Of a DNA stretch of 64,000 bases, positions 1 to 64,000 are shown piece by piece. The translations under genes and the position numbers were made by a program. Position 1 is the stretch's first letter; each line of letters starts with the position of its first letter. The DNA comes from Zygnema cylindricum (lineage: Eukaryota; Streptophyta; Zygnematophyceae; Zygnematales; Zygnemataceae). Location: contig JBBHKE010000288.1 of the NCBI GenBank assembly GCA_037447655.1, positions 67,361 to 131,360 on the forward strand, written 5' to 3'. Below the pieces are notes generated by a model. The model made no database searches, was not told the origin of the DNA, and worked only from the letters and a program-made list of their open reading frames with translations.

Positions 1-780
1 CATGCTGTACCGGATTTCCAGCTGTGTACAGTATAGGCCTAAGCCACGGTATTAGAGGCCTCTAAGGTGCTAGGTTACATTAAAGCGGTGCACAGTAGGC
101 TACACCGCTACCGGTGTTTGGCGGCTTTAGAAGAAGGCGCTAGAGCCGCGATTAAAGCCGGCAGGGGATTAGCGCCGAGATCGCGGAAGAAGATTTCGGC
201 GGTTTGTGGCCATCGCCACATCGGATGACACGTGGCGAAATTACATTGGATCGTGGAATCTCCGGAGATTATGGCACCGAATCCGGATATGACATGTGTC
301 GACATTTAGGCCATGTCGTACAATGTCCGTACCTAAAGTACACCGGCAGCTGTACTTTTGCGTACTGAACTGTATTCTGATTGGTTCCGTACATTAGTAG
401 ATAGAGTCTGTGAGAGAGATAGGACTTAGAAAAATTAGAAGATAGGACCCTCTCTCCCAGAGAGCTTCTGTACAAAAGGTCAACTTTGTCCTTACATAAC
501 TTACTGCTCAGGGGAGCAAATTCAGAGATCCTTTTTGCTATCGACTCAGGGGAGTCTTGCCTTCATAGGGGTGCAGGTGGTCAGGGTTTTTGTTTGCCAG
601 GGTGGCAGTTATTTTTGCTGAAACACAAAGGGGTCAGGATTATCCTAGTGGCTTCTTGGAAGCTGTCTACTCTGAGGACTTATGGAGGTCTCAGAGTTTT
701 AGTTTGGACAAATTATTCATTTCATCTGAGGCTCCTTTATATTCACTAGGTAGCCCCTTTAAGTGAATCATTGCCTGATG
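1..780 (+). mobile_element. Copia LTR plus leader fragment (group A)
   Basis: From about 165 onward this matches the 5' LTR and leader of Copia A at 6,430-6,950: shared blocks include gagatcgcggaag, the cccagagagcttctgtac segment and the final ttatcctag motif followed by the leader around 650-700. Similarity then stops, so this is an LTR with a short piece of leader and no coding region. Bases 1-165 have no match that I can see in the window and are probably the upstream part of the same LTR. A small reading frame here (486-749) is LTR sequence, not a gene. Confidence 0.7.
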
Positions 781-879
781 ATAAGGGGAGAGAGTCCCCC
801 TAGAACATGCATTTTCTAACAATAACATTCGAAACCGATTTGTGTATTCCACCATGCTACCGCTTGTCTACTTATATTC

Positions 880-1215
880 CTAGATTTGGCTAACAACTAT
901 AATTTCATGTTGGTCACTTGCTCTAACATAAGAAGATTTCAAAGCATCCCAGAAATCTAATGCCTTTGTAACATTAATATATGTCATATGCAATTCTTTT
1001 GATATCATAAGCTTCACTAAATGCAAAGCTTGGTTATTCTTTTGATCAAAGTTGTCATCAAATTCTGCAAGGGATCCATTTAACACATCAATAAGTTTCA
1101 CTTGCTTGAAGGAAGACTTCACCAAATCTGCCCAATAGAGATATTTACGTCCATCAAAATCTGGAATTCGTGAAGGCGAGCCCGTGACATGTTGTTTTGA
1201 AACAACAGTTGGCAT
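880..1215 (-). pseudogene. Copia gag N-terminal fragment (element E)
   Basis: The minus-strand frame from an ATG at 1,215 reads as the N-terminal Gag domain of Ty1/Copia elements (UBN2/DUF4219-like): a PSRIPDFDGRKYLYW start motif, then an LNGSLAEFDD stretch and a KALDFWDALKSSYV helix. It ends near 880 without zinc knuckle, protease or pol. Its N-terminus differs from the group A Gag (PSRVPILNGTVFIYW), so it is another Copia family. Only the 5' part of the gene is present. Confidence 0.65.
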
Positions 1216-2029
1216 TGAAGATGAAGAAGAAACAATAGTAGTAGTGAGTGTAGAACAAAGCAAGAGAGGAAGCTTACACAAATTCCAATGGCAAAACAAG
1301 AACTTTGACAGACAACAACTTTCATCACAGGGATACAATAGCCCTACAAATATTCTACAGTGTAGATATCATACAAAGGAGCATACACATAAAATTTCAC
1401 TTAATTCTCCTCACAGATCTGTGAGATATTCAGAGGTGAATTTTCATAAAAATTGACTGTACAGTTATTCATATCATTTGTTCCTAATAATCAAATTCAC
1501 TAAGTCCTACTTATATATACTGAAACTACACTAAGCTATATGGAGGCATTCCAGCCGTTGATCTAACATTCTAACACAACAAATACTGTGAGTATACCTG
1601 TGTACTGAAGGCATGTCATAAACCACATTTTCAACACTAAACAACTAATTCACTACAAACAAAATTACGTTCTACCAAATATTTACACCGAAGTTCAGAG
1701 AACGTTAAGTGATAGTGATCTAGTGACGCCTCGTCAGTATTTGTTGGCGGCGGCTGTCAACCGTCTGATTAGAGAATTTGACATTGTAGATGTGACTTCA
1801 CGAAGTCCCGTGGTCCTGCCAAATTTGCGTACGTCCACGGAGGACATACTTACGCATTTCTCTCAAGTGACAACGCGTGTCCCAAGTGTGAATGAACCGT
1901 GAATTCCCAACTTCACTATCACACTACTTTTGGTAAGTACTGAGCTGAACTCAACCAAAAATAACTTAAGTCCTGAACAACTCTCTCTACCTCAAGCTGA
2001 GGCATAGAGAGGACTAAAGCTTTCTAAAA
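1216..2029. other. AT-rich stretch, probably LTR/leader of element E
   Basis: No convincing coding sequence. It lies directly upstream of the minus-strand gag fragment and directly beyond the end of the element C 3' LTR, so it is probably the 5' LTR and leader of element E, cut by C. I could not find a clear primer-binding site or a second LTR copy to prove this. Confidence 0.3.
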
Positions 2030-2925
2030 AAACAGTCTCTAGGATAATATTTTCCATTTTGATTTTCCCACTTAATAAGTGCGATCGTGGCACGCAAAAA
2101 AATTGATTGACTACAACCCTATGTAGCGAGGACTCCCTTAAGTCCGCAGCAAAAAAAATCGCTGAAATTGCTCCTCGAGCATTAAGTTATAGCTAGCCAA
2201 AGATGGGCTATAAAAACAAAAGGTTTCTCAAAGAGAGGTGCCTCAAAAAAGGTTAAGTCCTTAACTCCCTCTCTAAACCTCCTTCTTCTAGTGTACCTAG
2301 CCTATCAAAAGATTGTAAGGTACAAGAAGGTACAAGTACCGCTGTACTTCTTGTATAACCATATTACGACATGGCCGCCCCGTTGACGTGTGTCAGTACC
2401 TAAGCCGTAATCGATCCCCCGATAATATCCGTTGTCCAATTAGGACATGCCACGTGTTGTTCACGGATATTGGCCAACAAACCGCCAAAAGTTCATCCCT
2501 GTTCCGGCTCTTGTGTGAGTCGTCGATCGTGAACGACATTTGATTTTAATGTTGTTTCGTTGATTTCGTGTGGTCTTGCACGTTTTATGTTCACTTTGTC
2601 CTGTAATCTGTTAAATGAATTATGTCACCGTGCAATGTGTTAAATAAGAATCAAACCCAATATAACTAACTATTCATCAAGACCTAACGTATACGGCGGA
2701 CGGCTGTGTCGTACGGCAGTTATCTGAGAGGTCATAGGATAATATCTTATCCTCGGCACCTATCTTTTGCAAAGGTCTATGTTTTCTCTTGCTCCCTATG
2801 CCTGTCTCCTTGTCTGCCAAAGGCAGCCATGGTTGCCCGCTAGTCCTCTGTAACTACGACAAGTATAACGACTGTAGTAAGACCATGGACCACAAAAGAT
2901 AGAATATAAATATCATGTTTGAACA
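2030..2925 (-). repeat. 3' LTR of Copia C
   Basis: On the minus strand the LTR begins TGTTCAAACATG immediately after a polypurine tract and ends around 2,030 in the tattatcctagag motif shared with the LTR ends of A and B. The shared motif near the end is clear; the exact last base is not, because no second LTR of C is in the window. The LTR start differs from that of A (TGTAGAAATTG). Confidence 0.65.
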
Positions 2926-2937
2926 CTCCCCTTATTT
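2926..2937 (-). other. Polypurine tract of Copia C
   Basis: The minus strand reads AATAAGGGGAG directly before the LTR start. The same AAATAAGGGGAG motif precedes the 3' LTR stub of Copia A, supporting a common family. Confidence 0.7.
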
Positions 2938-3059
2938 TCTAATATATCTTTTGCTTTAGTCTGCACTTCTCCCTAAAAACAAACAACTTGGGAGAAGGAA
3001 CTAGTTTACCATCTTCATATCAGATTTGTATTCCAAACTAATATTTTATTTCTCAATCT

Positions 3060-5880
3060 TCTCTCTAAAAAACGTGAGTCAGATATCCATATGTTTTTCT
3101 TTAAATTGATGCTTTGGGTTTGCTGGAATTGCAATCGCAACTTGATTATCCCGAAATATCCTTTGTACTCCATTCTTCATACAACCAAGTTATTGATGCA
3201 AAGATTTCACCCACATTAATTCTTTCACAGCCAAACAAGGGGCCATGTACTTAGCCTCTATGTCGGACTGAGCAATCACCTTTTGTTGCTTATTGCTCCA
3301 ACTGCAAGCTCCATTCCCAACATACAACACATACCAATGAGTACACCTCCTCATCTTGTTCCTATCAAGTATCGCATGACTCTTTTGGCCGTTTCCCAAT
3401 CTTTCTTCCTGGGATCATCCATACTCATACCTAATATTCCTACTGCTGTTGCTACATTAGGACGGGTACGGTTCATAAAATAGATCAAACTAAGGACAAC
3501 CTCTCGGTACAGAATATTTTGCATAAACTTTCTTTTTTCTTGTCCTAACTCATTTTTCGAGATCAAAACTTCTTCTTTTGAGCTCCCCTCATTTTTTTTT
3601 TTTAATCCATTGGAGTCATACAACCATTCTCTTTATCCTTTGAAATTTTTCAAGCATATTTCGTATTGCTTCCTTTTGAGTTAACTTTATTATTTTCTTC
3701 TCTTAATCCCTCCCCATTTGAATTCCCAAATTTTATATTGCCTCTCCCTAGTCTTTCTTTTCAAATCTACTCTTTAGATCATTTTTCAATCCATTAATTT
3801 TCTCCATTTATTTACTCAAGACAAGCAAATCAGCAACATAGATGGCAATGAAAATTATGCTTTCCTTGTCCTCAAACAGATAGATGGAATGATCCGAACT
3901 GCTTCGGATATATCCCAAACTTGTCAAACACTCGTCGAGCTTTTTGTTCCATTATCGTGGAGCCTGCATTAGTCCATAGAGAGATTTTATCAATGTTCAC
4001 AATTTTCTTTCTTCTCCTTTCTCTACAAATCCTTCTATTTGTCGCATGAAGGTCTTTTCTTCTAATTTTCCGTGTTATAAAGCAGTTTTGATGTCCATTT
4101 GGTGCAATTCTGTCTTCCGCTGCCGCTAGACTAAGTAGAATCAGGACAAAGGGAAATCTAACAACCGGAGCAAAGGTCTGCTCATAATCGATTCCCTCCT
4201 TCTTTGTAAACCCCTTGGCCACTAGTCTAGAGTTTTATTGCTCGGTAGTATGATGCGGGTTGAGTTTCAACTTAAATACCCATTTGCATCCTATCGGCTT
4301 TCTGTCCGGAAGACAGTCCACCATCTCCCATGTATTTGCTTCCATAATCGAAGCCATCTCATCATTAACGGTTGTCATCTATCTACTCCATTCACACTAT
4401 TAATTGCTTTTGAGTAAGTGTGGGGTTTACTTAAATGTGACGGCTTAGTTACCTTGTTATTCACTTGCCTCTCTTGAAGTCTCTTGCTACTTCTCCTTCC
4501 TCCTTCAAAATCGGATGCCCGGATGGAGGGTAATCTTAGATTTCTCTGAATCACTTCATCTTCTCCCCAATCCATGGAGTCCATCTCCGGACGTCCATCA
4601 TCCATTTCCGGTCTTTCCTCGTTTTGAACCGAAAGCAGTTGCTCCAAGAGCGGGTCACTCTTTGTTAGATCTTTCTCTTCATCTGCAAAGTCAGGCCAAA
4701 CCGAAGTTTGATTAGAAGAATTTGAATCCAATTCATTTTCGGATTCAATTCTAATTCTAGCCAGTTTAGTATACTTAAAAAAATATATGGACTTTCCTTC
4801 ATCCATGATTACAAAGTGTTTTACTAGAATGACATCTTCTCTTCCGAGATAATACACTCTATATCCTTTACTATTTTCATCATATCCTAGTAAGTACCCC
4901 GGCTTTCCCCTTGCATCTAACTTTCAATCAGATTTTTTTGTGTTTAGACTAAACACTTCACTTACGAACACCTTTAAGTGTGAAACATCCAATTTTCTCC
5001 TGGTCCATCTTTCATAGGGTGTTTGACCTTTCACTGCTAAGGTAAGGACTCTATTTTTAAGATAGTTAGCACAATACATAGCTTCTGCTCGAAAGTTTTT
5101 TCTATTATTTTTATCCGATAACATAGTACTAACACTATCACTCAATGTTCGATTTAATCTCTCGGCTACATTGTTTTGTTCTAGTTTCTTTGGAACAGTC
5201 TTTTGGTGTTGAACCCCTTCCTCTTTCAAAAAATACTAAAACTCCTTAGAGGTATATTACCTCCCATTATCACTTCTCACTTTCTTTATAAGTGTCTCAT
5301 GAAGCTTCTCACTCTATGCTTTATACTCTTTAAAATAAGCCAAAGCCTCAGATTTGTTTTTCAAGAAATAGACTCTAACTCACTAGACCAATCATCAGTG
5401 ATAGTAAGCATAAATCATTTCCCTCCAACTGATGACACTTTGGCCGGTCCCCATATGTGAGTGTGAACTAGATCTAAGACATTTTCACCCTTATATATTG
5501 CGGTTTTTGGGAATGGCAATCTGTGGGCCTTACCTTAAGCACATCCAATACAATCATCTAAGATCTCAAGATCTCCAAAATGTATTCTCTCAACTACACC
5601 CATTTCTTCATTTCTTTCAACGTATCTAGATGCATATGTCCCAATATTTTATGCCACATCATCGAATCACTTACATTGGCATAGTAAACTTTCGTTTTTC
5701 CATCATTCAAATTTAGCCTAAACATTCTTTGGTTACCATTTTCAGCCGTTGAAGTACACTTCATTTTCATAGCTAGCAAAAAAGGCTCCATTCTTAGTAA
5801 AAGTCTCAAAACCCTTATCATCTTAGACCGGCGTAGAAATAGTATTTTTATTCAACTCTGGAATAAAAAGTATATCATAG
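3060..5880 (-). pseudogene. pol: Degenerate pol of Copia C
   Basis: Reading 5' to 3' on the minus strand: the protease tail and GAG-pre-integrase domain (LFIPELNKN, then MMWHKILGHMHLDTLKEMKK, 5,870-5,594); integrase core with VRSDNG and ERLNRTLSDS (5,290-4,924); an integrase-RT linker (4,857-4,375); RT N-terminal part with KGFTKKEGIDYEQTFAPVV (4,222-3,872); and RNase H with CTHWYVLYVGNGACSWSNKQQ and NPKHQFKEKHMDI (3,400-3,070). The frame changes several times and stops occur in most domains, so no functional polyprotein is possible. Closest relative in the window is Copia A. Confidence 0.8.
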
Positions 5881-5891
5881 AAAGTGATAAT

Positions 5892-6911
5892 TGTAGAAAT
5901 TGATGGTTGTTTTAGTATTTTCTAGGTCTAAAATGAAATGCCAAAAAGACGGCGAGGCATTCTGCCTCTAACTTCTCTCTCCAACTCCCACACTTAACTT
6001 CTCTCTCCAACTCCCACACTTGTTGCAGTCACTGAGAAGTTGGAGAGGAAGCTAGAGACATGGGTGCCAATGCTATCCAAAGATTTACGGGTAATAGATT
6101 AGTTGATTTACAGTGTAGTAGATTTGTTGATTTACTAAAAGGGGAGTTGTCAAATCCAAGATTTGATCTTGGTACCTACGGTCCATTAAAGCTGCTGTTA
6201 GCCAGTAGACCTAGGGTTTAATAATTATATAAACGTTACCACGTAGGCTAATTCATTTAACGACAACTATATAAGGGATACATAGAGTAAGTTTTGTAAA
6301 GTACGGATTACGAGTACGGAGAAGACACAAGAACCACGCTTTTGTTTCGATAACGCAACAAATACCGCGCAAGTATTTATGACGGCTATGATTGATATCG
6401 GCATTCGATCGGACGACCAGAAAAAATGTTGAGATCGCGGAAGAGGATTTCGGTGGTTTGTGGTCACCGCCATATCGGATGACACGTGGCACCATGACAT
6501 CGGATTTTGGCATCTCCCAGGATAATGAAACGAATCTGGATATGACATGTGTTGACTTTTTGGCCATGTCATACAATGTCCGTAAAAAATGTACAACTTC
6601 AGTTGTACCTTTTTGTATGGCAAAATAATATGATTGGTGCCAACTTTAGTAGATAGAGTTTTAGAGAAAGATAGGACTTAGAAAAAATTGGTAAATAGGG
6701 CCCTCTCTCCCAGAAAGCTTCTGTACAAAAGGTCAACTTTGACCCTCCATACCTTACTGCTCAAGAGAGCAAATTCTGAGATTCTTTTTGCTATTGACTC
6801 AAATAAGTCTTGCCTCCACAAGGGTGAAGGTGGTCAAAGATTTTGTCTGCCAAGGTGGCACTTATTCTCGCTGAAACACAATGGGGTCAGGGTTATCCTA
6901 GAGGCTTTTTG
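5892..6911 (+). repeat. 5' LTR of Copia A
   Basis: Starts TGTAGAAATTGATGG. The first 48 bases recur at 11,222 after the polypurine tract, which marks the LTR start. The downstream part matches the 1-780 fragment and, on the minus strand, the LTRs of B and C. The end is set near 6,911 by alignment with the end of the B LTR. At 5,969-6,020 there is a 26-bp direct duplication (cttctctctccaactccc core), followed by a short inverted copy. Confidence 0.65.
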
Positions 6912-6958
6912 CAAGCTGCCCATTCTGAGGAGCTATGGAGGACTCAAAGTTGCAGGTT

Positions 6959-7876
6959 ATGGGCCCACCCTCTAGGGTACCCATCCTTAATGGAACTGTC
7001 TTCATATACTGGGAAAGTATGATGACAGGAGCTCTATGCAAAAAAAGGTTTTGGGGGATAGTTAGTGGACGAGTGGTATGTCATCAAGTCTTGGAATCCC
7101 TCTTAGGTTTGGAGGAAGCGATTCACCAAAAAAGCAGATCCATCTTCAATGGAGGAGATAAAGGAAAGGGAGGTGGTGGACAAAAGAAACGAGAAAGAGA
7201 AGACCACACTTATAGCAACTGGTTCGGCATTCATATAAACTATTTCGAGGAACGAGGAGAGTGATACTGATACATGGGACTTTAACAACATGGCGACAAA
7301 ACACTTCATCCTCCACCATCTTACTCAAGGGCTTATATCTCCTCATATGCAGGTAGAATGGGCATCCGATATTTGGATGGCTCTCATAAAGATGTGCCAA
7401 AATGGTACGATTCAACAACAACAGTTGGCTGATCAAAAAATTAACAAGTATGTATACAAAGGGGGAATGATGTTGGATTTTTGTAATGAGCTTGCTACAC
7501 TTTTCATGGAGCTAGAGAGTATTGGAAAAGAATATAGTGAAAAAGAAAAGGTTAACTGTTTACTGATGAAGTTACCCGATGAGTTCGAGAAAATAGTCAA
7601 CCGTGTGCAGGACTTGCCGGACTCAAGGTGGATATGGAACTCAGTGGTAGGGATTTCTTGTTCAGGAGAATACGATTGAGATCTGAAGGGGAGGAAAGAG
7701 TGGCCAAGCCTTGGCAACTGCGACCGATTGGAGGAACAAGAATTCTCGGAAACCGGTCGAAAACTATGGGGGGAGAGAGCAAAAAAATTAGACCGACGAG
7801 TTCGGACCAAGTGCTCCTAAAGGTTTATGTCATTTTTGTAAGAAACTTGGGCACTATATGGCAGAGTGCAATAAGC
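6959..7876 (+). pseudogene. gag: Copia A gag
   Basis: The ATG at 6,959 starts MGPPSRVPILNGTVFIYW, matching the same position in Copia B, which supports this start. The frame continues to 7,264, shifts, and resumes as the helical Gag core at 7,290-7,640 (EWASDIWMALIKMCQN, LMKLPDEFEKIVN). The CCHC zinc knuckle CHFCKKLGHYMAEC lies at 7,828-7,869 in a further frame, with a TAG at 7,789 just upstream. The knuckle binds element RNA in the virus-like particle. At least two frameshifts and one stop make it nonfunctional. Confidence 0.8.
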
Positions 7877-8589
7877 TAACCGAGCTTCGGTTAAAGGAGA
7901 GGGAGACCGGTGGTATCCCGAGAGGAAAGAAAAAGGCCCTTGTGACACAGGTACATGAGGCGGAATTCGAGGACGAGGACGATGAGCTCCTTTTAGATGA
8001 GGAGTTGGAGGCGAAAAATGAGGTCGAAATTCCACGAAGGCAGAAATGTGCTTACGGTGGATTGAAAGGTGAAGCAGGCTGGATTATAGATTCAGGTGCC
8101 TCAATGCACATGTGTAAGGATAGACACCTGTTCACTAAGATAAGAAAGATTCCCACCGTAGAGATAGAGTACGGGGATGGGAGGATAGTCACCACTACTC
8201 TTGTAGGATCGGTAGATCTGAAAGTGTTAGTAGAAGGAAAGACATCCATATTAACATTCTCCGATGTATTGTTTATTCCGGAGCTGAACAAAAACCTTAT
8301 CTCTACATCAGTATTAGATGATAAGGGTTTTTTCACTAGCACTAGGGAAGGAGTCTTTACTGCTAGTTTTGAGGAGGATGTCTATTTCATTGCTGAGAAA
8401 GGTAGCCATGGGATGTTTAGGCTGATCTTAAGTAATGAAACGAAGAAACTTTATTATGCTGGTGTTCATGATATTATGATGTGGCATAAGAGGCTTGGGC
8501 ATGTGAATCTAGATAAGTTAAGAGAGATGAAAAAGATGGGAGTGGTGGAAGGGATTCAGTTCAGTGAAATTGAGAAAAAAAAATTCTAG
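7801..8589 (+). pseudogene. pol: Copia A protease and GAG-pre-integrase
   Basis: One open frame carries the zinc knuckle, an acidic linker, the aspartic protease motif WIIDSGASMHMC near 8,080-8,115, the flap-side LFIPELNKNLIS segment and the pre-integrase motif MMWHKRLGHVNLDKLREMKK. It ends at 8,589 in a run of lysine codons where the integrase HHCC cysteines should follow. The protease would process Gag-Pol. The protease motif itself is intact. Confidence 0.8.
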
Positions 8590-9473
8590 ATTTAGTACAC
8601 TCAGATATTTCGGGGCCGGCCAGAGTGCAATCACCCAGGGGGAAGAGATTTATGATGACTATCACCAATGATTGGTCTCGGAATTCCAGGGTGTATTATT
8701 TGAAAAACAAGTCAAAAGCTCAAGAATGTTTTAGACAATATAAAGCATGGAGCGAAAAACTCCATGAAACTCCAATCAACAGAGTAAGGAGTGACAATGG
8801 TGGAGAGTATTATTCTAACCAGTTTGAGGATTTTCTGAGGGAAGATGGAGAACAACACCAAAAGACAGTTCCAAAAAACCCGGTACAGAGTGGGGTAGTT
8901 GAAAGATTAAATAAGACACTAAGTGATAGTGCTAGAAATATGTTGTCGGATAAGAGGATAGGAAAAAGGTTTTAAGTTGAAGCAATGAACTGTGCTAATT
9001 ACCTCAAAAATAGAGTTCTTACTTCAACTATAAAAGGTCAAAAACCTTATGAGAGATGGACCGGCCAGAAACCAGACATATCTCACTTAAAGGTTTTCGG
9101 CAGTCAAGTATTCAGTCTAGATACAGATCGATCTAATTGGAAGCTAGATCCTAAAGGAAAAATGAGATACTTATTAGAATATGATGAGGATGTTAAAGGA
9201 TACAGAGTTTATGATCTAAAAAGGGAAGATATAATCTTACTAAAGCATCTAATAGCTATGGATGAAGGAAAGTCTGTGGATCCTTTCAAGTATACAAAGT
9301 CAGTAAAAATCAGATTTGAGTGTGGAAATTCCGATGACTTTGAGCTTCCTAACTCTCCAAGTTTTAGAGAAGATGACATTCTTGTAGAAACAAATCAGAT
9401 TGAAAAGGACTCGGCTGTGGAAATTCTAGTGACAACTCTACCGGAAGCGGAAGATGTGGTGGAAATTGATTGA
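8590..9473 (+). pseudogene. pol: Copia A integrase
   Basis: Integrase core in one frame from about 8,592: LVHSDISGPARV carries the first catalytic Asp, VRSDNGGEYYS the second, and VVERLNKTLSDS the Glu. A TAA at 8,973 interrupts the frame, which resumes at 8,985 with MNCANYLKNRVL and runs through the C-terminal SHLKVFGSQVFSLD motif to 9,473. The cysteine pair of the N-terminal HHCC zinc finger, present in Copia B, is missing, which looks like an internal deletion of roughly 90 bp. Confidence 0.8.
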
Positions 9474-9599
9474 ATCACGGGACGAAGGGAAGCCGAGAAT
9501 GTTCAAAGAACCCACGAGAACCATTTATTCCGGCCACAGATTTGGAGGGGGGAAGGAGAAGTAGCAAAAGATTGAGAAAAAAAAAATAGGTTAATAAAA

Positions 9600-11077
9600 A
9601 GGTAACAAAACTATCTCATCAAGATGAACCTCAGACTTATGGAGAGGCGATGACTTGTCCAGAAAGGAACCTGTGGAAGACAGCCATCAATGAGGAGATG
9701 GCCTCAATTATGGCAGCCGATACTTGGGAGCTGGTGGATTGTCCATCTAACCGAAAACCAATCGGTTGTAAGTGGGTGTTCAAATAAAAACTTAACCTAG
9801 ATAACACGATTGAGCGTTACAAAGCCCGATTAGTGGCAAAGGGATTTACACAAAAGGAGGGAATTGACTACGAGGAAACCTTTGCCCCGGTGGTCAGATT
9901 TCCCTCCGTCCGCATACTTCTCAGTTTAGCAGCAGCGAAAGACATGGAGGTGCACCAGATGGACATCAAGACAGCCTTCTTGCATGGAGAATTGGAAGAG
10001 GAGATCTTCATGCGACAACCCGAAGGATTTGTGGAGGAAGGAGAGGAGAGTAAGGTATGCCGACTAATTAAATCTCTTCATGGGTTGAAAGAGGCGCCTC
10101 AACAATGGAATAAGAAGCTTGATTAGTTTCTTACCGATCTGGGATATATCCGGATCAGCTTAGATCACTCAATGTATGTTTTTGAAGATGAGGAAGGTGA
10201 TATTTTTAACGCAATTCATGTTGATGATTTGCTTGTTTTAAGTAAATCAATTGAAAAAATTAATGAACAAAAAACCGATCTTAAAGGGAGATTTGAGATG
10301 AAAGATATGGGGGAGACAAAATTTATTTTGGGAATTCAAGTAGAAAAAGACCGAGAAAGAAAGATTATAAGATTAACTCAAAAAGAAGCAATAGGGAACA
10401 TGTTGGAAAAAATTCAAATGGATAAAGCTAACAGTTGTACAACTCTAATAGAGTTAAAGAAGGGAAATGACGGGAGTGAGGAAAAAAGAGTCATAGTCTT
10501 AGACGAGGAATTAAGTCCTGAAGTAGCGAAGTTCATGCAGAACATTCCCTACAGGCAAGTAGTGGGAAGCCTAATCTATTTTATGAATTCTACATGGCCG
10601 AATTTAGGTGCAGCTATAGGAGTGCTAAGTATAAGTCTAAATACTCCCATTAAGAGGGATTGGGAGGAAGCTAAGAGAGTCCTTAGATGTTTGAAAGGAA
10701 CTAGGGATCTATCGTTGAATTTGGGTGGAGAGAATACTGACATCAATACTTGGAGTGATGCTAGTTATGGTGATGCTCCGATGAGGAGATGTACTTCTGG
10801 ATATGTAATATATGTGGGTGATAGGGCTTGTTGTTGGAGTAGCAAACAACAAAAGGTTATTGCTCACTCCACCAGGGAGGCTAAGTATATGGCCCCTTGC
10901 TCTAGTGTAAAAGAATTGATGTGGGTTAAGTCTTTGCTTCGTGAGCTTGGTTACCTTAAAAGTGATGTGCAATATTTTTGTGATAATCAAGCACCAATCG
11001 ATACTTCTGCCAATCCTAAACATCATTTTAAAGCCAAACACATGGACATTAGACTCAACTTTGTTAGAGAGAAATAG
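9600..11077 (+). pseudogene. pol: Copia A reverse transcriptase and RNase H
   Basis: A single frame with two stops (TAA 9,785, TAG 10,124) covers the whole RT-RNase H module. Visible motifs are LWKTAINEEMASI, KGFTQKEGIDYEETFAPVV, HQMDIKTAFLHGELEEE, then HVDDLLVLS at the catalytic YxDD box (Y replaced by H), and the RNase H with WSDASYGDA, CTSGYVIYVG and STREAKYMA. It ends FKAKHMDIRLNFVREK at 11,077. With only two stops it is the best kept part of A. Confidence 0.85.
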
Positions 11078-11208
11078 AAAACAAAATAATCAGTTTAGAG
11101 TACAAACCAGATAACGAGATGGTAGCAGATATGATGACCAAACCTGTGCCTTCCTCTAAGCTAAATTTCTACAAGGAGAAGTGTGGTCTAAAATTGAAGA
11201 TTGACTAT

Positions 11209-11277
11209 AAAATAAGGGGAGTATAGAAATTGATGGTTCTTTTAGTATTTTCTAGGTCTAAAATGAAATAAAGATAT
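11209..11277 (+). repeat. Copia A polypurine tract and truncated 3' LTR
   Basis: The tract AAAATAAGGGGAG is followed by TATAGAAATTGATGG, the LTR start with TG changed to TA. Identity with the 5' LTR runs for about 48 bases, then both copies diverge 8 bases before the chromovirus LTR starts at 11,278. The rest of this LTR is missing from the window. Confidence 0.75.
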
Positions 11278-11760
11278 TGTAAAAGATGTGACAATACACC
11301 ACAACACGTCACAGTGCACAGCGGAAAATACCAAGGATCTTCCCGTAGCAACAGCATGAGCACACACAACTCATAGACAAGGTTGCGCTTTATTACTTGA
11401 AAGAGAGTACAAGATTGCGCTAGCTGTGTAGGTCTACTTCAGGTCCCCCATTCACTAGGTCTACTCGCCTATTTAAACTAGCTAACTGCTAGTCAACCTA
11501 GTACTATACAGCTGTACACGTGGACCTTCGCGGCCAACCGAGATCTATCCAAAACTTCCTTCTAGAACTATACAGTTCCATCTACATTCTGCGGCGTTGC
11601 TATGCTGCGCTGCTGCGCTACTAAGTTGCTATGCTGCTATGCTGCGCTGGTCTGGAATCGCAGCTGCGCTGCTCTGGAATTGCAACTGCGCTGCTCTGAA
11701 ATCGCAACTATAGCAGCCTTGCCCCAGCCACTAAGTGCCCAAATCTGTAACCCTGTTACA
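11278..11760 (-). repeat. 3' LTR of chromovirus
   Basis: 483 bp, TGTAAAAG to CTGTTACA, matching 18,078-18,559 at roughly 96 percent by eye. On the minus strand a purine-rich CCCTTAGTGGGAGGCAC lies just before it. The right third is built from repeats of gctgcgctgctctg and ctatgctgcgctg type, with an approximately 23-bp period (ctggaattgcaactgcgctg). Confidence 0.9.
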
Positions 11761-11805
11761 GTGCCTCCCACTAAGGGTTCAGCGTCCCGCTGAACTTTGG
11801 TTGAC

Positions 11806-13080
11806 TTAGGGAAACTGCAATTGCCGGAGTATGTCATATGTTACTGAGCGATACTCTTTGAACTCCTGGCGAAGGGCGTCGAGTTTATTTTGGAGTTGTT
11901 CACATCGGGTCTCCAGTAACGCGATGTGTTGATCTGCAGCTGCCAACCGCCTCCGAGTGATGCGCTCCCGAACCTGATTTTCCCCTTCCTCAACCTCGAG
12001 TACTTTGGGTTGCTGCGGAACATCTGTTGATGCAGACTCCTCGGGTGCCGGAATCGTGGTTTCTTCGGGTTCAGCCACTGGGGGAACTTCCTCTGGTTCC
12101 TTGTCCGCCGGTTCCCACCGAGGTACCTTCCGTAATTGGAAAGACACGTGTTTACTTGCAGCTCGGGCCCGCTGCAGAGCATTCCTTCGAGCCAGCTTGA
12201 GTACTCGCACCTCAGGGGTGACCTTCGCTCGACAGATGATGTCGTGGAGGCGGACATCCCACGGGTGATAATAGCGGAGTAACCCGGGAACATCAATTAT
12301 GTACCTGTAGTTGTCCTCTACCACTTCCACGAACGGTAAGGTGTGAGGATTCAGCTGCACATAGCCTTTATGATTATTCCCGAAGTCCTTGGTCCGCATG
12401 AAATTCCACGCTGGGTGTGACGGAACGTCGGCAAGGATACGGATAGGATCTCCAGGCTTCCCTATACACCATTCCTCGGGCCACTCCAAGGGGTTCCAAT
12501 AAAACCTTTTGGAGAAGCTGAAGGCGAGGTCCAGATGCTGGGTGTCGATCGGTAATTAGAAGAGGTAGTCGGGAATTTCCTCTCCCTGTTCACTCTCCTC
12601 CTCCGAATCTCTTCATTTTTCGCGCAAGAGAAACACATCGTCACCGTTGGGGTATTGTTCCTCTACCTTCCTCTCCGCGCTTTCAGACGACTGCTCGTCC
12701 GCGGTGCTCTCCTTATTTGGGTCCCGCGTCACCTCAAGATCTGAGGCGCGCTCCTCAATTGACAGAGGCGTTGGTTCGCGTTCTTGTTCGTCTGCCTCCG
12801 ACAGCTCATGATCTGCTTGAAATTCCTGATCACCTTCCCGGGTTGGGGTGTATTCAGGGTCCTGTGAGTTTTCTGACCCCTCCCCTCCACTGGTCTCTGC
12901 CGGTCCTGTCTCGCAACTGGCACTTTCCTCCGGTTCCGGCTCCACTTTTACCTCTCTTCACCTGCTTGCTTCCACCATGGCTTCCGCCGCCCTTAGCAAT
13001 CTCTCGGGACGGTTTGGGTCTCCTTGTCCCACCCGTACCAATCTTCTCTTTTTCGGCGGTGGAGAGGAAGACGATGCCAT
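11806..13080 (-). pseudogene. Accessory ORF of chromovirus, 3' of integrase
   Basis: One frame from an ATG at 13,080 to a stop at 11,806 (about 425 codons) is interrupted only by TGA 12,958, TGA 12,613 and TAA 12,556. The N-terminus carries PPPKKRRLVRV, a classic basic nuclear-localisation-like motif. A long Glu/Ser/Pro-rich acidic stretch follows (about codons 45-155), then a globular-looking part with WNPLEWPEEWCIGKPGDP and VQLNPHTLPFVEVVEDNYRY, and finally a coiled coil with AADQHIALLETRCEQLQNKL. It has no resemblance I recognise to Gag, Pol or Env. Same strand as pol, ending 46 bp before the 3' LTR. Function unknown. Confidence 0.65.
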
Positions 13081-13469
13081 AGACACTGCTGAACCAGACA
13101 ATTCTGGTAGCTCCAGAAGTGAAGGTAAACTAATTGTGCTGAGAGAAGCAGTTTCCAAGCTGGCGAGACAGTGTTGGTTGTGAGGACGAATGACGGCTGT
13201 ATTCATGGGGGTTGAGGGTTTCACTTTTGGGCTGTGGGAAGCGTCGCAGCGTGCGAGGGTATCGCAGTATCCAACATTTAAAAACAACGCTGCTGCGGCG
13301 GAATCGAGGGTTCGTCGTCACCTACATAGTGAAACACAATTGCGCCTTTGCGCTTTCCTGTCAGCGTAGCGGTGGTGCTGCGATCCTCTGACGTCATCGT
13401 GACCATGTTGCGCTGCGGTGGCTGCGTTGCTACGGCGCTGCGGTGTGGTTTCATCGCCGCTGCGGTCCT

Positions 13470-15067
13470 TTACCGCGTCCCCAATATGATTGCGATGGTT
13501 GCGCCACTCCGATTAGCTCCTTTGTTGCGGCCGCTGCGATTGCCCCTCTGGTAAGGCGGAGTGTCCTCACTCCGCTGAAACCGGCGCAGCAACTCCGGGG
13601 AATGCAGATCCTTCTCGTCCACCCAAGAGTCTTCCTCGGCACCGTAACCCTTCCAACGCACCAAGTATTGGGCGGAGTTGGAATTTCGAGAGTGACGTGA
13701 CTGAAGGATCTCCTCCACCTCATACTCGTCTGAGGTTCCTCGAACAGGTGGTAAAGGAGTATGCCGTCGTCGATTAGGAAACATTAGATCAGGATCCCGG
13801 AATGGTTTAAGAAGGGAAACATGGAAAACATTTTGGATATGCCAGTCTGTCGGGATATCCAACTTGTACGCTACGTCGCCCACACAGGAAAGAATTGTGA
13901 ATGGGCGCGTGAAATTTGGTGCCAACTTCTTGGAGAGGGCACCGAGCAAGGAGAGGTTTACCATATTAAGGCGAACCTTGTCCCCCACACCAAAGATGGT
14001 GTCCTTCCGGTGAGTTCGGTCTGCGATTTTTGACGATCCTTTGCCAATTGTAGCGCCTTGGCCGCCTTTTCCAGGTTTCCTTGCAAAGTTTTGGCAAAGT
14101 TCTGAGCAGCCGGTGTTTGGCAGTTCCCTACCAATAAGTTTTGGGGAAGAGTGGGTTGTCGTCCATTGAGGGAGAATGGCGTAGCATTTGTTGACGAGTG
14201 CACTGCACTGTTGTATGCTACCTCGATCGTCGTTAAATGGTCCACCTAATCCGTTTGGTGCACCAAGACATAAGCCCGCAATGCTTCCTCCAAAGTTCAA
14301 TTCACCCTTTCAGTCTGACCATCAGTTTGAGGGTGGTAGGCTGTGGACATGGCCAGTTGCGTTCCGCATAACGCAAATAGATTTTGCCAAAAGTGGCTCA
14401 CGAATTTTCGATCGCGGTCGTTGACGATCCTTTTCGGAAGACCGTGATGGCGGAATATTTCCCGAAAGAATAAGTCCGCAATATCTCGTGCAGTAGCTGT
14501 AGTGGTCGTGGGTGGAAAATGTGCCATTTTTGTTAGGTAATCCACGACGACGAAGATTGAGTCGTAGCCCTCCTTCGTCCGGGGAAGGGCCACGATGAAA
14601 TCCATCGAGATCGCCTCCCAAGGAACAGATGGTATTGGTAGGGGGTGTAACAAGCCTTGCTGCCCTGAATCCGATTTGTTTCTATTACACGAGTCACACG
14701 TCCCGACATATTCTGCAATGTCTCGAGTCATGTTTGGCCAGTAATACGCCTCAGCGACACGTGCGGTTGTTTTATCCCGCCCAAAATGTCCACTGAGCGG
14801 CTCGTCGTAACTCATTTGAAGAATCGTGTGACGAAGTGCCGTATTTGTTGGCACATAAAGCCGTGTTGTCTTACTCGGTCTGTACCGCCACATACCATTA
14901 GCGGTTCGAACGAGTACTTTCCGTTTGATGAGATCCTTTAGTGAAACATCGTCGCCGTAGGCGGCCTTTATCCGATTTAACCACTGTTCGTCCACTTGCA
15001 CCGTACTGGTGACTGCGCTGAGCTTCGGATCTTGCGCTGCGGTCGACGCTGCGTTTGTCTCTTTCAC
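13470..15067 (-). pseudogene. pol: Chromovirus integrase with chromodomain
   Basis: The 15,067-14,297 part holds the integrase zinc finger (YVGTCDSCNRNKSD), the first catalytic Asp in AISMDFIVALPRT, the second in KRIVNDRDRKFVSHFW, and the Glu in HPQTDGQTERVN, where a TGA follows. The C-terminal part resumes after frame breaks with FGVGDKVRLNMVNL and KLAPNFTRPFTIL (GPF/GPY-type module). It ends in a chromodomain around 13,730-13,590: EYEVEEILQSRHSR, then QYLVRWKGYGAEEDSWV. In the family such chromodomains direct insertion to particular chromatin. The aromatic/tryptophan core is intact here. Confidence 0.85.
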
Positions 15068-17100
15068 AAAGTCACCGTTCCCCTGCTACGGTGTTGGCGG
15101 TCATTGCTCCGTTGCCGGCGCAGTGACGTGAGGTCTTCTTGACAGCGCATCCTCCGGGTTCGTCTTGCCAGGCTTATATTATATAACAAGTTCCGGACCG
15201 AAGGTTTGCAGGAACGTCATCTAGCGCACTTGTTTCTTGGACAACTTCGGCTGGGTTTGGAGATATTGTAAGGCGTGGTGATCCGTGATAACCGTGATCC
15301 GTTTTCCCTGAACGTAACACTTCCAAACCTCCAGCGCATTGATAATAGCTATTGTTTCCTTCTCATGGGTAGCCCAGTTCAACTCTGCTGCCTTTAGTTT
15401 GCGACTGTCGTAGGCGATGGGTTGAAGGCCTTTTCCTTAGTCCTGCATAAGGATCGCTCCAATAGCCATATCGCTAGCGTCAGTGATTATCGTCCAAGGT
15501 AAGTCCGGATCAGGAACAGCTAACACAGGGGCGGTAACCAACCGCTCCTTTAGTGTGTTAAATGCTGTTCTTTGCGCCGCTTTCCAATCATAAGGCGCAT
15601 CATTCTTGAGCAATTCTGTGAGCGGTGCAGCGATTTTTACGAAACCTTCAACAAAACGTTGATAATAGGAGTATAGTCCGAGAAAGCTTAGTAACTTCGT
15701 AATATTCGCCGGCTGCGGCCACTCCTTAACTGCCCTAGTCTTGTTTGGATCCACTGCGATTCCGTCCCGACTCACCAAATGACCTAAAAAAACAATCTTT
15801 TCCTTGAAGAAGTCACATTTACTTTTTTTTGCGTATAACTTATGCTCCCGAAGGACTTGGAGGACCGTCGTAAGTGCTTCACATGCTCCTCCTGCGTTCG
15901 GCTATACACCAATATGTCATAAGAGAAGACGATCACAAACGTGTCCAGATATTGCCGAAAGATGGAATTCATTAAATGCATAAAGGTCGCCGGTGCGTTA
16001 GTCAACCCGAACGGCATTACCCGAAACTGGAAATGATTGTATCGAGTTCGGAACGCCGTCTTCTCCGCATCTTCCTCGACAATTCTAATCTGGTGGTAGC
16101 CGCTTCGCAAGTCTATTTTCGAAAAATATTTGGCACCTCGAAGCCGATCCAACAATTCGTCTATCCTCGGTAGGGGGTACGCATTCTTCACCGTTAATTT
16201 GTTCAGCGCTCGGTAGTCAACGCACATACGAAAACCTCCATCTTTCTTGTTCACAAAGAGAACGGGGGCTCCATAAGGTGACATGCTTGGTTCGATTGCT
16301 CCGGCTTCGACCAACTCCGCAAGTTGCTTTTTGAGTTTGTCCAATTCGGTGTAGCTCATCTTGTACATCCGATTAGCCGGGGGTACCGCTCCAGGAACAA
16401 GCTCTATCCTATGGTCTACTTCGCGCTTCGGTTGTAATTCTTCGGGGAGCTTCGGGGGAAATATATCTGCGTACTCCTCGAGAAGTTTTGTCACGACTTC
16501 CGGGGCCTCTTCGGAAGTCTTTCCAATGTCGTCACTTTCTTTGGAGTCGAAGTCGGGGTCCTTCTTCTTCCATTCTTCCGGGATCTCCTCTTTCGCCTCC
16601 TCCATTGGCTGGACGACCGCCATACAAATCGTTTCCCCTTTCTTGAGTGCCCTCTTAAGCTGTAAGGCCGAAAGCAGGCGTCCCTCTTCCGCTCCCTTAC
16701 CAGCCGCTCCCGCTGTTACCTCAAACTCTTCTTCACCTTTCTTCACTCTCATGGCGCCACTTCTCCAATCAATCATCGGATTCCATCTCTGTAGCCACGG
16801 CTTCCCCAAGATTACCTCATGGTCCCCAAGAGGTAATACATGAAGCGTGTCGTACCATCGGAATTTCCCAATGCCGACGCGTAACCTCGGGGTACGATGG
16901 GTAATGGATAAGGAACTGCCGTCGGCCAATTGTACCGACTGGTGATTATTTAGTACCACAAGAGGAAGTTTCAACCTTTTCACCGTCGCCTCGTTAATGA
17001 AGTTCCCCGATGCTCCGGAGTCCACCATGAAGTTAGCTGCACTCACTCCTATTTGACCCCGAAATATCAAAGGGTCTCCTCCTTCACCGGCTAACCTCAT
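15068..17100 (-). pseudogene. pol: Chromovirus protease, RT and RNase H
   Basis: Protease motif [12 protein letters not shown] near 17,030; RT with [34 protein letters not shown] and [12 protein letters not shown]. The catalytic box, normally F-L-D-D, reads FSYDILVYS, so one catalytic Asp is lost. A single-base frameshift near 15,880 separates RT from its thumb and the RNase H, which continues with SRDGIAVDPNKTRAVKEW and TIITDASDMAIGAILMQD (15,778-15,437). A stop at 15,437 then precedes the rest of RNase H. This copy cannot make active RT. Confidence 0.85.
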
Positions 17101-18043
17101 AACGGTAAGTTTTCCCTTTTTGGGGTCTTTCCGTTTTGGACATTCTCGAGCCATGTGGTCTGGAGAACCGCACTGGAAGCACAGGCCATTTTGCCTCCTC
17201 CGCTGGATTTCCTCGGGGGACAAGTCATTGGTCTTGGTTTTGGTAACTTTCTTCTTTTTCCGCAGGACGTTGACCGCTTCCTTATCCTCTTTAATTGCGC
17301 CGAGCTCCATGGGAGTTGGACCTTCGTCTCGTCGGTTTCCTCCGCTACTGCCCGACCCGTAGTGATAAGGTCTCCGGAGGTGAAAGTGGACCGAATCGGT
17401 CCGCTCTGCAAACTGGATGATTGCTGAGAGAGGAGGAGTCGTGCTTTCCCGAGCAAGCCATTGTTCCACATCTCTACTAATAGACGACTTAAGCCCCTTC
17501 ACAAACGATCCATGGCTTCATCCTCTGTCATCGTAGGTATTTGAACCTTGCACTCCAAGAACCTCTGCGTAAACTCCATCACTGAAGTTCGTTGCTTCAA
17601 TACTACGATCTTATCTCTCGCCGCCTTCACCGTGTTGACGAGCTGCCAAGTGTCGCGGAGGAGTTGAATGAAGAGCGCCCAGACAGTTGGCAACTCATCG
17701 TCATCTACCAATGTTCTCCAACAAGCCCCTGCTGCCCCTTTAAGAAGACCACCCGCGTAGTGAATCTTCTCACGGTCCGATAGGCTAGGAAAATTCTCGA
17801 GATAGTTCGCCACGGAGAATAGCCATGAGTCAAGGCTCTAATGTCTTGCAGGGTCAAACTCGTCGGGAATTCTTAATTTCGGTGTCCGAAATCTCTCTCT
17901 ACGCCTCCATGGGGTCGCTCCCCTAGACGCGACTCCAAGGCTGTGACAGTGTTACTCAGCTGCGTGTTCTCTAACCTCACATTTTCTAACTCCCTCAGCA
18001 CTTGCGCCAACATTTCTGTAGTGGATACGCCGTGTTCGTCCAT
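17100..18043 (-). pseudogene. gag: Chromovirus gag
   Basis: An ATG at 18,043, 22 bases from the primer-binding site, opens a short coiled-coil N-terminus (MLAQVLRELENVRLENTQL). After a frameshift near 17,930 the Gag core follows (TPKLRIPDEFDPARH, then DSWLFSVANYLENF) with a TAG in between. A second frame change at 17,500 leads into the C-terminal part with the zinc knuckle [14 protein letters not shown] at about 17,190-17,150. Domain order is typical for chromoviruses; the breaks are inactivating. Confidence 0.8.
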
Positions 18044-18064
18044 GCTGTCGAGTCACGGGTAATA

Positions 18065-18076
18065 GCTTTGATACCA
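18065..18076 (-). other. Primer-binding site of chromovirus
   Basis: The minus strand reads TGGTATCAAAGC one base after the LTR end. This is one substitution from the usual plant initiator tRNA-Met site TGGTATCAGAGC. Confidence 0.85.
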
Positions 18077-18077
18077 A

Positions 18078-18559
18078 TGTAAAAGAGGCACGATACACCA
18101 CAACACGTTACAGTGCACAGCGGAAAACACCAAGAATCTTCCCGTAGAAACAGCAAGAGCACACAGAACTCACAGACAAGGTTGCGCTTTATTACTTGAA
18201 AGAGAGTACAAGATTGCGCTAGCTGTGTAGGTCTACTTCAGGTCCCCCATTCACTAGGTCTACTCGCCTATTTAAACTAGCTAACTGCTAGTCAACCTAG
18301 TACTGTACAGCTGTACAGGTGGACCTTCGCGGCCAACCGAGATCTATCCAAAACTTCCTTCTAGAACTATACAGTTCCATCTACATTCTGCGGCGTTGCT
18401 ATGCTGCGCTGCTGCGCTACTAAGTTGCTATGTTGCTATGCTGCGCTGGTCTGGAATCGCAGCTGCGCTGCTCTAGAATTGCAACTGCGCTGCTCTGAAA
18501 TCGCAACTATAGCAGCCTAGCCCCAGCCACTAAGTGCCCAAATCTGTAACCTTGTTACA
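18078..18559 (-). repeat. 5' LTR of chromovirus
   Basis: 482 bp, TGTAAAAG to TTGTTACA, paired with 11,278-11,760. Most differences lie in the first 120 bases of the plus-strand copy. The right flank is the middle of the Copia B integrase. Confidence 0.9.
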
Positions 18560-19431
18560 GGTGCATTCTTTCCCATTATCACTTTTTATCTCTTTTATTG
18601 AGGTTTCATGTAGTTTTTCACTCCATATTTTATACTTTTTGAAACATCTTAATACCTCTAACTTATATCTGAAAAAGTATACCTTTGTGTATTTAGACGA
18701 ATCATCTGTGATGGTTAATATCCATCTCTTCCCCCCATGTGAAGCATACCTAGCAGGTCCCCAAACATCACTGTGAATCTGATCCAATACTTTCTCTCTC
18801 CTAAATGTGGTTGCCTTTGGAAATGGAAGATTATGAATCTTCCCTTGGCACATCCACTACAATCATCAAAGGTCTCAACATCCTCAAAAGTAATACACTC
18901 CACTATTCCCTTTTTCTTCATTTTCTTTAATCTATCTAGATGCACATGCCGCAACCTTTAGTGCCAAAGCATCATCTCACTTGCAATTGAGTAAAGAACA
19001 CTTTTTTCATTGCAAAAAAAAAATATGAACATTCCTTGACTGCCCTTCTCAGCTATGAAATAAACCTCATTATCAAAGCTTGCTGTGAAGATTCCTTTCT
19101 TAGTTCCTGTTTCAACCTCCTTTTCATTTAGGACAGCTGTTGAGACTAGGTTTTTGCTAAGCTATGGAATGTAAAAAACGTCTGAGAGTGATTCAATTGA
19201 GGTCTTTCCATCAACTAGAACCTTCAAGTCAACTGTTTCAACAAAACTTGTGGTTTCAACTCTACCATCTCTGTACTCTATCTCTACTATTGGGATCTTT
19301 CCTAGTTTAGTGAACCACCTCTTATCTTTGCACATATGCATTGAGGCCCCTGAATCTATGATCCTCCCATCCTCGAGTGGATCGCTCTTACCTTCCGAAA
19401 ACACACTTCTGTCTTCGTGGAATGTCGACAT
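18560..19431 (-). pseudogene. pol: Copia B protease and integrase start
   Basis: Protease motif IIDSGASMHMCKDKRWF (about 19,370-19,310) and the DLKVLVDGKTSIESLSDV segment, then the degraded pre-integrase region. The integrase HHCC cysteines are in DDCSGCAKG, followed by IHSDVWGPARYA (first catalytic Asp) and IKSDNGKECT (second). Frameshifts separate these blocks. Translation runs into chromovirus LTR sequence at 18,559. Confidence 0.8.
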
Positions 19432-19446
19432 GCTTTTCAGTGTTTT

Positions 19447-20493
19447 TCAGATTACACAGAAGCTCCTCAAGCTCCTCTTCTGGTTTGGTTTCTTCGTCCT
19501 TTTCCTCATCATGACTTGAGTCAAGAAAACCTTATTCTTTCCTCCATCTTTTGAGGTTCCTTGTCCATCTTTCAGTCGAAGATCTACAAGTTCGACACAA
19601 TATGCCATATAGTGTCCTGGTTTCTTGCAGAAGTGGCATAATCCTCCTCGAGAAATTCTTCTTCTGTGTCTATCAAATCGGCCACCTCCTTGTCCTCTTC
19701 CACCAAAGTTTTGATAAGGATCTTTCCCTCTCTCCTCATCACCCTTCTGCCAATCAGCTCTTGCAGACAATGCTTGAACACTTAGACTCCCTCACTTAAG
19801 CTCTATGGTGCTTTCTTTCACTTTAATCATTCCTACTGTGTCATTCGAATTCCAATTGCTATCTCCTATGTCCTGAAATTGGTCAATGATATTCTCATAC
19901 TTTTTAGATAGTTTCATCAGTAATGTGTTCACTCTTTGCCTCTCAGACCATGAGTTACTTGCACTTTCTAGCTCTCCAAACAATGCCCTTAAATCATTGC
20001 AATAATTATTCATGCTTCTACCTTTATAAGTATAAGTTGCAATCTTATTTTCTGCCAATTGTTGCTGCTAGAATGAACCACTCTTATATTTGTAAACTAA
20101 TGATATCCAAATGTGAGATGAAGATTTGACATGCATAAGCGGGATGGCAATGCCCTTTGTACACTTTTAAGAATCAAGAGCTTACCAACCTTGTCTTTGT
20201 AGTTCCACTTTTCATACTCTACCTTTCGCCCAACTGTTGCTATTGGTAGTTGCCGGATTTTGAAGGTGTACTGAGTTGCACACCTCCCTTTCTTCCATAC
20301 AATCTCCTTCCTCATCTTCATCCTAGTGGTGGCAACATTTTGGCTAGTGTAGTGACGGGTGCCGGCGGTTTAAACCCGTTGGTGTTGACACTATGCCCCA
20401 TAGATCTTTCTCAAATAGTTCTTCCTCCATCATCATTTCCCAATACAAAAAGGCTGATCTGTCAAATACAGGCACCCTAGAGGGTGGGCCCAT
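19447..20493 (-). pseudogene. gag: Copia B gag
   Basis: The ATG at 20,493 begins MGPPSRVPVFDRSAFLYW, parallel to the Copia A start. The helical core follows at 20,058-19,800 (NDLRALFGELESASNSW, LLMKLSKKYENIIDQF) and the zinc knuckle CHFCKKPGHYMAYC at about 19,650-19,610. Several frameshifts occur, and a stop lies between core and knuckle. Structural protein of the element particle. Confidence 0.8.
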
Positions 20494-20540
20494 AACCTTA
20501 AATTTTGTGGTCTCCATTGACCCACAAATTAAGCACCATA

Positions 20541-21459
20541 TGTAAAGCCTCTAGGATAATATTTGCCCCTTCCTCTTCCCAGCTTAATAAGTGTCGCCCA
20601 GGCACACTAATATTCTGACCACCCTCACCCCTATGAGGACAAGACTCCCTTGAGTCAAACTCAAAAAGAATCACTAGATTTGCTCCCCTGAGTAGTAAGT
20701 TATGGCTGGTCAAAGATGACCTTTATAGTTACAAGCTCTCTTAGAGAGAGGTACCTAAATATCACTAAGTCTTGGTGTGCCTACTCACGACTACCTACTA
20801 CTAAACCCTTGTCCAATAAGAACACTATATAGTACTAGAAGGTACAACGGGGGATATACTTATTGTACGACCATTGTACGATATGGTCTATAAAGTGACA
20901 CCTGTCAATTTCGAGAGCCATGGTTCCCCATCCCATCTTCTCTGGTATCAAATAATGTGGCGCCACGTGGCGCCGTGTGACGCTATCTCCGAATGCCACC
21001 AAAAGCTCAGTTCACATGGCGGCTACAATGCCGGCCGTCCGATCAAAACATATTTTACACGGTTTTGATTCGCGTATATGCATAAATTGTTCCTTTTCAT
21101 TAGTCTGGTGTTAATTAGCCGTCGCGTTAATATTTATTTATCTTTGGAACCCGTCACGTTTAACGTTTCGATAATTACTTAGTGGCTAAAGCTAACGACT
21201 ACATAGAGGTCCACAGACCCAAGTTCAAATCTAGACCTAGGCAGCATTTTGGTAAAATCTCATCTATTTGAAAATCTTCCACTTTCCAAATATGGCGGCA
21301 GCCATAGCGTGCCTTTGATCTTCACTTTCTCTCTTTAAAGTTAAACTAACATAGAGAAGTGAACTATTAAGTACCTCTTTTCAACAATTTTCCAAACCCA
21401 CTTAGATCTAATCGCACGTCGATTTTGGGAAAGAGTAAAAAGCATCTAGGTATTTGACA
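20541..21459 (-). repeat. 5' LTR of Copia B
   Basis: On the minus strand this reads TGTCAAATACC at the start and GGCTTTACA at the end, with the leader TATGGTGCTTAATTTG next. The 3' half matches the LTRs of A, C and the 1-780 fragment. Length 919 bp. The start is placed where the coding sequence of Copia D breaks off. Confidence 0.65.
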
Positions 21460-21464
21460 TTAAT

Positions 21465-23250
21465 TTGTCATACTTCTGAGTAGCAACAAGTCGTCGCTTG
21501 TCAACATCTGGGCGTTTAAAAGCGACATTCAATGTGGGAGGATCTTTGACGTAGCAAGGTTAGCGTGAGCAATATTCTCATGAATCTTCTAAGTCGGTTG
21601 AGTGAGACGCGCCGCTTTGTCGTACAACACTTTGTTTCGCAAGTGGCGATAACAACGAGACCGTAACAGAATTTCGAGGAACTCTTGGCGACGACAAATC
21701 CGTCATAGTTTGTTGAAGTGGATTTGTCGTTCCTAGTATCGAAGCGTCAATGTACGTGAACGTTGCCGCAAGTGGGAGATCGCCAAAAATCTCGGGTTGT
21801 ACTAGGTTTGTCAAATCGCCGGATTGTGAAGAAGTAACAGTATCTGATATTATAAACATCCGAGTGAATGGGAGATATTTGAGGGAATGGAAGATATTTG
21901 AGGGATTACTGGAATCGTAGAGGGGGAAGGTGTAAAAAAAGGGCGTAGGCAAGGTTTTAACAGAATTAGTAGGTATGGTTTCGTAAATAGGGAATAAACT
22001 AGGTAAAAGAGTGGAAAATTGGGATCAAGCATATGTATGAGAAGAGGATCATGGAAAGCTACGTCACGAGTGGTGATAATACGACGCGAAGTAGGACACC
22101 ATATGTGATAGGCTTTAGAATTAGGAGAATAACCAACAGAAATGGCACGCATTGCACGAGCACCTAATTTTCCATTGGGAGTAAGAATTTTATAATAAGC
22201 TTCGCAACCAAAAATGGGTAAATGAGAAACATCAGGTTTCTAACTATGCCATGCCTCAAAAAGAGTTTGATTAGGGAGAGCATACATAGGGGAGTGATTT
22301 CGTAAATAAGAGGATGTTAGTAAAGCTTCACCCCTAAAATGCAATGGTAAGGAAGAAACTTGGAGGAGAGAGCGATGTCAATGAGGGTGCAATTCAAAAG
22401 CTCAGCATCACCATTCTGTTGGGGAAGTTAAAGGGAAGATGTGTGATGAAAAAATTTCATTGATTTGAAAATCATGCCATGCGATATTAAAAACTCTGAA
22501 AAAGCATTGGATACAAACCCCCCCAATTATCTGTGCTTATGGTTTTGATGCGAGATGACAAGAGATTTTTGACAAGTGCTTTGAAATGTTGAAAATTGCT
22601 AAATATTTCAGACTTATGACGCATGAAATAAATATCATAAAACGAGAAAAGTCATTGATAAATCAAAGAAAGTATGTGGCACCACCAAGACTTGTAACGG
22701 GAATAGAACCGCAAACATCACTATGAATGCGATCAAAGGGAGCCAAAGAGCGAGAGGAAGACGAAGGAAAAGGAAAGCAAGGCATCTTGCAAAGGTCACA
22801 ACCATGACAAAAATCGATTTGTTCTTTCATTAAATTTATCAATGCCAAGTGCAAGTCCTTTTCCAAGAGAAGCTAAGCTAACACCATTTAAATGGCCATA
22901 TCGAAAATGCCATGTAAGAAAAGAGAAAGGAAAAGGCGAGCTGGCATGGAGCGACATAATTAAAAATTTAAAACATAAAGATTTCCCATCGGAGTACGCT
23001 ACCGTGAGATTTGTTGAGAGAAATATTCGCTTGGATTCGATGTGATGCAAAACTCATGGCGGTCATGAACTAACTGGGAAAAGATTACAGGAGTTAGGGA
23101 CAATGTCAGAAATTATTGGGTGGCGTCATAACAGAATACCTTGTCCGAGGAGATTGGAATTTACGATCACTTTGTTTCCAATAAAAATGCGTAAAAGAAA
23201 TTCAAGAGAAACAACATCTGTGATAATATCTATCTGACAACACATATAGT
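21465..23250 (-). pseudogene. pol: Copia D integrase and RT start
   Basis: Pre-integrase motif WHFRYGHLNGVSLASLGKGL (about 22,910-22,850), HHCC pair CHGCDLCKMPC, first catalytic Asp in DRIHSDVCGSIPV, second in IKTISTDNWGG (about 22,540). The integrase C-terminal RAISVGYSPNSKAYHIW block is at 22,150-22,090. A Ser/Pro-rich linker follows to the RT start. Several stops and frameshifts; nonfunctional. Confidence 0.75.
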
Positions 23251-23289
23251 GCGATGCACCAGAATCAAGTAACTAATTAAAAAGATTAC

Positions 23290-24564
23290 CTTATGTGGAA
23301 AAAGCGTACCCATAATTGATAGGTGGAAGTGAGACAGATACATCTGGGATAGGTACAATCGTAGGTGATGTAGACCCAACGTTTGAGTCAGCGTATGGGA
23401 GAATTGGATGTGCGTTCGAAATCGGCGGATTTTGCGAATGAAGGTAATAATAGAGAGGCCTGTACCACGGTGGAGGAGGGTTGTACAAAAAATTTAATGA
23501 GGCCGTCGAGTGCGCCTCATGACCTAGGGGCGGTGTGGAGGTAATGAGGCGTCGCGTGCGCCGCATGACCAACGAGCGGCGTGGAGGCGTCGAGGTACGC
23601 AAACGACTTTTGATTTAGAGTATTCGTTGGAAGTCCTCGCACTCCCCCACCCGTGCATTCCCTTTCGCATTTCTTGGCCAATGCAGGGCACGCATCCACC
23701 ACATTGTCAAGCTCCTTGCAATATTTGCAAAAAAGAAATGATCCTGCAAGATTTGGAGATTTTTTTTGAGAATAAATAATATCGCTAACCCATCAAGAGA
23801 AGCGACAAGTTTATTTAAATTTAAGCGCTCCTCATGCAAAAGACGATTTGTAAGATCTTGCAGCGTGACAGTGGAAACAGCGTGACAGTGATGTTAACAG
23901 TACTTGCAAAAGAGTTAAAAGAATTTGGCAAACGGCCTAAATATTACTCACGACATCCTCATGCGTGACAGTGTAGTAGTGTAGTTAATACTCCTGAGGT
24001 GCTGGTCAACGATTCAACTCGTTGAATAAAGTCAAGCATAGATTCCTTGGAATCTTTTTGAACACTGATGAATTGGCGACGTAGCGCCAAACGATGCGGC
24101 CACGTGTGAGTTTCATAGGCGGCGCACAGAATTTTCCATGCTCATGGGAAGTTGTTGCTTCGCTAATGCGATTTGCGATCTGACCGCTCAAGGAAAGGAT
24201 AAGGCGAGAAAAAGAGACAAGGCGAGAAAAAGCGACAGAATCTGTCCTTCCACATAGCGACAGCTGTGTGGGTGGCAGCATAGGTGAAGTTATTGGCAGC
24301 AGCATAAGTGGTGTCAGTGGTGGTGTGAGTGGCGGTAGGAAGAACAGGCATCGTTACAGTGCTATTATTGTGGCACCAAATCATTTGGAAAGAAAACAAA
24401 TTCTGGATTATTAAAACAAAATCAGTAATTAAAAAAAAACAAATACCGCTATAATTTAATGATATAATAGAAATAAAAAGAATAATAATCATGATTATTG
24501 CTTGGATAATTACGACACCGTTTGGGGGGGGGGGTGTTTGTTGGGTGTGAATGTTCGAAGCCAT
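23290..24564 (-). pseudogene. gag: Copia D gag
   Basis: The ATG at 24,564 starts MASNIHTQQTPPPPNG, a usual position about 80 bases after the PBS. The rest is badly degraded, with frame changes every few hundred bases. A Pro/Tyr-rich stretch (LYNPPPPWYRPLYYY) near 23,480-23,430 represents the Gag-protease linker. No intact zinc knuckle is seen; a possible relic with Cys codons lies near 23,650-23,700. Confidence 0.5.
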
Positions 24565-24644
24565 AGATGGCTATCTTACAACCAGTTGAGTGGAAGCATT
24601 CCATCGTACATCGGTCAACTCACATCACTCAATTCCTTGTAAGA

Positions 24645-24656
24645 CATGTGACACCA
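24645..24656 (-). other. Primer-binding site of Copia D
   Basis: The minus strand reads TGGTGTCACATG after the LTR end TTATCA, resembling the tRNA-Met-type site with mutations. Confidence 0.5.
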
Positions 24657-24657
24657 A

Positions 24658-25064
24658 TGATAATTTTTTTATATATGTGTAGTGAGAACTAAGAAAAATA
24701 ATTGCAATTATTTTATTACTATTTGATACAAGAATTACGAACATGCATATTTATATATAATTGTTTAAACCATAAACAACAATAGTCACCAATAATAACC
24801 ACACATTGTAATAAACATACAACAATAAATAATGCCAATAACTCAAATAATGATGGAAAAGCAATAATGAAAAATAACAAGTAGTGAAAAGTTACCAATT
24901 ATATTTATATTTTTTCATAGTAATGCTCTTACCAAAAAAACTAATATTTGTCAGTAACATTAGATGATAACAACAAAAATAATTGCTAATAATGATTAGC
25001 TGCAATAATAACGACAAATAATTTGAGTTAATATTAATTAACAACAACAACAACTAATTTCACA
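24658..25064 (-). repeat. 5' LTR of Copia D
   Basis: 407 bp and very AT-rich. Plus-strand ends TGATAATTTT and TTTCACA give TG...CA borders. Placed by the PBS on the left and the terminal CA on the right. There is no second copy in the window, so the outer border is inferred. Confidence 0.5.
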
Positions 25065-25070
25065 GAGGGT

Positions 25071-25137
25071 TTATAAAGAGAGAGAGAGAGAGGGAGAGAG
25101 GGAGAGAGAGAGGGAGAGAGAGAGGGANNNNNNNNNN
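25071..25137. repeat. GA-rich simple repeat with assembly gap
   Basis: Bases 25,076-25,127 are GAGAG/GGGAGAG microsatellite. Ten N at 25,128-25,137 mark an assembly gap, so the true repeat length is unknown. Confidence 0.95.
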
Positions 25138-25199
25138 CCAATAATAAAACTCTAAAAATTCCATGTAAAATCATGAAAAGGTCGTTACTTTCATACCGT

Positions 25200-25740
25200 T
25201 CGTTAGTTTTCGCTGTACGATGTTCGAAAACGTACGGAAGCCGTCCCCTTAACCCTAAAAAATCCTTAAAAAATCCTAAAAACGTACGAAAAACATACGG
25301 AAATGTACGTCGTTGTACGACATGTGTACCCTAAAAAACCTAAGAGTACGGATAATGTAAGGCAGCTGTACTGTAATTTACCGGAATGTACAAAATGCAC
25401 GGGAAGTACCCTAAACACCCTAAAATCCCCCATCACAAACCCTAAAAGTACTGAAATATACGGATGCCGTACGTAGTTGTACGAAAAATGCAAGTCCGTA
25501 TAACTGAAATATACGGAAAAGTACTAAAATGTACCTTAAAAATCTCAAAATAATAACCGTCAAAAGTACGAAAAAATACGGACAATGTACGTAAATGTAC
25601 GAATAATAGTTGGCTGTTTAACATAAATATTTGAGAACGCACGAGAATTTACCCTAAAACTCCTCATACCCCCTAAAAGTACTGAAATGTACAAAAATAG
25701 TACGCAAATGTACGAAAATGTACGGTAACGTAGTCAAGTA
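25200..25740. repeat. Degenerate GTACG-rich tandem region
   Basis: Blocks of the form agtacNgaaatatacgg...tgtacgtaaatgtacg recur at about 25,282, 25,344, 25,448, 25,565 and 25,678, spaced roughly 105-117 bases apart from 25,344 on. Between them lie CCCTAAA-type motifs (taccctaaa, aaccctaaaa). Minus-strand frames here are repeat translation and not genes. Confidence 0.5.
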
Positions 25741-27141
25741 CGCATTTTATAACATTTTTTTCATCGTTAAATGCGTATCGTGCGTAGTATTCGCTCCTTC
25801 GTTTCGTGCGTATTATGCGCACGGGACAACTATGAGTTGTAACAATACTTTGAAAGTCAAAGCTGTCGAACCGATTGACCGTTAAATTTATACCCAGCAG
25901 TACTTTACTTGTACCAATGTGTACTTCAAACGTACAATCTTTCCCAAAATGACGTAAGTTGCTGTGCGCAACCAAAATATTCACTGCCATGATCAATTCC
26001 CAACATTTTTTGTGCACTTTATCTCGTGATGAATGGCTGATATTGTTTGACACGTGCGAAAGCGCTTTTTATTCGTCGGAAGGTGTCACTTTGCTTTGAA
26101 CTGTCTCTTTGTCGTGGTCCACGATAAAATTTTGAAGTGGGTTGGAATGACGTGGCGCTAGTCTACAAAAAGTTAAAACGACAATTTCAAGTACATAAGA
26201 TATTTAAGGATGACGTAAATTGTCCTTCGGTTTTCGCACTTTATTCGTAACACGCAAAATCTTTTGCATTCAATTCTTTAGAAATCGACAGAATAGAACC
26301 GTTTTGGCACATGTGGTCTTTAATCTAAATCCGTACATACGTACGGCTTTAAACCAACTTCCTTTGGGAAAATCCGAATCATCTGATTGTCGCTTCAGAA
26401 TTTTGTTTGAATTCGACGTCATCCTACTTTTATCGTTTGTTCATCTGACAAGATCTGATAGCGAATCTTGCACCGCCAGCACCTGGTTTGTTCACACTAT
26501 TTGCCAGGGTGTCCACCCAAACCAGAAGCAATTGTAGACGCTATTATAAAGCTTCGGAAGAAAGTAGCTCAAGAAAATGGACACGTCTGCACATCTGACA
26601 AGATCCATAGAAATGATTACGAATCTTGCACCGCCCGTGCTCCACATGTCCACACTATTTCAAAGCTAGAATCCGGTCACGAAACGGCTGTAGTATTATA
26701 AGTACGGCGCTAAGTTTTTTTATAAAAACGACAAAAATACTATTAGGTCGGCACATGGCACCGCCCTTTAACTTTCAACTGAATCAGTACCCTGCACGTG
26801 TCAGCATCTTTTGAAATAGGTGACGCGCTGGACTGACGTATTTTGTACAATGGGCGTCCGTCGAACTGCAACACCTTACCAACCCAAGACACGTGTCCTA
26901 TTTGTGAGTACAATGCAGTAGTGACGGCGTGGAGATGGAGAGACAGAAAGGGACAAAACAAAACCTCATGAAAAAGTTAAAGATAGACAACTGGCAACCT
27001 TTGGTAAGATCCAAACAGTAGGCGACGTGGCTCCTTTCAGAAGTCTGCCGTACAAACGGACGCACCTATAGAATCCCCCTCAATAAATACCGGTTTCATT
27101 CTAGGGAAATCCAGTCCGTCCATTGTAGTTAAACCCTAAAC
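25741..27141. other. Upstream intergenic stretch
   Basis: No supported gene. A short sequence (catctgacaagatc ... cgaatcttgcaccgcc ... cacactattt) occurs twice, at about 26,445-26,505 and 26,588-26,665. A minus-strand frame of 126 codons (26,053-25,673) has no domain I recognise and partly overlaps the repeat region. Nothing else is visible. Confidence 0.4.
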
Positions 27142-27490
27142 ATGACCAGATTCATTCTAGTTTTGACTTCAAGGTGGTGGTTGTACAAATCTTGTAGCAT
27201 CAACACTATTTCGAGTGTGTCATGTGTCAGCATTAAAAAAATACGACCATACTTCTGCTTCTAACTTCAGGGCGGTTTGTGGAACTGTGGCGTCCACACT
27301 ATTTGAAGTGATGAAGTCAACATAAAAGCGAAAAAATAAGACCATATTAGTTCTTGTTTGGACCTCAGGGATGTTGTGGTACAATAACGTCAAGACTATT
27401 TCATGTGAACTAATTTATTATTAGAAAATAAATAAATAAGACCATATCCATTCTAATTTTGAATTTAGGGGTTGTTGTGGATCAAAAGAG
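27142..27490 (+). repeat. Tandem repeat of about 100 bp, 3.5 copies
   Basis: Units start gaccagattcattcta (27,142), gaccatacttctgctt (27,244), gaccatattagttctt (27,343) and gaccatatccattcta (27,443). Each contains a gtggttgt-like core, and the first three end in (c)actatttc. The units are about 65 percent alike and lie 400-750 bp upstream of the host gene start codon. Confidence 0.65.
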
Positions 27491-27897
27491 TATTGCGATA
27501 TTGGACGATCGACTCCTTGCTTTAAAATACGCGCACTAAACTTCGCAAGGAATTAGCGCTCACAAATTTGAAGAAAACATTGACGCGTCCATCCGTACAT
27601 CAAAGTACAGTACTGTACGTTTCTCAGTTTCGCCAATCCTACCGTTCATTTTACATCGCATTACCAAAAATATACAGTGCGCACTAAATTACTTTGCGAC
27701 CTGCAATTCCTTTTAATTTTATCGCACGTTACAAACGATGGTCCGACCGCACGAAAAGGTAACGGACGACCTTGAAACTATTAGGGTCCAGGGAGGTTTC
27801 GAAACTGATACAACTTTTTTAATTTTCTTTTTGTAGGAAGAAAAAAAAGTGTTTTTTTCTTCTTGTTAGTTTCTCTGTTTTGGAAGTTTCTGCAGCC

Positions 27898-27956
27898 ATG
27901 GCTGACTACGAGGATATCCGTTTAAACGACGATTTAACCACGAAGGATATGGCAGA
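27898..27956 (+). CDS. Host gene exon 1 (start codon)
   Basis: The ATG sits in gcagccATGGCT, a good plant start context, after a pyrimidine-rich leader. 19 codons plus 2 bases end in ATGGCAGA before the donor GTGAGT. Conservation is unknown, so the start is an inference. Confidence 0.6.
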
Positions 27957-30900
27957 GTGAGTTTTTTCCGAGATCCCGTAAAAAGAGAGGGAAGAATTGG
28001 GATTTCTTGCCTTCTTAACCGTTTCCAGGACTTCATTTTATTTACTTATTTTCTTTTTTAGGATCTTACTTTCGTTTATGAAACTTAGAGGGAATCGAGA
28101 TGATGAAACATTAAAAAGTAACACGACTTGGTGAATTACGCAAAAAAAATAAAAATATAAAGAGAAAAAAAAACTTTGCTCGATGCCCATACTTCTTCTG
28201 GACTCACATGTAGATTTGGAAAAAACGAAAATATGTTTCAAAAGTTGATGATGTAAATGGCTCGATTAGAAATTTTGGGAAATGATGATAACAGTATTGA
28301 TTCTAATTCTATTCATATTAATAATGTCTAAAATGAGGTAAGGGTCTGAGTAAACTACAATATTTTATGTTTTATATTTTAAAATTTTATTAGGCTGAGA
28401 TGAGATCCGTCAAGTGTTACAGTTTGTAAAAATCGTAAGAATCGGTGACGTGACGGTCACGTTTGTGGTCCTGATGACGGAAAAAAAAAAGGAGATGCGA
28501 TTTTTTTGGAGCTCAAACTTAAGATTTAGACAGATGCGACAAGAATTTCCACATGCCCAAACCTTTTTTTTTTGTACGGAGTTAGGTCCCACGGGTTGTT
28601 CCCCAAAGAAAAATAAACATTATTTTGGGTGTATCGTCACGCTAGGTGACAATGACTATTTGGTCGCAAAAACACCCAAAAAAATGGAGAGAAGTTGAAA
28701 CTTGGGCTAACTCAAACAAGTATATTGGAAAAAAAATGTTTAAAAATTTCTGGATGGAGCTCTGTCTGTCTAGTGGACTCCAAATTGGCATGCGTTCAAC
28801 AATTTAGGAAAACCCATTTGTTACATTTGGTGCTGAATCTGGAGAATTTTTTTTATCGGAGTTTTGTCTTTTGTTGTTTTTTTTTTTTTTTTTGGTCATT
28901 TTATGAAAATGCAACCGGAGTCTGTAAAATACGCGTTCCTTATAGTCTTACATTTTTCGTTTTTTTTAAGGTTTTTTTGCAGTCACGCACATGCAACTCG
29001 TCTCTTTTTGAAACAATGTAGACTTTTCCAATATTCTTTTCTTATTTTCCTGAACCTCAGCTCAATAATCTACACGCCCTACATTTATTTCTAAACACTA
29101 TTAACTCGAATCTGGTTTATGTTTTTGCCACTTTTTCCAAAATTCTAAAAGATAAAACTAAAATGGGTCAACTTAAGACCGCAGTCGTGAGTTTATTTTT
29201 CTGTATTTTACCCTCTTTCCTGTACATTTTCATTTCAAAACCCCTTCATAACCATAAGTGCTGTGTACCTTGATTATTTTCTGATGAAATATGATGACAA
29301 ACTCGACGATTCAATGTTGTACTGCAGTGGTATTGTGGTCAAAGGAAATGGAAAGGAGCACGTCAACATTGAATCTGAAGAGGCAGAACAAGTCCTTAAA
29401 AGTGAGCATATTCCGTACAACTTTTGATTGCGCTTTCTATTTTATTTATGTCCACCCATATTGTGTTACATTGGTCGAATAGGCAGGACAGGGAATTGGG
29501 AGAGATTCGCAATCGGCATGTACTTGTTCAGTTCTGCCATAAGTTGGTTTTCAGTTTTGCTTCTTATTGTTTTTTGTGTCACTGTAAGGTCGGTTGGATG
29601 TTGACATATCGCCCGGTCTTTCGTTTTGACTCCTTGATTGTGTCAGTTTATGGAGTGGTTTGGGCGGCGCTTATTCACATGTCTTCAGTCCTTTCTTTTA
29701 CTTGCTTCAGTGTCTTGTAGGTTGTGTGGTGAATTAATCTTTTTACAAGGAGTAAGTGGCAGAGCAGGAGAGAGAGAACCTAATTGTAAAACTTTCGCAT
29801 AAATACATTGTTGTTTTGCCAATACGATCTTTTATGATGGCGATGTGAGTGTATTTATGTGAAAGATTTTGCATGGATTATCTTGTTGTGTTCAATGTCT
29901 TTCTGGCATACGATCCTTCCATTTGGTATCGAAGCCAATAGTCAAGGTAGTGGTAGTTGTGGCCATGAGAGGAAAGAAAAAAATTATACCCCTTCCCACT
30001 CGGCCGTTCCCCCCCCTCGGACCTGTCGAAAGGTATCGCAATTCTGGAAGAGCAGGGTACGGAGTTCAAATTCATGGGGTTGCTTACGAAGCATCTCTCC
30101 CCATAAATCCGTTGATTCCAGTTAGAAGGGCCAGTTCAAACATGTCCGAGGAAATGTTACGTGATCTCTTTGCAAACTTGTCTCATTACGTGGATCAGCG
30201 AGTTTCCAACATTTCCAGGAAAGGAAAAACTCGTGTGGATGATGACTCGGATACGGTTTGGGGTCCGGGTGGAGATTTTGTTGGAAGAAGTACATTCAAG
30301 CGCACCTTAAGGCATTTTCGGAAGGTGGTGAATGTAGAGGAGACGAGCTTGAGGCTCAAAACTTGTGGAAATAAAAGAATCTAGCGGATAATTCCGGGTA
30401 GATGTAATCTTGTTTTCGTGTCTGTGCATGACCGTTTCCTCACGCATAGCACCGTGTCCGGTTGTTGGAAGGCATTAGAGACTCAATTCAAGAAAAAGAT
30501 CGAAAATACACATCAACCTGTGTCCTCCGAATTTATGCAATTTAAAATTAAACCGAGAAAGTCTATCAACGAGGGAATAAAGTGATACAACATTATTGCG
30601 GAGAAAATCTTAAATAACGGTCGAGTCATTGTTAAAGAAGATGAATTGACCGACTTTAGAATGCATTGTTGAACAAATTGGCACAAAGAAATCAGATTGC
30701 CGAGAGAGAATTGTACCTACGAGTTTGTAAATAATTACCTCAAATCGATCGAGGGAAATGAGTTGAGCTCTTTGAAAGGCTTTTCATGCAGATTAGCCTT
30801 GAGTGCATTAGTCCCAAAATATTCGGTTCTGAATTATTTTTGTCGTACAAGGCAAACAAGGGGAGGAGATCGAGGTGGAGGGAAAGTACATTAAAAGGGC

Positions 30901-33900
30901 GGAATTCCGAAGGTCTAGCCGAAACCTTAGCAAAATCCCCAACCATCATGCGTATGTTGGTCATATGTTGGTTGCTTGGTTTGATAAAGAGAATCAAAGC
31001 TATTTTTACGGTAAATGGGGCCATACTAGGCCAAAATGTTATTCGAAGAACAACAATGGAGGCATTAGAGGAGGTCGAAATGGTGGCCATGGTTGTGGCT
31101 GCTGCAACAAGGTTGCTGCTGTGGTGGTCGCTTTGGCGGATTGTAAAATTTTCAAGTAGATGACATTTTTATAAGAGATGATGGACATATACGTTCATTA
31201 CTGATTTTGTCTTTCAAATATGAAAGTGACAACAAACCGAAAAAAAAAGTGGATAATAAATTCTGACTCGTCAAATGATGTGTACGCTTGTCACTCTTTT
31301 TGATGGTGTGCAACCGTTTTGAAACGAATATTTTCGGGAAGTAGGTGAACCCCTATATTTTTTTTCTATTGGTGACATTGGAAAAATAATTTTCAACGTC
31401 TTGAAAGGCGTGTTGTCACGAGCAAGTATGTTATGTCACTTTCACAAATCCCTTTACAAATTGAAAGGGGCACCATATACCTAGTACACGCCCCTCTATG
31501 AAGTTTTTTTTGACTAAAGTTTTGTTCGCACGATTTTCGATTCGGGTGTGTATGTAAATGCGGAAGGCACCGATGAAATTATATTTTTTTGTGTACTTGG
31601 ATTTTTTTAATGACGTAGGCAGTTGGGAGACGATTCACAAATTGTAAGATTACATGCATCGATGGTTAAGATAATGGAAGTGTGGAAAATTTGGCATTAA
31701 ATTTATCGAAACATAATATGGGGATATTATTTAAGTCAGCCCCGATACTTAAAAGAGGTCTTAACAAAATTTTCCATGAAAATTGAAGCATCGGAAATGA
31801 TGGAAAAAGTGATAATCAATGTGCTGTATAGGAATTGGATTAGGAGTTAAATGCATTTACGGGTTGGTATGCGCCTTGATATCTCGACAATGGTTTCAGT
31901 TGTGTGGTGATATATTGCCAAGCTTTTGAAAAATGGCATTGAAAGGCTTTGAAACGGATATTTTAGCATTCGGAGAGGGGTTATTGACATTGGACTTGTT
32001 TACTAATCGGGTGTGGAAATTGTTGGAGTGTATCGATTATTGGGATGTATATTGGGAGAAGGGTTTGTATTCAAGGGAATCCACGTTTGGGTATGCATTC
32101 GTGTTTGTTGAGGTGACATCATAAGTCCTTTTTTTCAACCAATTGTGGCATCAAGTTTGACATTAAATTCAACAAAGGCGGAATAAATGGTTGCTTGTGA
32201 TGCATCGAAGTTGTGGGTATAGGAGATGTTGTGAAACTGGGAATTTGCATCCATTCGATGGCTGATGATTTTCATGTAAAGCATGAATTATAATGCACTT
32301 GTGAATAATCCATTTTTCCACAAACGTGAAATACATGAATTGTTGTTTTTGGTGCGACTCTGGGCAATCTTCCTAATTCACGTTGTACCGTTTTTGGCTC
32401 CGCGCGAAATCGTATTGTATCACTTTGACTTCCAATATTAGGGGAAACACTAATTTTGGTGGGCTTGTGTGTTAGCGCCTTTCACGGTGCATTATTGCAG
32501 TTGCATTATTGTAGGTCAGTCAGATTAGACACGTGGCATTTAGTCATTGGACAACCACTTAGATTCCTTGTTAGCTGTTAGCTTAAATATTTAGTTTTGC
32601 AAGCATATGAATATTCACGTAGAGTATGAATTATATTACACTTGTTAATAATCCATTTTTCCATAAGCGTGAAACACATGTATGAAGAGTTGTTTTTGGT
32701 GCGACTCTAGGCAATCTTCATGAATCACTTTGTACTGATTTTGGCTCTGCGCAAAATGGTATCATATCACTTTGACTTCCAATATTAGGGGAGACACTAT
32801 TTGTGGTGGGCATGTGTGTCAGCGCTTTTCACGGTGCATTATTGTAGTTGCATTCTTCTAGGTGATTAGACATGTGGCTTTTAGCCATTCGACAACCACT
32901 TAGGTTCCTTGTTAGCTGTTAGCTTAAATAGTTAGTTTTGCAAGCATATGAATATCATTCACAAACAAGAGAGATAAAGATATGGCTTTATTGAGATTAA
33001 GACAAATCCGTCCAGACATACATTTTGTTTCCTTTGTACTTTTCTACTGGATAATTAAAAGTGTGTTCCTATCTCGACTACGCACGTGAATGCCTATATC
33101 TCTCTTCCACTCCTATTATGTGTAATTTTTTGTTGCTCTATAACTTTTCTCTTTTCTGAAAAGCAGACCTTTTCTAAAGAGCAGATCTGAATTTCCAAAA
33201 AAACTTCAAGGTCTAGATGACAACCTGTTTCGCAATGTCACTTGTTGCAAGACATCTACATAAATCTGGGAATCTCTCTCATCGACTTACAAACTCTGAA
33301 GAATGAGAGCACGAATGAAGCTTAAAAGAACGTTGATGACCACTATCTACCACCACGGTACATTAATGGAGGCTTAAACCTCGCATTATGTTAACCTTTT
33401 GGCCGAAGTCAACGCAGTTCGCGTCACTCTTCCCATGAACACCAAAATCACACCTCTCATCTGTATTACCCCTTGAGTTTAAGCCGATACTCACATGGTT
33501 AGATCGATCGGACGCCACGTCTTAGAAGTGGAGCGAGGTGGTCAAAACTCTCTTGAAGAATAAATTCAACACCTAAATCATGTCCAATCTTGAGCTCACC
33601 GTATAGAGCTCCGCGTCCGCATTTTGGAAAGGAAAATTTTTCCACAAAGACCGGCGAGATGGTCAGAATTGTGTGAAGAAAGACAAAAGGTATTTCTACT
33701 GTGACAAGCTTGGTCACTTCATCTCTGTTTGCCGGAAATACACATACGACAAGCAATATGATAAAGTAGACTAGTCAAAATTGAAGAAAGGAAAATGAAA
33801 GTGGAAGGCGCTCGTTCACTCACAAGCCATGATGGCGTCCACCTTCTAAACCAACACCAACGATTGGATGGTGGACACCGGCGCGTCCAAACACATGTGC

Positions 33901-36900
33901 TATCGCCTTGAGTGGTTTTCAAACTTCAAGGAAACCGTTTTCTGGCATATACATGGGAGACAATTACACGTCACCCTGCAGTGAAATAGGCGACATCAAA
34001 ATTGAGGCGTTCGTGGATGGCAGATTGCCCCCCCGCACAATCAAAAACGTACTATACGTTCCCAACTTCAAACGCAATCTCTATTCTATCCCACAAGTTG
34101 AAGAAATTGGAATCTTACTTATTTGGCAAAAGAGAAGGAAAGATAAAGTTGATGAGGAACAACCTTTCCATTGCATAAAGAGAGAGAATGGCGGATGCCA
34201 CATATCGACTAACGTCTAGCCCGAAATCACGATCTCAAGCTCTTGCAGCCGAAGCAGTTCTCCCATCACATGGGAAGGACACCGAAGCCAAAAATGAGGA
34301 GGTCAAAGAGAATACCGTAAAAAAATAAACTCCAGATAACAAAGAATGCAAAGACAAACCCTCACAACCGACATATAACCAACTCCTCTGACATAAGCGA
34401 CTAGGCTACCTCCACATAGAGGGAATGAATAAACTAAATGGAAATAACACCGTCAACGGCTCGATCTCACCTTGTCAAAGACTCGAAGGAGTCTGCCATG
34501 GTTGCGAGATTGGGAAATCCCACGAATGAAGAAACTAAGTTCAAACAACACGGCCAACGGACTCTATCTCACCAATGTCAAAGACTTGACAGAGCTTGCC
34601 ATGGTTGCGAGATTGGGAAATCCATCGCCTTCGTTTTCTAAATTTGAAGGCACCAAGGCCAATCGCCTACTCAAATTAATTTACTCCAATGTAAGGGCCC
34701 CCAACAAGGGTGCCTTTATACACTAGGATGAATGCATGGTAACTTTCATTGACGACTTCTCCCAAATGACTCACACTTATCTATTTTTTCAAAAAAATGA
34801 AGTATTCAAACAGTTCAAAACATTTAAAGCAATTGTAGAAAAAAAGCCTGATTTCAAAATAAATGTTCTATGAAGCGATTACGGAGGGGAATACCTGGCA
34901 GCAGAATTGATAAAGTTCCTCACCGCCGAAGGCATCGAACACTTGTGACCTCACTCGGAACTCCGCAACAGAAATACGTTACGGAATGTATGAACCGTAC
35001 TCTCATGGAAATGGCGCAAAACATGACGGCGACACACACCATCAGCGCTGATTTTTGGGGAGAAGTAGTCTACATAGCCACATACCTCAAAAATCGGTGC
35101 CCAACAAGGGCATTAGAGAATGCACCACCCTTCAAAAAATTGGCATGGCAAAAGCCCCAACTTGTCACACCTTACAGTGTTTGGCAGCAGGGCATACTCA
35201 TACAACCAAACAATCGAGGAGGAAAGTTGGCCCTTAAAGGAATTGAAGGAATATTCCTCTGATATGTCAAGAAAGGGCGTCGAAAAATGCACCACCCTTC
35301 AAGAAATTGTATGGCAAACGCCCCAACTTGTCACACGTGATAGTGTTTTGTAGCACAGCTTACATATACAACCACAACAATCGAGGAGGAAAGTTGGCTC
35401 TTAAAGGAATTCAAGGAATATTTGTCGGGTATGACGAGCAATGTATAGCTAACCCCATTGGAATAAAGCACACCAAGAACGTCACAACTACCAAAAGTGT
35501 GAAATTTGGTGAGCAACCACAAGGCGAAAACAGTGGGAGGCACACAATTGGGGCAAATTACTTACTTTGATTACTCCATGAGCGACGAGGAGATTGAACA
35601 AGGCACGAATCATGGGGAAGTGGACGATGAGGAAGAGGCACCTTCTCTATCAATAACCATAACGCTGCCTGCAATTAAAGAACAACCAATAGATGAATAA
35701 ATTGAAAAAATAGCAAACAACCAATAGATGAACAAATTGAAAAAGTGGCTACTTAAGATGCAAAAAAGTATGAGAATGTGTTAGTCAATAAAAAAGGGCC
35801 AAGCAGAAAATTCTAAGCGGCCAAAGTATAAAAATAAAGTGTGAGAATTTGAATCGTCACTTGTCACCAATGATCGGGGCAGTCGGCAAAGAAACCGCCC
35901 TCAAAAATACGGGGAATGGCTTGAGACATCAAAGGTACTAAGGCGGAAGTTTACCGGACTGGCGCATGCTGAGAAAACCACAAGCCTCAAAGAAGCTTTC
36001 TCCTCACCCACAAGCTTCAAAGAAGATTTCTCCGGCGAGAAACCCACAAGCCTCAAAAAAGCTTTCTCCGGCAAGAAACACACAAGCCTTAAAGAAGCTT
36101 ACTCTGGTGAGGACAGTGACAAGTGGAAGGCAGCCGTCAACAAAGAGATGGCATCCATTATAAAGGACAACATTTGGTCCCTCGAGGATTTGCCACAAAG
36201 AAAGAAAGCAATTGACAATAAGTGATCCTTTAAAATTAAACTCAATGTAGATGGGACTATAGATGGATTTACAGTAATACTCGTTGCAACGGGGTACAAA
36301 CAAAAGGAGGGGATTGATTACCAAGGCACATTTGCTCCACACATCAATTTCTCCTCCGCAAGAGCTTTTCTAGCCCTTGTAGCTACACTTAGGATAGAAG
36401 TCGAGCTGATGGACGTGAAGACGTCCTTCTTCCAGGGCGAGATTGAAGAAGAGCTGTACATGCACAACCGGAAGGTTATGAGGATCTCAACAAAGTTTGC
36501 AAATTGTAAAATAGTGAAGTTTGCAAATTGTCAAAAGCTCTTTATAGACTAACACAATCCCTAAGGTCATAGAATGTAAAGATTGTTGGATATTGACGAA
36601 TTGCCAATATATCGCGAAGCGTCATATGTACAATTATTTGTTTTGGAGTGAAGTGCTGCGTCATCATACGAAATGTACGATGTCGTTTCGTGACACTTTT
36701 TGAGGCGCCCGCGATCGAAATGTACTATTTCGTTTCGCGTAACTTTTATTATTTCGTATGCAAGTGTTTTGGTTTCGTACGCACGAAACTTCTTATTTTG
36801 GATTTTCACATTTTGAAGAAGAAGCGTGAACGCTTTCTTCGTGTAATCTTCCTTTCCATGTTTTTTTTTTTTCCCGGCAAGAGACCTTTGTAGAATAGGA

Positions 36901-39900
36901 CAAAATTTTGTCGACTTGCTAGCTCTCTTTGTTTTCTTTGTTTGTAAGGTAGTTAGAGGTGGTATAAAGTCTGCAGCGTTCAGCTGAAAATATTAAATCT
37001 TTTGGAGTAGAGTTTATTGAAGAGAGAGAAGAGAGGAGAGAGACAATTATTGAAGAGTGAGAAGAGAAAAGAGAGAAAATGTAAACAGGCTTCGTCCAAG
37101 AACACTTACAATTTTTTTTGGCTTATTATCCTCTTCTTGTCTATGAGAGTCTGCTGTGAACTATTTCTGTTTTATTGGTGTATTATGTTGTGAGCATTTA
37201 TTTTTAGGTCCTTCAAAGATTGACCAATTGCTCCAAAGTGAGGGGTTCTTTAAGTTTCAACCAAATCATTCAGTTTATTATCGTGAGAAACAGAACGTAA
37301 TCATTGCTATATATGTTGATGACTTGATGATCCTAGGGGAAACGAAACATGACATTTTAGAGATAAAAAAAATGTTATCTAACTCATTAGAAATGAAAGA
37401 CCTAGGAGAATTGAAATATGTCATTGGCATTGAGGTCATCAGTAACAATGAGGAGAAAACAATTTAGCTTTCACAAAAGAAATACATTGGAGAGTTATTC
37501 ACCCGATTTTGACTCCAGGACGCAAATGCAATCTTAACCCACTCGAGCTAGTGGATAAACTCATCGACGAGCTCTCTGCACACCAGGCACCATTTCAGGA
37601 AGCAGTGAGAGCAGTTATCTACACCATGAATTGCACGCGTCCGAATATTGGCACAACTGTCTGAATTCTGAGCAGGTTCCCCCACCTATCGTTATTTTGA
37701 GCAGGTTCCTGCACCGACCAAGAAAGCAACACTGGTTAGTGTTGCTTTCTTGGAATTCTGAGGAAGTTTAATGTTGCTTTCTCAGAATTATGAGGAAGTT
37801 CCTACACCGTCCAGGAAAGCTACAGTGGTCAGCAGTGAAAAGAGTCGTAAAATATCGTAAAGGAACAATTAATTACACTCTCACACTTGGTGGGCAACAT
37901 GATAACATTGAGATTCATGCATTCACGGATGTTGAATGGGGAGGGGACTTAAGCAGCAAGAAATTGAAGCGTGAGTTGGAGCTCCAAGCTCCAAAAAAAT
38001 GTCGCTCTCTCCACAATGGAGGGCGAGTACATGGCGGCACCAACCACTGTGAAGGAAGTTTTGTGGCTAAGGTTTCCTAAATGAACTCCAATTTACTCAG
38101 ACGAAGAAGACTCTAATTTACATTGACATTTAAAGCTGGTTAACTATAATCAAAAGTTTTGTTAACCACCCTAAGATCAAGCATATTTCCATGAGATACC
38201 ACTTTATAATGGATAATGCCATAGCGGAAGCGGTGGCCCTTCCGTTGGCCTTCTATTACATGCCAGACATGAAGAATGTTACATGGTGGCCTTCTATTAC
38301 ATGCCAATGTTGCATGGTGGCCTTATATTACATGTTAGACAAGGAGAATGTTGCAAACATGCGCACAGAAACAGTTTTTACCAACAAACTAATTTTATGT
38401 GCAAGAAAAGCTAGACTAAAAAAAGGAAGAATCCTCGGAGAGGCAAAGATTTTTATGCCTAAGGAGAACAAGATAAAGAAGGTGGAAATAACCAAGGTGG
38501 AGAGCGCCTAAATACTTTACTCATTTCCAAACCTGGCCCTTCGGTAGGACCGCCGTCGCTTTCGCGCTACAAATGCTGTATTCACAGTAGGAATGGATGA
38601 TGAATGAGATGAGGAAACGAACAATACCGCACCATTCAAGCTACAAAATTACAATAACAGAGGCATCAAGCAGGTCGGCGACTCGGTTGTCAACCTTTTT
38701 GGAGCGTAACGACGGTCAAAATATACGATTTGGAGCTTAGCGACGGACAAAACACACCCTCAAGTGCGTCAAAAATTGACAACTGTGGTAAATCATCCTC
38801 TTTTCCATAAAACTTTTCGGAATGCAAAAATACAACTTTGAAAAAACAGGAGGTCGATCTCGAATGAATGATCCATACTAACGAATTTTTTTAAAATGCT
38901 AACCCATAAACAAAATCGCCAATTAAAATCATCTAAAATAGAACGTAAAAAAATGTAAACTTAAAACGATGGTTTGGTGCGGACAGATTTGAGTCATCTG
39001 CGACTAATTGTACGGCAACGTCAATCACATTGCAACGTTTTTGTTGATGTGGGGTGACGCCAAAGGCGATTCACATCCAAACCAAACAAAAAGACATTCA
39101 TTTTCGCATCTCATCCGTCATCCATTTCTAGTGGGTATTTTGCAAATATTGGAGCATTTTCTCCAAATCTGGTTGATTAGATGTCCAAATTTCAACCAAT
39201 GTCATAATTGGTGAATCACTGCCAAACTTTCTCTTACTCGTGTTAACCTCGTTGTGCGATGGAGTCGGCGCATGCAACTTAGTTTGTTTGATGAATCAAA
39301 TTCGTGTAGGTTAGTTTCTTTGACGAATCAATTTTGTGTAGGTGTCTGGTGTTTTTGAAACCCTCCTACACGGTATCGTGGCACTTACGGCTAGCCACAT
39401 CAGTCGGTTCGACATTGTAATGGTCCAGTATGGATCAAATTTGGAAAAGAAGACGTCATGGTAAATGGACAACGTCTATACTATCACGTGCCTTTGAGAT
39501 TTGACGGGTAATTACTACGGAGCATTTAAAAAACTTTGACGGTCAACTATGGTCTTGGTTAAAGCTACGGAAGTATCACCGCAGATTAGAGTATTTTTTT
39601 CGGTGCGAATCTAGGCAATCTTCCTGTTTCAGTGTGAACCAATTTTGGCTCCACGCAAAATCGTATCGTATCGCTTTGACTTCCGATATTAGGGGGGACA
39701 CTATTTGTGGTGGGCATGTGTGTCAAAGCCTTTCACGATGCATTTTTTTGGTTTATTATTGTAGGTGAGTCAGATTAGACACGCGGCTTTTAGTCATTGG
39801 ACAGCCACTTAGATTCCTTGTTAGCTTAAATAGTTAGTTTTGCAAGCTTTGGAATATCACTCATAGACAAGAGAGATAACGACATGGCTTTATTGAGATT

Positions 39901-42900
39901 AGGACAAATCCGTCCAGACATACATTTTGTTTCCTTCCTACTTTTCTAAAGGATATCTGAAAGCCTGTTCCTATGTCGTCTACGCATGTGAATGCTTATT
40001 TCTCTCTCCCTCCTATTTGCTGCAAATTTCTGCCGCTTTGTAACTTTTCATAAATTGGATCTGAGTTTCTTTTTCCGAATTTGACGTACGTGGTCCCAAG
40101 GTCTCATAGTTATCTGAAATGGCAGATCCGGGTTTCAAGAATTCAATGGTATTTTGTGTGAGATTTAAAGGCGGTGAAAGAGGTGGAATTTCAATATGTT
40201 GAACTTTGGAGGAAGCTGTCATAATCTTGACAAAGACGGCGGTTTATTGTGTATTTGTGAGAGGGTTGCCAAAATTAGGGTTAGTTTGAGTGGTTGCAAT
40301 TCTCCCATTGAGAGGGGGAATGTTGTGTCCCATTGGTCGAACTGGCATGACGAGAAATGGGGAGTGATTTTGAATTGGCGTATACTTCTTCAATTTGCAC
40401 CAAAAGCTGGATTTCAGTCATGTGCCGTTCTTATTGTTAAAGTTGAAGACATAAAAGATACGCAGCTTAAAATATTTTGCAAAATAAAAAGTTACATGAA
40501 TTAGGGGTGACCGTTAACAAGTACCGATTTGTGCAAAACAAGATTGTGAGCAATACTGTATTGTGTAAGGATCGTAGGAAACCAATGCCTTCGGGGAGTG
40601 GTGGATTGAACACTTCGTCACATGTGCGTTACTTGGTTTAGTGCGAGCTCTAAGAAGAGAAGTGGAAGGCGAGGGAGACCTAATTGGTACGGAGGTAATT
40701 TGTTCCCCGCTGGTTTATGTTTTTGGTAACAAATGTCTTCAGAGAATCACGTCGAAAAGAAATATTGATTTCAAGAATGATTTATGTACGACGCAGTTGA
40801 CGTTGGTAATATCTTATGAATTATTTTCTACAAGTACCATTGGAATAAAATGTTGAAGATTGTGTAACAGTGTACACATCTGATCGGTTACTCTGAAGCG
40901 ACATATAGATTTTAGTTAATTGTAGCAATAAGAATATTGACTATGTGGTGCCAAAACATTCGGCAAGTGGTCTTGGTGGCCTATGTACGAAATTTGTTAC
41001 ACTGTACAACATTACGAACGAGGAACAATTAGTAGGAATTTCAGCTTACATAATGTAGTTACGTGATTATATGGGTATTTATTCAGGTGGGCGTAGAATA
41101 GTACAGTAATAGATAAGCCTCCCGATGACTACTGATTTAACGGATGAAAGAAAAGAAGCATGAAAGAAAGAGGCAGTATAGCCTATGTTGGATGAATAGT
41201 TATTCTAGGGTGTAGATCAGAATTCATAGTAGTCGTTCACACTTGACGTTTTGTTTTGTGTAGGCGAATCCTAAGTTTATAGTCATACGAGTTGTGAAAA
41301 CTACAATGCGCGATTAGCAAAGTAGGATCCAAAGTTGTAGGACTTTGATAATGAGTGAGGTGCTCAAGTAAGAGACGTAGTTGTGTATTGTCAATGTTTT
41401 GATGAAATTACTTATGTGGAAATCTAGGAGTCGTTCCTGAGGTGTCATAAGCCTCTTAAGTTCATAATGTTGAGAGGAAATGTTATCATTTAACTGTTAT
41501 TTCTGGATGGCCTAAAGTACTCATAGCTAGGGAGGCAATAGTACTGGGTAATTCCGCGGTTTATGTAGATCAAGGATTAACACTTATTATAGTTTTGCTA
41601 CTGCACGGCTGGTCTGACATTTGACGTATCCTTTGTTTTGACGTAATGTCCTTGAATGCCAGGTGTCAGTTTTTTAAGTGTTTTGGGCTGTGCGTGTTCA
41701 CGTGTGCTGGGATTTTTCTTGTGTTTCCTTAAGTACCTTGTAGGTTGTGTAGTGAATCAATCCTTGTAGGAGTAAGAGTGATAGATGGAGAGAGAGAACC
41801 TTTTTGTAAAACTTCCGGTTGAATATCTTGATGTTTTGCCGATACCCTTTCTTATGATGGTGACGTGTGTATTTGTGCGAAATCTTTCGCGTGGGTTATC
41901 TTGGTATGTTCAGTATCTCTGTGGCTTACGCTCCTATCCACTCATACTGAGAATACTAGTTATTATTGATTGTTCTACGCACACTGATTTCAGACACACA
42001 ATGGTAAATTTTTTATAATTACGTTGGACAATCATTGTTGCGGTAGTGTTTTACACAATAGATTTGACTTTTCTGTACAGAAATCAACGCGCATTTGAAA
42101 GGGATCAACAAGGCAACGAGAAGCTACTTCATGTTGCTCTCTTTTGTGGCGTTTTCCATTTTGTACTCTTTGATGGTGTACCTTCAGGCCGACACTTTCT
42201 GGTCTTTCCAAGCGTCTACTGCCCATAACGTGATCCTCCCCGATGTAAGATAATTTATCATTTTTTTTTTCGAGTAGCTTGGTACTCTAGAGAATGTCCT
42301 ACTCGTTGTTTTTGATTAATCATATTTTCCCTAGGCTACCTTAATGCACTTGTTACATTTCGTTCCATACAAAAGTTGTAAAATAGGGAATATTAATAAT
42401 CCTTTGACTTCGGCACCAACCCCTCTAATAAATAAACTTGTTTTGAAATATAAATTGATTCTATCTAGTCTTATTGGCACACTCGCGTTAGACCAAAAAC
42501 ATGATTACTAAGACCTAAAGTAACAAAACATGAGCAAAAGGATTAATAGTTTACTAGGAAAAGTAAACTACTAGGAAAAAAAGAAAGAACATCTGTGCAT
42601 AGTTGATAGAGGTTAGACCCTTAGACCAGGCCATGTTAACATTATTCGTTCAAAAGGTTTCAATGAAATACTAAGGCGCCCAAGTGAATCTCACTTTTAA
42701 GATACACTGCTTTCCTTTTATCCCGCTTCATCCTCATGTTCTCCCCTTCGTGAATGGAAGTAAATATTTGAGATAAAGGTCAATTTTTTTTGTTTTTGAA
42801 CTTGTGACCTAGTTGTTTATTAGTTACAAAGTTTACATGATTCGCCCTATGTTTGAAAAACCAGATTTTCTTTACTTATACTCGTCTTAAAGCGATCATT

Positions 42901-45900
42901 CCACCCTGATTTTTATGGTGTAGTAAGCAGTGTATTGTATTTAAGGCATTTATGTGATTGTAATTTTTTTTTTTATCTGTATTTCCCTTTTTGGCTAACG
43001 GTTTCTCACAAACGACATCTTTGCTCATAGACATTGGAATACCCATTGCTACTTTTAGGGGTATTAGAAAGGTGGGTATCATGCATTTTTTTTCAGTCGA
43101 ACCGATGTCACTTGTCTATGGCCAATTTCATGTATTTTATAGCTTCATGACCCATTCACCAAAAAGAAACCACTTTATTAGAGGTTGGCTGATATTTATA
43201 GTTATTTCATTGTAATTTATATTGTTAGTTACTACAATTTCATCATGACCATTTCCGATCTTTTTGGTTAAGAACAAAATTAAGACAGGATGATTTGAAA
43301 AAAGAATGAAAACATATAAAAATCAGAACATAAAAAAATTACGGCACAAAGGGATTATATATCCATGTAATAGAATTTCATACTAGCCACATCAAATATG
43401 GGATTTCTCCAAAACCGCTTATAAGCTTGGCCATCACAATTAACATCAACCTAACCACGCATTGCACCTAACCCACTAGCCACTAGGAGAAATCCACACA
43501 GCACCCTTCAATGTATATGAAAACACGTGTAGAATAGTAATATATGAGTATCTATACAACAAGGATCATGTGGCTACTTTTTTGAATCTTTCATAACAAG
43601 ACCTGGCTACTCCAACCTTTGTATGCCACACAACATGGAAAATTGTCGCCTTAATTGAACTTCATAAACATTCAATGTGGCTTTGGCCTCAATAGATTCA
43701 CAAAAAAATAATCGTATATTTCAGTAGAAAGATTATGACTTGCTTAACAAGTAAAATATGCACATATGAGATCTACAAGATTACGTCGGAGATTCCCGTC
43801 TGCCCATAGAAGACCTTTTGCGATAATGTACAAAAAAGTACACATCCAAGAGTAGGCTTCCAATACATCCACTAGGTTTCTATTATATTTACACTTCAAA
43901 AAGGCTTACAACACCTGTTTTTTTTCATCAAACCTTGGCAATCACACCGTTGATGCATTGGAATGCGAGCCTTTCACGAACCATTGTAATTTGATTGTGC
44001 TAAAATTTATAATGGAATGCGAGATTGATAGATGCACTCTAAAGTGACGAAAAGTCCAAATGTGTGGTCATTATTCCCAACTTGTTTGACAGGGTTCGTT
44101 GGAGAGCACCTTTCCAGGCATTCCTGATGTGTTCGACTGGCTGAACAACTCCATAATCCAGGTGTGCACATAACCTTAGGTCAACCAAAATGGGGAATTA
44201 TGTCAGCTGTCACACTCCTTCATGTTCTCACAGTCATTTCCTCATGGCTATGTATAGGAATGCTGTTGCAATCATGTTCTTGTTTCATATCCCTGTAACT
44301 TTTGTCCTTTAATATATCTTTCGTTGGGGGAGCTTCATTATTGTGTACAATAAGGTGGAGTTTTGCTTCAAAATGTAAACCGCCCAGGTTTCACTAGTCA
44401 TGATTACAAAGTATTGCCCAAGTGTGTGACAAGCCAATGGTTGAAGAAGATATTTCTCGAAAGGTCATGCTAGTCTTCAAAGTCCCAATCAATGTAAAAG
44501 ATATGAACTACTTCTTTATCTGAAGTCATACTTGAAGCAACGACCTTATCGGAGGATTTCATGTCCCATCAACTGCATGAGCAAATTAAAGAGAAATTTC
44601 AGGCAGAGAATTCCTATTGAAAATAATCCGTCTTGAAATCTTTAATTACTAAATGCTTATAGAGGCAGTCAATATAACCAATAAATTTAAAAGGCAATAG
44701 AAGGGATAATTGCCAAAAAAATATGGATCTTTTGAGGAGAGAATTGTCATTTGATTTAAGAGAATTGACACTTTTGCATTTAAATTGTTACCTTCTTTAG
44801 TTATCTTCAACAAGCATGAAAGTTAATGTGGATAGAATCCGCAGGGTCCATTCTGCTTTGGTACTCCTTCACTAACACACAAACTAGTGTTCAGATTAAA
44901 AAACAAAACAAGAAAATTCCGTATTCAAGCTAAAAACTTAGCTGTAAAACTAACAACCAAGGGGTCAAACTATGGAATATTGGAAATAACTAATAAGGAA
45001 AATTGGAAAAAAGTACGCGACAATTAAGGAAAGACTGACTAATTAGCTACACTATTGGATTTTTTCCATAAGATGACCAGACGTACAGGCTGAATAGATG
45101 ACTTTCCCGTCATACAACTTACAAGGTACGTTTAATAAAGGCAACTATATGTGCTCCAATTCTTTTAGCTACTGGGATAATAGATGTGATTCAGCTTTTT
45201 GAGATGAATGGAGTAAACTTTCTTAGTCTATAAACCAGCTTATTGCGATTCACTGGTAAAATTGTCCAAACCACTCACCTGAACCCTGGTCAAAAGTATT
45301 ATCGGATGAATAATGTTTTTTTTAAGCTAGCGTTTAGCCCGTAACGAGTATGTTAATTGCAATTTTTCTTATGAATATTATTAGAGGGAAAAAATATATA
45401 TAAACATATTAGAACATCTTATGGTGATGAGAATATCCTGCGAATGTGAGTATTTGTCTAGGTGAGATATCCATTCTACTGGTCAGCCATTTAGTACATC
45501 TTTGTTGATATCTTTTGGGATGAATTTATGAATCTAGTAGGAAGAGGTAGTTGTATGGGTGTTGTGAGGTTATTACTTGGACAGGCTGGAATCCTGTGCA
45601 CTAGAAGGATAATGCGAAAAATAAGTGAAATTAAAGTTTCTCTGATTTTCTAATGTGTGAAACACAAATTGGAAATTGAGTTTTATCGAATTTATGTGTT
45701 AAGCCCTTAAGAAAACTCTTACTCTTACAAAATTTCTCCTTCGAAACTTATTTTATACACAACAAGAAAACATGATCCTACTAACACTATATAACGAAGC
45801 AGGCTTAATCTACTTGGACATCTCACCGAAAGAAGGCAGTGCGCTAGACCGAAATCTCGGTACAAAACAATACTACGTACCCAATCGAAACTAGTCATGT

Positions 45901-48900
45901 GGCACTTAAGTTAACGGAACCGATCAAATAAGACTGAACCAAACTGATACAAACTGAAGAGCAAATACTCAGCCGATTAGATTCTGACATTGTGCTAACA
46001 TTCCCCTCTCATTGTTGGAATCTTTCTACGTCACAATAAGCCTAACTTAAATCCACTCAAAAAGACATCCTGCATAACTAACTTGGTAAACTTGCCAGCC
46101 TCCTTATTAGTGGGGACAAAAGAAAACATAAACTCGGCTTTCGAATTCGTCATTCTCCTCACCCACGGATCGTCTTCGATTTTGACTCATCTGAGCTATT
46201 TGTGAACAACTAGAATTCATATAACCATCGTTACAGACATCAGAGTCTGATTTTGCCAAAAACCAGGTCGCACATTTTCCCCCTTAGCCTTTAGAACATC
46301 ATTTCCTTCCGACTCTGATGCTGCCTGTTCCAGAACCTCCTCCAAGACGTGCTTCTATTTGATATCCAAATCTAACTTTTGTTGTCTTGCTAACTTCATT
46401 ACAAATTTTCAATATTTGTGGAAATCCACAAGTTTAGACTTCATAACCAGATTCCTCTTTGGATCATACACACGGTACAAATTCCCCTTATAGCCATATC
46501 CCATAAAATTCCCTATCCAGCTTCTTGCAGCAAGATTTCTTATCCTTTAAAGTTTGTTCTAGATACACAGTCACTTTACATCCCTAAATTCGTAAGCGCA
46601 AGACGGAAGATACTCCCCCACTCCATAATTCATCGAAAGTTTAATAAAACGGAAATCAATGTCAATCTTAAGTTACACATGGGCTTTGCATTAAGAATTG
46701 CGTCTCCCTATAAAAAGATTTTATTTCGGGTGTTGTGAATCATGGCTCGTAGCATCTCTTGCAGAGATCGTCTCTCTCTCTGTAGTTGCATTCGATTTGC
46801 GAGAATAGGATTTGCGAGAATAAGGGGCATTAATCTGCTGCATTATCCCCATCTTTTAACAATACCTCAAAATCCCCTCTCTTGTCAGATCTGAAGTCTA
46901 TTGATTTTTGTTCCGATGTCTTTCCGCCCTCACTATCTTCTAAAACGAATCCGATTTATTTTTCAGCAAACACACCCACGATTTCCTCAAATAATCCTGA
47001 ACAATAACTGAGATATGTTGATGATCCCCCTAGATTCTTTGATAAAACGTGTCAACAGAGATCCATGTGTTCGAGCTCCAAAGGATGTTGTGCTACTAAC
47101 ACAGTAACATACGCGACTCGGAAAACGTGGTCACAATAACACTACGCAGTAAAGCAGGACAATAATCTTGGACACCTCACCAAACCAAGAATGTGCACAC
47201 CCACAAAAACGGAAACTGACGCATAGATCTTCAAATATCGAACCTACAGAACAAGACTGAACTGAACCGATTCAAAACTGGCGGAGACCATTTAGTTGTT
47301 GTCGATTCTCACAATGTCCTGAACAGATACAAAAAAATGCTTTGTATTAGATGCTGTTTTATAAGTTTTATCCATAGAAAAAAAATATCTTTACTCTATG
47401 CGATAATTGACGAATATATAATATAATCATGTACAGGGAAGAAAAAGCTAATAGCAATTGTATTTGATTTTAGCTAATAAATGACAACATATTGAAAGTG
47501 GACATATTGCTTAACGAAACTCGTTTTTTGCTGGATTGGGGCAGACTACGTGGGCCGACCCTGTTTGCGGAAACGGTATATGTGAATCACCAGCAGAGAG
47601 ACCAGCATTTGGCCGCTTTGGGTGTGAACTAGATTGTAAAAGTGATGTAAAAGTAACAAATATCACTATATCTATTTCAAACAGTTTTCGCTCCAGCACT
47701 GAGCAAGTGGCAAGCTCATGGAATATTTGTAGGAGGCAACCGACAGATTTTTGTTGGTACGTATAAAATTTGTAATAGAAACCATTTCAATGCACATTAT
47801 TTTTTACGAGATTTTCAATGTTGGAAAATGAAATTATACTTTATTTAAAATAGCTTGTTAGCTTTCTCACGATTTAGAAATTTTAGGTCTAAATTAAATC
47901 TTCAAACAAGAATAACGTCATGGAAAAAGAAAAAGTAGAAAAGATGTTGCAATTTACACAATCGATTAACATATTTATGTGTGTGCCATAGTTACAAGGC
48001 GATTGTATAATCTTTTTTTAGACACCTTGCATAAATTATACAATTTAATTCCTAGTATGGTTATTGCAACACCAAGAAAATCAGTGTCGGTACTGAAAAA
48101 GGGGAATAAAATAGTAGCTTTCCATCAAATAATTTGCCTGTTGTAGCTTGTTAGACCCTAGAATGTAGATGCAAGCTAGTATCGTATAATTTGGAAAGAC
48201 ATATTGATTAAATAGAACAAAAGGATATTCACAAAGAGACGATACACAAGAAACCGGGGACTAAGGGTACGTGCCCTTTCTCCTAAATGAGGGTTTCCCT
48301 GACTCGTTTTTCTTGAAAAATCAAATGGTACATCTGCAATATTTTCTTTCACCTGAGGAAAGTCGAGGAGCCCAAAGTAAGAATCACGCCATCTTGTTAC
48401 TTTATCCGTACTTCCTTTGTTTTTTTCCGTTTCCCTATCTACATGTAGGCTCACCTCTTCATTTATTTGTTAAGAATCTCTACAGTCCCGGTGTGGAAGA
48501 AACACAATGACCTGTTGATCCATAACCTCCATGCCAAAGATAACGCAGCTAAAGTGACCCTAAGCTGTCCCTTCCGACAAGTCACCTAGACCTCCTACCA
48601 CTTGCTACCCCTGGTCAGCTAGTTGTGACCAGCAACTGACAATTTCTTGTGACGAGCAACTGACAACCACTTGTGACCAGCACCTGACACTCGGCACCAC
48701 CCAATTAACAAAATTAGAGACCAAAAGGACAAATGAGCTAAATGATATGGCTTATTTGAAACTAGTTTTCATTTAAGGTATAATTTTTTTACAAATTGAT
48801 GAGTGTGGTTTCCTCGCAGTCTAGTATGATTTTTATACTCACAGGTCCCCTTTAGTTAGGTTACGTTCAAAATATAATATCTTTCTTGCATATGTCATAC

Positions 48901-51900
48901 AAAATAACCTAAATTTTAAATTGACCAATAGCCACACTCAAACTTAATTTCATATCTGCAACAGACTTTTTTCCGATTTGTAGCATCATATTTGTCCTTT
49001 GCCGGAAAAAATATCTAGATCGCGTCAGATTCGTCACGTCGTCATGGTCCCACACAATCTTTTCTGGAATGTTTTTTAACCTCCGCCGGAAAATATACGT
49101 CAACGTCCCCCGTTATTTTGCGTGTGTCTGTCAGTAAGAATCTTGTATGTCGGACGCTTTGAAGAATCTCGAACTTGTATCATAAGCGGCAGCAACAATG
49201 ATTCTTGACAAAGTAGTCGAATTATATGGAAGCCGCTGCCGCTATCCAGGTGCGTTTGTGCAAAAATTCTTGGGTTGTGTGCCCATGTAAGCGAAACTTT
49301 GAAATGTAGCTTTCAATTTTAGGGAAGGTTCTTCGTACTACTTTGCAGAGCATTATAATATGCAAATATGAAATCGCAACTTGTAATATGACAGTTGTAG
49401 ACGTGGATAAAATAGTGACGGTTGTAGACGTCGGGTTTTTTGTGACGTTGTAGATGTTTAAGGTTTTGTGATCTTGAAATCATGCTTACATGTGACGTCG
49501 CTAGTACCAAAACTTTTCGCCATGGCTTCCCGATTTTTTTTTTTTTATCACTCGATATACCATCAAACTACAACCAAATGTAGTAAGAAAAAGAAACGAA
49601 GTTCTTCAATTTCAAACCAGTATTTTCGAATTTCCTCCTAAAAGAGGGAGAGAGGAGCGACAGCGTAAAAGGGAGGGGGAGAGACGATGACTACATAGAC
49701 TTTTGCAAATTACGCGGGAATGTAAGTGGAGGTCTGAGACCCGTGCAATTTTTTTCAGTACATACTCGTAATTTTTCTTCGTACATGCGTGTGACCGAAA
49801 AGAACAAAAATAACATGTATACTCCCTTATGCAAAAAATTCAAAAACGTGTGGAGCGTGCGACAAAGTTTTCTTATTTGTTGCTCAGCTGTTACTTTTAA
49901 TAAGATCAACTCGCTTGTCTATTTTTGTAGAAGTTTGAAGATGAGTTGGCGTGACGAGGCGAGGCAGTGGGTCGAAAATATAATAACGCCAAATTGGAGT
50001 ACCTCCTAAGTTTCAATATGACGCAAAATGTACATTGACTTCTACACAATTTTCCTACGTCGAAAGATTTTTTAGTTGTAGGGTCAATTTTGGAGGAAAA
50101 CGTACCTTTACTTTCACACATGGGCGCACGGCCTTATGTTCTATATGAGTTTCTTCGTTTAATGATTTGATCGAGAATGGTTACATCATACACATGGTAC
50201 TTATTGTAGTACTTACAATGACACTCTAAATTCACTAATTCCTCAAGTAGTTAAGAATAAAAATATTCATAGTCCCAAATCTTCCTCTCATATATAATAA
50301 TAGAGACAGAACTTAATGTTCAATATCAAAGCCTCTGTCCCACATAATACACGCTTGAACTTGTTCCACAAGCGAAGTACTCATTTTTTTATTGTTTATA
50401 TTGTTGATCATGGACGATGTTAATTTTATCGATAAATGAGGCCAACCCCAATTGTATTGCGTGGCAAATGAAAATATACGGATCTCAATATGGCTATTTC
50501 ATAAATCGTGGAACATGCAAAAGTACATTTAGTTTGGTGGTGATCAGTTGACAGGATACACGTGGCATAGTTTAATTGGTCATAGGCATGTTATTACACC
50601 ACAACACGCCAGAGTACAAGAAACACACAGCAATAGACGAATATATTTCTATGTTACATATCTTACACATTCTCACATAGAGTTACACAATTAGCAAGGA
50701 GGAAATTTCAACTTTATTAGAATAGTGCTCAAAATCATTGTACCTTCTAATGGCGCTCATTTCCGCTTATGCCTTATAATCCTTTCACTAGTAAATGGTT
50801 ACAAAGTCAATAACATTGCTTGTATTTAGAGTGAAATTATACTTTTGTCTATCGATTAATTGCTTATGTTACTTTGTGATTCACCTAAGACGGTATTCCT
50901 TGTGCAATTTATGTTTCGTATCTACTAGCTTGTGGTGACAGGCTTATACGATCAGCTCTTATGGACGTGCAGCGAACCTCTGTAGAGTGCGGCAGTCTTG
51001 ATCAATCGAGGACTCGTTGGGCAAGAGTGGATTTCTAGAAAAGAAGCAATGCAAGGATCTTGTCTCGAGTTAAGGCACGGTCGATTTTTGCAAGTGCCAG
51101 AAAGGAAGCAAATGGACCAAAAGGTCACAAAGATATTTTGCAAGATAAAGTAGGAGCAAAAGATAATCTTATAAGGGGACAGACAGACAGCTAGTCTCAA
51201 AACATCACAGTGAGGGGGCCATTTGAGATCCTAGAGGGGATTGATCAAACATACAAAGCCCATAACTGCAAAATTTTAGTTCTAAAATAATCTTATAACA
51301 ACTCATACGAAGATGGATGCTCTTTGGTAGCTTATACCTCTCGATACTCGAGTTTGTTGGTCAAAGATGAAGCAATTGACTTCAGCCTCCTCTCGGATGC
51401 AAAGATTGCACTATTCACTCTATCCCTCCCGGTTCTGGTAGACTCACATGGCTTGAAAAGAGACAACACATGGCTTGAAAAGAGACAACTGACAACATGT
51501 ACATGGAACAAGGTGGCTGAGGCGTCGTTGGAGTTTGGGTTCATCACCGGATATGTGTCGCACAGCGATACGAGTTCAAAGTGCTCGATGGTTGTAACCA
51601 GACAAGAAGGAAGAAACGAGGTTTATGATCGGCGACAAAGTGACATTCCTAGAGAGGAAAGCTAATACCCTTACTACGATGAGGGGCAAGCTATTGTGAT
51701 ATGCAGAGAGCATGAGCAAGTTGGAGGCAATGAATGCATCATACGAACCAAAAGCCAAGGGTTGTGGTAGTGACCGAAAGAGCTCCAACAAAGATCAGAT
51801 GTCAACAACTCACATTGGTTAAATCACATCGAATCAAGGCCGCCATTTTAAAAGAACTAGGTTTACAAAAAGCACTAATAAGTTCTCCTTAGACTTGGGT

Positions 51901-53828
51901 TTAAAGAATTACCAAGAGAGTGGGGTGAAAAACGACCAAGAGGTTATACAAAGATTAGAAATTATCTGCATCGACGGCGTTGCAAAGACTGATGACTGGT
52001 GTACGCGAGACATCTCTAATTCAATAACAGAAAAATGAGCATCAAAGGTTAACCCCACGTTTATATTGGGTCTGATCCTAATCGAGTATACCAACCTATC
52101 GATCAGCTAAAGAGAGAAAATTAGAAGAAAGGTTGTGCTCTATGGAGATGCACAACGCCTTTTACTCATCGAAGGTTGAGGTGAGCACAAAGTGCAAGGA
52201 GAAGAGCAAAACGCCTTTTACATATCAAAGTAGAGGTGAGCACAGAGGTAGTGGGAGGAGAAGAGCAAGCGGCGAGAGAAAAGCAAACTTTAGTAGAGAA
52301 GTTTAGTCATCGGCTGACAAGCGAGGGGTGACTGCAGTAGGTCAAAAAAGAGCATCATGAACCCCCACCTTCCGCACATCCAGAGGGGGATTGCGATGTG
52401 AAAGTGAAGACCTTGCCTTATTTACAAAACCAAAATTCAATGGCAAAGTTATGACGAAATCATGACGGCTAGGTGAACGTTCATACTTAGCGTCCGATGA
52501 TGTCAATAATGTTACGATTTATTGGTTCGGGTGCTGAATCAGCTTGATTTCGTCCCTCTACTCCTTTGTTCGATTTGCGTCTACTTTATTTGTGCTGTTT
52601 ATTGTCGGTATTACTATTTGTCTTTGTGTGCATAGGTCCGATACAATTCTGGATTGTTCATTTGTTCATTTTGGGGTACAGTAGTTTGTCGGTTCATGTA
52701 GATATGCCCTAATTATAACTGGTCGTTTCGTAAGTTTCTGTCGTAGACGTTTCTAGCTTGAAAGGTGTCAGTTTATGGGGTGTTTGGCGCAAATTTGCAG
52801 GTGCTGCGCCCTCTTTCTGTTGCCTTTGTGTTTCTGTAGGCTTAGAAAGCATGAATCTCTCTGTAATTAGGAAAGAGGTTGGAAGATAGTAGAGGTGAGA
52901 GACAAGCCTTGCAAATCTCGGTTTTTAAATGGCGTATTTTTTTGAGTGTTTCCGCGTGCATTTTTTTGTTGTGTCTCGTAGCTATGTAGTGTTCAATCCC
53001 GTCCAACAATATGGTAAGTTCGTTGCCTTACCATGTTATAAAGATGTTATGCGCCACTTACTATAATATGTGTTTTACAGGAGTGAACTCCACAATTTTC
53101 ATCTAATAATGATGGTACCGATGTATGGCGGAATTGACTAACATTGTATCCACGCTAAATCCAAAGCTAACTAAAAATCATGATTTTAATTTTAAATTTT
53201 AATTTCTAACAATGAACGCCTCCGGTGATTTTAAATAATCAAACAATTACGTCTTTCCTACCCCTCCATTGCAGGTTCCCTACCAGCCAAGCATTTACAA
53301 GTTTACAACTGTACAATGACAAATACTCTCTTCAAATCCCAGATGGAGACTGGGAGTTCGTCCTTACTGCTCCATATGGGGGAGTGTCTGGAGAAATTTA
53401 CCTTAACAATTCACGTAAACTAAATCTCGTGCGATTTGGTGGCTGTCGAGATAACCAATCAGAGCTCAATCGTTGCAGAGATGTATGCTTCCATTTTATT
53501 TTATGCACATCATTGCGAACTGTCTATTTGAGTATGTACTATGTTGTTTCATTTTTGGGACTTATATATTGAGGTCGCATTTTGAATATTGCATAAAATT
53601 TAAAATGATGTTATTGACGAATTTTAACATTTTTTTGGGTTGTGATTATTGCAGACCTGTTCAAGGTTGGCTAACTGCGTATATGCAAAGTGTCCACCGG
53701 AAAAAAGCTCAGGTTATGATTATGACGAACGTGTATCCAATATACTCGCTGTTTTCATGGATTGTTTAAATGCATGCGCGGCTGCTGGAAACAATTTTTT
53801 AGCTATTCCCACTGATTGTGATGACATT
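27898..53828 (+). CDS. Multi-exon membrane protein, polycystin-like (5' part)
   Basis: Eight candidate exons with GT-AG borders join without breaking frame into about 366 codons. Order: N-terminal cytoplasmic region with a MADYEDIRLNDD start; a Lys-rich helix (EQVLKKINAHLKGINKATR); one hydrophobic segment (FMLLSFVAFSILYSLMVYL); then an ectodomain starting ADTFWSF and PDVFDWLNNSI, with about a dozen Cys and several N-glycosylation sites (NITIS, NNS). TM1 followed by a large Cys-rich loop with an xxFDWL motif is how polycystin-family (PKD2-like) channels begin, and CGNGICESP with FGRFGCELDC resembles cysteine motifs I associate with algal and protist members. The family is inferred from layout, not shown by search. 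The remaining TM segments and pore must lie beyond 53,828; no stop codon was found. Confidence 0.6.
28062..28130 (+). CDS. Host gene exon 2 (borders uncertain)
   Basis: The acceptor follows a strong pyrimidine tract (ttctttttt-ag). Phase fits exon 1 and gives ILLSFMKLRGNRDDETLK. The end at 28,130 (donor GTGAAT) is chosen because its phase fits exon 3; a donor GTAACA at 28,118 would need an extra exon. An acceptor 33 bases upstream keeps the same frame. Confidence 0.4.
29259..29401 (+). CDS. Host gene exon 3
   Basis: Encodes YDDKLDDSMLYCSGIVVKG and then HVNIESEEAEQVLK, ending one base into a codon before donor GTGAGC. The remaining two bases are supplied by exon 4, giving a Lys codon and a continuous helix. 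The acceptor may be at 29,258/29,259 (cataag) or internally at 29,327/29,328 (tactgcag); both have the same phase. Confidence 0.6.
29460..29921 (+). repeat. 5' LTR of Copia F
   Basis: About 462 bp. It begins attgtgttacattggtcg, where the 3' copy has TGTTGTGTCCCATTGGTCG, so the TG is mutated. It ends CGATCCTTCCA before the PBS. It matches 40,321-40,440 and 41,594-41,940. Confidence 0.8.
29924..29936 (+). other. Primer-binding site of Copia F
   Basis: TGGTATCGAAGCC, two bases after the LTR, is close to the initiator tRNA-Met site TGGTATCAGAGCC. Confidence 0.8.
29967..31160 (+). pseudogene. gag: Copia F gag
   Basis: Gag of the H type with frameshifts and stops: an N-terminal part with MSEEMLRDLFANLSHYVD; the core HDRFLTHSTVSGCWKALE aligned to HDYFLTHDSAHKCWRAIG in H; KEDELTDFRMHC; YEFVNNYLKSIEGNE. 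Two decayed zinc knuckles follow (the second is YFYGKWGHTRPKCY at about 31,000-31,040) and then a short Gly/Arg-rich tail. The first Cys of the second knuckle is lost. Confidence 0.75.
31230..32340 (+). pseudogene. pol: Copia F protease relic joined to RT-RNase H
   Basis: KKWIINSDSSNDVYAC at about 31,240 corresponds to EWVIDSGASHHVCT of H. After about 200 bases the sequence is already RT (SLYKLKGAPYT, then FVRTIFDSGVYVN), so integrase and the RT fingers are deleted. RNase H relics follow (STKAEYMVACDASK-like) to ALVNNPFFHKR at 32,290-32,330, where the Copia G LTR starts. Many stops. Confidence 0.75.
32265..32958 (+). repeat. 347-bp tandem duplication at F/G junction
   Basis: Two units, about 32,265-32,611 and 32,612-32,958, each contain the end of F RNase H (ttaataatccatttttcca-like) followed by the first 270 bases of the G LTR (ggtgcgactct, gacttccaatattagggg). 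The duplication therefore arose after G inserted. Confidence 0.75.
32689..33235 (+). repeat. 5' LTR of Copia G
   Basis: The second, complete LTR start after the duplicated unit. It matches 39,592-40,137: gtgggcatgtgtgtca, gacaaatccgtccagacatac, tcctatttttctctct regions. The right end is approximate. Confidence 0.65.
33240..34240 (+). pseudogene. gag-pol: Copia G gag end and protease
   Basis: Gag is mostly eroded. A zinc knuckle relic, RYFYCDKLGHFISVC, is at 33,689-33,735 with its first Cys changed to Tyr. The protease motif WMVDTGASKHMC follows at about 33,865-33,900 and a LYVPNFKRNLYSIPQV segment at 34,050-34,110. Stops and frameshifts separate the blocks. The VDTGAS motif is intact but isolated. 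Confidence 0.7.
34370..35570 (+). pseudogene. pol: Copia G integrase with internal duplications
   Basis: Pre-integrase HKRLGYLHIEGMNKL; zinc-finger CHGCEIGKS present twice because of a 104-bp tandem duplication (34,444-34,625); core VTFIDDFSQMTHTYLFF and SDYGGEYLAAEL; then NRTLMEMAQNM and ATYLKNRCPTRAL. The C-terminal part (APPFKKLAWQKPQ, NNRGGKLALKGI) is also present twice, with a period of about 169 bp. Ends near 35,560. Numerous stops. Confidence 0.75.
35975..36115 (+). repeat. 36-bp tandem repeat in Copia G RT start
   Basis: Four units beginning ccacaagcctcaaa at 35,978, 36,008, 36,044 and about 36,080 (spacing 30, 36, 36). Each encodes a PTSLKEAFSGEK-like 12-residue block, where Copia RT normally has a single such block before DKWKAAVNKEM. 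Confidence 0.85.
36115..36578 (+). pseudogene. pol: Copia G reverse transcriptase, N part
   Basis: Continues the repeat in frame with SDKWKAAVNKEMASIIKDN, then ATGYKQKEGIDYQGTFAP, ELMDVKTSFFQGEIEEELYM. The region after YMHN contains a 24-bp duplication (gaagtttgcaaattgt) at 36,493-36,535. It is interrupted by the solo LTR. Confidence 0.75.
36584..37215 (+). repeat. Solo LTR with perfect target duplication
   Basis: 632 bp, TGTTGGATATTG to GGTCCTTCA, flanked by AAGAT at 36,579-36,583 and 37,216-37,220. Deleting it and one AAGAT restores the Copia G RT frame across the junction (VKIDQLLQSEGFF). No coding region inside, so it is a solo LTR left by LTR-LTR recombination. Its family is not otherwise seen in the window. 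Confidence 0.9.
37221..38511 (+). pseudogene. pol: Copia G RT C part and RNase H
   Basis: IAIYVDDLMILGETKH holds the intact YVDD catalytic box, followed by LEMKDLGELKYVIGIEV. Next comes a region around 37,640-37,820 with partial triplication of the RKFLHRP/AGSCTDQE block, then WSAVKRVVKYRKGTINYTL, ASKKLKRE-like RNase H, and the end MRYHFIMDNAIAEA. The block tggccttctattacatg is repeated three times at 38,245-38,335. Stops and frameshifts throughout. Confidence 0.75.
37718..37753. repeat. Perfect 16-bp inverted repeat (hairpin)
   Basis: Arms ccaagaaagcaacact and agtgttgctttcttgg around loop ggtt, in the duplicated part of the Copia G pol. A third partial copy, tgttgctttctcagaa, lies at about 37,772. 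Confidence 0.9.
38512..39591. other. Unassigned stretch before Copia G 3' LTR
   Basis: 1.08 kb between the end of G RNase H and its 3' LTR, with no coding similarity. It contains a 33-bp direct repeat (ttagtttgtttgatgaatca and ttagtttctttgacgaatca at 39,273 and 39,306). No polypurine tract adjoins the LTR, so a further insertion may lie here. Confidence 0.4.
39592..40137 (+). repeat. 3' LTR of Copia G
   Basis: About 546 bp, start tattttttTCGGTGCG, end GATCCGGGTTTCA. Single copy of the unit that is doubled at the 5' end. Confidence 0.75.
40138..40320 (+). pseudogene. pol: Copia F RNase H end and polypurine tract
   Basis: RIQWYFV, DLKAVKEVEFQYV and, after one frameshift, TLEEAVIILTKTAVYC and RGLPKLGLV align with the end of the H polyprotein (STLEEAADMLTKAAA, RPKLGLL). 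The tract tgagagggggaa at 40,309-40,320 precedes the LTR. Confidence 0.85.
40321..41940 (+). repeat. 3' LTR of Copia F with insertion
   Basis: Begins TGTTGTGTCCCATTGG and ends CGCTCCTATCCA. Similarity to the 5' LTR covers 40,321-40,440 and 41,594-41,940. Between them are about 1.15 kb of extra sequence without a recognisable open frame or clear terminal repeats. Confidence 0.75.
42081..42244 (+). CDS. Host gene exon 4 (transmembrane helix)
   Basis: Acceptor ttctgtacag, donor GTAAGA. 2 bases plus 54 codons: INAHLKGINKATRSY, a 19-residue hydrophobic helix, then QADTFWSFQASTAHNVILPD. It is in phase with exons 3 and 5. The strongest evidence that real coding sequence flanks the retroelement stack. 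Confidence 0.75.
42245..44092. other. Intron 4 of host gene
   Basis: AT-rich with poly-T runs. No retroelement coding sequence or repeated unit recognised. Confidence 0.5.
44093..44161 (+). CDS. Host gene exon 5
   Basis: 23 codons exactly, acceptor tttgacag, donor GTGTGC: GSLESTFPGIPDVFDWLNN and SIIQ. Phase 0 at both ends. The FDWL motif just after TM1 parallels the FWDWL-type motif at the start of the polycystin extracellular domain. Confidence 0.7.
45590..47325 (-). mobile_element. Copia K, internally deleted, in intron 5
   Basis: Minus strand. Left 3' LTR about 45,590-46,009, with polypurine tract AATGAGAGGGGAA (about 46,010-46,022). Right partial 5' LTR about 47,089-47,325, ending GTCCTGAACA like the left copy's GTGCTAACA. 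Shared blocks include cctactaacac, aagcagg and ttggacacctcacc. Between them only integrase and the last RNase H residues remain. Borders are approximate. Confidence 0.7.
46030..47070 (-). pseudogene. pol: Copia K integrase fused to RNase H end
   Basis: HMDLC (GPI motif region), LQEMLRAMIHNT, GDAILNAKPMCNLRLT and AARSWIGNFMGYGYKGNLYR align with LQEMVRSMVHAS, GDAILTANYICNRRLT and AARSWTGIFVGYSSKGNLYR of H. About 200 bases later KEAGKFTKLVMQD and GFKLGLL match the RNase H end, so RT and most of RNase H are deleted. Several stops. Confidence 0.75.
47545..47756 (+). CDS. Host gene exon 6 (Cys-rich)
   Basis: Acceptor ttggggcag, donor GTACGT. Encodes TTWADPVCGNGICESPAE, FGRFGCELDC, a Thr/Ser-rich stretch with an N-glycosylation site, and SWNICRRQPTDFC. 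Two bases of a Trp codon at the end are completed by exon 7. Confidence 0.75.
47757..50588. other. Intron 6, left part
   Basis: No supported coding sequence. A 24-bp unit (ttgtgaccagcaactgacaa) is repeated three times at 48,623-48,694. A run starting TGTTAGACCC at 48,149 may be an LTR start but no partner was found. Confidence 0.4.
50589..50720 (-). repeat. Fragment resembling chromovirus LTR
   Basis: tgttattacaccacaacacg and the following ccagagtacaa resemble the outer LTR end of the chromovirus (acaccacaacacgtcacagtg). Similarity fades after about 60 bases, so the end is arbitrary. Confidence 0.4.
52510..53008 (+). repeat. LTR related to Copia F, in intron 6
   Basis: Begins TGTTACGATTTATTGGTTCG and ends CCCGTCCAACA. 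The internal gtgtcagtttatggggtg and the downstream layout match the F LTR (gtgtcagtttatggagtg). No target duplication is visible, and no coding region adjoins it. Confidence 0.5.
53275..53482 (+). CDS. Host gene exon 7
   Basis: Acceptor cctccattgcag, donor GTATGC. One base plus 69 codons: FPTSQAFTSLQLYNDKYSL, then IPDGDWEFVLTAPYGGVSG and LVRFGGCRDNQSELNRC. It looks like a beta-rich extracellular segment. Phase fits exon 6 (shared TGG) and exon 8. Confidence 0.75.
53655..53828 (+). CDS. Host gene exon 8
   Basis: Acceptor gattattgcag, donor GTAAGT. 58 codons with eight Cys: TCSRLANCVYAKCPPEKS, NILAVFMDCLNACAAAG and IPTDCDDI. It is separated from exon 7 by a normal 172-bp intron, which supports both. 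No further exon was found before the retroelements at 56 kb. Confidence 0.75.
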
Positions 53829-56031
53829 GTAAGTTACTTTTCCTCCTCAAATGTCGCTTTCCAACTGGTGCATGCCGAATCGTGTGGATATTCGAATTCG
53901 CCTCATCTAAATTTACTTATCAATGTCATGGTGCTCCAGTCAGATTTCGGCATAGAAATACAAGTGAAATCTCTTCGACTGAATATGCGCTGATTCCATT
54001 CGTTTCCAAAAAAAATGGATGGTTGTTGGTTGTATAGAATCTCTAAAACGACAAATTACAAACATCCCAACGGAAACTTACAAAGCATTTTCACCGATCA
54101 AAACATTCACATCGGCCAAATATCATTATGTTAAACCGAAGGTTTTTTTCTCCACAACGCACTCACTCATAGGAAACAAAACCAAACAATACAATACAAA
54201 AGATACTAAGAAAAGCTAAGTCTCGGTCCGAACACGACGGATTTACCAATTCGCCTTATCTCCTAACAAGGTTGAGGTATCTCCTTTGCCGTCAGCCGGC
54301 GCAACAGTCCCAGAAGCAAGGGAAGCATACTTCGTTTTGAATTTGTGATCATATAACCTGTAGAAACGCTTATGATAAACTGAATTGTTCAAAAGGGCAA
54401 GTGCCCATTAAGACTCTATAAAAATAAGAATGGGGGAGAGGTGTCAGAAGGAATCACCGGCAATATGGCAACGGAGCCAGATGGCCTCCACAAGCGCATT
54501 GGTAGTAGTCATATAGTTCGCCGCAATACAGTTTATTGGACCTTGGAAATCCAAGAGATGAGGCCACCTCTGATAGGATCAATTTCAGCTAAATGTCCAC
54601 CACAAAAAATCCCTAAACGTGGAGGAATTCAGATTCATCAACATTACATCACATTGAATAGACAGTGAGAGACATTTCCAAAAAATAAAATTCACATTAA
54701 AAAAAAACCGAAATTACATTGTTACTTCTCTTCATTCCTTTACTCTCCTATTTCCTCCACAAATTTCTTCAGTCTAGTTCTACCTCATATCATGTCCTCC
54801 ATGACTAAGACAATTTAAGATAGCGTGACACGTGCGAGCGTGTGCCACCACGAAACTTCCAAAAATATGCCACGTGTAGACTCAATACAATAGAATCCAT
54901 TAAATGTAGAATAAAGACCGAAATTGTTGTACGACAACCCAACTTAAAAGTACTAGACTAAACTTCAAGTAATGCCGAACCAATCTAGACGTATGGAGAG
55001 ACGGTTGTATAAGCGAAACGAAACAAAAAAAAAAATGTCTTTATTGCTAAAATTGCGATTGCAAAACCATTTGTGTACTAAAAGGGTAACACTGAAAGAA
55101 AAAACATTTAGAGACTACAAGAGTAAAAAGAAAGAAATAAACTGAAACGAAAGAACACAAACCTGACGCAAAATTGAACAAAAAAGTACCGGGACGAAAT
55201 CGACCAAATTTCGCACTCGACAGATACTTCGATTAATCGTAGCAACTGCTTAAGAGAAAACAAGTATCAGTGCCAGAGCATCGAGAGCTCATCAATCGAA
55301 ATAAAATAAAGTGTAGGTGAGGCAAAAGGACTTTTCGCCTTTCAAACAAGGAAGGACATGATTGGAAGTATGCGCTTGTCGAGAAAGGGTTTCTGAAAAA
55401 ACTGACTAAGTCGCCCAATTAACATTTACAAGACTCGACACGTTGGCTTGCATGGTATATATGGGAATGAAAAGAGAGGATAATAGGTGGCACAAAGAGC
55501 AAGGGATGGAGCACTATCAATGAATTTGACTAATTTGGTGTTGGGATGATGTGGAGTAAAATCAGTATGAAATGAACATTGTTGGAACCTGAACCATTAC
55601 TTGGGACAATGATCTCTTGATTGAGAAAAAGTGTGTTGGAGCAACTTTCCTGAAAGATACAGATTTAAGGACAAATTTAAACGTCAATAAGGTCCGACAT
55701 TTGAAATAGTGAGTAAAGCATGCATTTGACATGGGAGGTTGCATACTAGGAAAACCTATGACAAGTCAACGTATAGTTTAAATAATACAATATTTGATAT
55801 TCTCAAATGCTAAGGTAGCTGTAAATCAACTTCTTCCAATTGAGAGATTCCTTAAGCATTTCAGCCTTGTAGGCGTAGAGAAAGCCATCAGATTGGTGCT
55901 TGATGCAATAAACCCACTCTTAAGCAATTTCTTTCCTTTTGGACACAAGCAAACACAAAAATAAACTGTCACCCTTTGACAGAGCCAAAAAATCATACTA
56001 AATCGCCTAATTTCAAACGTCACTATCTGGT
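53829..56031. other. Unassigned, probably intron 8
   Basis: Follows a clean donor at 53,829. No further exon in phase, no retroelement coding region and no obvious repeats were found. Confidence 0.4.
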
Positions 56032-56861
56032 TGTTAAGAAATGGTACTCAACACCTGTGAGCACCACGAGGGCGTCGGTGGTGCTTTGGCGCCGGTAGGG
56101 CACCGAAACTCTCGTTGGCGCCAAAAGTATTCAAGACGTGTAAAGGCGGATGTGGTTGGTTTGCCGATCATTAGTTTTGGTCGGTGGTTCAGGTTAGGTC
56201 GCTTTGATTTAGAAGGTTGTTCGGATTACGTCAGTTTTGTATGTTTAATGTACTTTGTCAAGTGAAAGCAACAAAGAAGGCTATTGTCAGCCCTATATGA
56301 TTATGAGGTTGTGCCACCTTAGGCATGTAATCTTTCAGCTTGTGGACAAATATATACTTTTGGATGCGTAGTTACACAGTATCTTTTAAAGGGGTAGAAA
56401 AGTGTGAAGAGAGGAGATCATTGTATTTTTGGAGTTTCCTTAATATAAAAAAGTTGGGAGGAATAATGTGGTGTTTTGGGTGATTCATATCGCAAATTTG
56501 TGTGTCTTCCTCCCTGATTTGGTTTTAGAGCAGGTCAACTGGCAACTCTTGCCGGTATAGGGGGGGGGAGAAGAAAACATTGTCAGGGAAAGGGAAAGCC
56601 CTGGTGGAATCAAGTGGAGGAGTGACATGGACTCAGATAGATGAGTTTGACGAATGGAGGGAAAGAAATATGACGATAAACAAGGAGATATTCCAACGCA
56701 CGCTTTCAAGAGTTTCTCAACAGTAACAAGCAAGGAAGTGACAAGTAACGAGGTGATATCGATAGAGGTGGTAGTGAAGACTCCAATGACACCAAGAAAA
56801 ATATAAAGAAGAATAAAAAGTCTAAATTTAACTAAGAGAAAGAGGAGGAGATTTCAAATAA

Positions 56862-57670
56862 TGACCTTAAAATCTTTAATAAGGCCATCATCTTCATTAA
56901 CACTATCTAATTTGGAAGAGATACAGAAGATGAACATTTACAACAAAGACGCTTTGGGAGATTGTGATCGGGAAAGAGACACAAATGGATCCATCCGAGG
57001 ATCCAACCGGAGCAAAGAAGTGGGACTAGAGAGATATGGTGGCATACACAACACAACTACAGATCTGTCTCACAATTTTATGCATGAGCACTTTCTCACC
57101 CACGTCACCAATTATGACAGTTGGACTGCACTACAGAATGCGTTCAAAAAGGCTTCGAGGCAAATGAGAGTTATCTCTTTGAGGAGTCCATCGAATTTAG
57201 AATGAAGGAGAGTGCGACCATTGATGAGGGAGTTGACCGGTTTAACATAATCATCGATCACCTTAACTCTTTGAATAACTTTCCATTGGAGAAAGATAGA
57301 TTGTTCGTCTTCATAAGGATTCTTCCGAGTACGTTCCTGGTAGCTTAGGAGGTCAACAAAGGGCGCCAATATCGAAAATGGCATGCACGACCAAACCTCT
57401 AAAGAATACAAAGATAGAGAAGGTGACATCTAAAAAGAAAAAAAATGGTCATTTTATCCGAGTTTAGGAGGACATTGGAGGGGCATACACCTCTAGAGGA
57501 CCTAGAGGGAAAGGAGGAGGCCCTCTTAGAAGAGGCAAGACAGAGGGAAAAAAGAGAGGATAATATCAGCGTGGTAACTCTTATATAAAGTGTTACAACG
57601 GCAACAAGACTAGGCATGCTTCCTATGAATGCCCGGACAAAAGCAAGCAATGTAATACTTGTTAAAAGTG
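56862..57670 (+). pseudogene. gag: Copia J gag
   Basis: The core HEHFLTHVTNYDSWTALQ at about 57,085-57,140 aligns with HDYFLTHDSAHKCWRAIG of H. After a frameshift comes ATIDEGVDRFNIIIDHLN and LEKDRLFVFIRILPS. The first zinc knuckle relic, CYNGNKTRHASYEC, is at about 57,590-57,632 (one Cys changed to Gly), followed by CPDKSKQCNTC, the start of a second. Stops follow directly. Confidence 0.7.
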
Positions 57671-58094
57671 AAGACACACTAGTCGAGGTTGGGACCAGTG
57701 CGAAGGAAACAATTGATAGAGAGGCAGAGAGAGAGGTAGAGAGAGGCAAAGAGAGAGGTAGAGATAGACGTAGAGAAGCAAAAAGCCCGGATAAAAGCAA
57801 GCAGTGTAACACTTGTTAAAAGTGAAGACACACTAGTCGAGGTTGGCACTAGTGAGAAGGAAACAATTGTGGAGGGGGATAGTTTCGAGGCGGAGAAAGT
57901 AGAAAAGGTATTTCATCAAGTAGAGGGCATTTTGTTGGGGATAGATCAATGGAGCAAGAACAAGAGTTTTACATTTCACTAATTGAGGAGTAAAAAAGAA
58001 GAAAAAAGGGTACTCTGCTTTACACATGAGGAAATACACAGGGAAATTCAGAAATTGACACATGAGGAAATACACAGGGAAATTCAGAAATTGA
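57630..58094 (+). repeat. Tandem duplications in Copia J
   Basis: A unit of about 153 bp starting gcccggacaaaagcaag (about 57,632) recurs at about 57,785 and contains the zinc-knuckle end plus gaagacacactagtcgagg. Separately, a perfect 36-bp unit cacatgaggaaatacaca... occurs at 58,023-58,058 and 58,059-58,094. Confidence 0.85.
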
Positions 58095-58099
58095 ATTCT

Positions 58100-58720
58100 C
58101 TGGTGCCAAACATCATGTGCTCCGATCTTAGTTTATTCACAAACATTAGGAAGCTCACTGTGCCCAATCCATCATACTGGTCAACGGCTCGCAAGGTGCA
58201 TCAATCTTTTAATCGTTTACGTCTACAAAAGGAGGCTAAAAGGCCACATGCTTGGAGGGAGGAAGGATCATTTTGAGCAATCAAACAGGGCCGTTTGCAA
58301 AAAACATCATAATCGACCACATGCAAAGTCGGTTGATTTTGGAGGAAATTGGAGAATAAGACGGCCAATAAAGACGAGCACCTTCACTCAGTGGAGTTCA
58401 ACAAGGAGGAATTCACATTGTGGCATCATAGAATGTACCATACTTTAGAGAGTAATATGAAAGAGATCATTCGTCACGGTGCGGTTCAAGGGCTTTCCGT
58501 CACGACGGGAGAGATGGTCATTGCGTGTGTAGGATGTGTAAAGTGGAAACACGAAAGGAAGATGCACCTATTCAAGGATCTACAATTCAAGGGGGACACC
58601 CCCTTAGACCTTGTTCATGTGGATCTCTGCATGACTTTAAAGGCTCTAGATGCAACCAATATTCTGCAAGCAACAACTTCAACAAGAGAACATCTGAAGG
58701 AGTGAACCACAGTAGAAGGC
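58100..58720 (+). pseudogene. pol: Copia J pre-integrase and integrase start
   Basis: FTLWHHRMYHTLESNMKEI and HGAVQGLSVTTGEM correspond to LTLWHHRMCHTSEGSLRRM and RGLDLTSGE of H. CVGCVKWKHERKMHLFKDLQ and PLDLVHVDLC follow (zinc-finger Cys pair and first catalytic Asp). The protease region upstream is not recognisable. Confidence 0.7.
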
Positions 58721-58747
58721 GAGATGGGAAAAAACAAAGTTATTAAT

Positions 58748-59284
58748 TGTTATAAAAAGGATCATTTAAACATACATCTTGAGCGGAAGCATTCAGAAAT
58801 TCCAGACATCAGAAATTCACAGATAACAAAGGAACTCGACCAAATAGAAAATATATTCAATCGAACTTTTTACATCCCCTTTCTAACTTCAACTTCACTT
58901 CCTTCTCTGATATATAAAACTATACAATACTCCTCCTAAAATACTTTCTTGCAACACCACCAGAAGACAGAACTATACTACTTCTGTCACAATTCCACTC
59001 AAACTCCACTTTCACCAATTTTTGACACTTAGGCGCTGAAACGCCTAATAAAACATAAGTCCGCCGAAACTAACCGTGATTTGGACCTAAGACCGTACCA
59101 CGGTTCTACGCACTAAAGAATTCACCAACCGTACAGTACCACATGTCACGAACCTTAACAGACACTCAAACTAAACAGGGAGTATCGGGAAAACATAAAC
59201 TGCCGACTTCAACTGAACATTAATTTAGCATAAACACAAACTGAACACAAAACTGAACTGAATTTACACATTGAAATCTTAACA
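58748..59284 (-). repeat. 3' LTR of Copia H
   Basis: 537 bp with plus-strand ends TGTTATAAAAAG and CTTAACA. On the minus strand the polypurine tract GAAGAGGGGGATTGT lies just before TGTTAAGATTTC. The other LTR is not in the window, so the inner limit is firm and the outer one inferred from the TG and from the end of Copia J. Confidence 0.7.
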
Positions 59285-59317
59285 ATCCCCCTCTTCAATG
59301 TGTGAATTAGAAAAGAA

Positions 59318-60997
59318 TTATAACAATCCTAATTTTGGTCTCCCTCTCAAAAGTATATCTGCTGCTGCCGCTTTCGTCAACATATCTGCGGCTTCCTCCA
59401 AGGTAGAAATATATTGAAACTGAATTTCCTTTTGTGCGACTAGGTCACGCACGAAATGCCATTGAATACGGATATGCTTCGTACGTTTATGAAAAACAGG
59501 ATTTTTAACTAATGCCATAGAACTCATGCTATCTGTAAGAATTTGCAAACATCCAATAGGAACTTTTAATTCAAATAACATTTCTTTTAACCAAATTGAC
59601 GCTTTTGCGGCATGGCAAGCCGCCATATACTCAGCTTCAGTAGAACTTAACGCGACGGTCGGTTGGAGTCTCGAACTCCACGAAACTGCCGCTCCACTCA
59701 AAACAAAAGCGTATCTCGAAGTTGACTTTCCGGAGTCAAAATCGCCTCCCCAATCTGCGTCACAGTATCCGATACACTCCAAACTTCCATTCGATTTATA
59801 TAATAGGCCGATGTCGATCGTACCGGCCAAATATCGAAATATGCGCTTCACGGCTTCCCAGTGAGCCTTCTTCGGCGCATGACAATATCGGCTGACAACT
59901 GAAACTGCTGCCGATATGTCAGGCCTTGTACCTACGCTGTGGTACATCAAACTTCCGATCGCTTCCCGATATGGAATGTTAACATCTGTCTCCTCCTCAA
60001 ATTTCCGAATCTGCACTTTCGGATCCAAGGGAGTAGAAATCGGTTTTGCATTCAGCATACCAAACCGTGTCAGAACTTCCCTGCAATATTGAGCCTGGCT
60101 CAATTTAATGTCACCATTATGGTGACAAATCACCTCAATCTCCAATATGTAACAAACTTCTCCCAAATCCGTCACCTTGAAGTGAAGGCGCAAATAAGCC
60201 TTCAATTCATTGATTTTCTGCAGACTGTCAGAAGTCATCAGAAAATCATCAACATAAACTGAGAAGATAATTTGATCTTCTCCTTCCCCCTTAATATAAA
60301 CTCCCGAATCTGAGGTAGTTCGGACAAATCCAAATTCGGTAAGTACGGAATGTAGTCGTAAGTACCAAGTACGAGGCGCTTGCTTCAAGCCGTAGAGAGA
60401 CTTTCGCAGCCGCCATACCTTCCCTTCCTTTGACACAACTCCTTCCGGAACCTTCATGTATACTTCTTCTTCAAGTTCGCCATTTAAGAATGCGGTCTCT
60501 ACATCCATTTGATGGATGTGCTTTTTACCGGATGCCGCAATCGCCACAATCATCCGTAACGAGTCGAATTTAACTACAGGCGCATATGTCTCCGTGTAAT
60601 CTACTCCTTCCCGTTGCTGAAATCCTTTGCAAACTAACCTAGCCTTGTATTTGATCACCTCTCCGGTAGCACCAGTTTTGGTCTTAAAGATCCACTTCGC
60701 GTCAATCGCCTTCTTCCCCTCCGGTAAGTCTACTTCTTCGAATGTACGATTTTCAACAATGGACTTGAATTCTCTTTCCCAAGCCGGTTGCCATTTTGAC
60801 TCCCAATTTTCTGAATTTCTCGCTTCGGTAAAAGATTGAGGGTCACCGGCAGAATTTTCACAAAGTGATTGCTAGAGGAGGAAATCCTCCTCTCTCGATG
60901 CCGAAATAAAGTAGTGAGTATTTTCGGCATTTCCCCTTTTTTTATCATACGACAAGCGTGTCGGTTTCCTTCCCCTTGTATCTCTTATACTCCTACG
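59318..60997 (-). pseudogene. pol: Copia H reverse transcriptase and RNase H
   Basis: In frame with the upstream gag-integrase. The linker has a TAG at 60,872; WIFKTKTGATGEVIKYKARL precedes KGFQQREGVDYTETYAPVV. Catalytic box FSVYVDDFLMT is at codons 135-138 of the frame starting 60,658. RNase H carries YCDADWGGDFDSGKSTS and LSSTEAEYMAACHAAKA (catalytic Asp and Glu present), ending RGRPKLGLL at 59,318. All visible active-site motifs are intact; only the stop in the linker disables it. Confidence 0.9.
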
Positions 60998-63988
60998 TTA
61001 TTGAACATCTTCTTCAACATTCGGTTCCATTTCAGTTACACTCGGCAAACTAGATTTAGAATTTTGAGAATTTTGAGATTCCGAGGACATTCGGGAATTG
61101 ACACTTTGAGATTCAATGTCAATGTCCCCAATGTCAACCTTAATGTCCAATTTTCTTTTCCCCCTCTTAACATTAGACTCCGACTCAGGTTCATTTTCTG
61201 AATCTGATCCTTCAATATTTGGAAATTGAGCAATTTCGTCTTCTTCAAGAAAATCGAGATTTTTGTGAGATTTCGCCGATTTTTCAATTGCTGATTTTAA
61301 GTCTTCATGGAAATCTACATTCCGGGATTCAATAATTGTACGATTAACCGGATCATAGATTCGGTATAGATTTCCTTTCGAACTATAGCCGACGAAAATT
61401 CCGGTCCAACTCCTTGCCGCAAATTTTCCTTTTCTCTTTTGCGATTCCACATAGACGGTCGCTTGGCATCCCCAAATCTGAAGGTGATGAAGAGTTGGTT
61501 TTCTGCCGTACCATAACTCGTGAGGAGTCTTATCACCTGAAATTGAAGTAAGCCGCCGATTACAAATGTAGTTGGCAGTCAAAATCGCATCTCCCCAAAA
61601 CAACATTGAGAGATCGGATGCGTGCACCATGGAGCGGACCATTTCTTGTAATGTCCGATTTTTCCGTTCAGCAACTCCATTGGATTCCGGGGAGTAAGAA
61701 GCCGTCAACTGATGCTTAATTCCCCATTCTCGACAATATCCATCAAATGCGAGGAATTCACCACCATTGTCGGTTCGAATTGATTTCAATTTTCTTTCGC
61801 ATTGTCTCTCCGCCATGACATGCCACTCCTTAAATCTCTCAAGAGCTTCAGATTTTGAACTCAGGAGGATTACCCAAGAAAATCGTGAGTAATCATCCAC
61901 AATCACCATTAAATATTTATTTCCTCCAATACTTTCCGGTTTAATGTGTCCACATAAATCGACATGGACCAAATCGAGGGGTTTTTCGGATCTGAATTTT
62001 AAATCTTTAGCCGGGTGAGGCTTCTGAATTTGCCTCCCTCGACTACATCCTTCGCATCCATTTACTTTTTCTCCCGATGTCAAATCCAAACCTCTCGCAC
62101 ATCCCACTTTAATCATCCGCCTCAAACTACCCTCGGATGTATGGCACATCCGATGGTGCCAAAGAGTCAAATCACCCTTAAGCTCTGAAATCTGAGCAAT
62201 CAAACCATCCGGTTGAATTTTTGACTTCGGTCGACTATGCCGACTATGCAGATTTTCTGTCACCTCTCCTTCAACAATGATATTTCCTTTCGAATTTTTA
62301 ATTTGAATTGAAGAGTCACCAAGTGCAAGTACACTTCCACCCGTGCGCTGAATTTGAGGTACACTTAGAAGATTTACCGATCCGTCCGGAATGTATAAAA
62401 CATTCACTAGACGAGCTTCTGTCAAGCGTTCCGTGCCATCAAAACGATAACTAGGTAGGTCAATTCGGACCGTGCCTACTTTTCCAACCGTAATGACTTG
62501 CCCACTTGCCACTGTAATTAATTTAGGAACCGTCAATTGCCGCAAATCATTAAATAGCGTTACATCGGTGCAAACGTGATGTGAGGCTCCGGAATCAATC
62601 ACCCACTCTTTCTCCGATTTTGACTTTTCATTGAGTGAATTTATAGATAAATTTAAACATGAGAAAATCTGAGCACCCGATTCCTCTTCTTCTTCATAAT
62701 CGTCATTTCGATTTCCCATATAATTTCCATGGCCTCCAAATCGGCCACCGTTTCGACCCCCTCCACGACTACCAAGACGTCCTCCTCCTCGGCCGCCGAA
62801 TCGGCCACCACCACGGCCACTATTAGAACCGCCTCGGCCACCATTAGCTCCTCCTCTACCACCTCCTCCTTCGGACTCCGATTTTGCGTAACATTGAGGA
62901 CTCACATGCCCCCATTTGCCGCAATAATAACATTGTCGCTCCTTATCGGGACATGATGCCGCCATATGTCCGAGCTTGTTGCATTGAAAACATGCAACAG
63001 AGTTCAGATCGGGGGCGGCATAAAATGGTTTTTGATTTCCTCCTTTTGCTTGTCCCCTTCCTCTACCTCTTGGGCCTCCACCCCTTCCTCCTCCTCTTCC
63101 GCCACCACGCAAAGAAAATAGATCGCCTGAATTTGGAACGGTGGCGTTCAGAGTACCGGAAGGAGTTCTCCGAGAAGAACTCACTCGATTATCTTCGTTA
63201 TCTTTTAAATAGGATAATATGAACTCGTAAGTTAACCTCTTTTTCACTCTCAAAATTTCTTTAAGATGGACAAGCCTATCCGGTAAGGCATTGAGAATGT
63301 CGGTAACTTTATCCGCCTCAATGACAAACCGACCGGTGGCTGCCAATCGTTCAACAATAATATTGAAGCGTTTCGAAGCATCTCCTATTGATTCACTCGC
63401 ATTCATCTTAAAATTGAGAAATTCGGTATATGCATGTTGGCCGCGATTTTGATTTCCTTTTTCAAATTCATTCCCGATAGCCCGCCAACATTTATGAGCA
63501 GAATCGTGGGTCAGAAAATAATCATGAACTGCGGGCGTACAAGTTTGCATAAGGCTAGTATAGGCAGCGACATTCTTTCGTTTCCATCTATTTCTAGCCT
63601 TTCGATCAGAGATTGGCATGGTCTCCTCTCCAGTAACAATTTTCCAAAGATGCCGAAGTTCTAGCTGTCCTTTAATGTATCACTTCCAAATATAGTAATT
63701 CGTTCCATTGAAGAGAACGACTTTGCCGGGCATCTGAATCAATTCTTCCTCATCACTGTCCTCCTCCAATTCAGACTCATCTTCAGCTGCGAATTTCCCC
63801 TTTCGAATCCTTTCTCTCCTCTCTTCTTCAGTTTCATAGTAACCATCATTGTTACCAATTCGCAGCCTGCCCCCCTGAGAGGCAGCTGAGAGCACACTCT
63901 GTAGAACTCCAGTCAACAGTGTCTGAGGGGCAGCTGAGAGCACACTCTGTAGAACTCCAGTCAACAGTGTCTGAAGTCTCTCCTCCAT
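60998..63988 (-). pseudogene. gag-pol: Copia H gag, protease and integrase
   Basis: First ATG in view is at 63,988 (MEERLQTLLTGV). A TGA at 63,680 lies in the frame, after NGTNYYIWK. Using the ORF from 63,619: Gag core HDYFLTHDSAHKCWRAIG (32-49); Arg/Gly-rich tract (171-190); zinc knuckles CFQCNKLGHMAASC (210-223) and CYYCGKWGHVSPQC (230-243); a second long RGG-type tract (251-299); protease VIDSGASHHVC (340-350). Then the HHCC integrase finger (WHHRMCHTS, CEGC), the D-D-E core with VHVDLCGH, IRTDNGGEF and NGVAERKNRTLQEM, and the C-terminal KFAARSWTGIFVGYSS block. TAA at 60,998. Confidence 0.9.
63880..63976 (-). repeat. 48-bp tandem duplication in Copia H gag
   Basis: The 48-bp unit ggcagctgagagcacactc... 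occurs at 63,881 and 63,929 and encodes QTLLTGVLQSVLSAA twice at the N-terminus of Gag. Nearly identical copies, so recent. Confidence 0.9.
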
Positions 63989-64000
63989 CAGAAACACCCC

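Follow-up and report, generated by a model that had tools for sequence, protein, structure and literature searches.

The first transmembrane helix (S1) of animal polycystins leads straight into the polycystin domain. As described in the relevant passages of PMC10846610, PKD2 of Chlamydomonas is cleaved in the large loop between helix 1 and helix 2, its N-terminal fragment running at ~140 kDa, and the Small Interactor of PKD2 (SIP; CHLRE_11g475150), a single-pass protein of 361 residues, corresponds to helix 1 of PKD2 together with part of its TOP domain; homologues of SIP are reported in these passages only from green algae. MST3 lacks S1, and the part of PMC11015965 dealing with it proposes that SIP supplies the missing S1, MST3 being placed in one complex with PKD2 and SIP. 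Land plants are described, in the section of PMC7312350 that concerns them, as having no TRP channels, and no title reporting a land-plant polycystin is found among the matches listed in the open-access literature.

The locus to be compared with these systems lies in a window of 64,000 nucleotides (the whole stretch of DNA that was analysed) and is best explained as the 5′ portion of a host gene rich in introns, whose product would be a membrane protein with a cytosolic N-terminus, one transmembrane helix and a cysteine-rich outer domain 240 or more residues long. Its exons, and the large intron with the elements that it contains, are as follows.

27898-27956, + strand: exon 1, with a candidate start ATG, coding amino acids 1-19 and part of 20
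28062-28130, + strand: optional exon, phase-compatible but weakly supported, which would add 23 amino acids to give a chain of 366
29259-29401, + strand: exon for the predicted cytosolic region ahead of the transmembrane helix; weak acceptor (score -2.46)
29402-42080, + strand: intron of 12.7 kb, mostly nested LTR elements
29456-29923, + strand: old 5′ LTR of the outer element, from self-comparison; boundaries approximate
32265-40049, + strand: inner LTR element, lying inside the outer one, with LTR copies at about 32265-33149 and 39588-40049 (82% identity); boundaries approximate
40320-41945, + strand: decayed 3′ LTR of the outer element, carrying an insertion of ~1.1 kb; boundaries approximate
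42081-42244, + strand: exon that encodes the transmembrane helix; rank 1 of 37 in the splice-model list
44093-44161, + strand: exon coding FPGIPDVFDWLNNSIIQ; rank 2 of 37 in the splice-model list
47545-47756, + strand: exon coding WADPVCGNGICESP...FGRFGCELDC, with 6 Cys; sub-par acceptor
53275-53482, + strand: exon coding the GDWEFVLTAPYGGVSG region, with 2 Cys wholly inside; weak donor
53655-53828, + strand: last recognised exon, with 6 Cys; rank 5 of 37 in the splice-model list

The initial annotation had proposed eight exons with GT-AG borders and compatible phases. Seven of them stand: joined and translated, they give 1029 nt, or 343 codons without a stop, every junction pairing a GT donor with an AG acceptor in matching phase, and the first exon starting at the ATG without an acceptor. 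The eighth, at 28062, is optional; its acceptor scores well (6.85) and its donor is GTGAAT, but it is left unproven because its G+C (0.333) shows no contrast to the flank, as is also the case for 28062-28116, and because the chain is already open when it is left out. The alternative in-phase form of this exon, of 12 nt, is unlikely. The frame upstream of exon 1 is open, so that this exon may start earlier than 27898. Further upstream, a run of ten Ns (25128-25137) is probably a short assembly gap. Splice sites were scored by a generic model for candidates of 60-260 nt in 24000-30000 and 41000-56700; 37 candidate exons pass, and the exons of the chain in their exact form take ranks 1, 2 and 5, whereas two acceptors (29259 and 47545) and one donor (after 53482) in the seven-exon chain are poor by the same model. 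A good GTAAGT donor borders the last recognised exon on its 3′ side, and the gene probably continues past 53828. No further exon was recognised in 53829-59300; a decayed Copia-type fragment (56900-58700, + strand) lies downstream of the last exon.

The predicted protein agrees with the earlier description of a transmembrane helix followed by a cysteine-rich region, and the motifs FDWLNN, CGNGIC and FGRFGCELDC are all present in the joined chain. The hydropathy profile of the 343-aa chain has a single transmembrane peak, in the window of amino acids 84-102; the second-highest peak reaches 1.45, in the window from residue 312 in the last exon, and no second transmembrane helix was found in the chain by this measure. 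The 240 residues after the helix hold 14 of the 15 cysteines, and all four N-glycosylation motifs likewise lie C-terminal to it. Such an arrangement is what one would expect of a signal-anchor protein whose outer domain is held together by disulphide bonds. A predicted inside N-terminus, a helix in the position of S1 and a long outer loop are all present, and this topology fits a polycystin channel or the green-algal SIP, and equally any signal-anchor protein.

The assignment to the polycystins, in contrast, is unsupported by any database used, although no better family appeared. In Pfam, which we take to contain both the PKD_channel and the Polycystin_dom models, the joined exons gave no row for either; no polycystin or channel row came up with the 343-aa chain at E<=1, nor with its pieces and the 366-aa chain at E<=10, where the filters of HMMER discard most rows above ~0.1. 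The 343-aa chain gave DUF5938 at E 0.27, below cut-off. Specifically, the Polycystin_dom (TOP) profile expected after helix 1 is unmatched at E<=10 in the chain as far as 53828; as this defining profile was tried and finds no match, we do not class the gene as a polycystin, and suggest no more than that its product may act like one. No pore domain or pore exon was recognised in the three + frames of 53829-63730 (Pfam, E<=1), which contain two gag fragments of Copia type and a single DUF row below cut-off; the gene may extend beyond the window. The chain has no relative in the PDB at E<=10, and NCBIfam gave one chance-level row only. Protein searches over ~5.8 billion proteins, in three length ranges, gave 763 candidates for the whole chain, none at E<=10; 13 candidates for a 111-residue region of a padded query, none at E<=1; and no candidate for a 126-residue piece. 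Viral contigs contained no match to the chain, and in prokaryote contigs, represented by one genome for each of 84,980 species, 11 peptide-word stretches were found, none of them a relative by tblastn, while a further search of these contigs gave no match; these negatives say little, being expected for a eukaryotic gene. A search of the open-access literature with the motif letters returned no related title among the matches listed.

Despite these negative results, we judge the chances about evenly balanced that the product is a membrane protein of the polycystin/SIP type, which is the reading that we prefer. Consistent with it are the open 343-aa chain, with its coding periodicity (reached in 0/2000 draws) and G+C contrast (7/7 exons); the single helix followed by nearly all of the cysteines and all of the sequons; the 12.7-kb intron, which without its LTR sequence would be close in size to another, short intron of the gene; and the algal precedent offered by SIP and the cleaved Chlamydomonas PKD2, in so far as the passages of PMC10846610 describe them. 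Against it stand the lack of any relative in Pfam, the PDB, the protein databases and the viral and prokaryote contigs, and the lack of both a second transmembrane helix in the chain and a pore exon in the + frames to 63730. The motifs may resemble those of green-algal proteins, but such a likeness is not a test. An approximate green-algal-like sequence, composed with the window already read, aligns at 36% identity over 112 columns, which we do not take as evidence; compared with the PDB, this composed sequence also has no relative, giving only a chance-level row at E 0.67. Our lean toward the polycystin/SIP family comes from this alignment, which itself proves nothing.

Referring to the systems described above, the comparison is as follows. 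Unlike the polycystin domain that comes directly after S1 in animals, the 240 residues after the helix of the window chain match no profile above cut-off. As in Chlamydomonas PKD2 (TRPP), according to the passages available on it, helix 1 is followed by a large outer loop, which in PKD2 precedes helix 2, but the likeness is one of topology, the window chain having no polycystin profile match and no pore region seen. The split channels of the MST3 type, as set out in the corresponding part of that literature, lack helix S1 in MST3 itself, whereas the gene in the window may have S1. Under the proposed mechanism, the chain would carry S1 and the beginning of the outer loop (on the TOP side), either of a channel of the polycystin type (group II TRP) or of SIP. 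A tetramer of such subunits would conduct cations, probably in the ciliary or the plasma membrane, with the disulphide-bonded loop binding an external ligand or filament and gating or anchoring the channel. Retroelement insertions in the introns would have lengthened the gene, leaving its frame unbroken.

A tentative alternative, possible though rather doubtful in our view, is that the product is a single-pass, cysteine-rich receptor or adhesion protein unrelated to channels, with a cytosolic tail, a signal-anchor helix and a disulphide-rich, ligand-binding head. The presence of only one transmembrane helix in 343 amino acids and the absence of a channel domain from the readable part (Pfam) agree with such a protein, although the chain is unfinished at the good GTAAGT donor and further helices may follow. 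Pieces of the chain also gave similarities, to DUF7137 (E 0.013) and PAN_3 (E 0.022) in the outer part and to a PHA01746-like family (E 0.13), all below cut-off, and the first two would suit a receptor; however, when the 366-aa chain was scanned whole, PAN_3 weakened to E 1.8 and DUF7137 was gone. The weak similarity to proteins with PAN_3 (PF08277) covers ~40 residues of the last cysteine cluster, but unlike theirs its score, 15 bits for the best piece and 8.9 bits for the whole 366-aa chain, stays below the curated cut-off of 21.1 bits.

Within the preferred polycystin/SIP reading, a narrower version seems unlikely, namely that the gene encodes a SIP-like subunit, short and single-pass, which makes a split channel fold complete and is itself no channel. 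By the description given in the SIP passages of PMC10846610, SIP (361 residues) has one helix and an outer domain that is part of the TOP domain, and the window chain (343-366 aa so far) likewise shows one helix and an outer domain as far as it goes, and SIP is the proposed source of the S1 missing in MST3 in the part of PMC11015965 cited above. The frame in the window, in contrast to that of SIP, ends at a splice donor rather than a stop, with no stop codon or last exon identified after 53828, and homologues of SIP are reported, in the same passages of PMC10846610, from green algae only. We regard it as highly improbable that a streptophyte, perhaps a land plant whose sperm swim, has retained a polycystin-type subunit with a cysteine-rich loop module. 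Should the gene nevertheless be of polycystin type and its host such a streptophyte, a ciliary Ca2+ channel family would appear to have survived in the plant line beyond the green algae; in a green alga it would be an expected, ordinary gene, and in a land plant a notable one. Either way, nested retroelements conceal a short-exon gene from simple ORF calling.

Open, phase-compatible exons alone are little proof of a gene, since stop-free segments are common in the introns: for segments as long as the seven exons, between 2.8% and 37% of intron positions are free of stops. The exons were therefore compared as a set with a null of 2000 draws of matched stop-free intron segments. The frequency of G at codon position 1 is 31.2% in the seven exons against a null mean of 20.6%, and that of Asp plus Glu is 13.2% against 6.1%, neither value being reached in any of the 2000 draws; the draws were unselected for a protein-like reading, whereas the exons were so chosen, so that 1 in 2000 exaggerates how improbable the set really is. 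Other measures on the set point in the same direction but are reached more often, namely the positional chi-square in 20/2000, alanine in 19/2000, RNY codons in 39/2000 and the purine contrast in 45/2000 draws. Overall G+C is weaker (151/2000), and cysteine content is unremarkable (472/2000). G+C lies above the flank in 7/7 exons; taken singly, only three of the seven reach 0.05 or less against the null (0.025, 0/586 and 0.0485), the second of these values being that of the exon 47545-47756, which none of 586 null segments reaches. A codon usage table from the retroelement ORFs marks two of the seven exons, the other five not being significant singly, and a local coding scan trained on the same exons places four of the seven above threshold, with several non-exon segments outscoring them. 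The motif pattern occurs once in the window and is absent from all of 100 shuffled versions; it was written from that very sequence and thus shows only that the match is not background. The exons as a set carry a coding signal, and the gene is very probably real. It is accordingly very unlikely that chance open segments or a decayed gene were strung together by a protein-seeking reader: the commonness of stop-free segments, the three sub-par splice sites and the failure of the local scan to single out the exons would suit that explanation, but it has to contend with a set signal reached in 0/2000 matched draws, phases that agree at every junction without a stop, cysteines and sequons that all but one lie on the same side of the helix, and, with the reservation just given, the motif match.

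The view that a host gene has been stretched by retroelements, put forward in the initial annotation, proves right for the 12.7-kb intron, which is largely LTR sequence. Self-comparison reveals a decayed direct repeat at both ends of this intron, with ~75% identity across 121 and 283 aligned columns, the left copy starting ~55 bases into the intron. A primer-binding-site-like TGGTATCGAAGCC lies at 29924, directly after the 5′ LTR of the outer element, and a purine tract (40310-40319) precedes its 3′ LTR. Removal of the outer element by its coordinates leaves ~190 bases, comparable with the 172-nt intron 53483-53654. Inside the nested inner element there are two tandem duplications, 34423-34623 and 35119-35422, with periods of 103 and 167 bases.

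In two of the four elements examined, the 5′ LTR is followed by a primer-site-like TGGTATC, which resembles plant initiator-tRNA sites, though too weakly to point to a particular host. Scans for tRNAs and with Rfam gave 0 hits each. Elsewhere in the window, a Ty3-type element on the - strand (11278-18564) has LTRs that are 96.3% identical, a higher value than for any other LTR pair detected in the window, with a primer-site-like TGGTATCAAAGC at 18076; an extra ORF of 249 aa (11806-12555, - strand), without a Pfam match at E<=0.001, lies downstream of its integrase/chromodomain. A Copia-type element, also on the - strand (59318-63679), contains two long open frames (893 and 517 aa), and a tandem repeat (63875-63974) lies just upstream of it.
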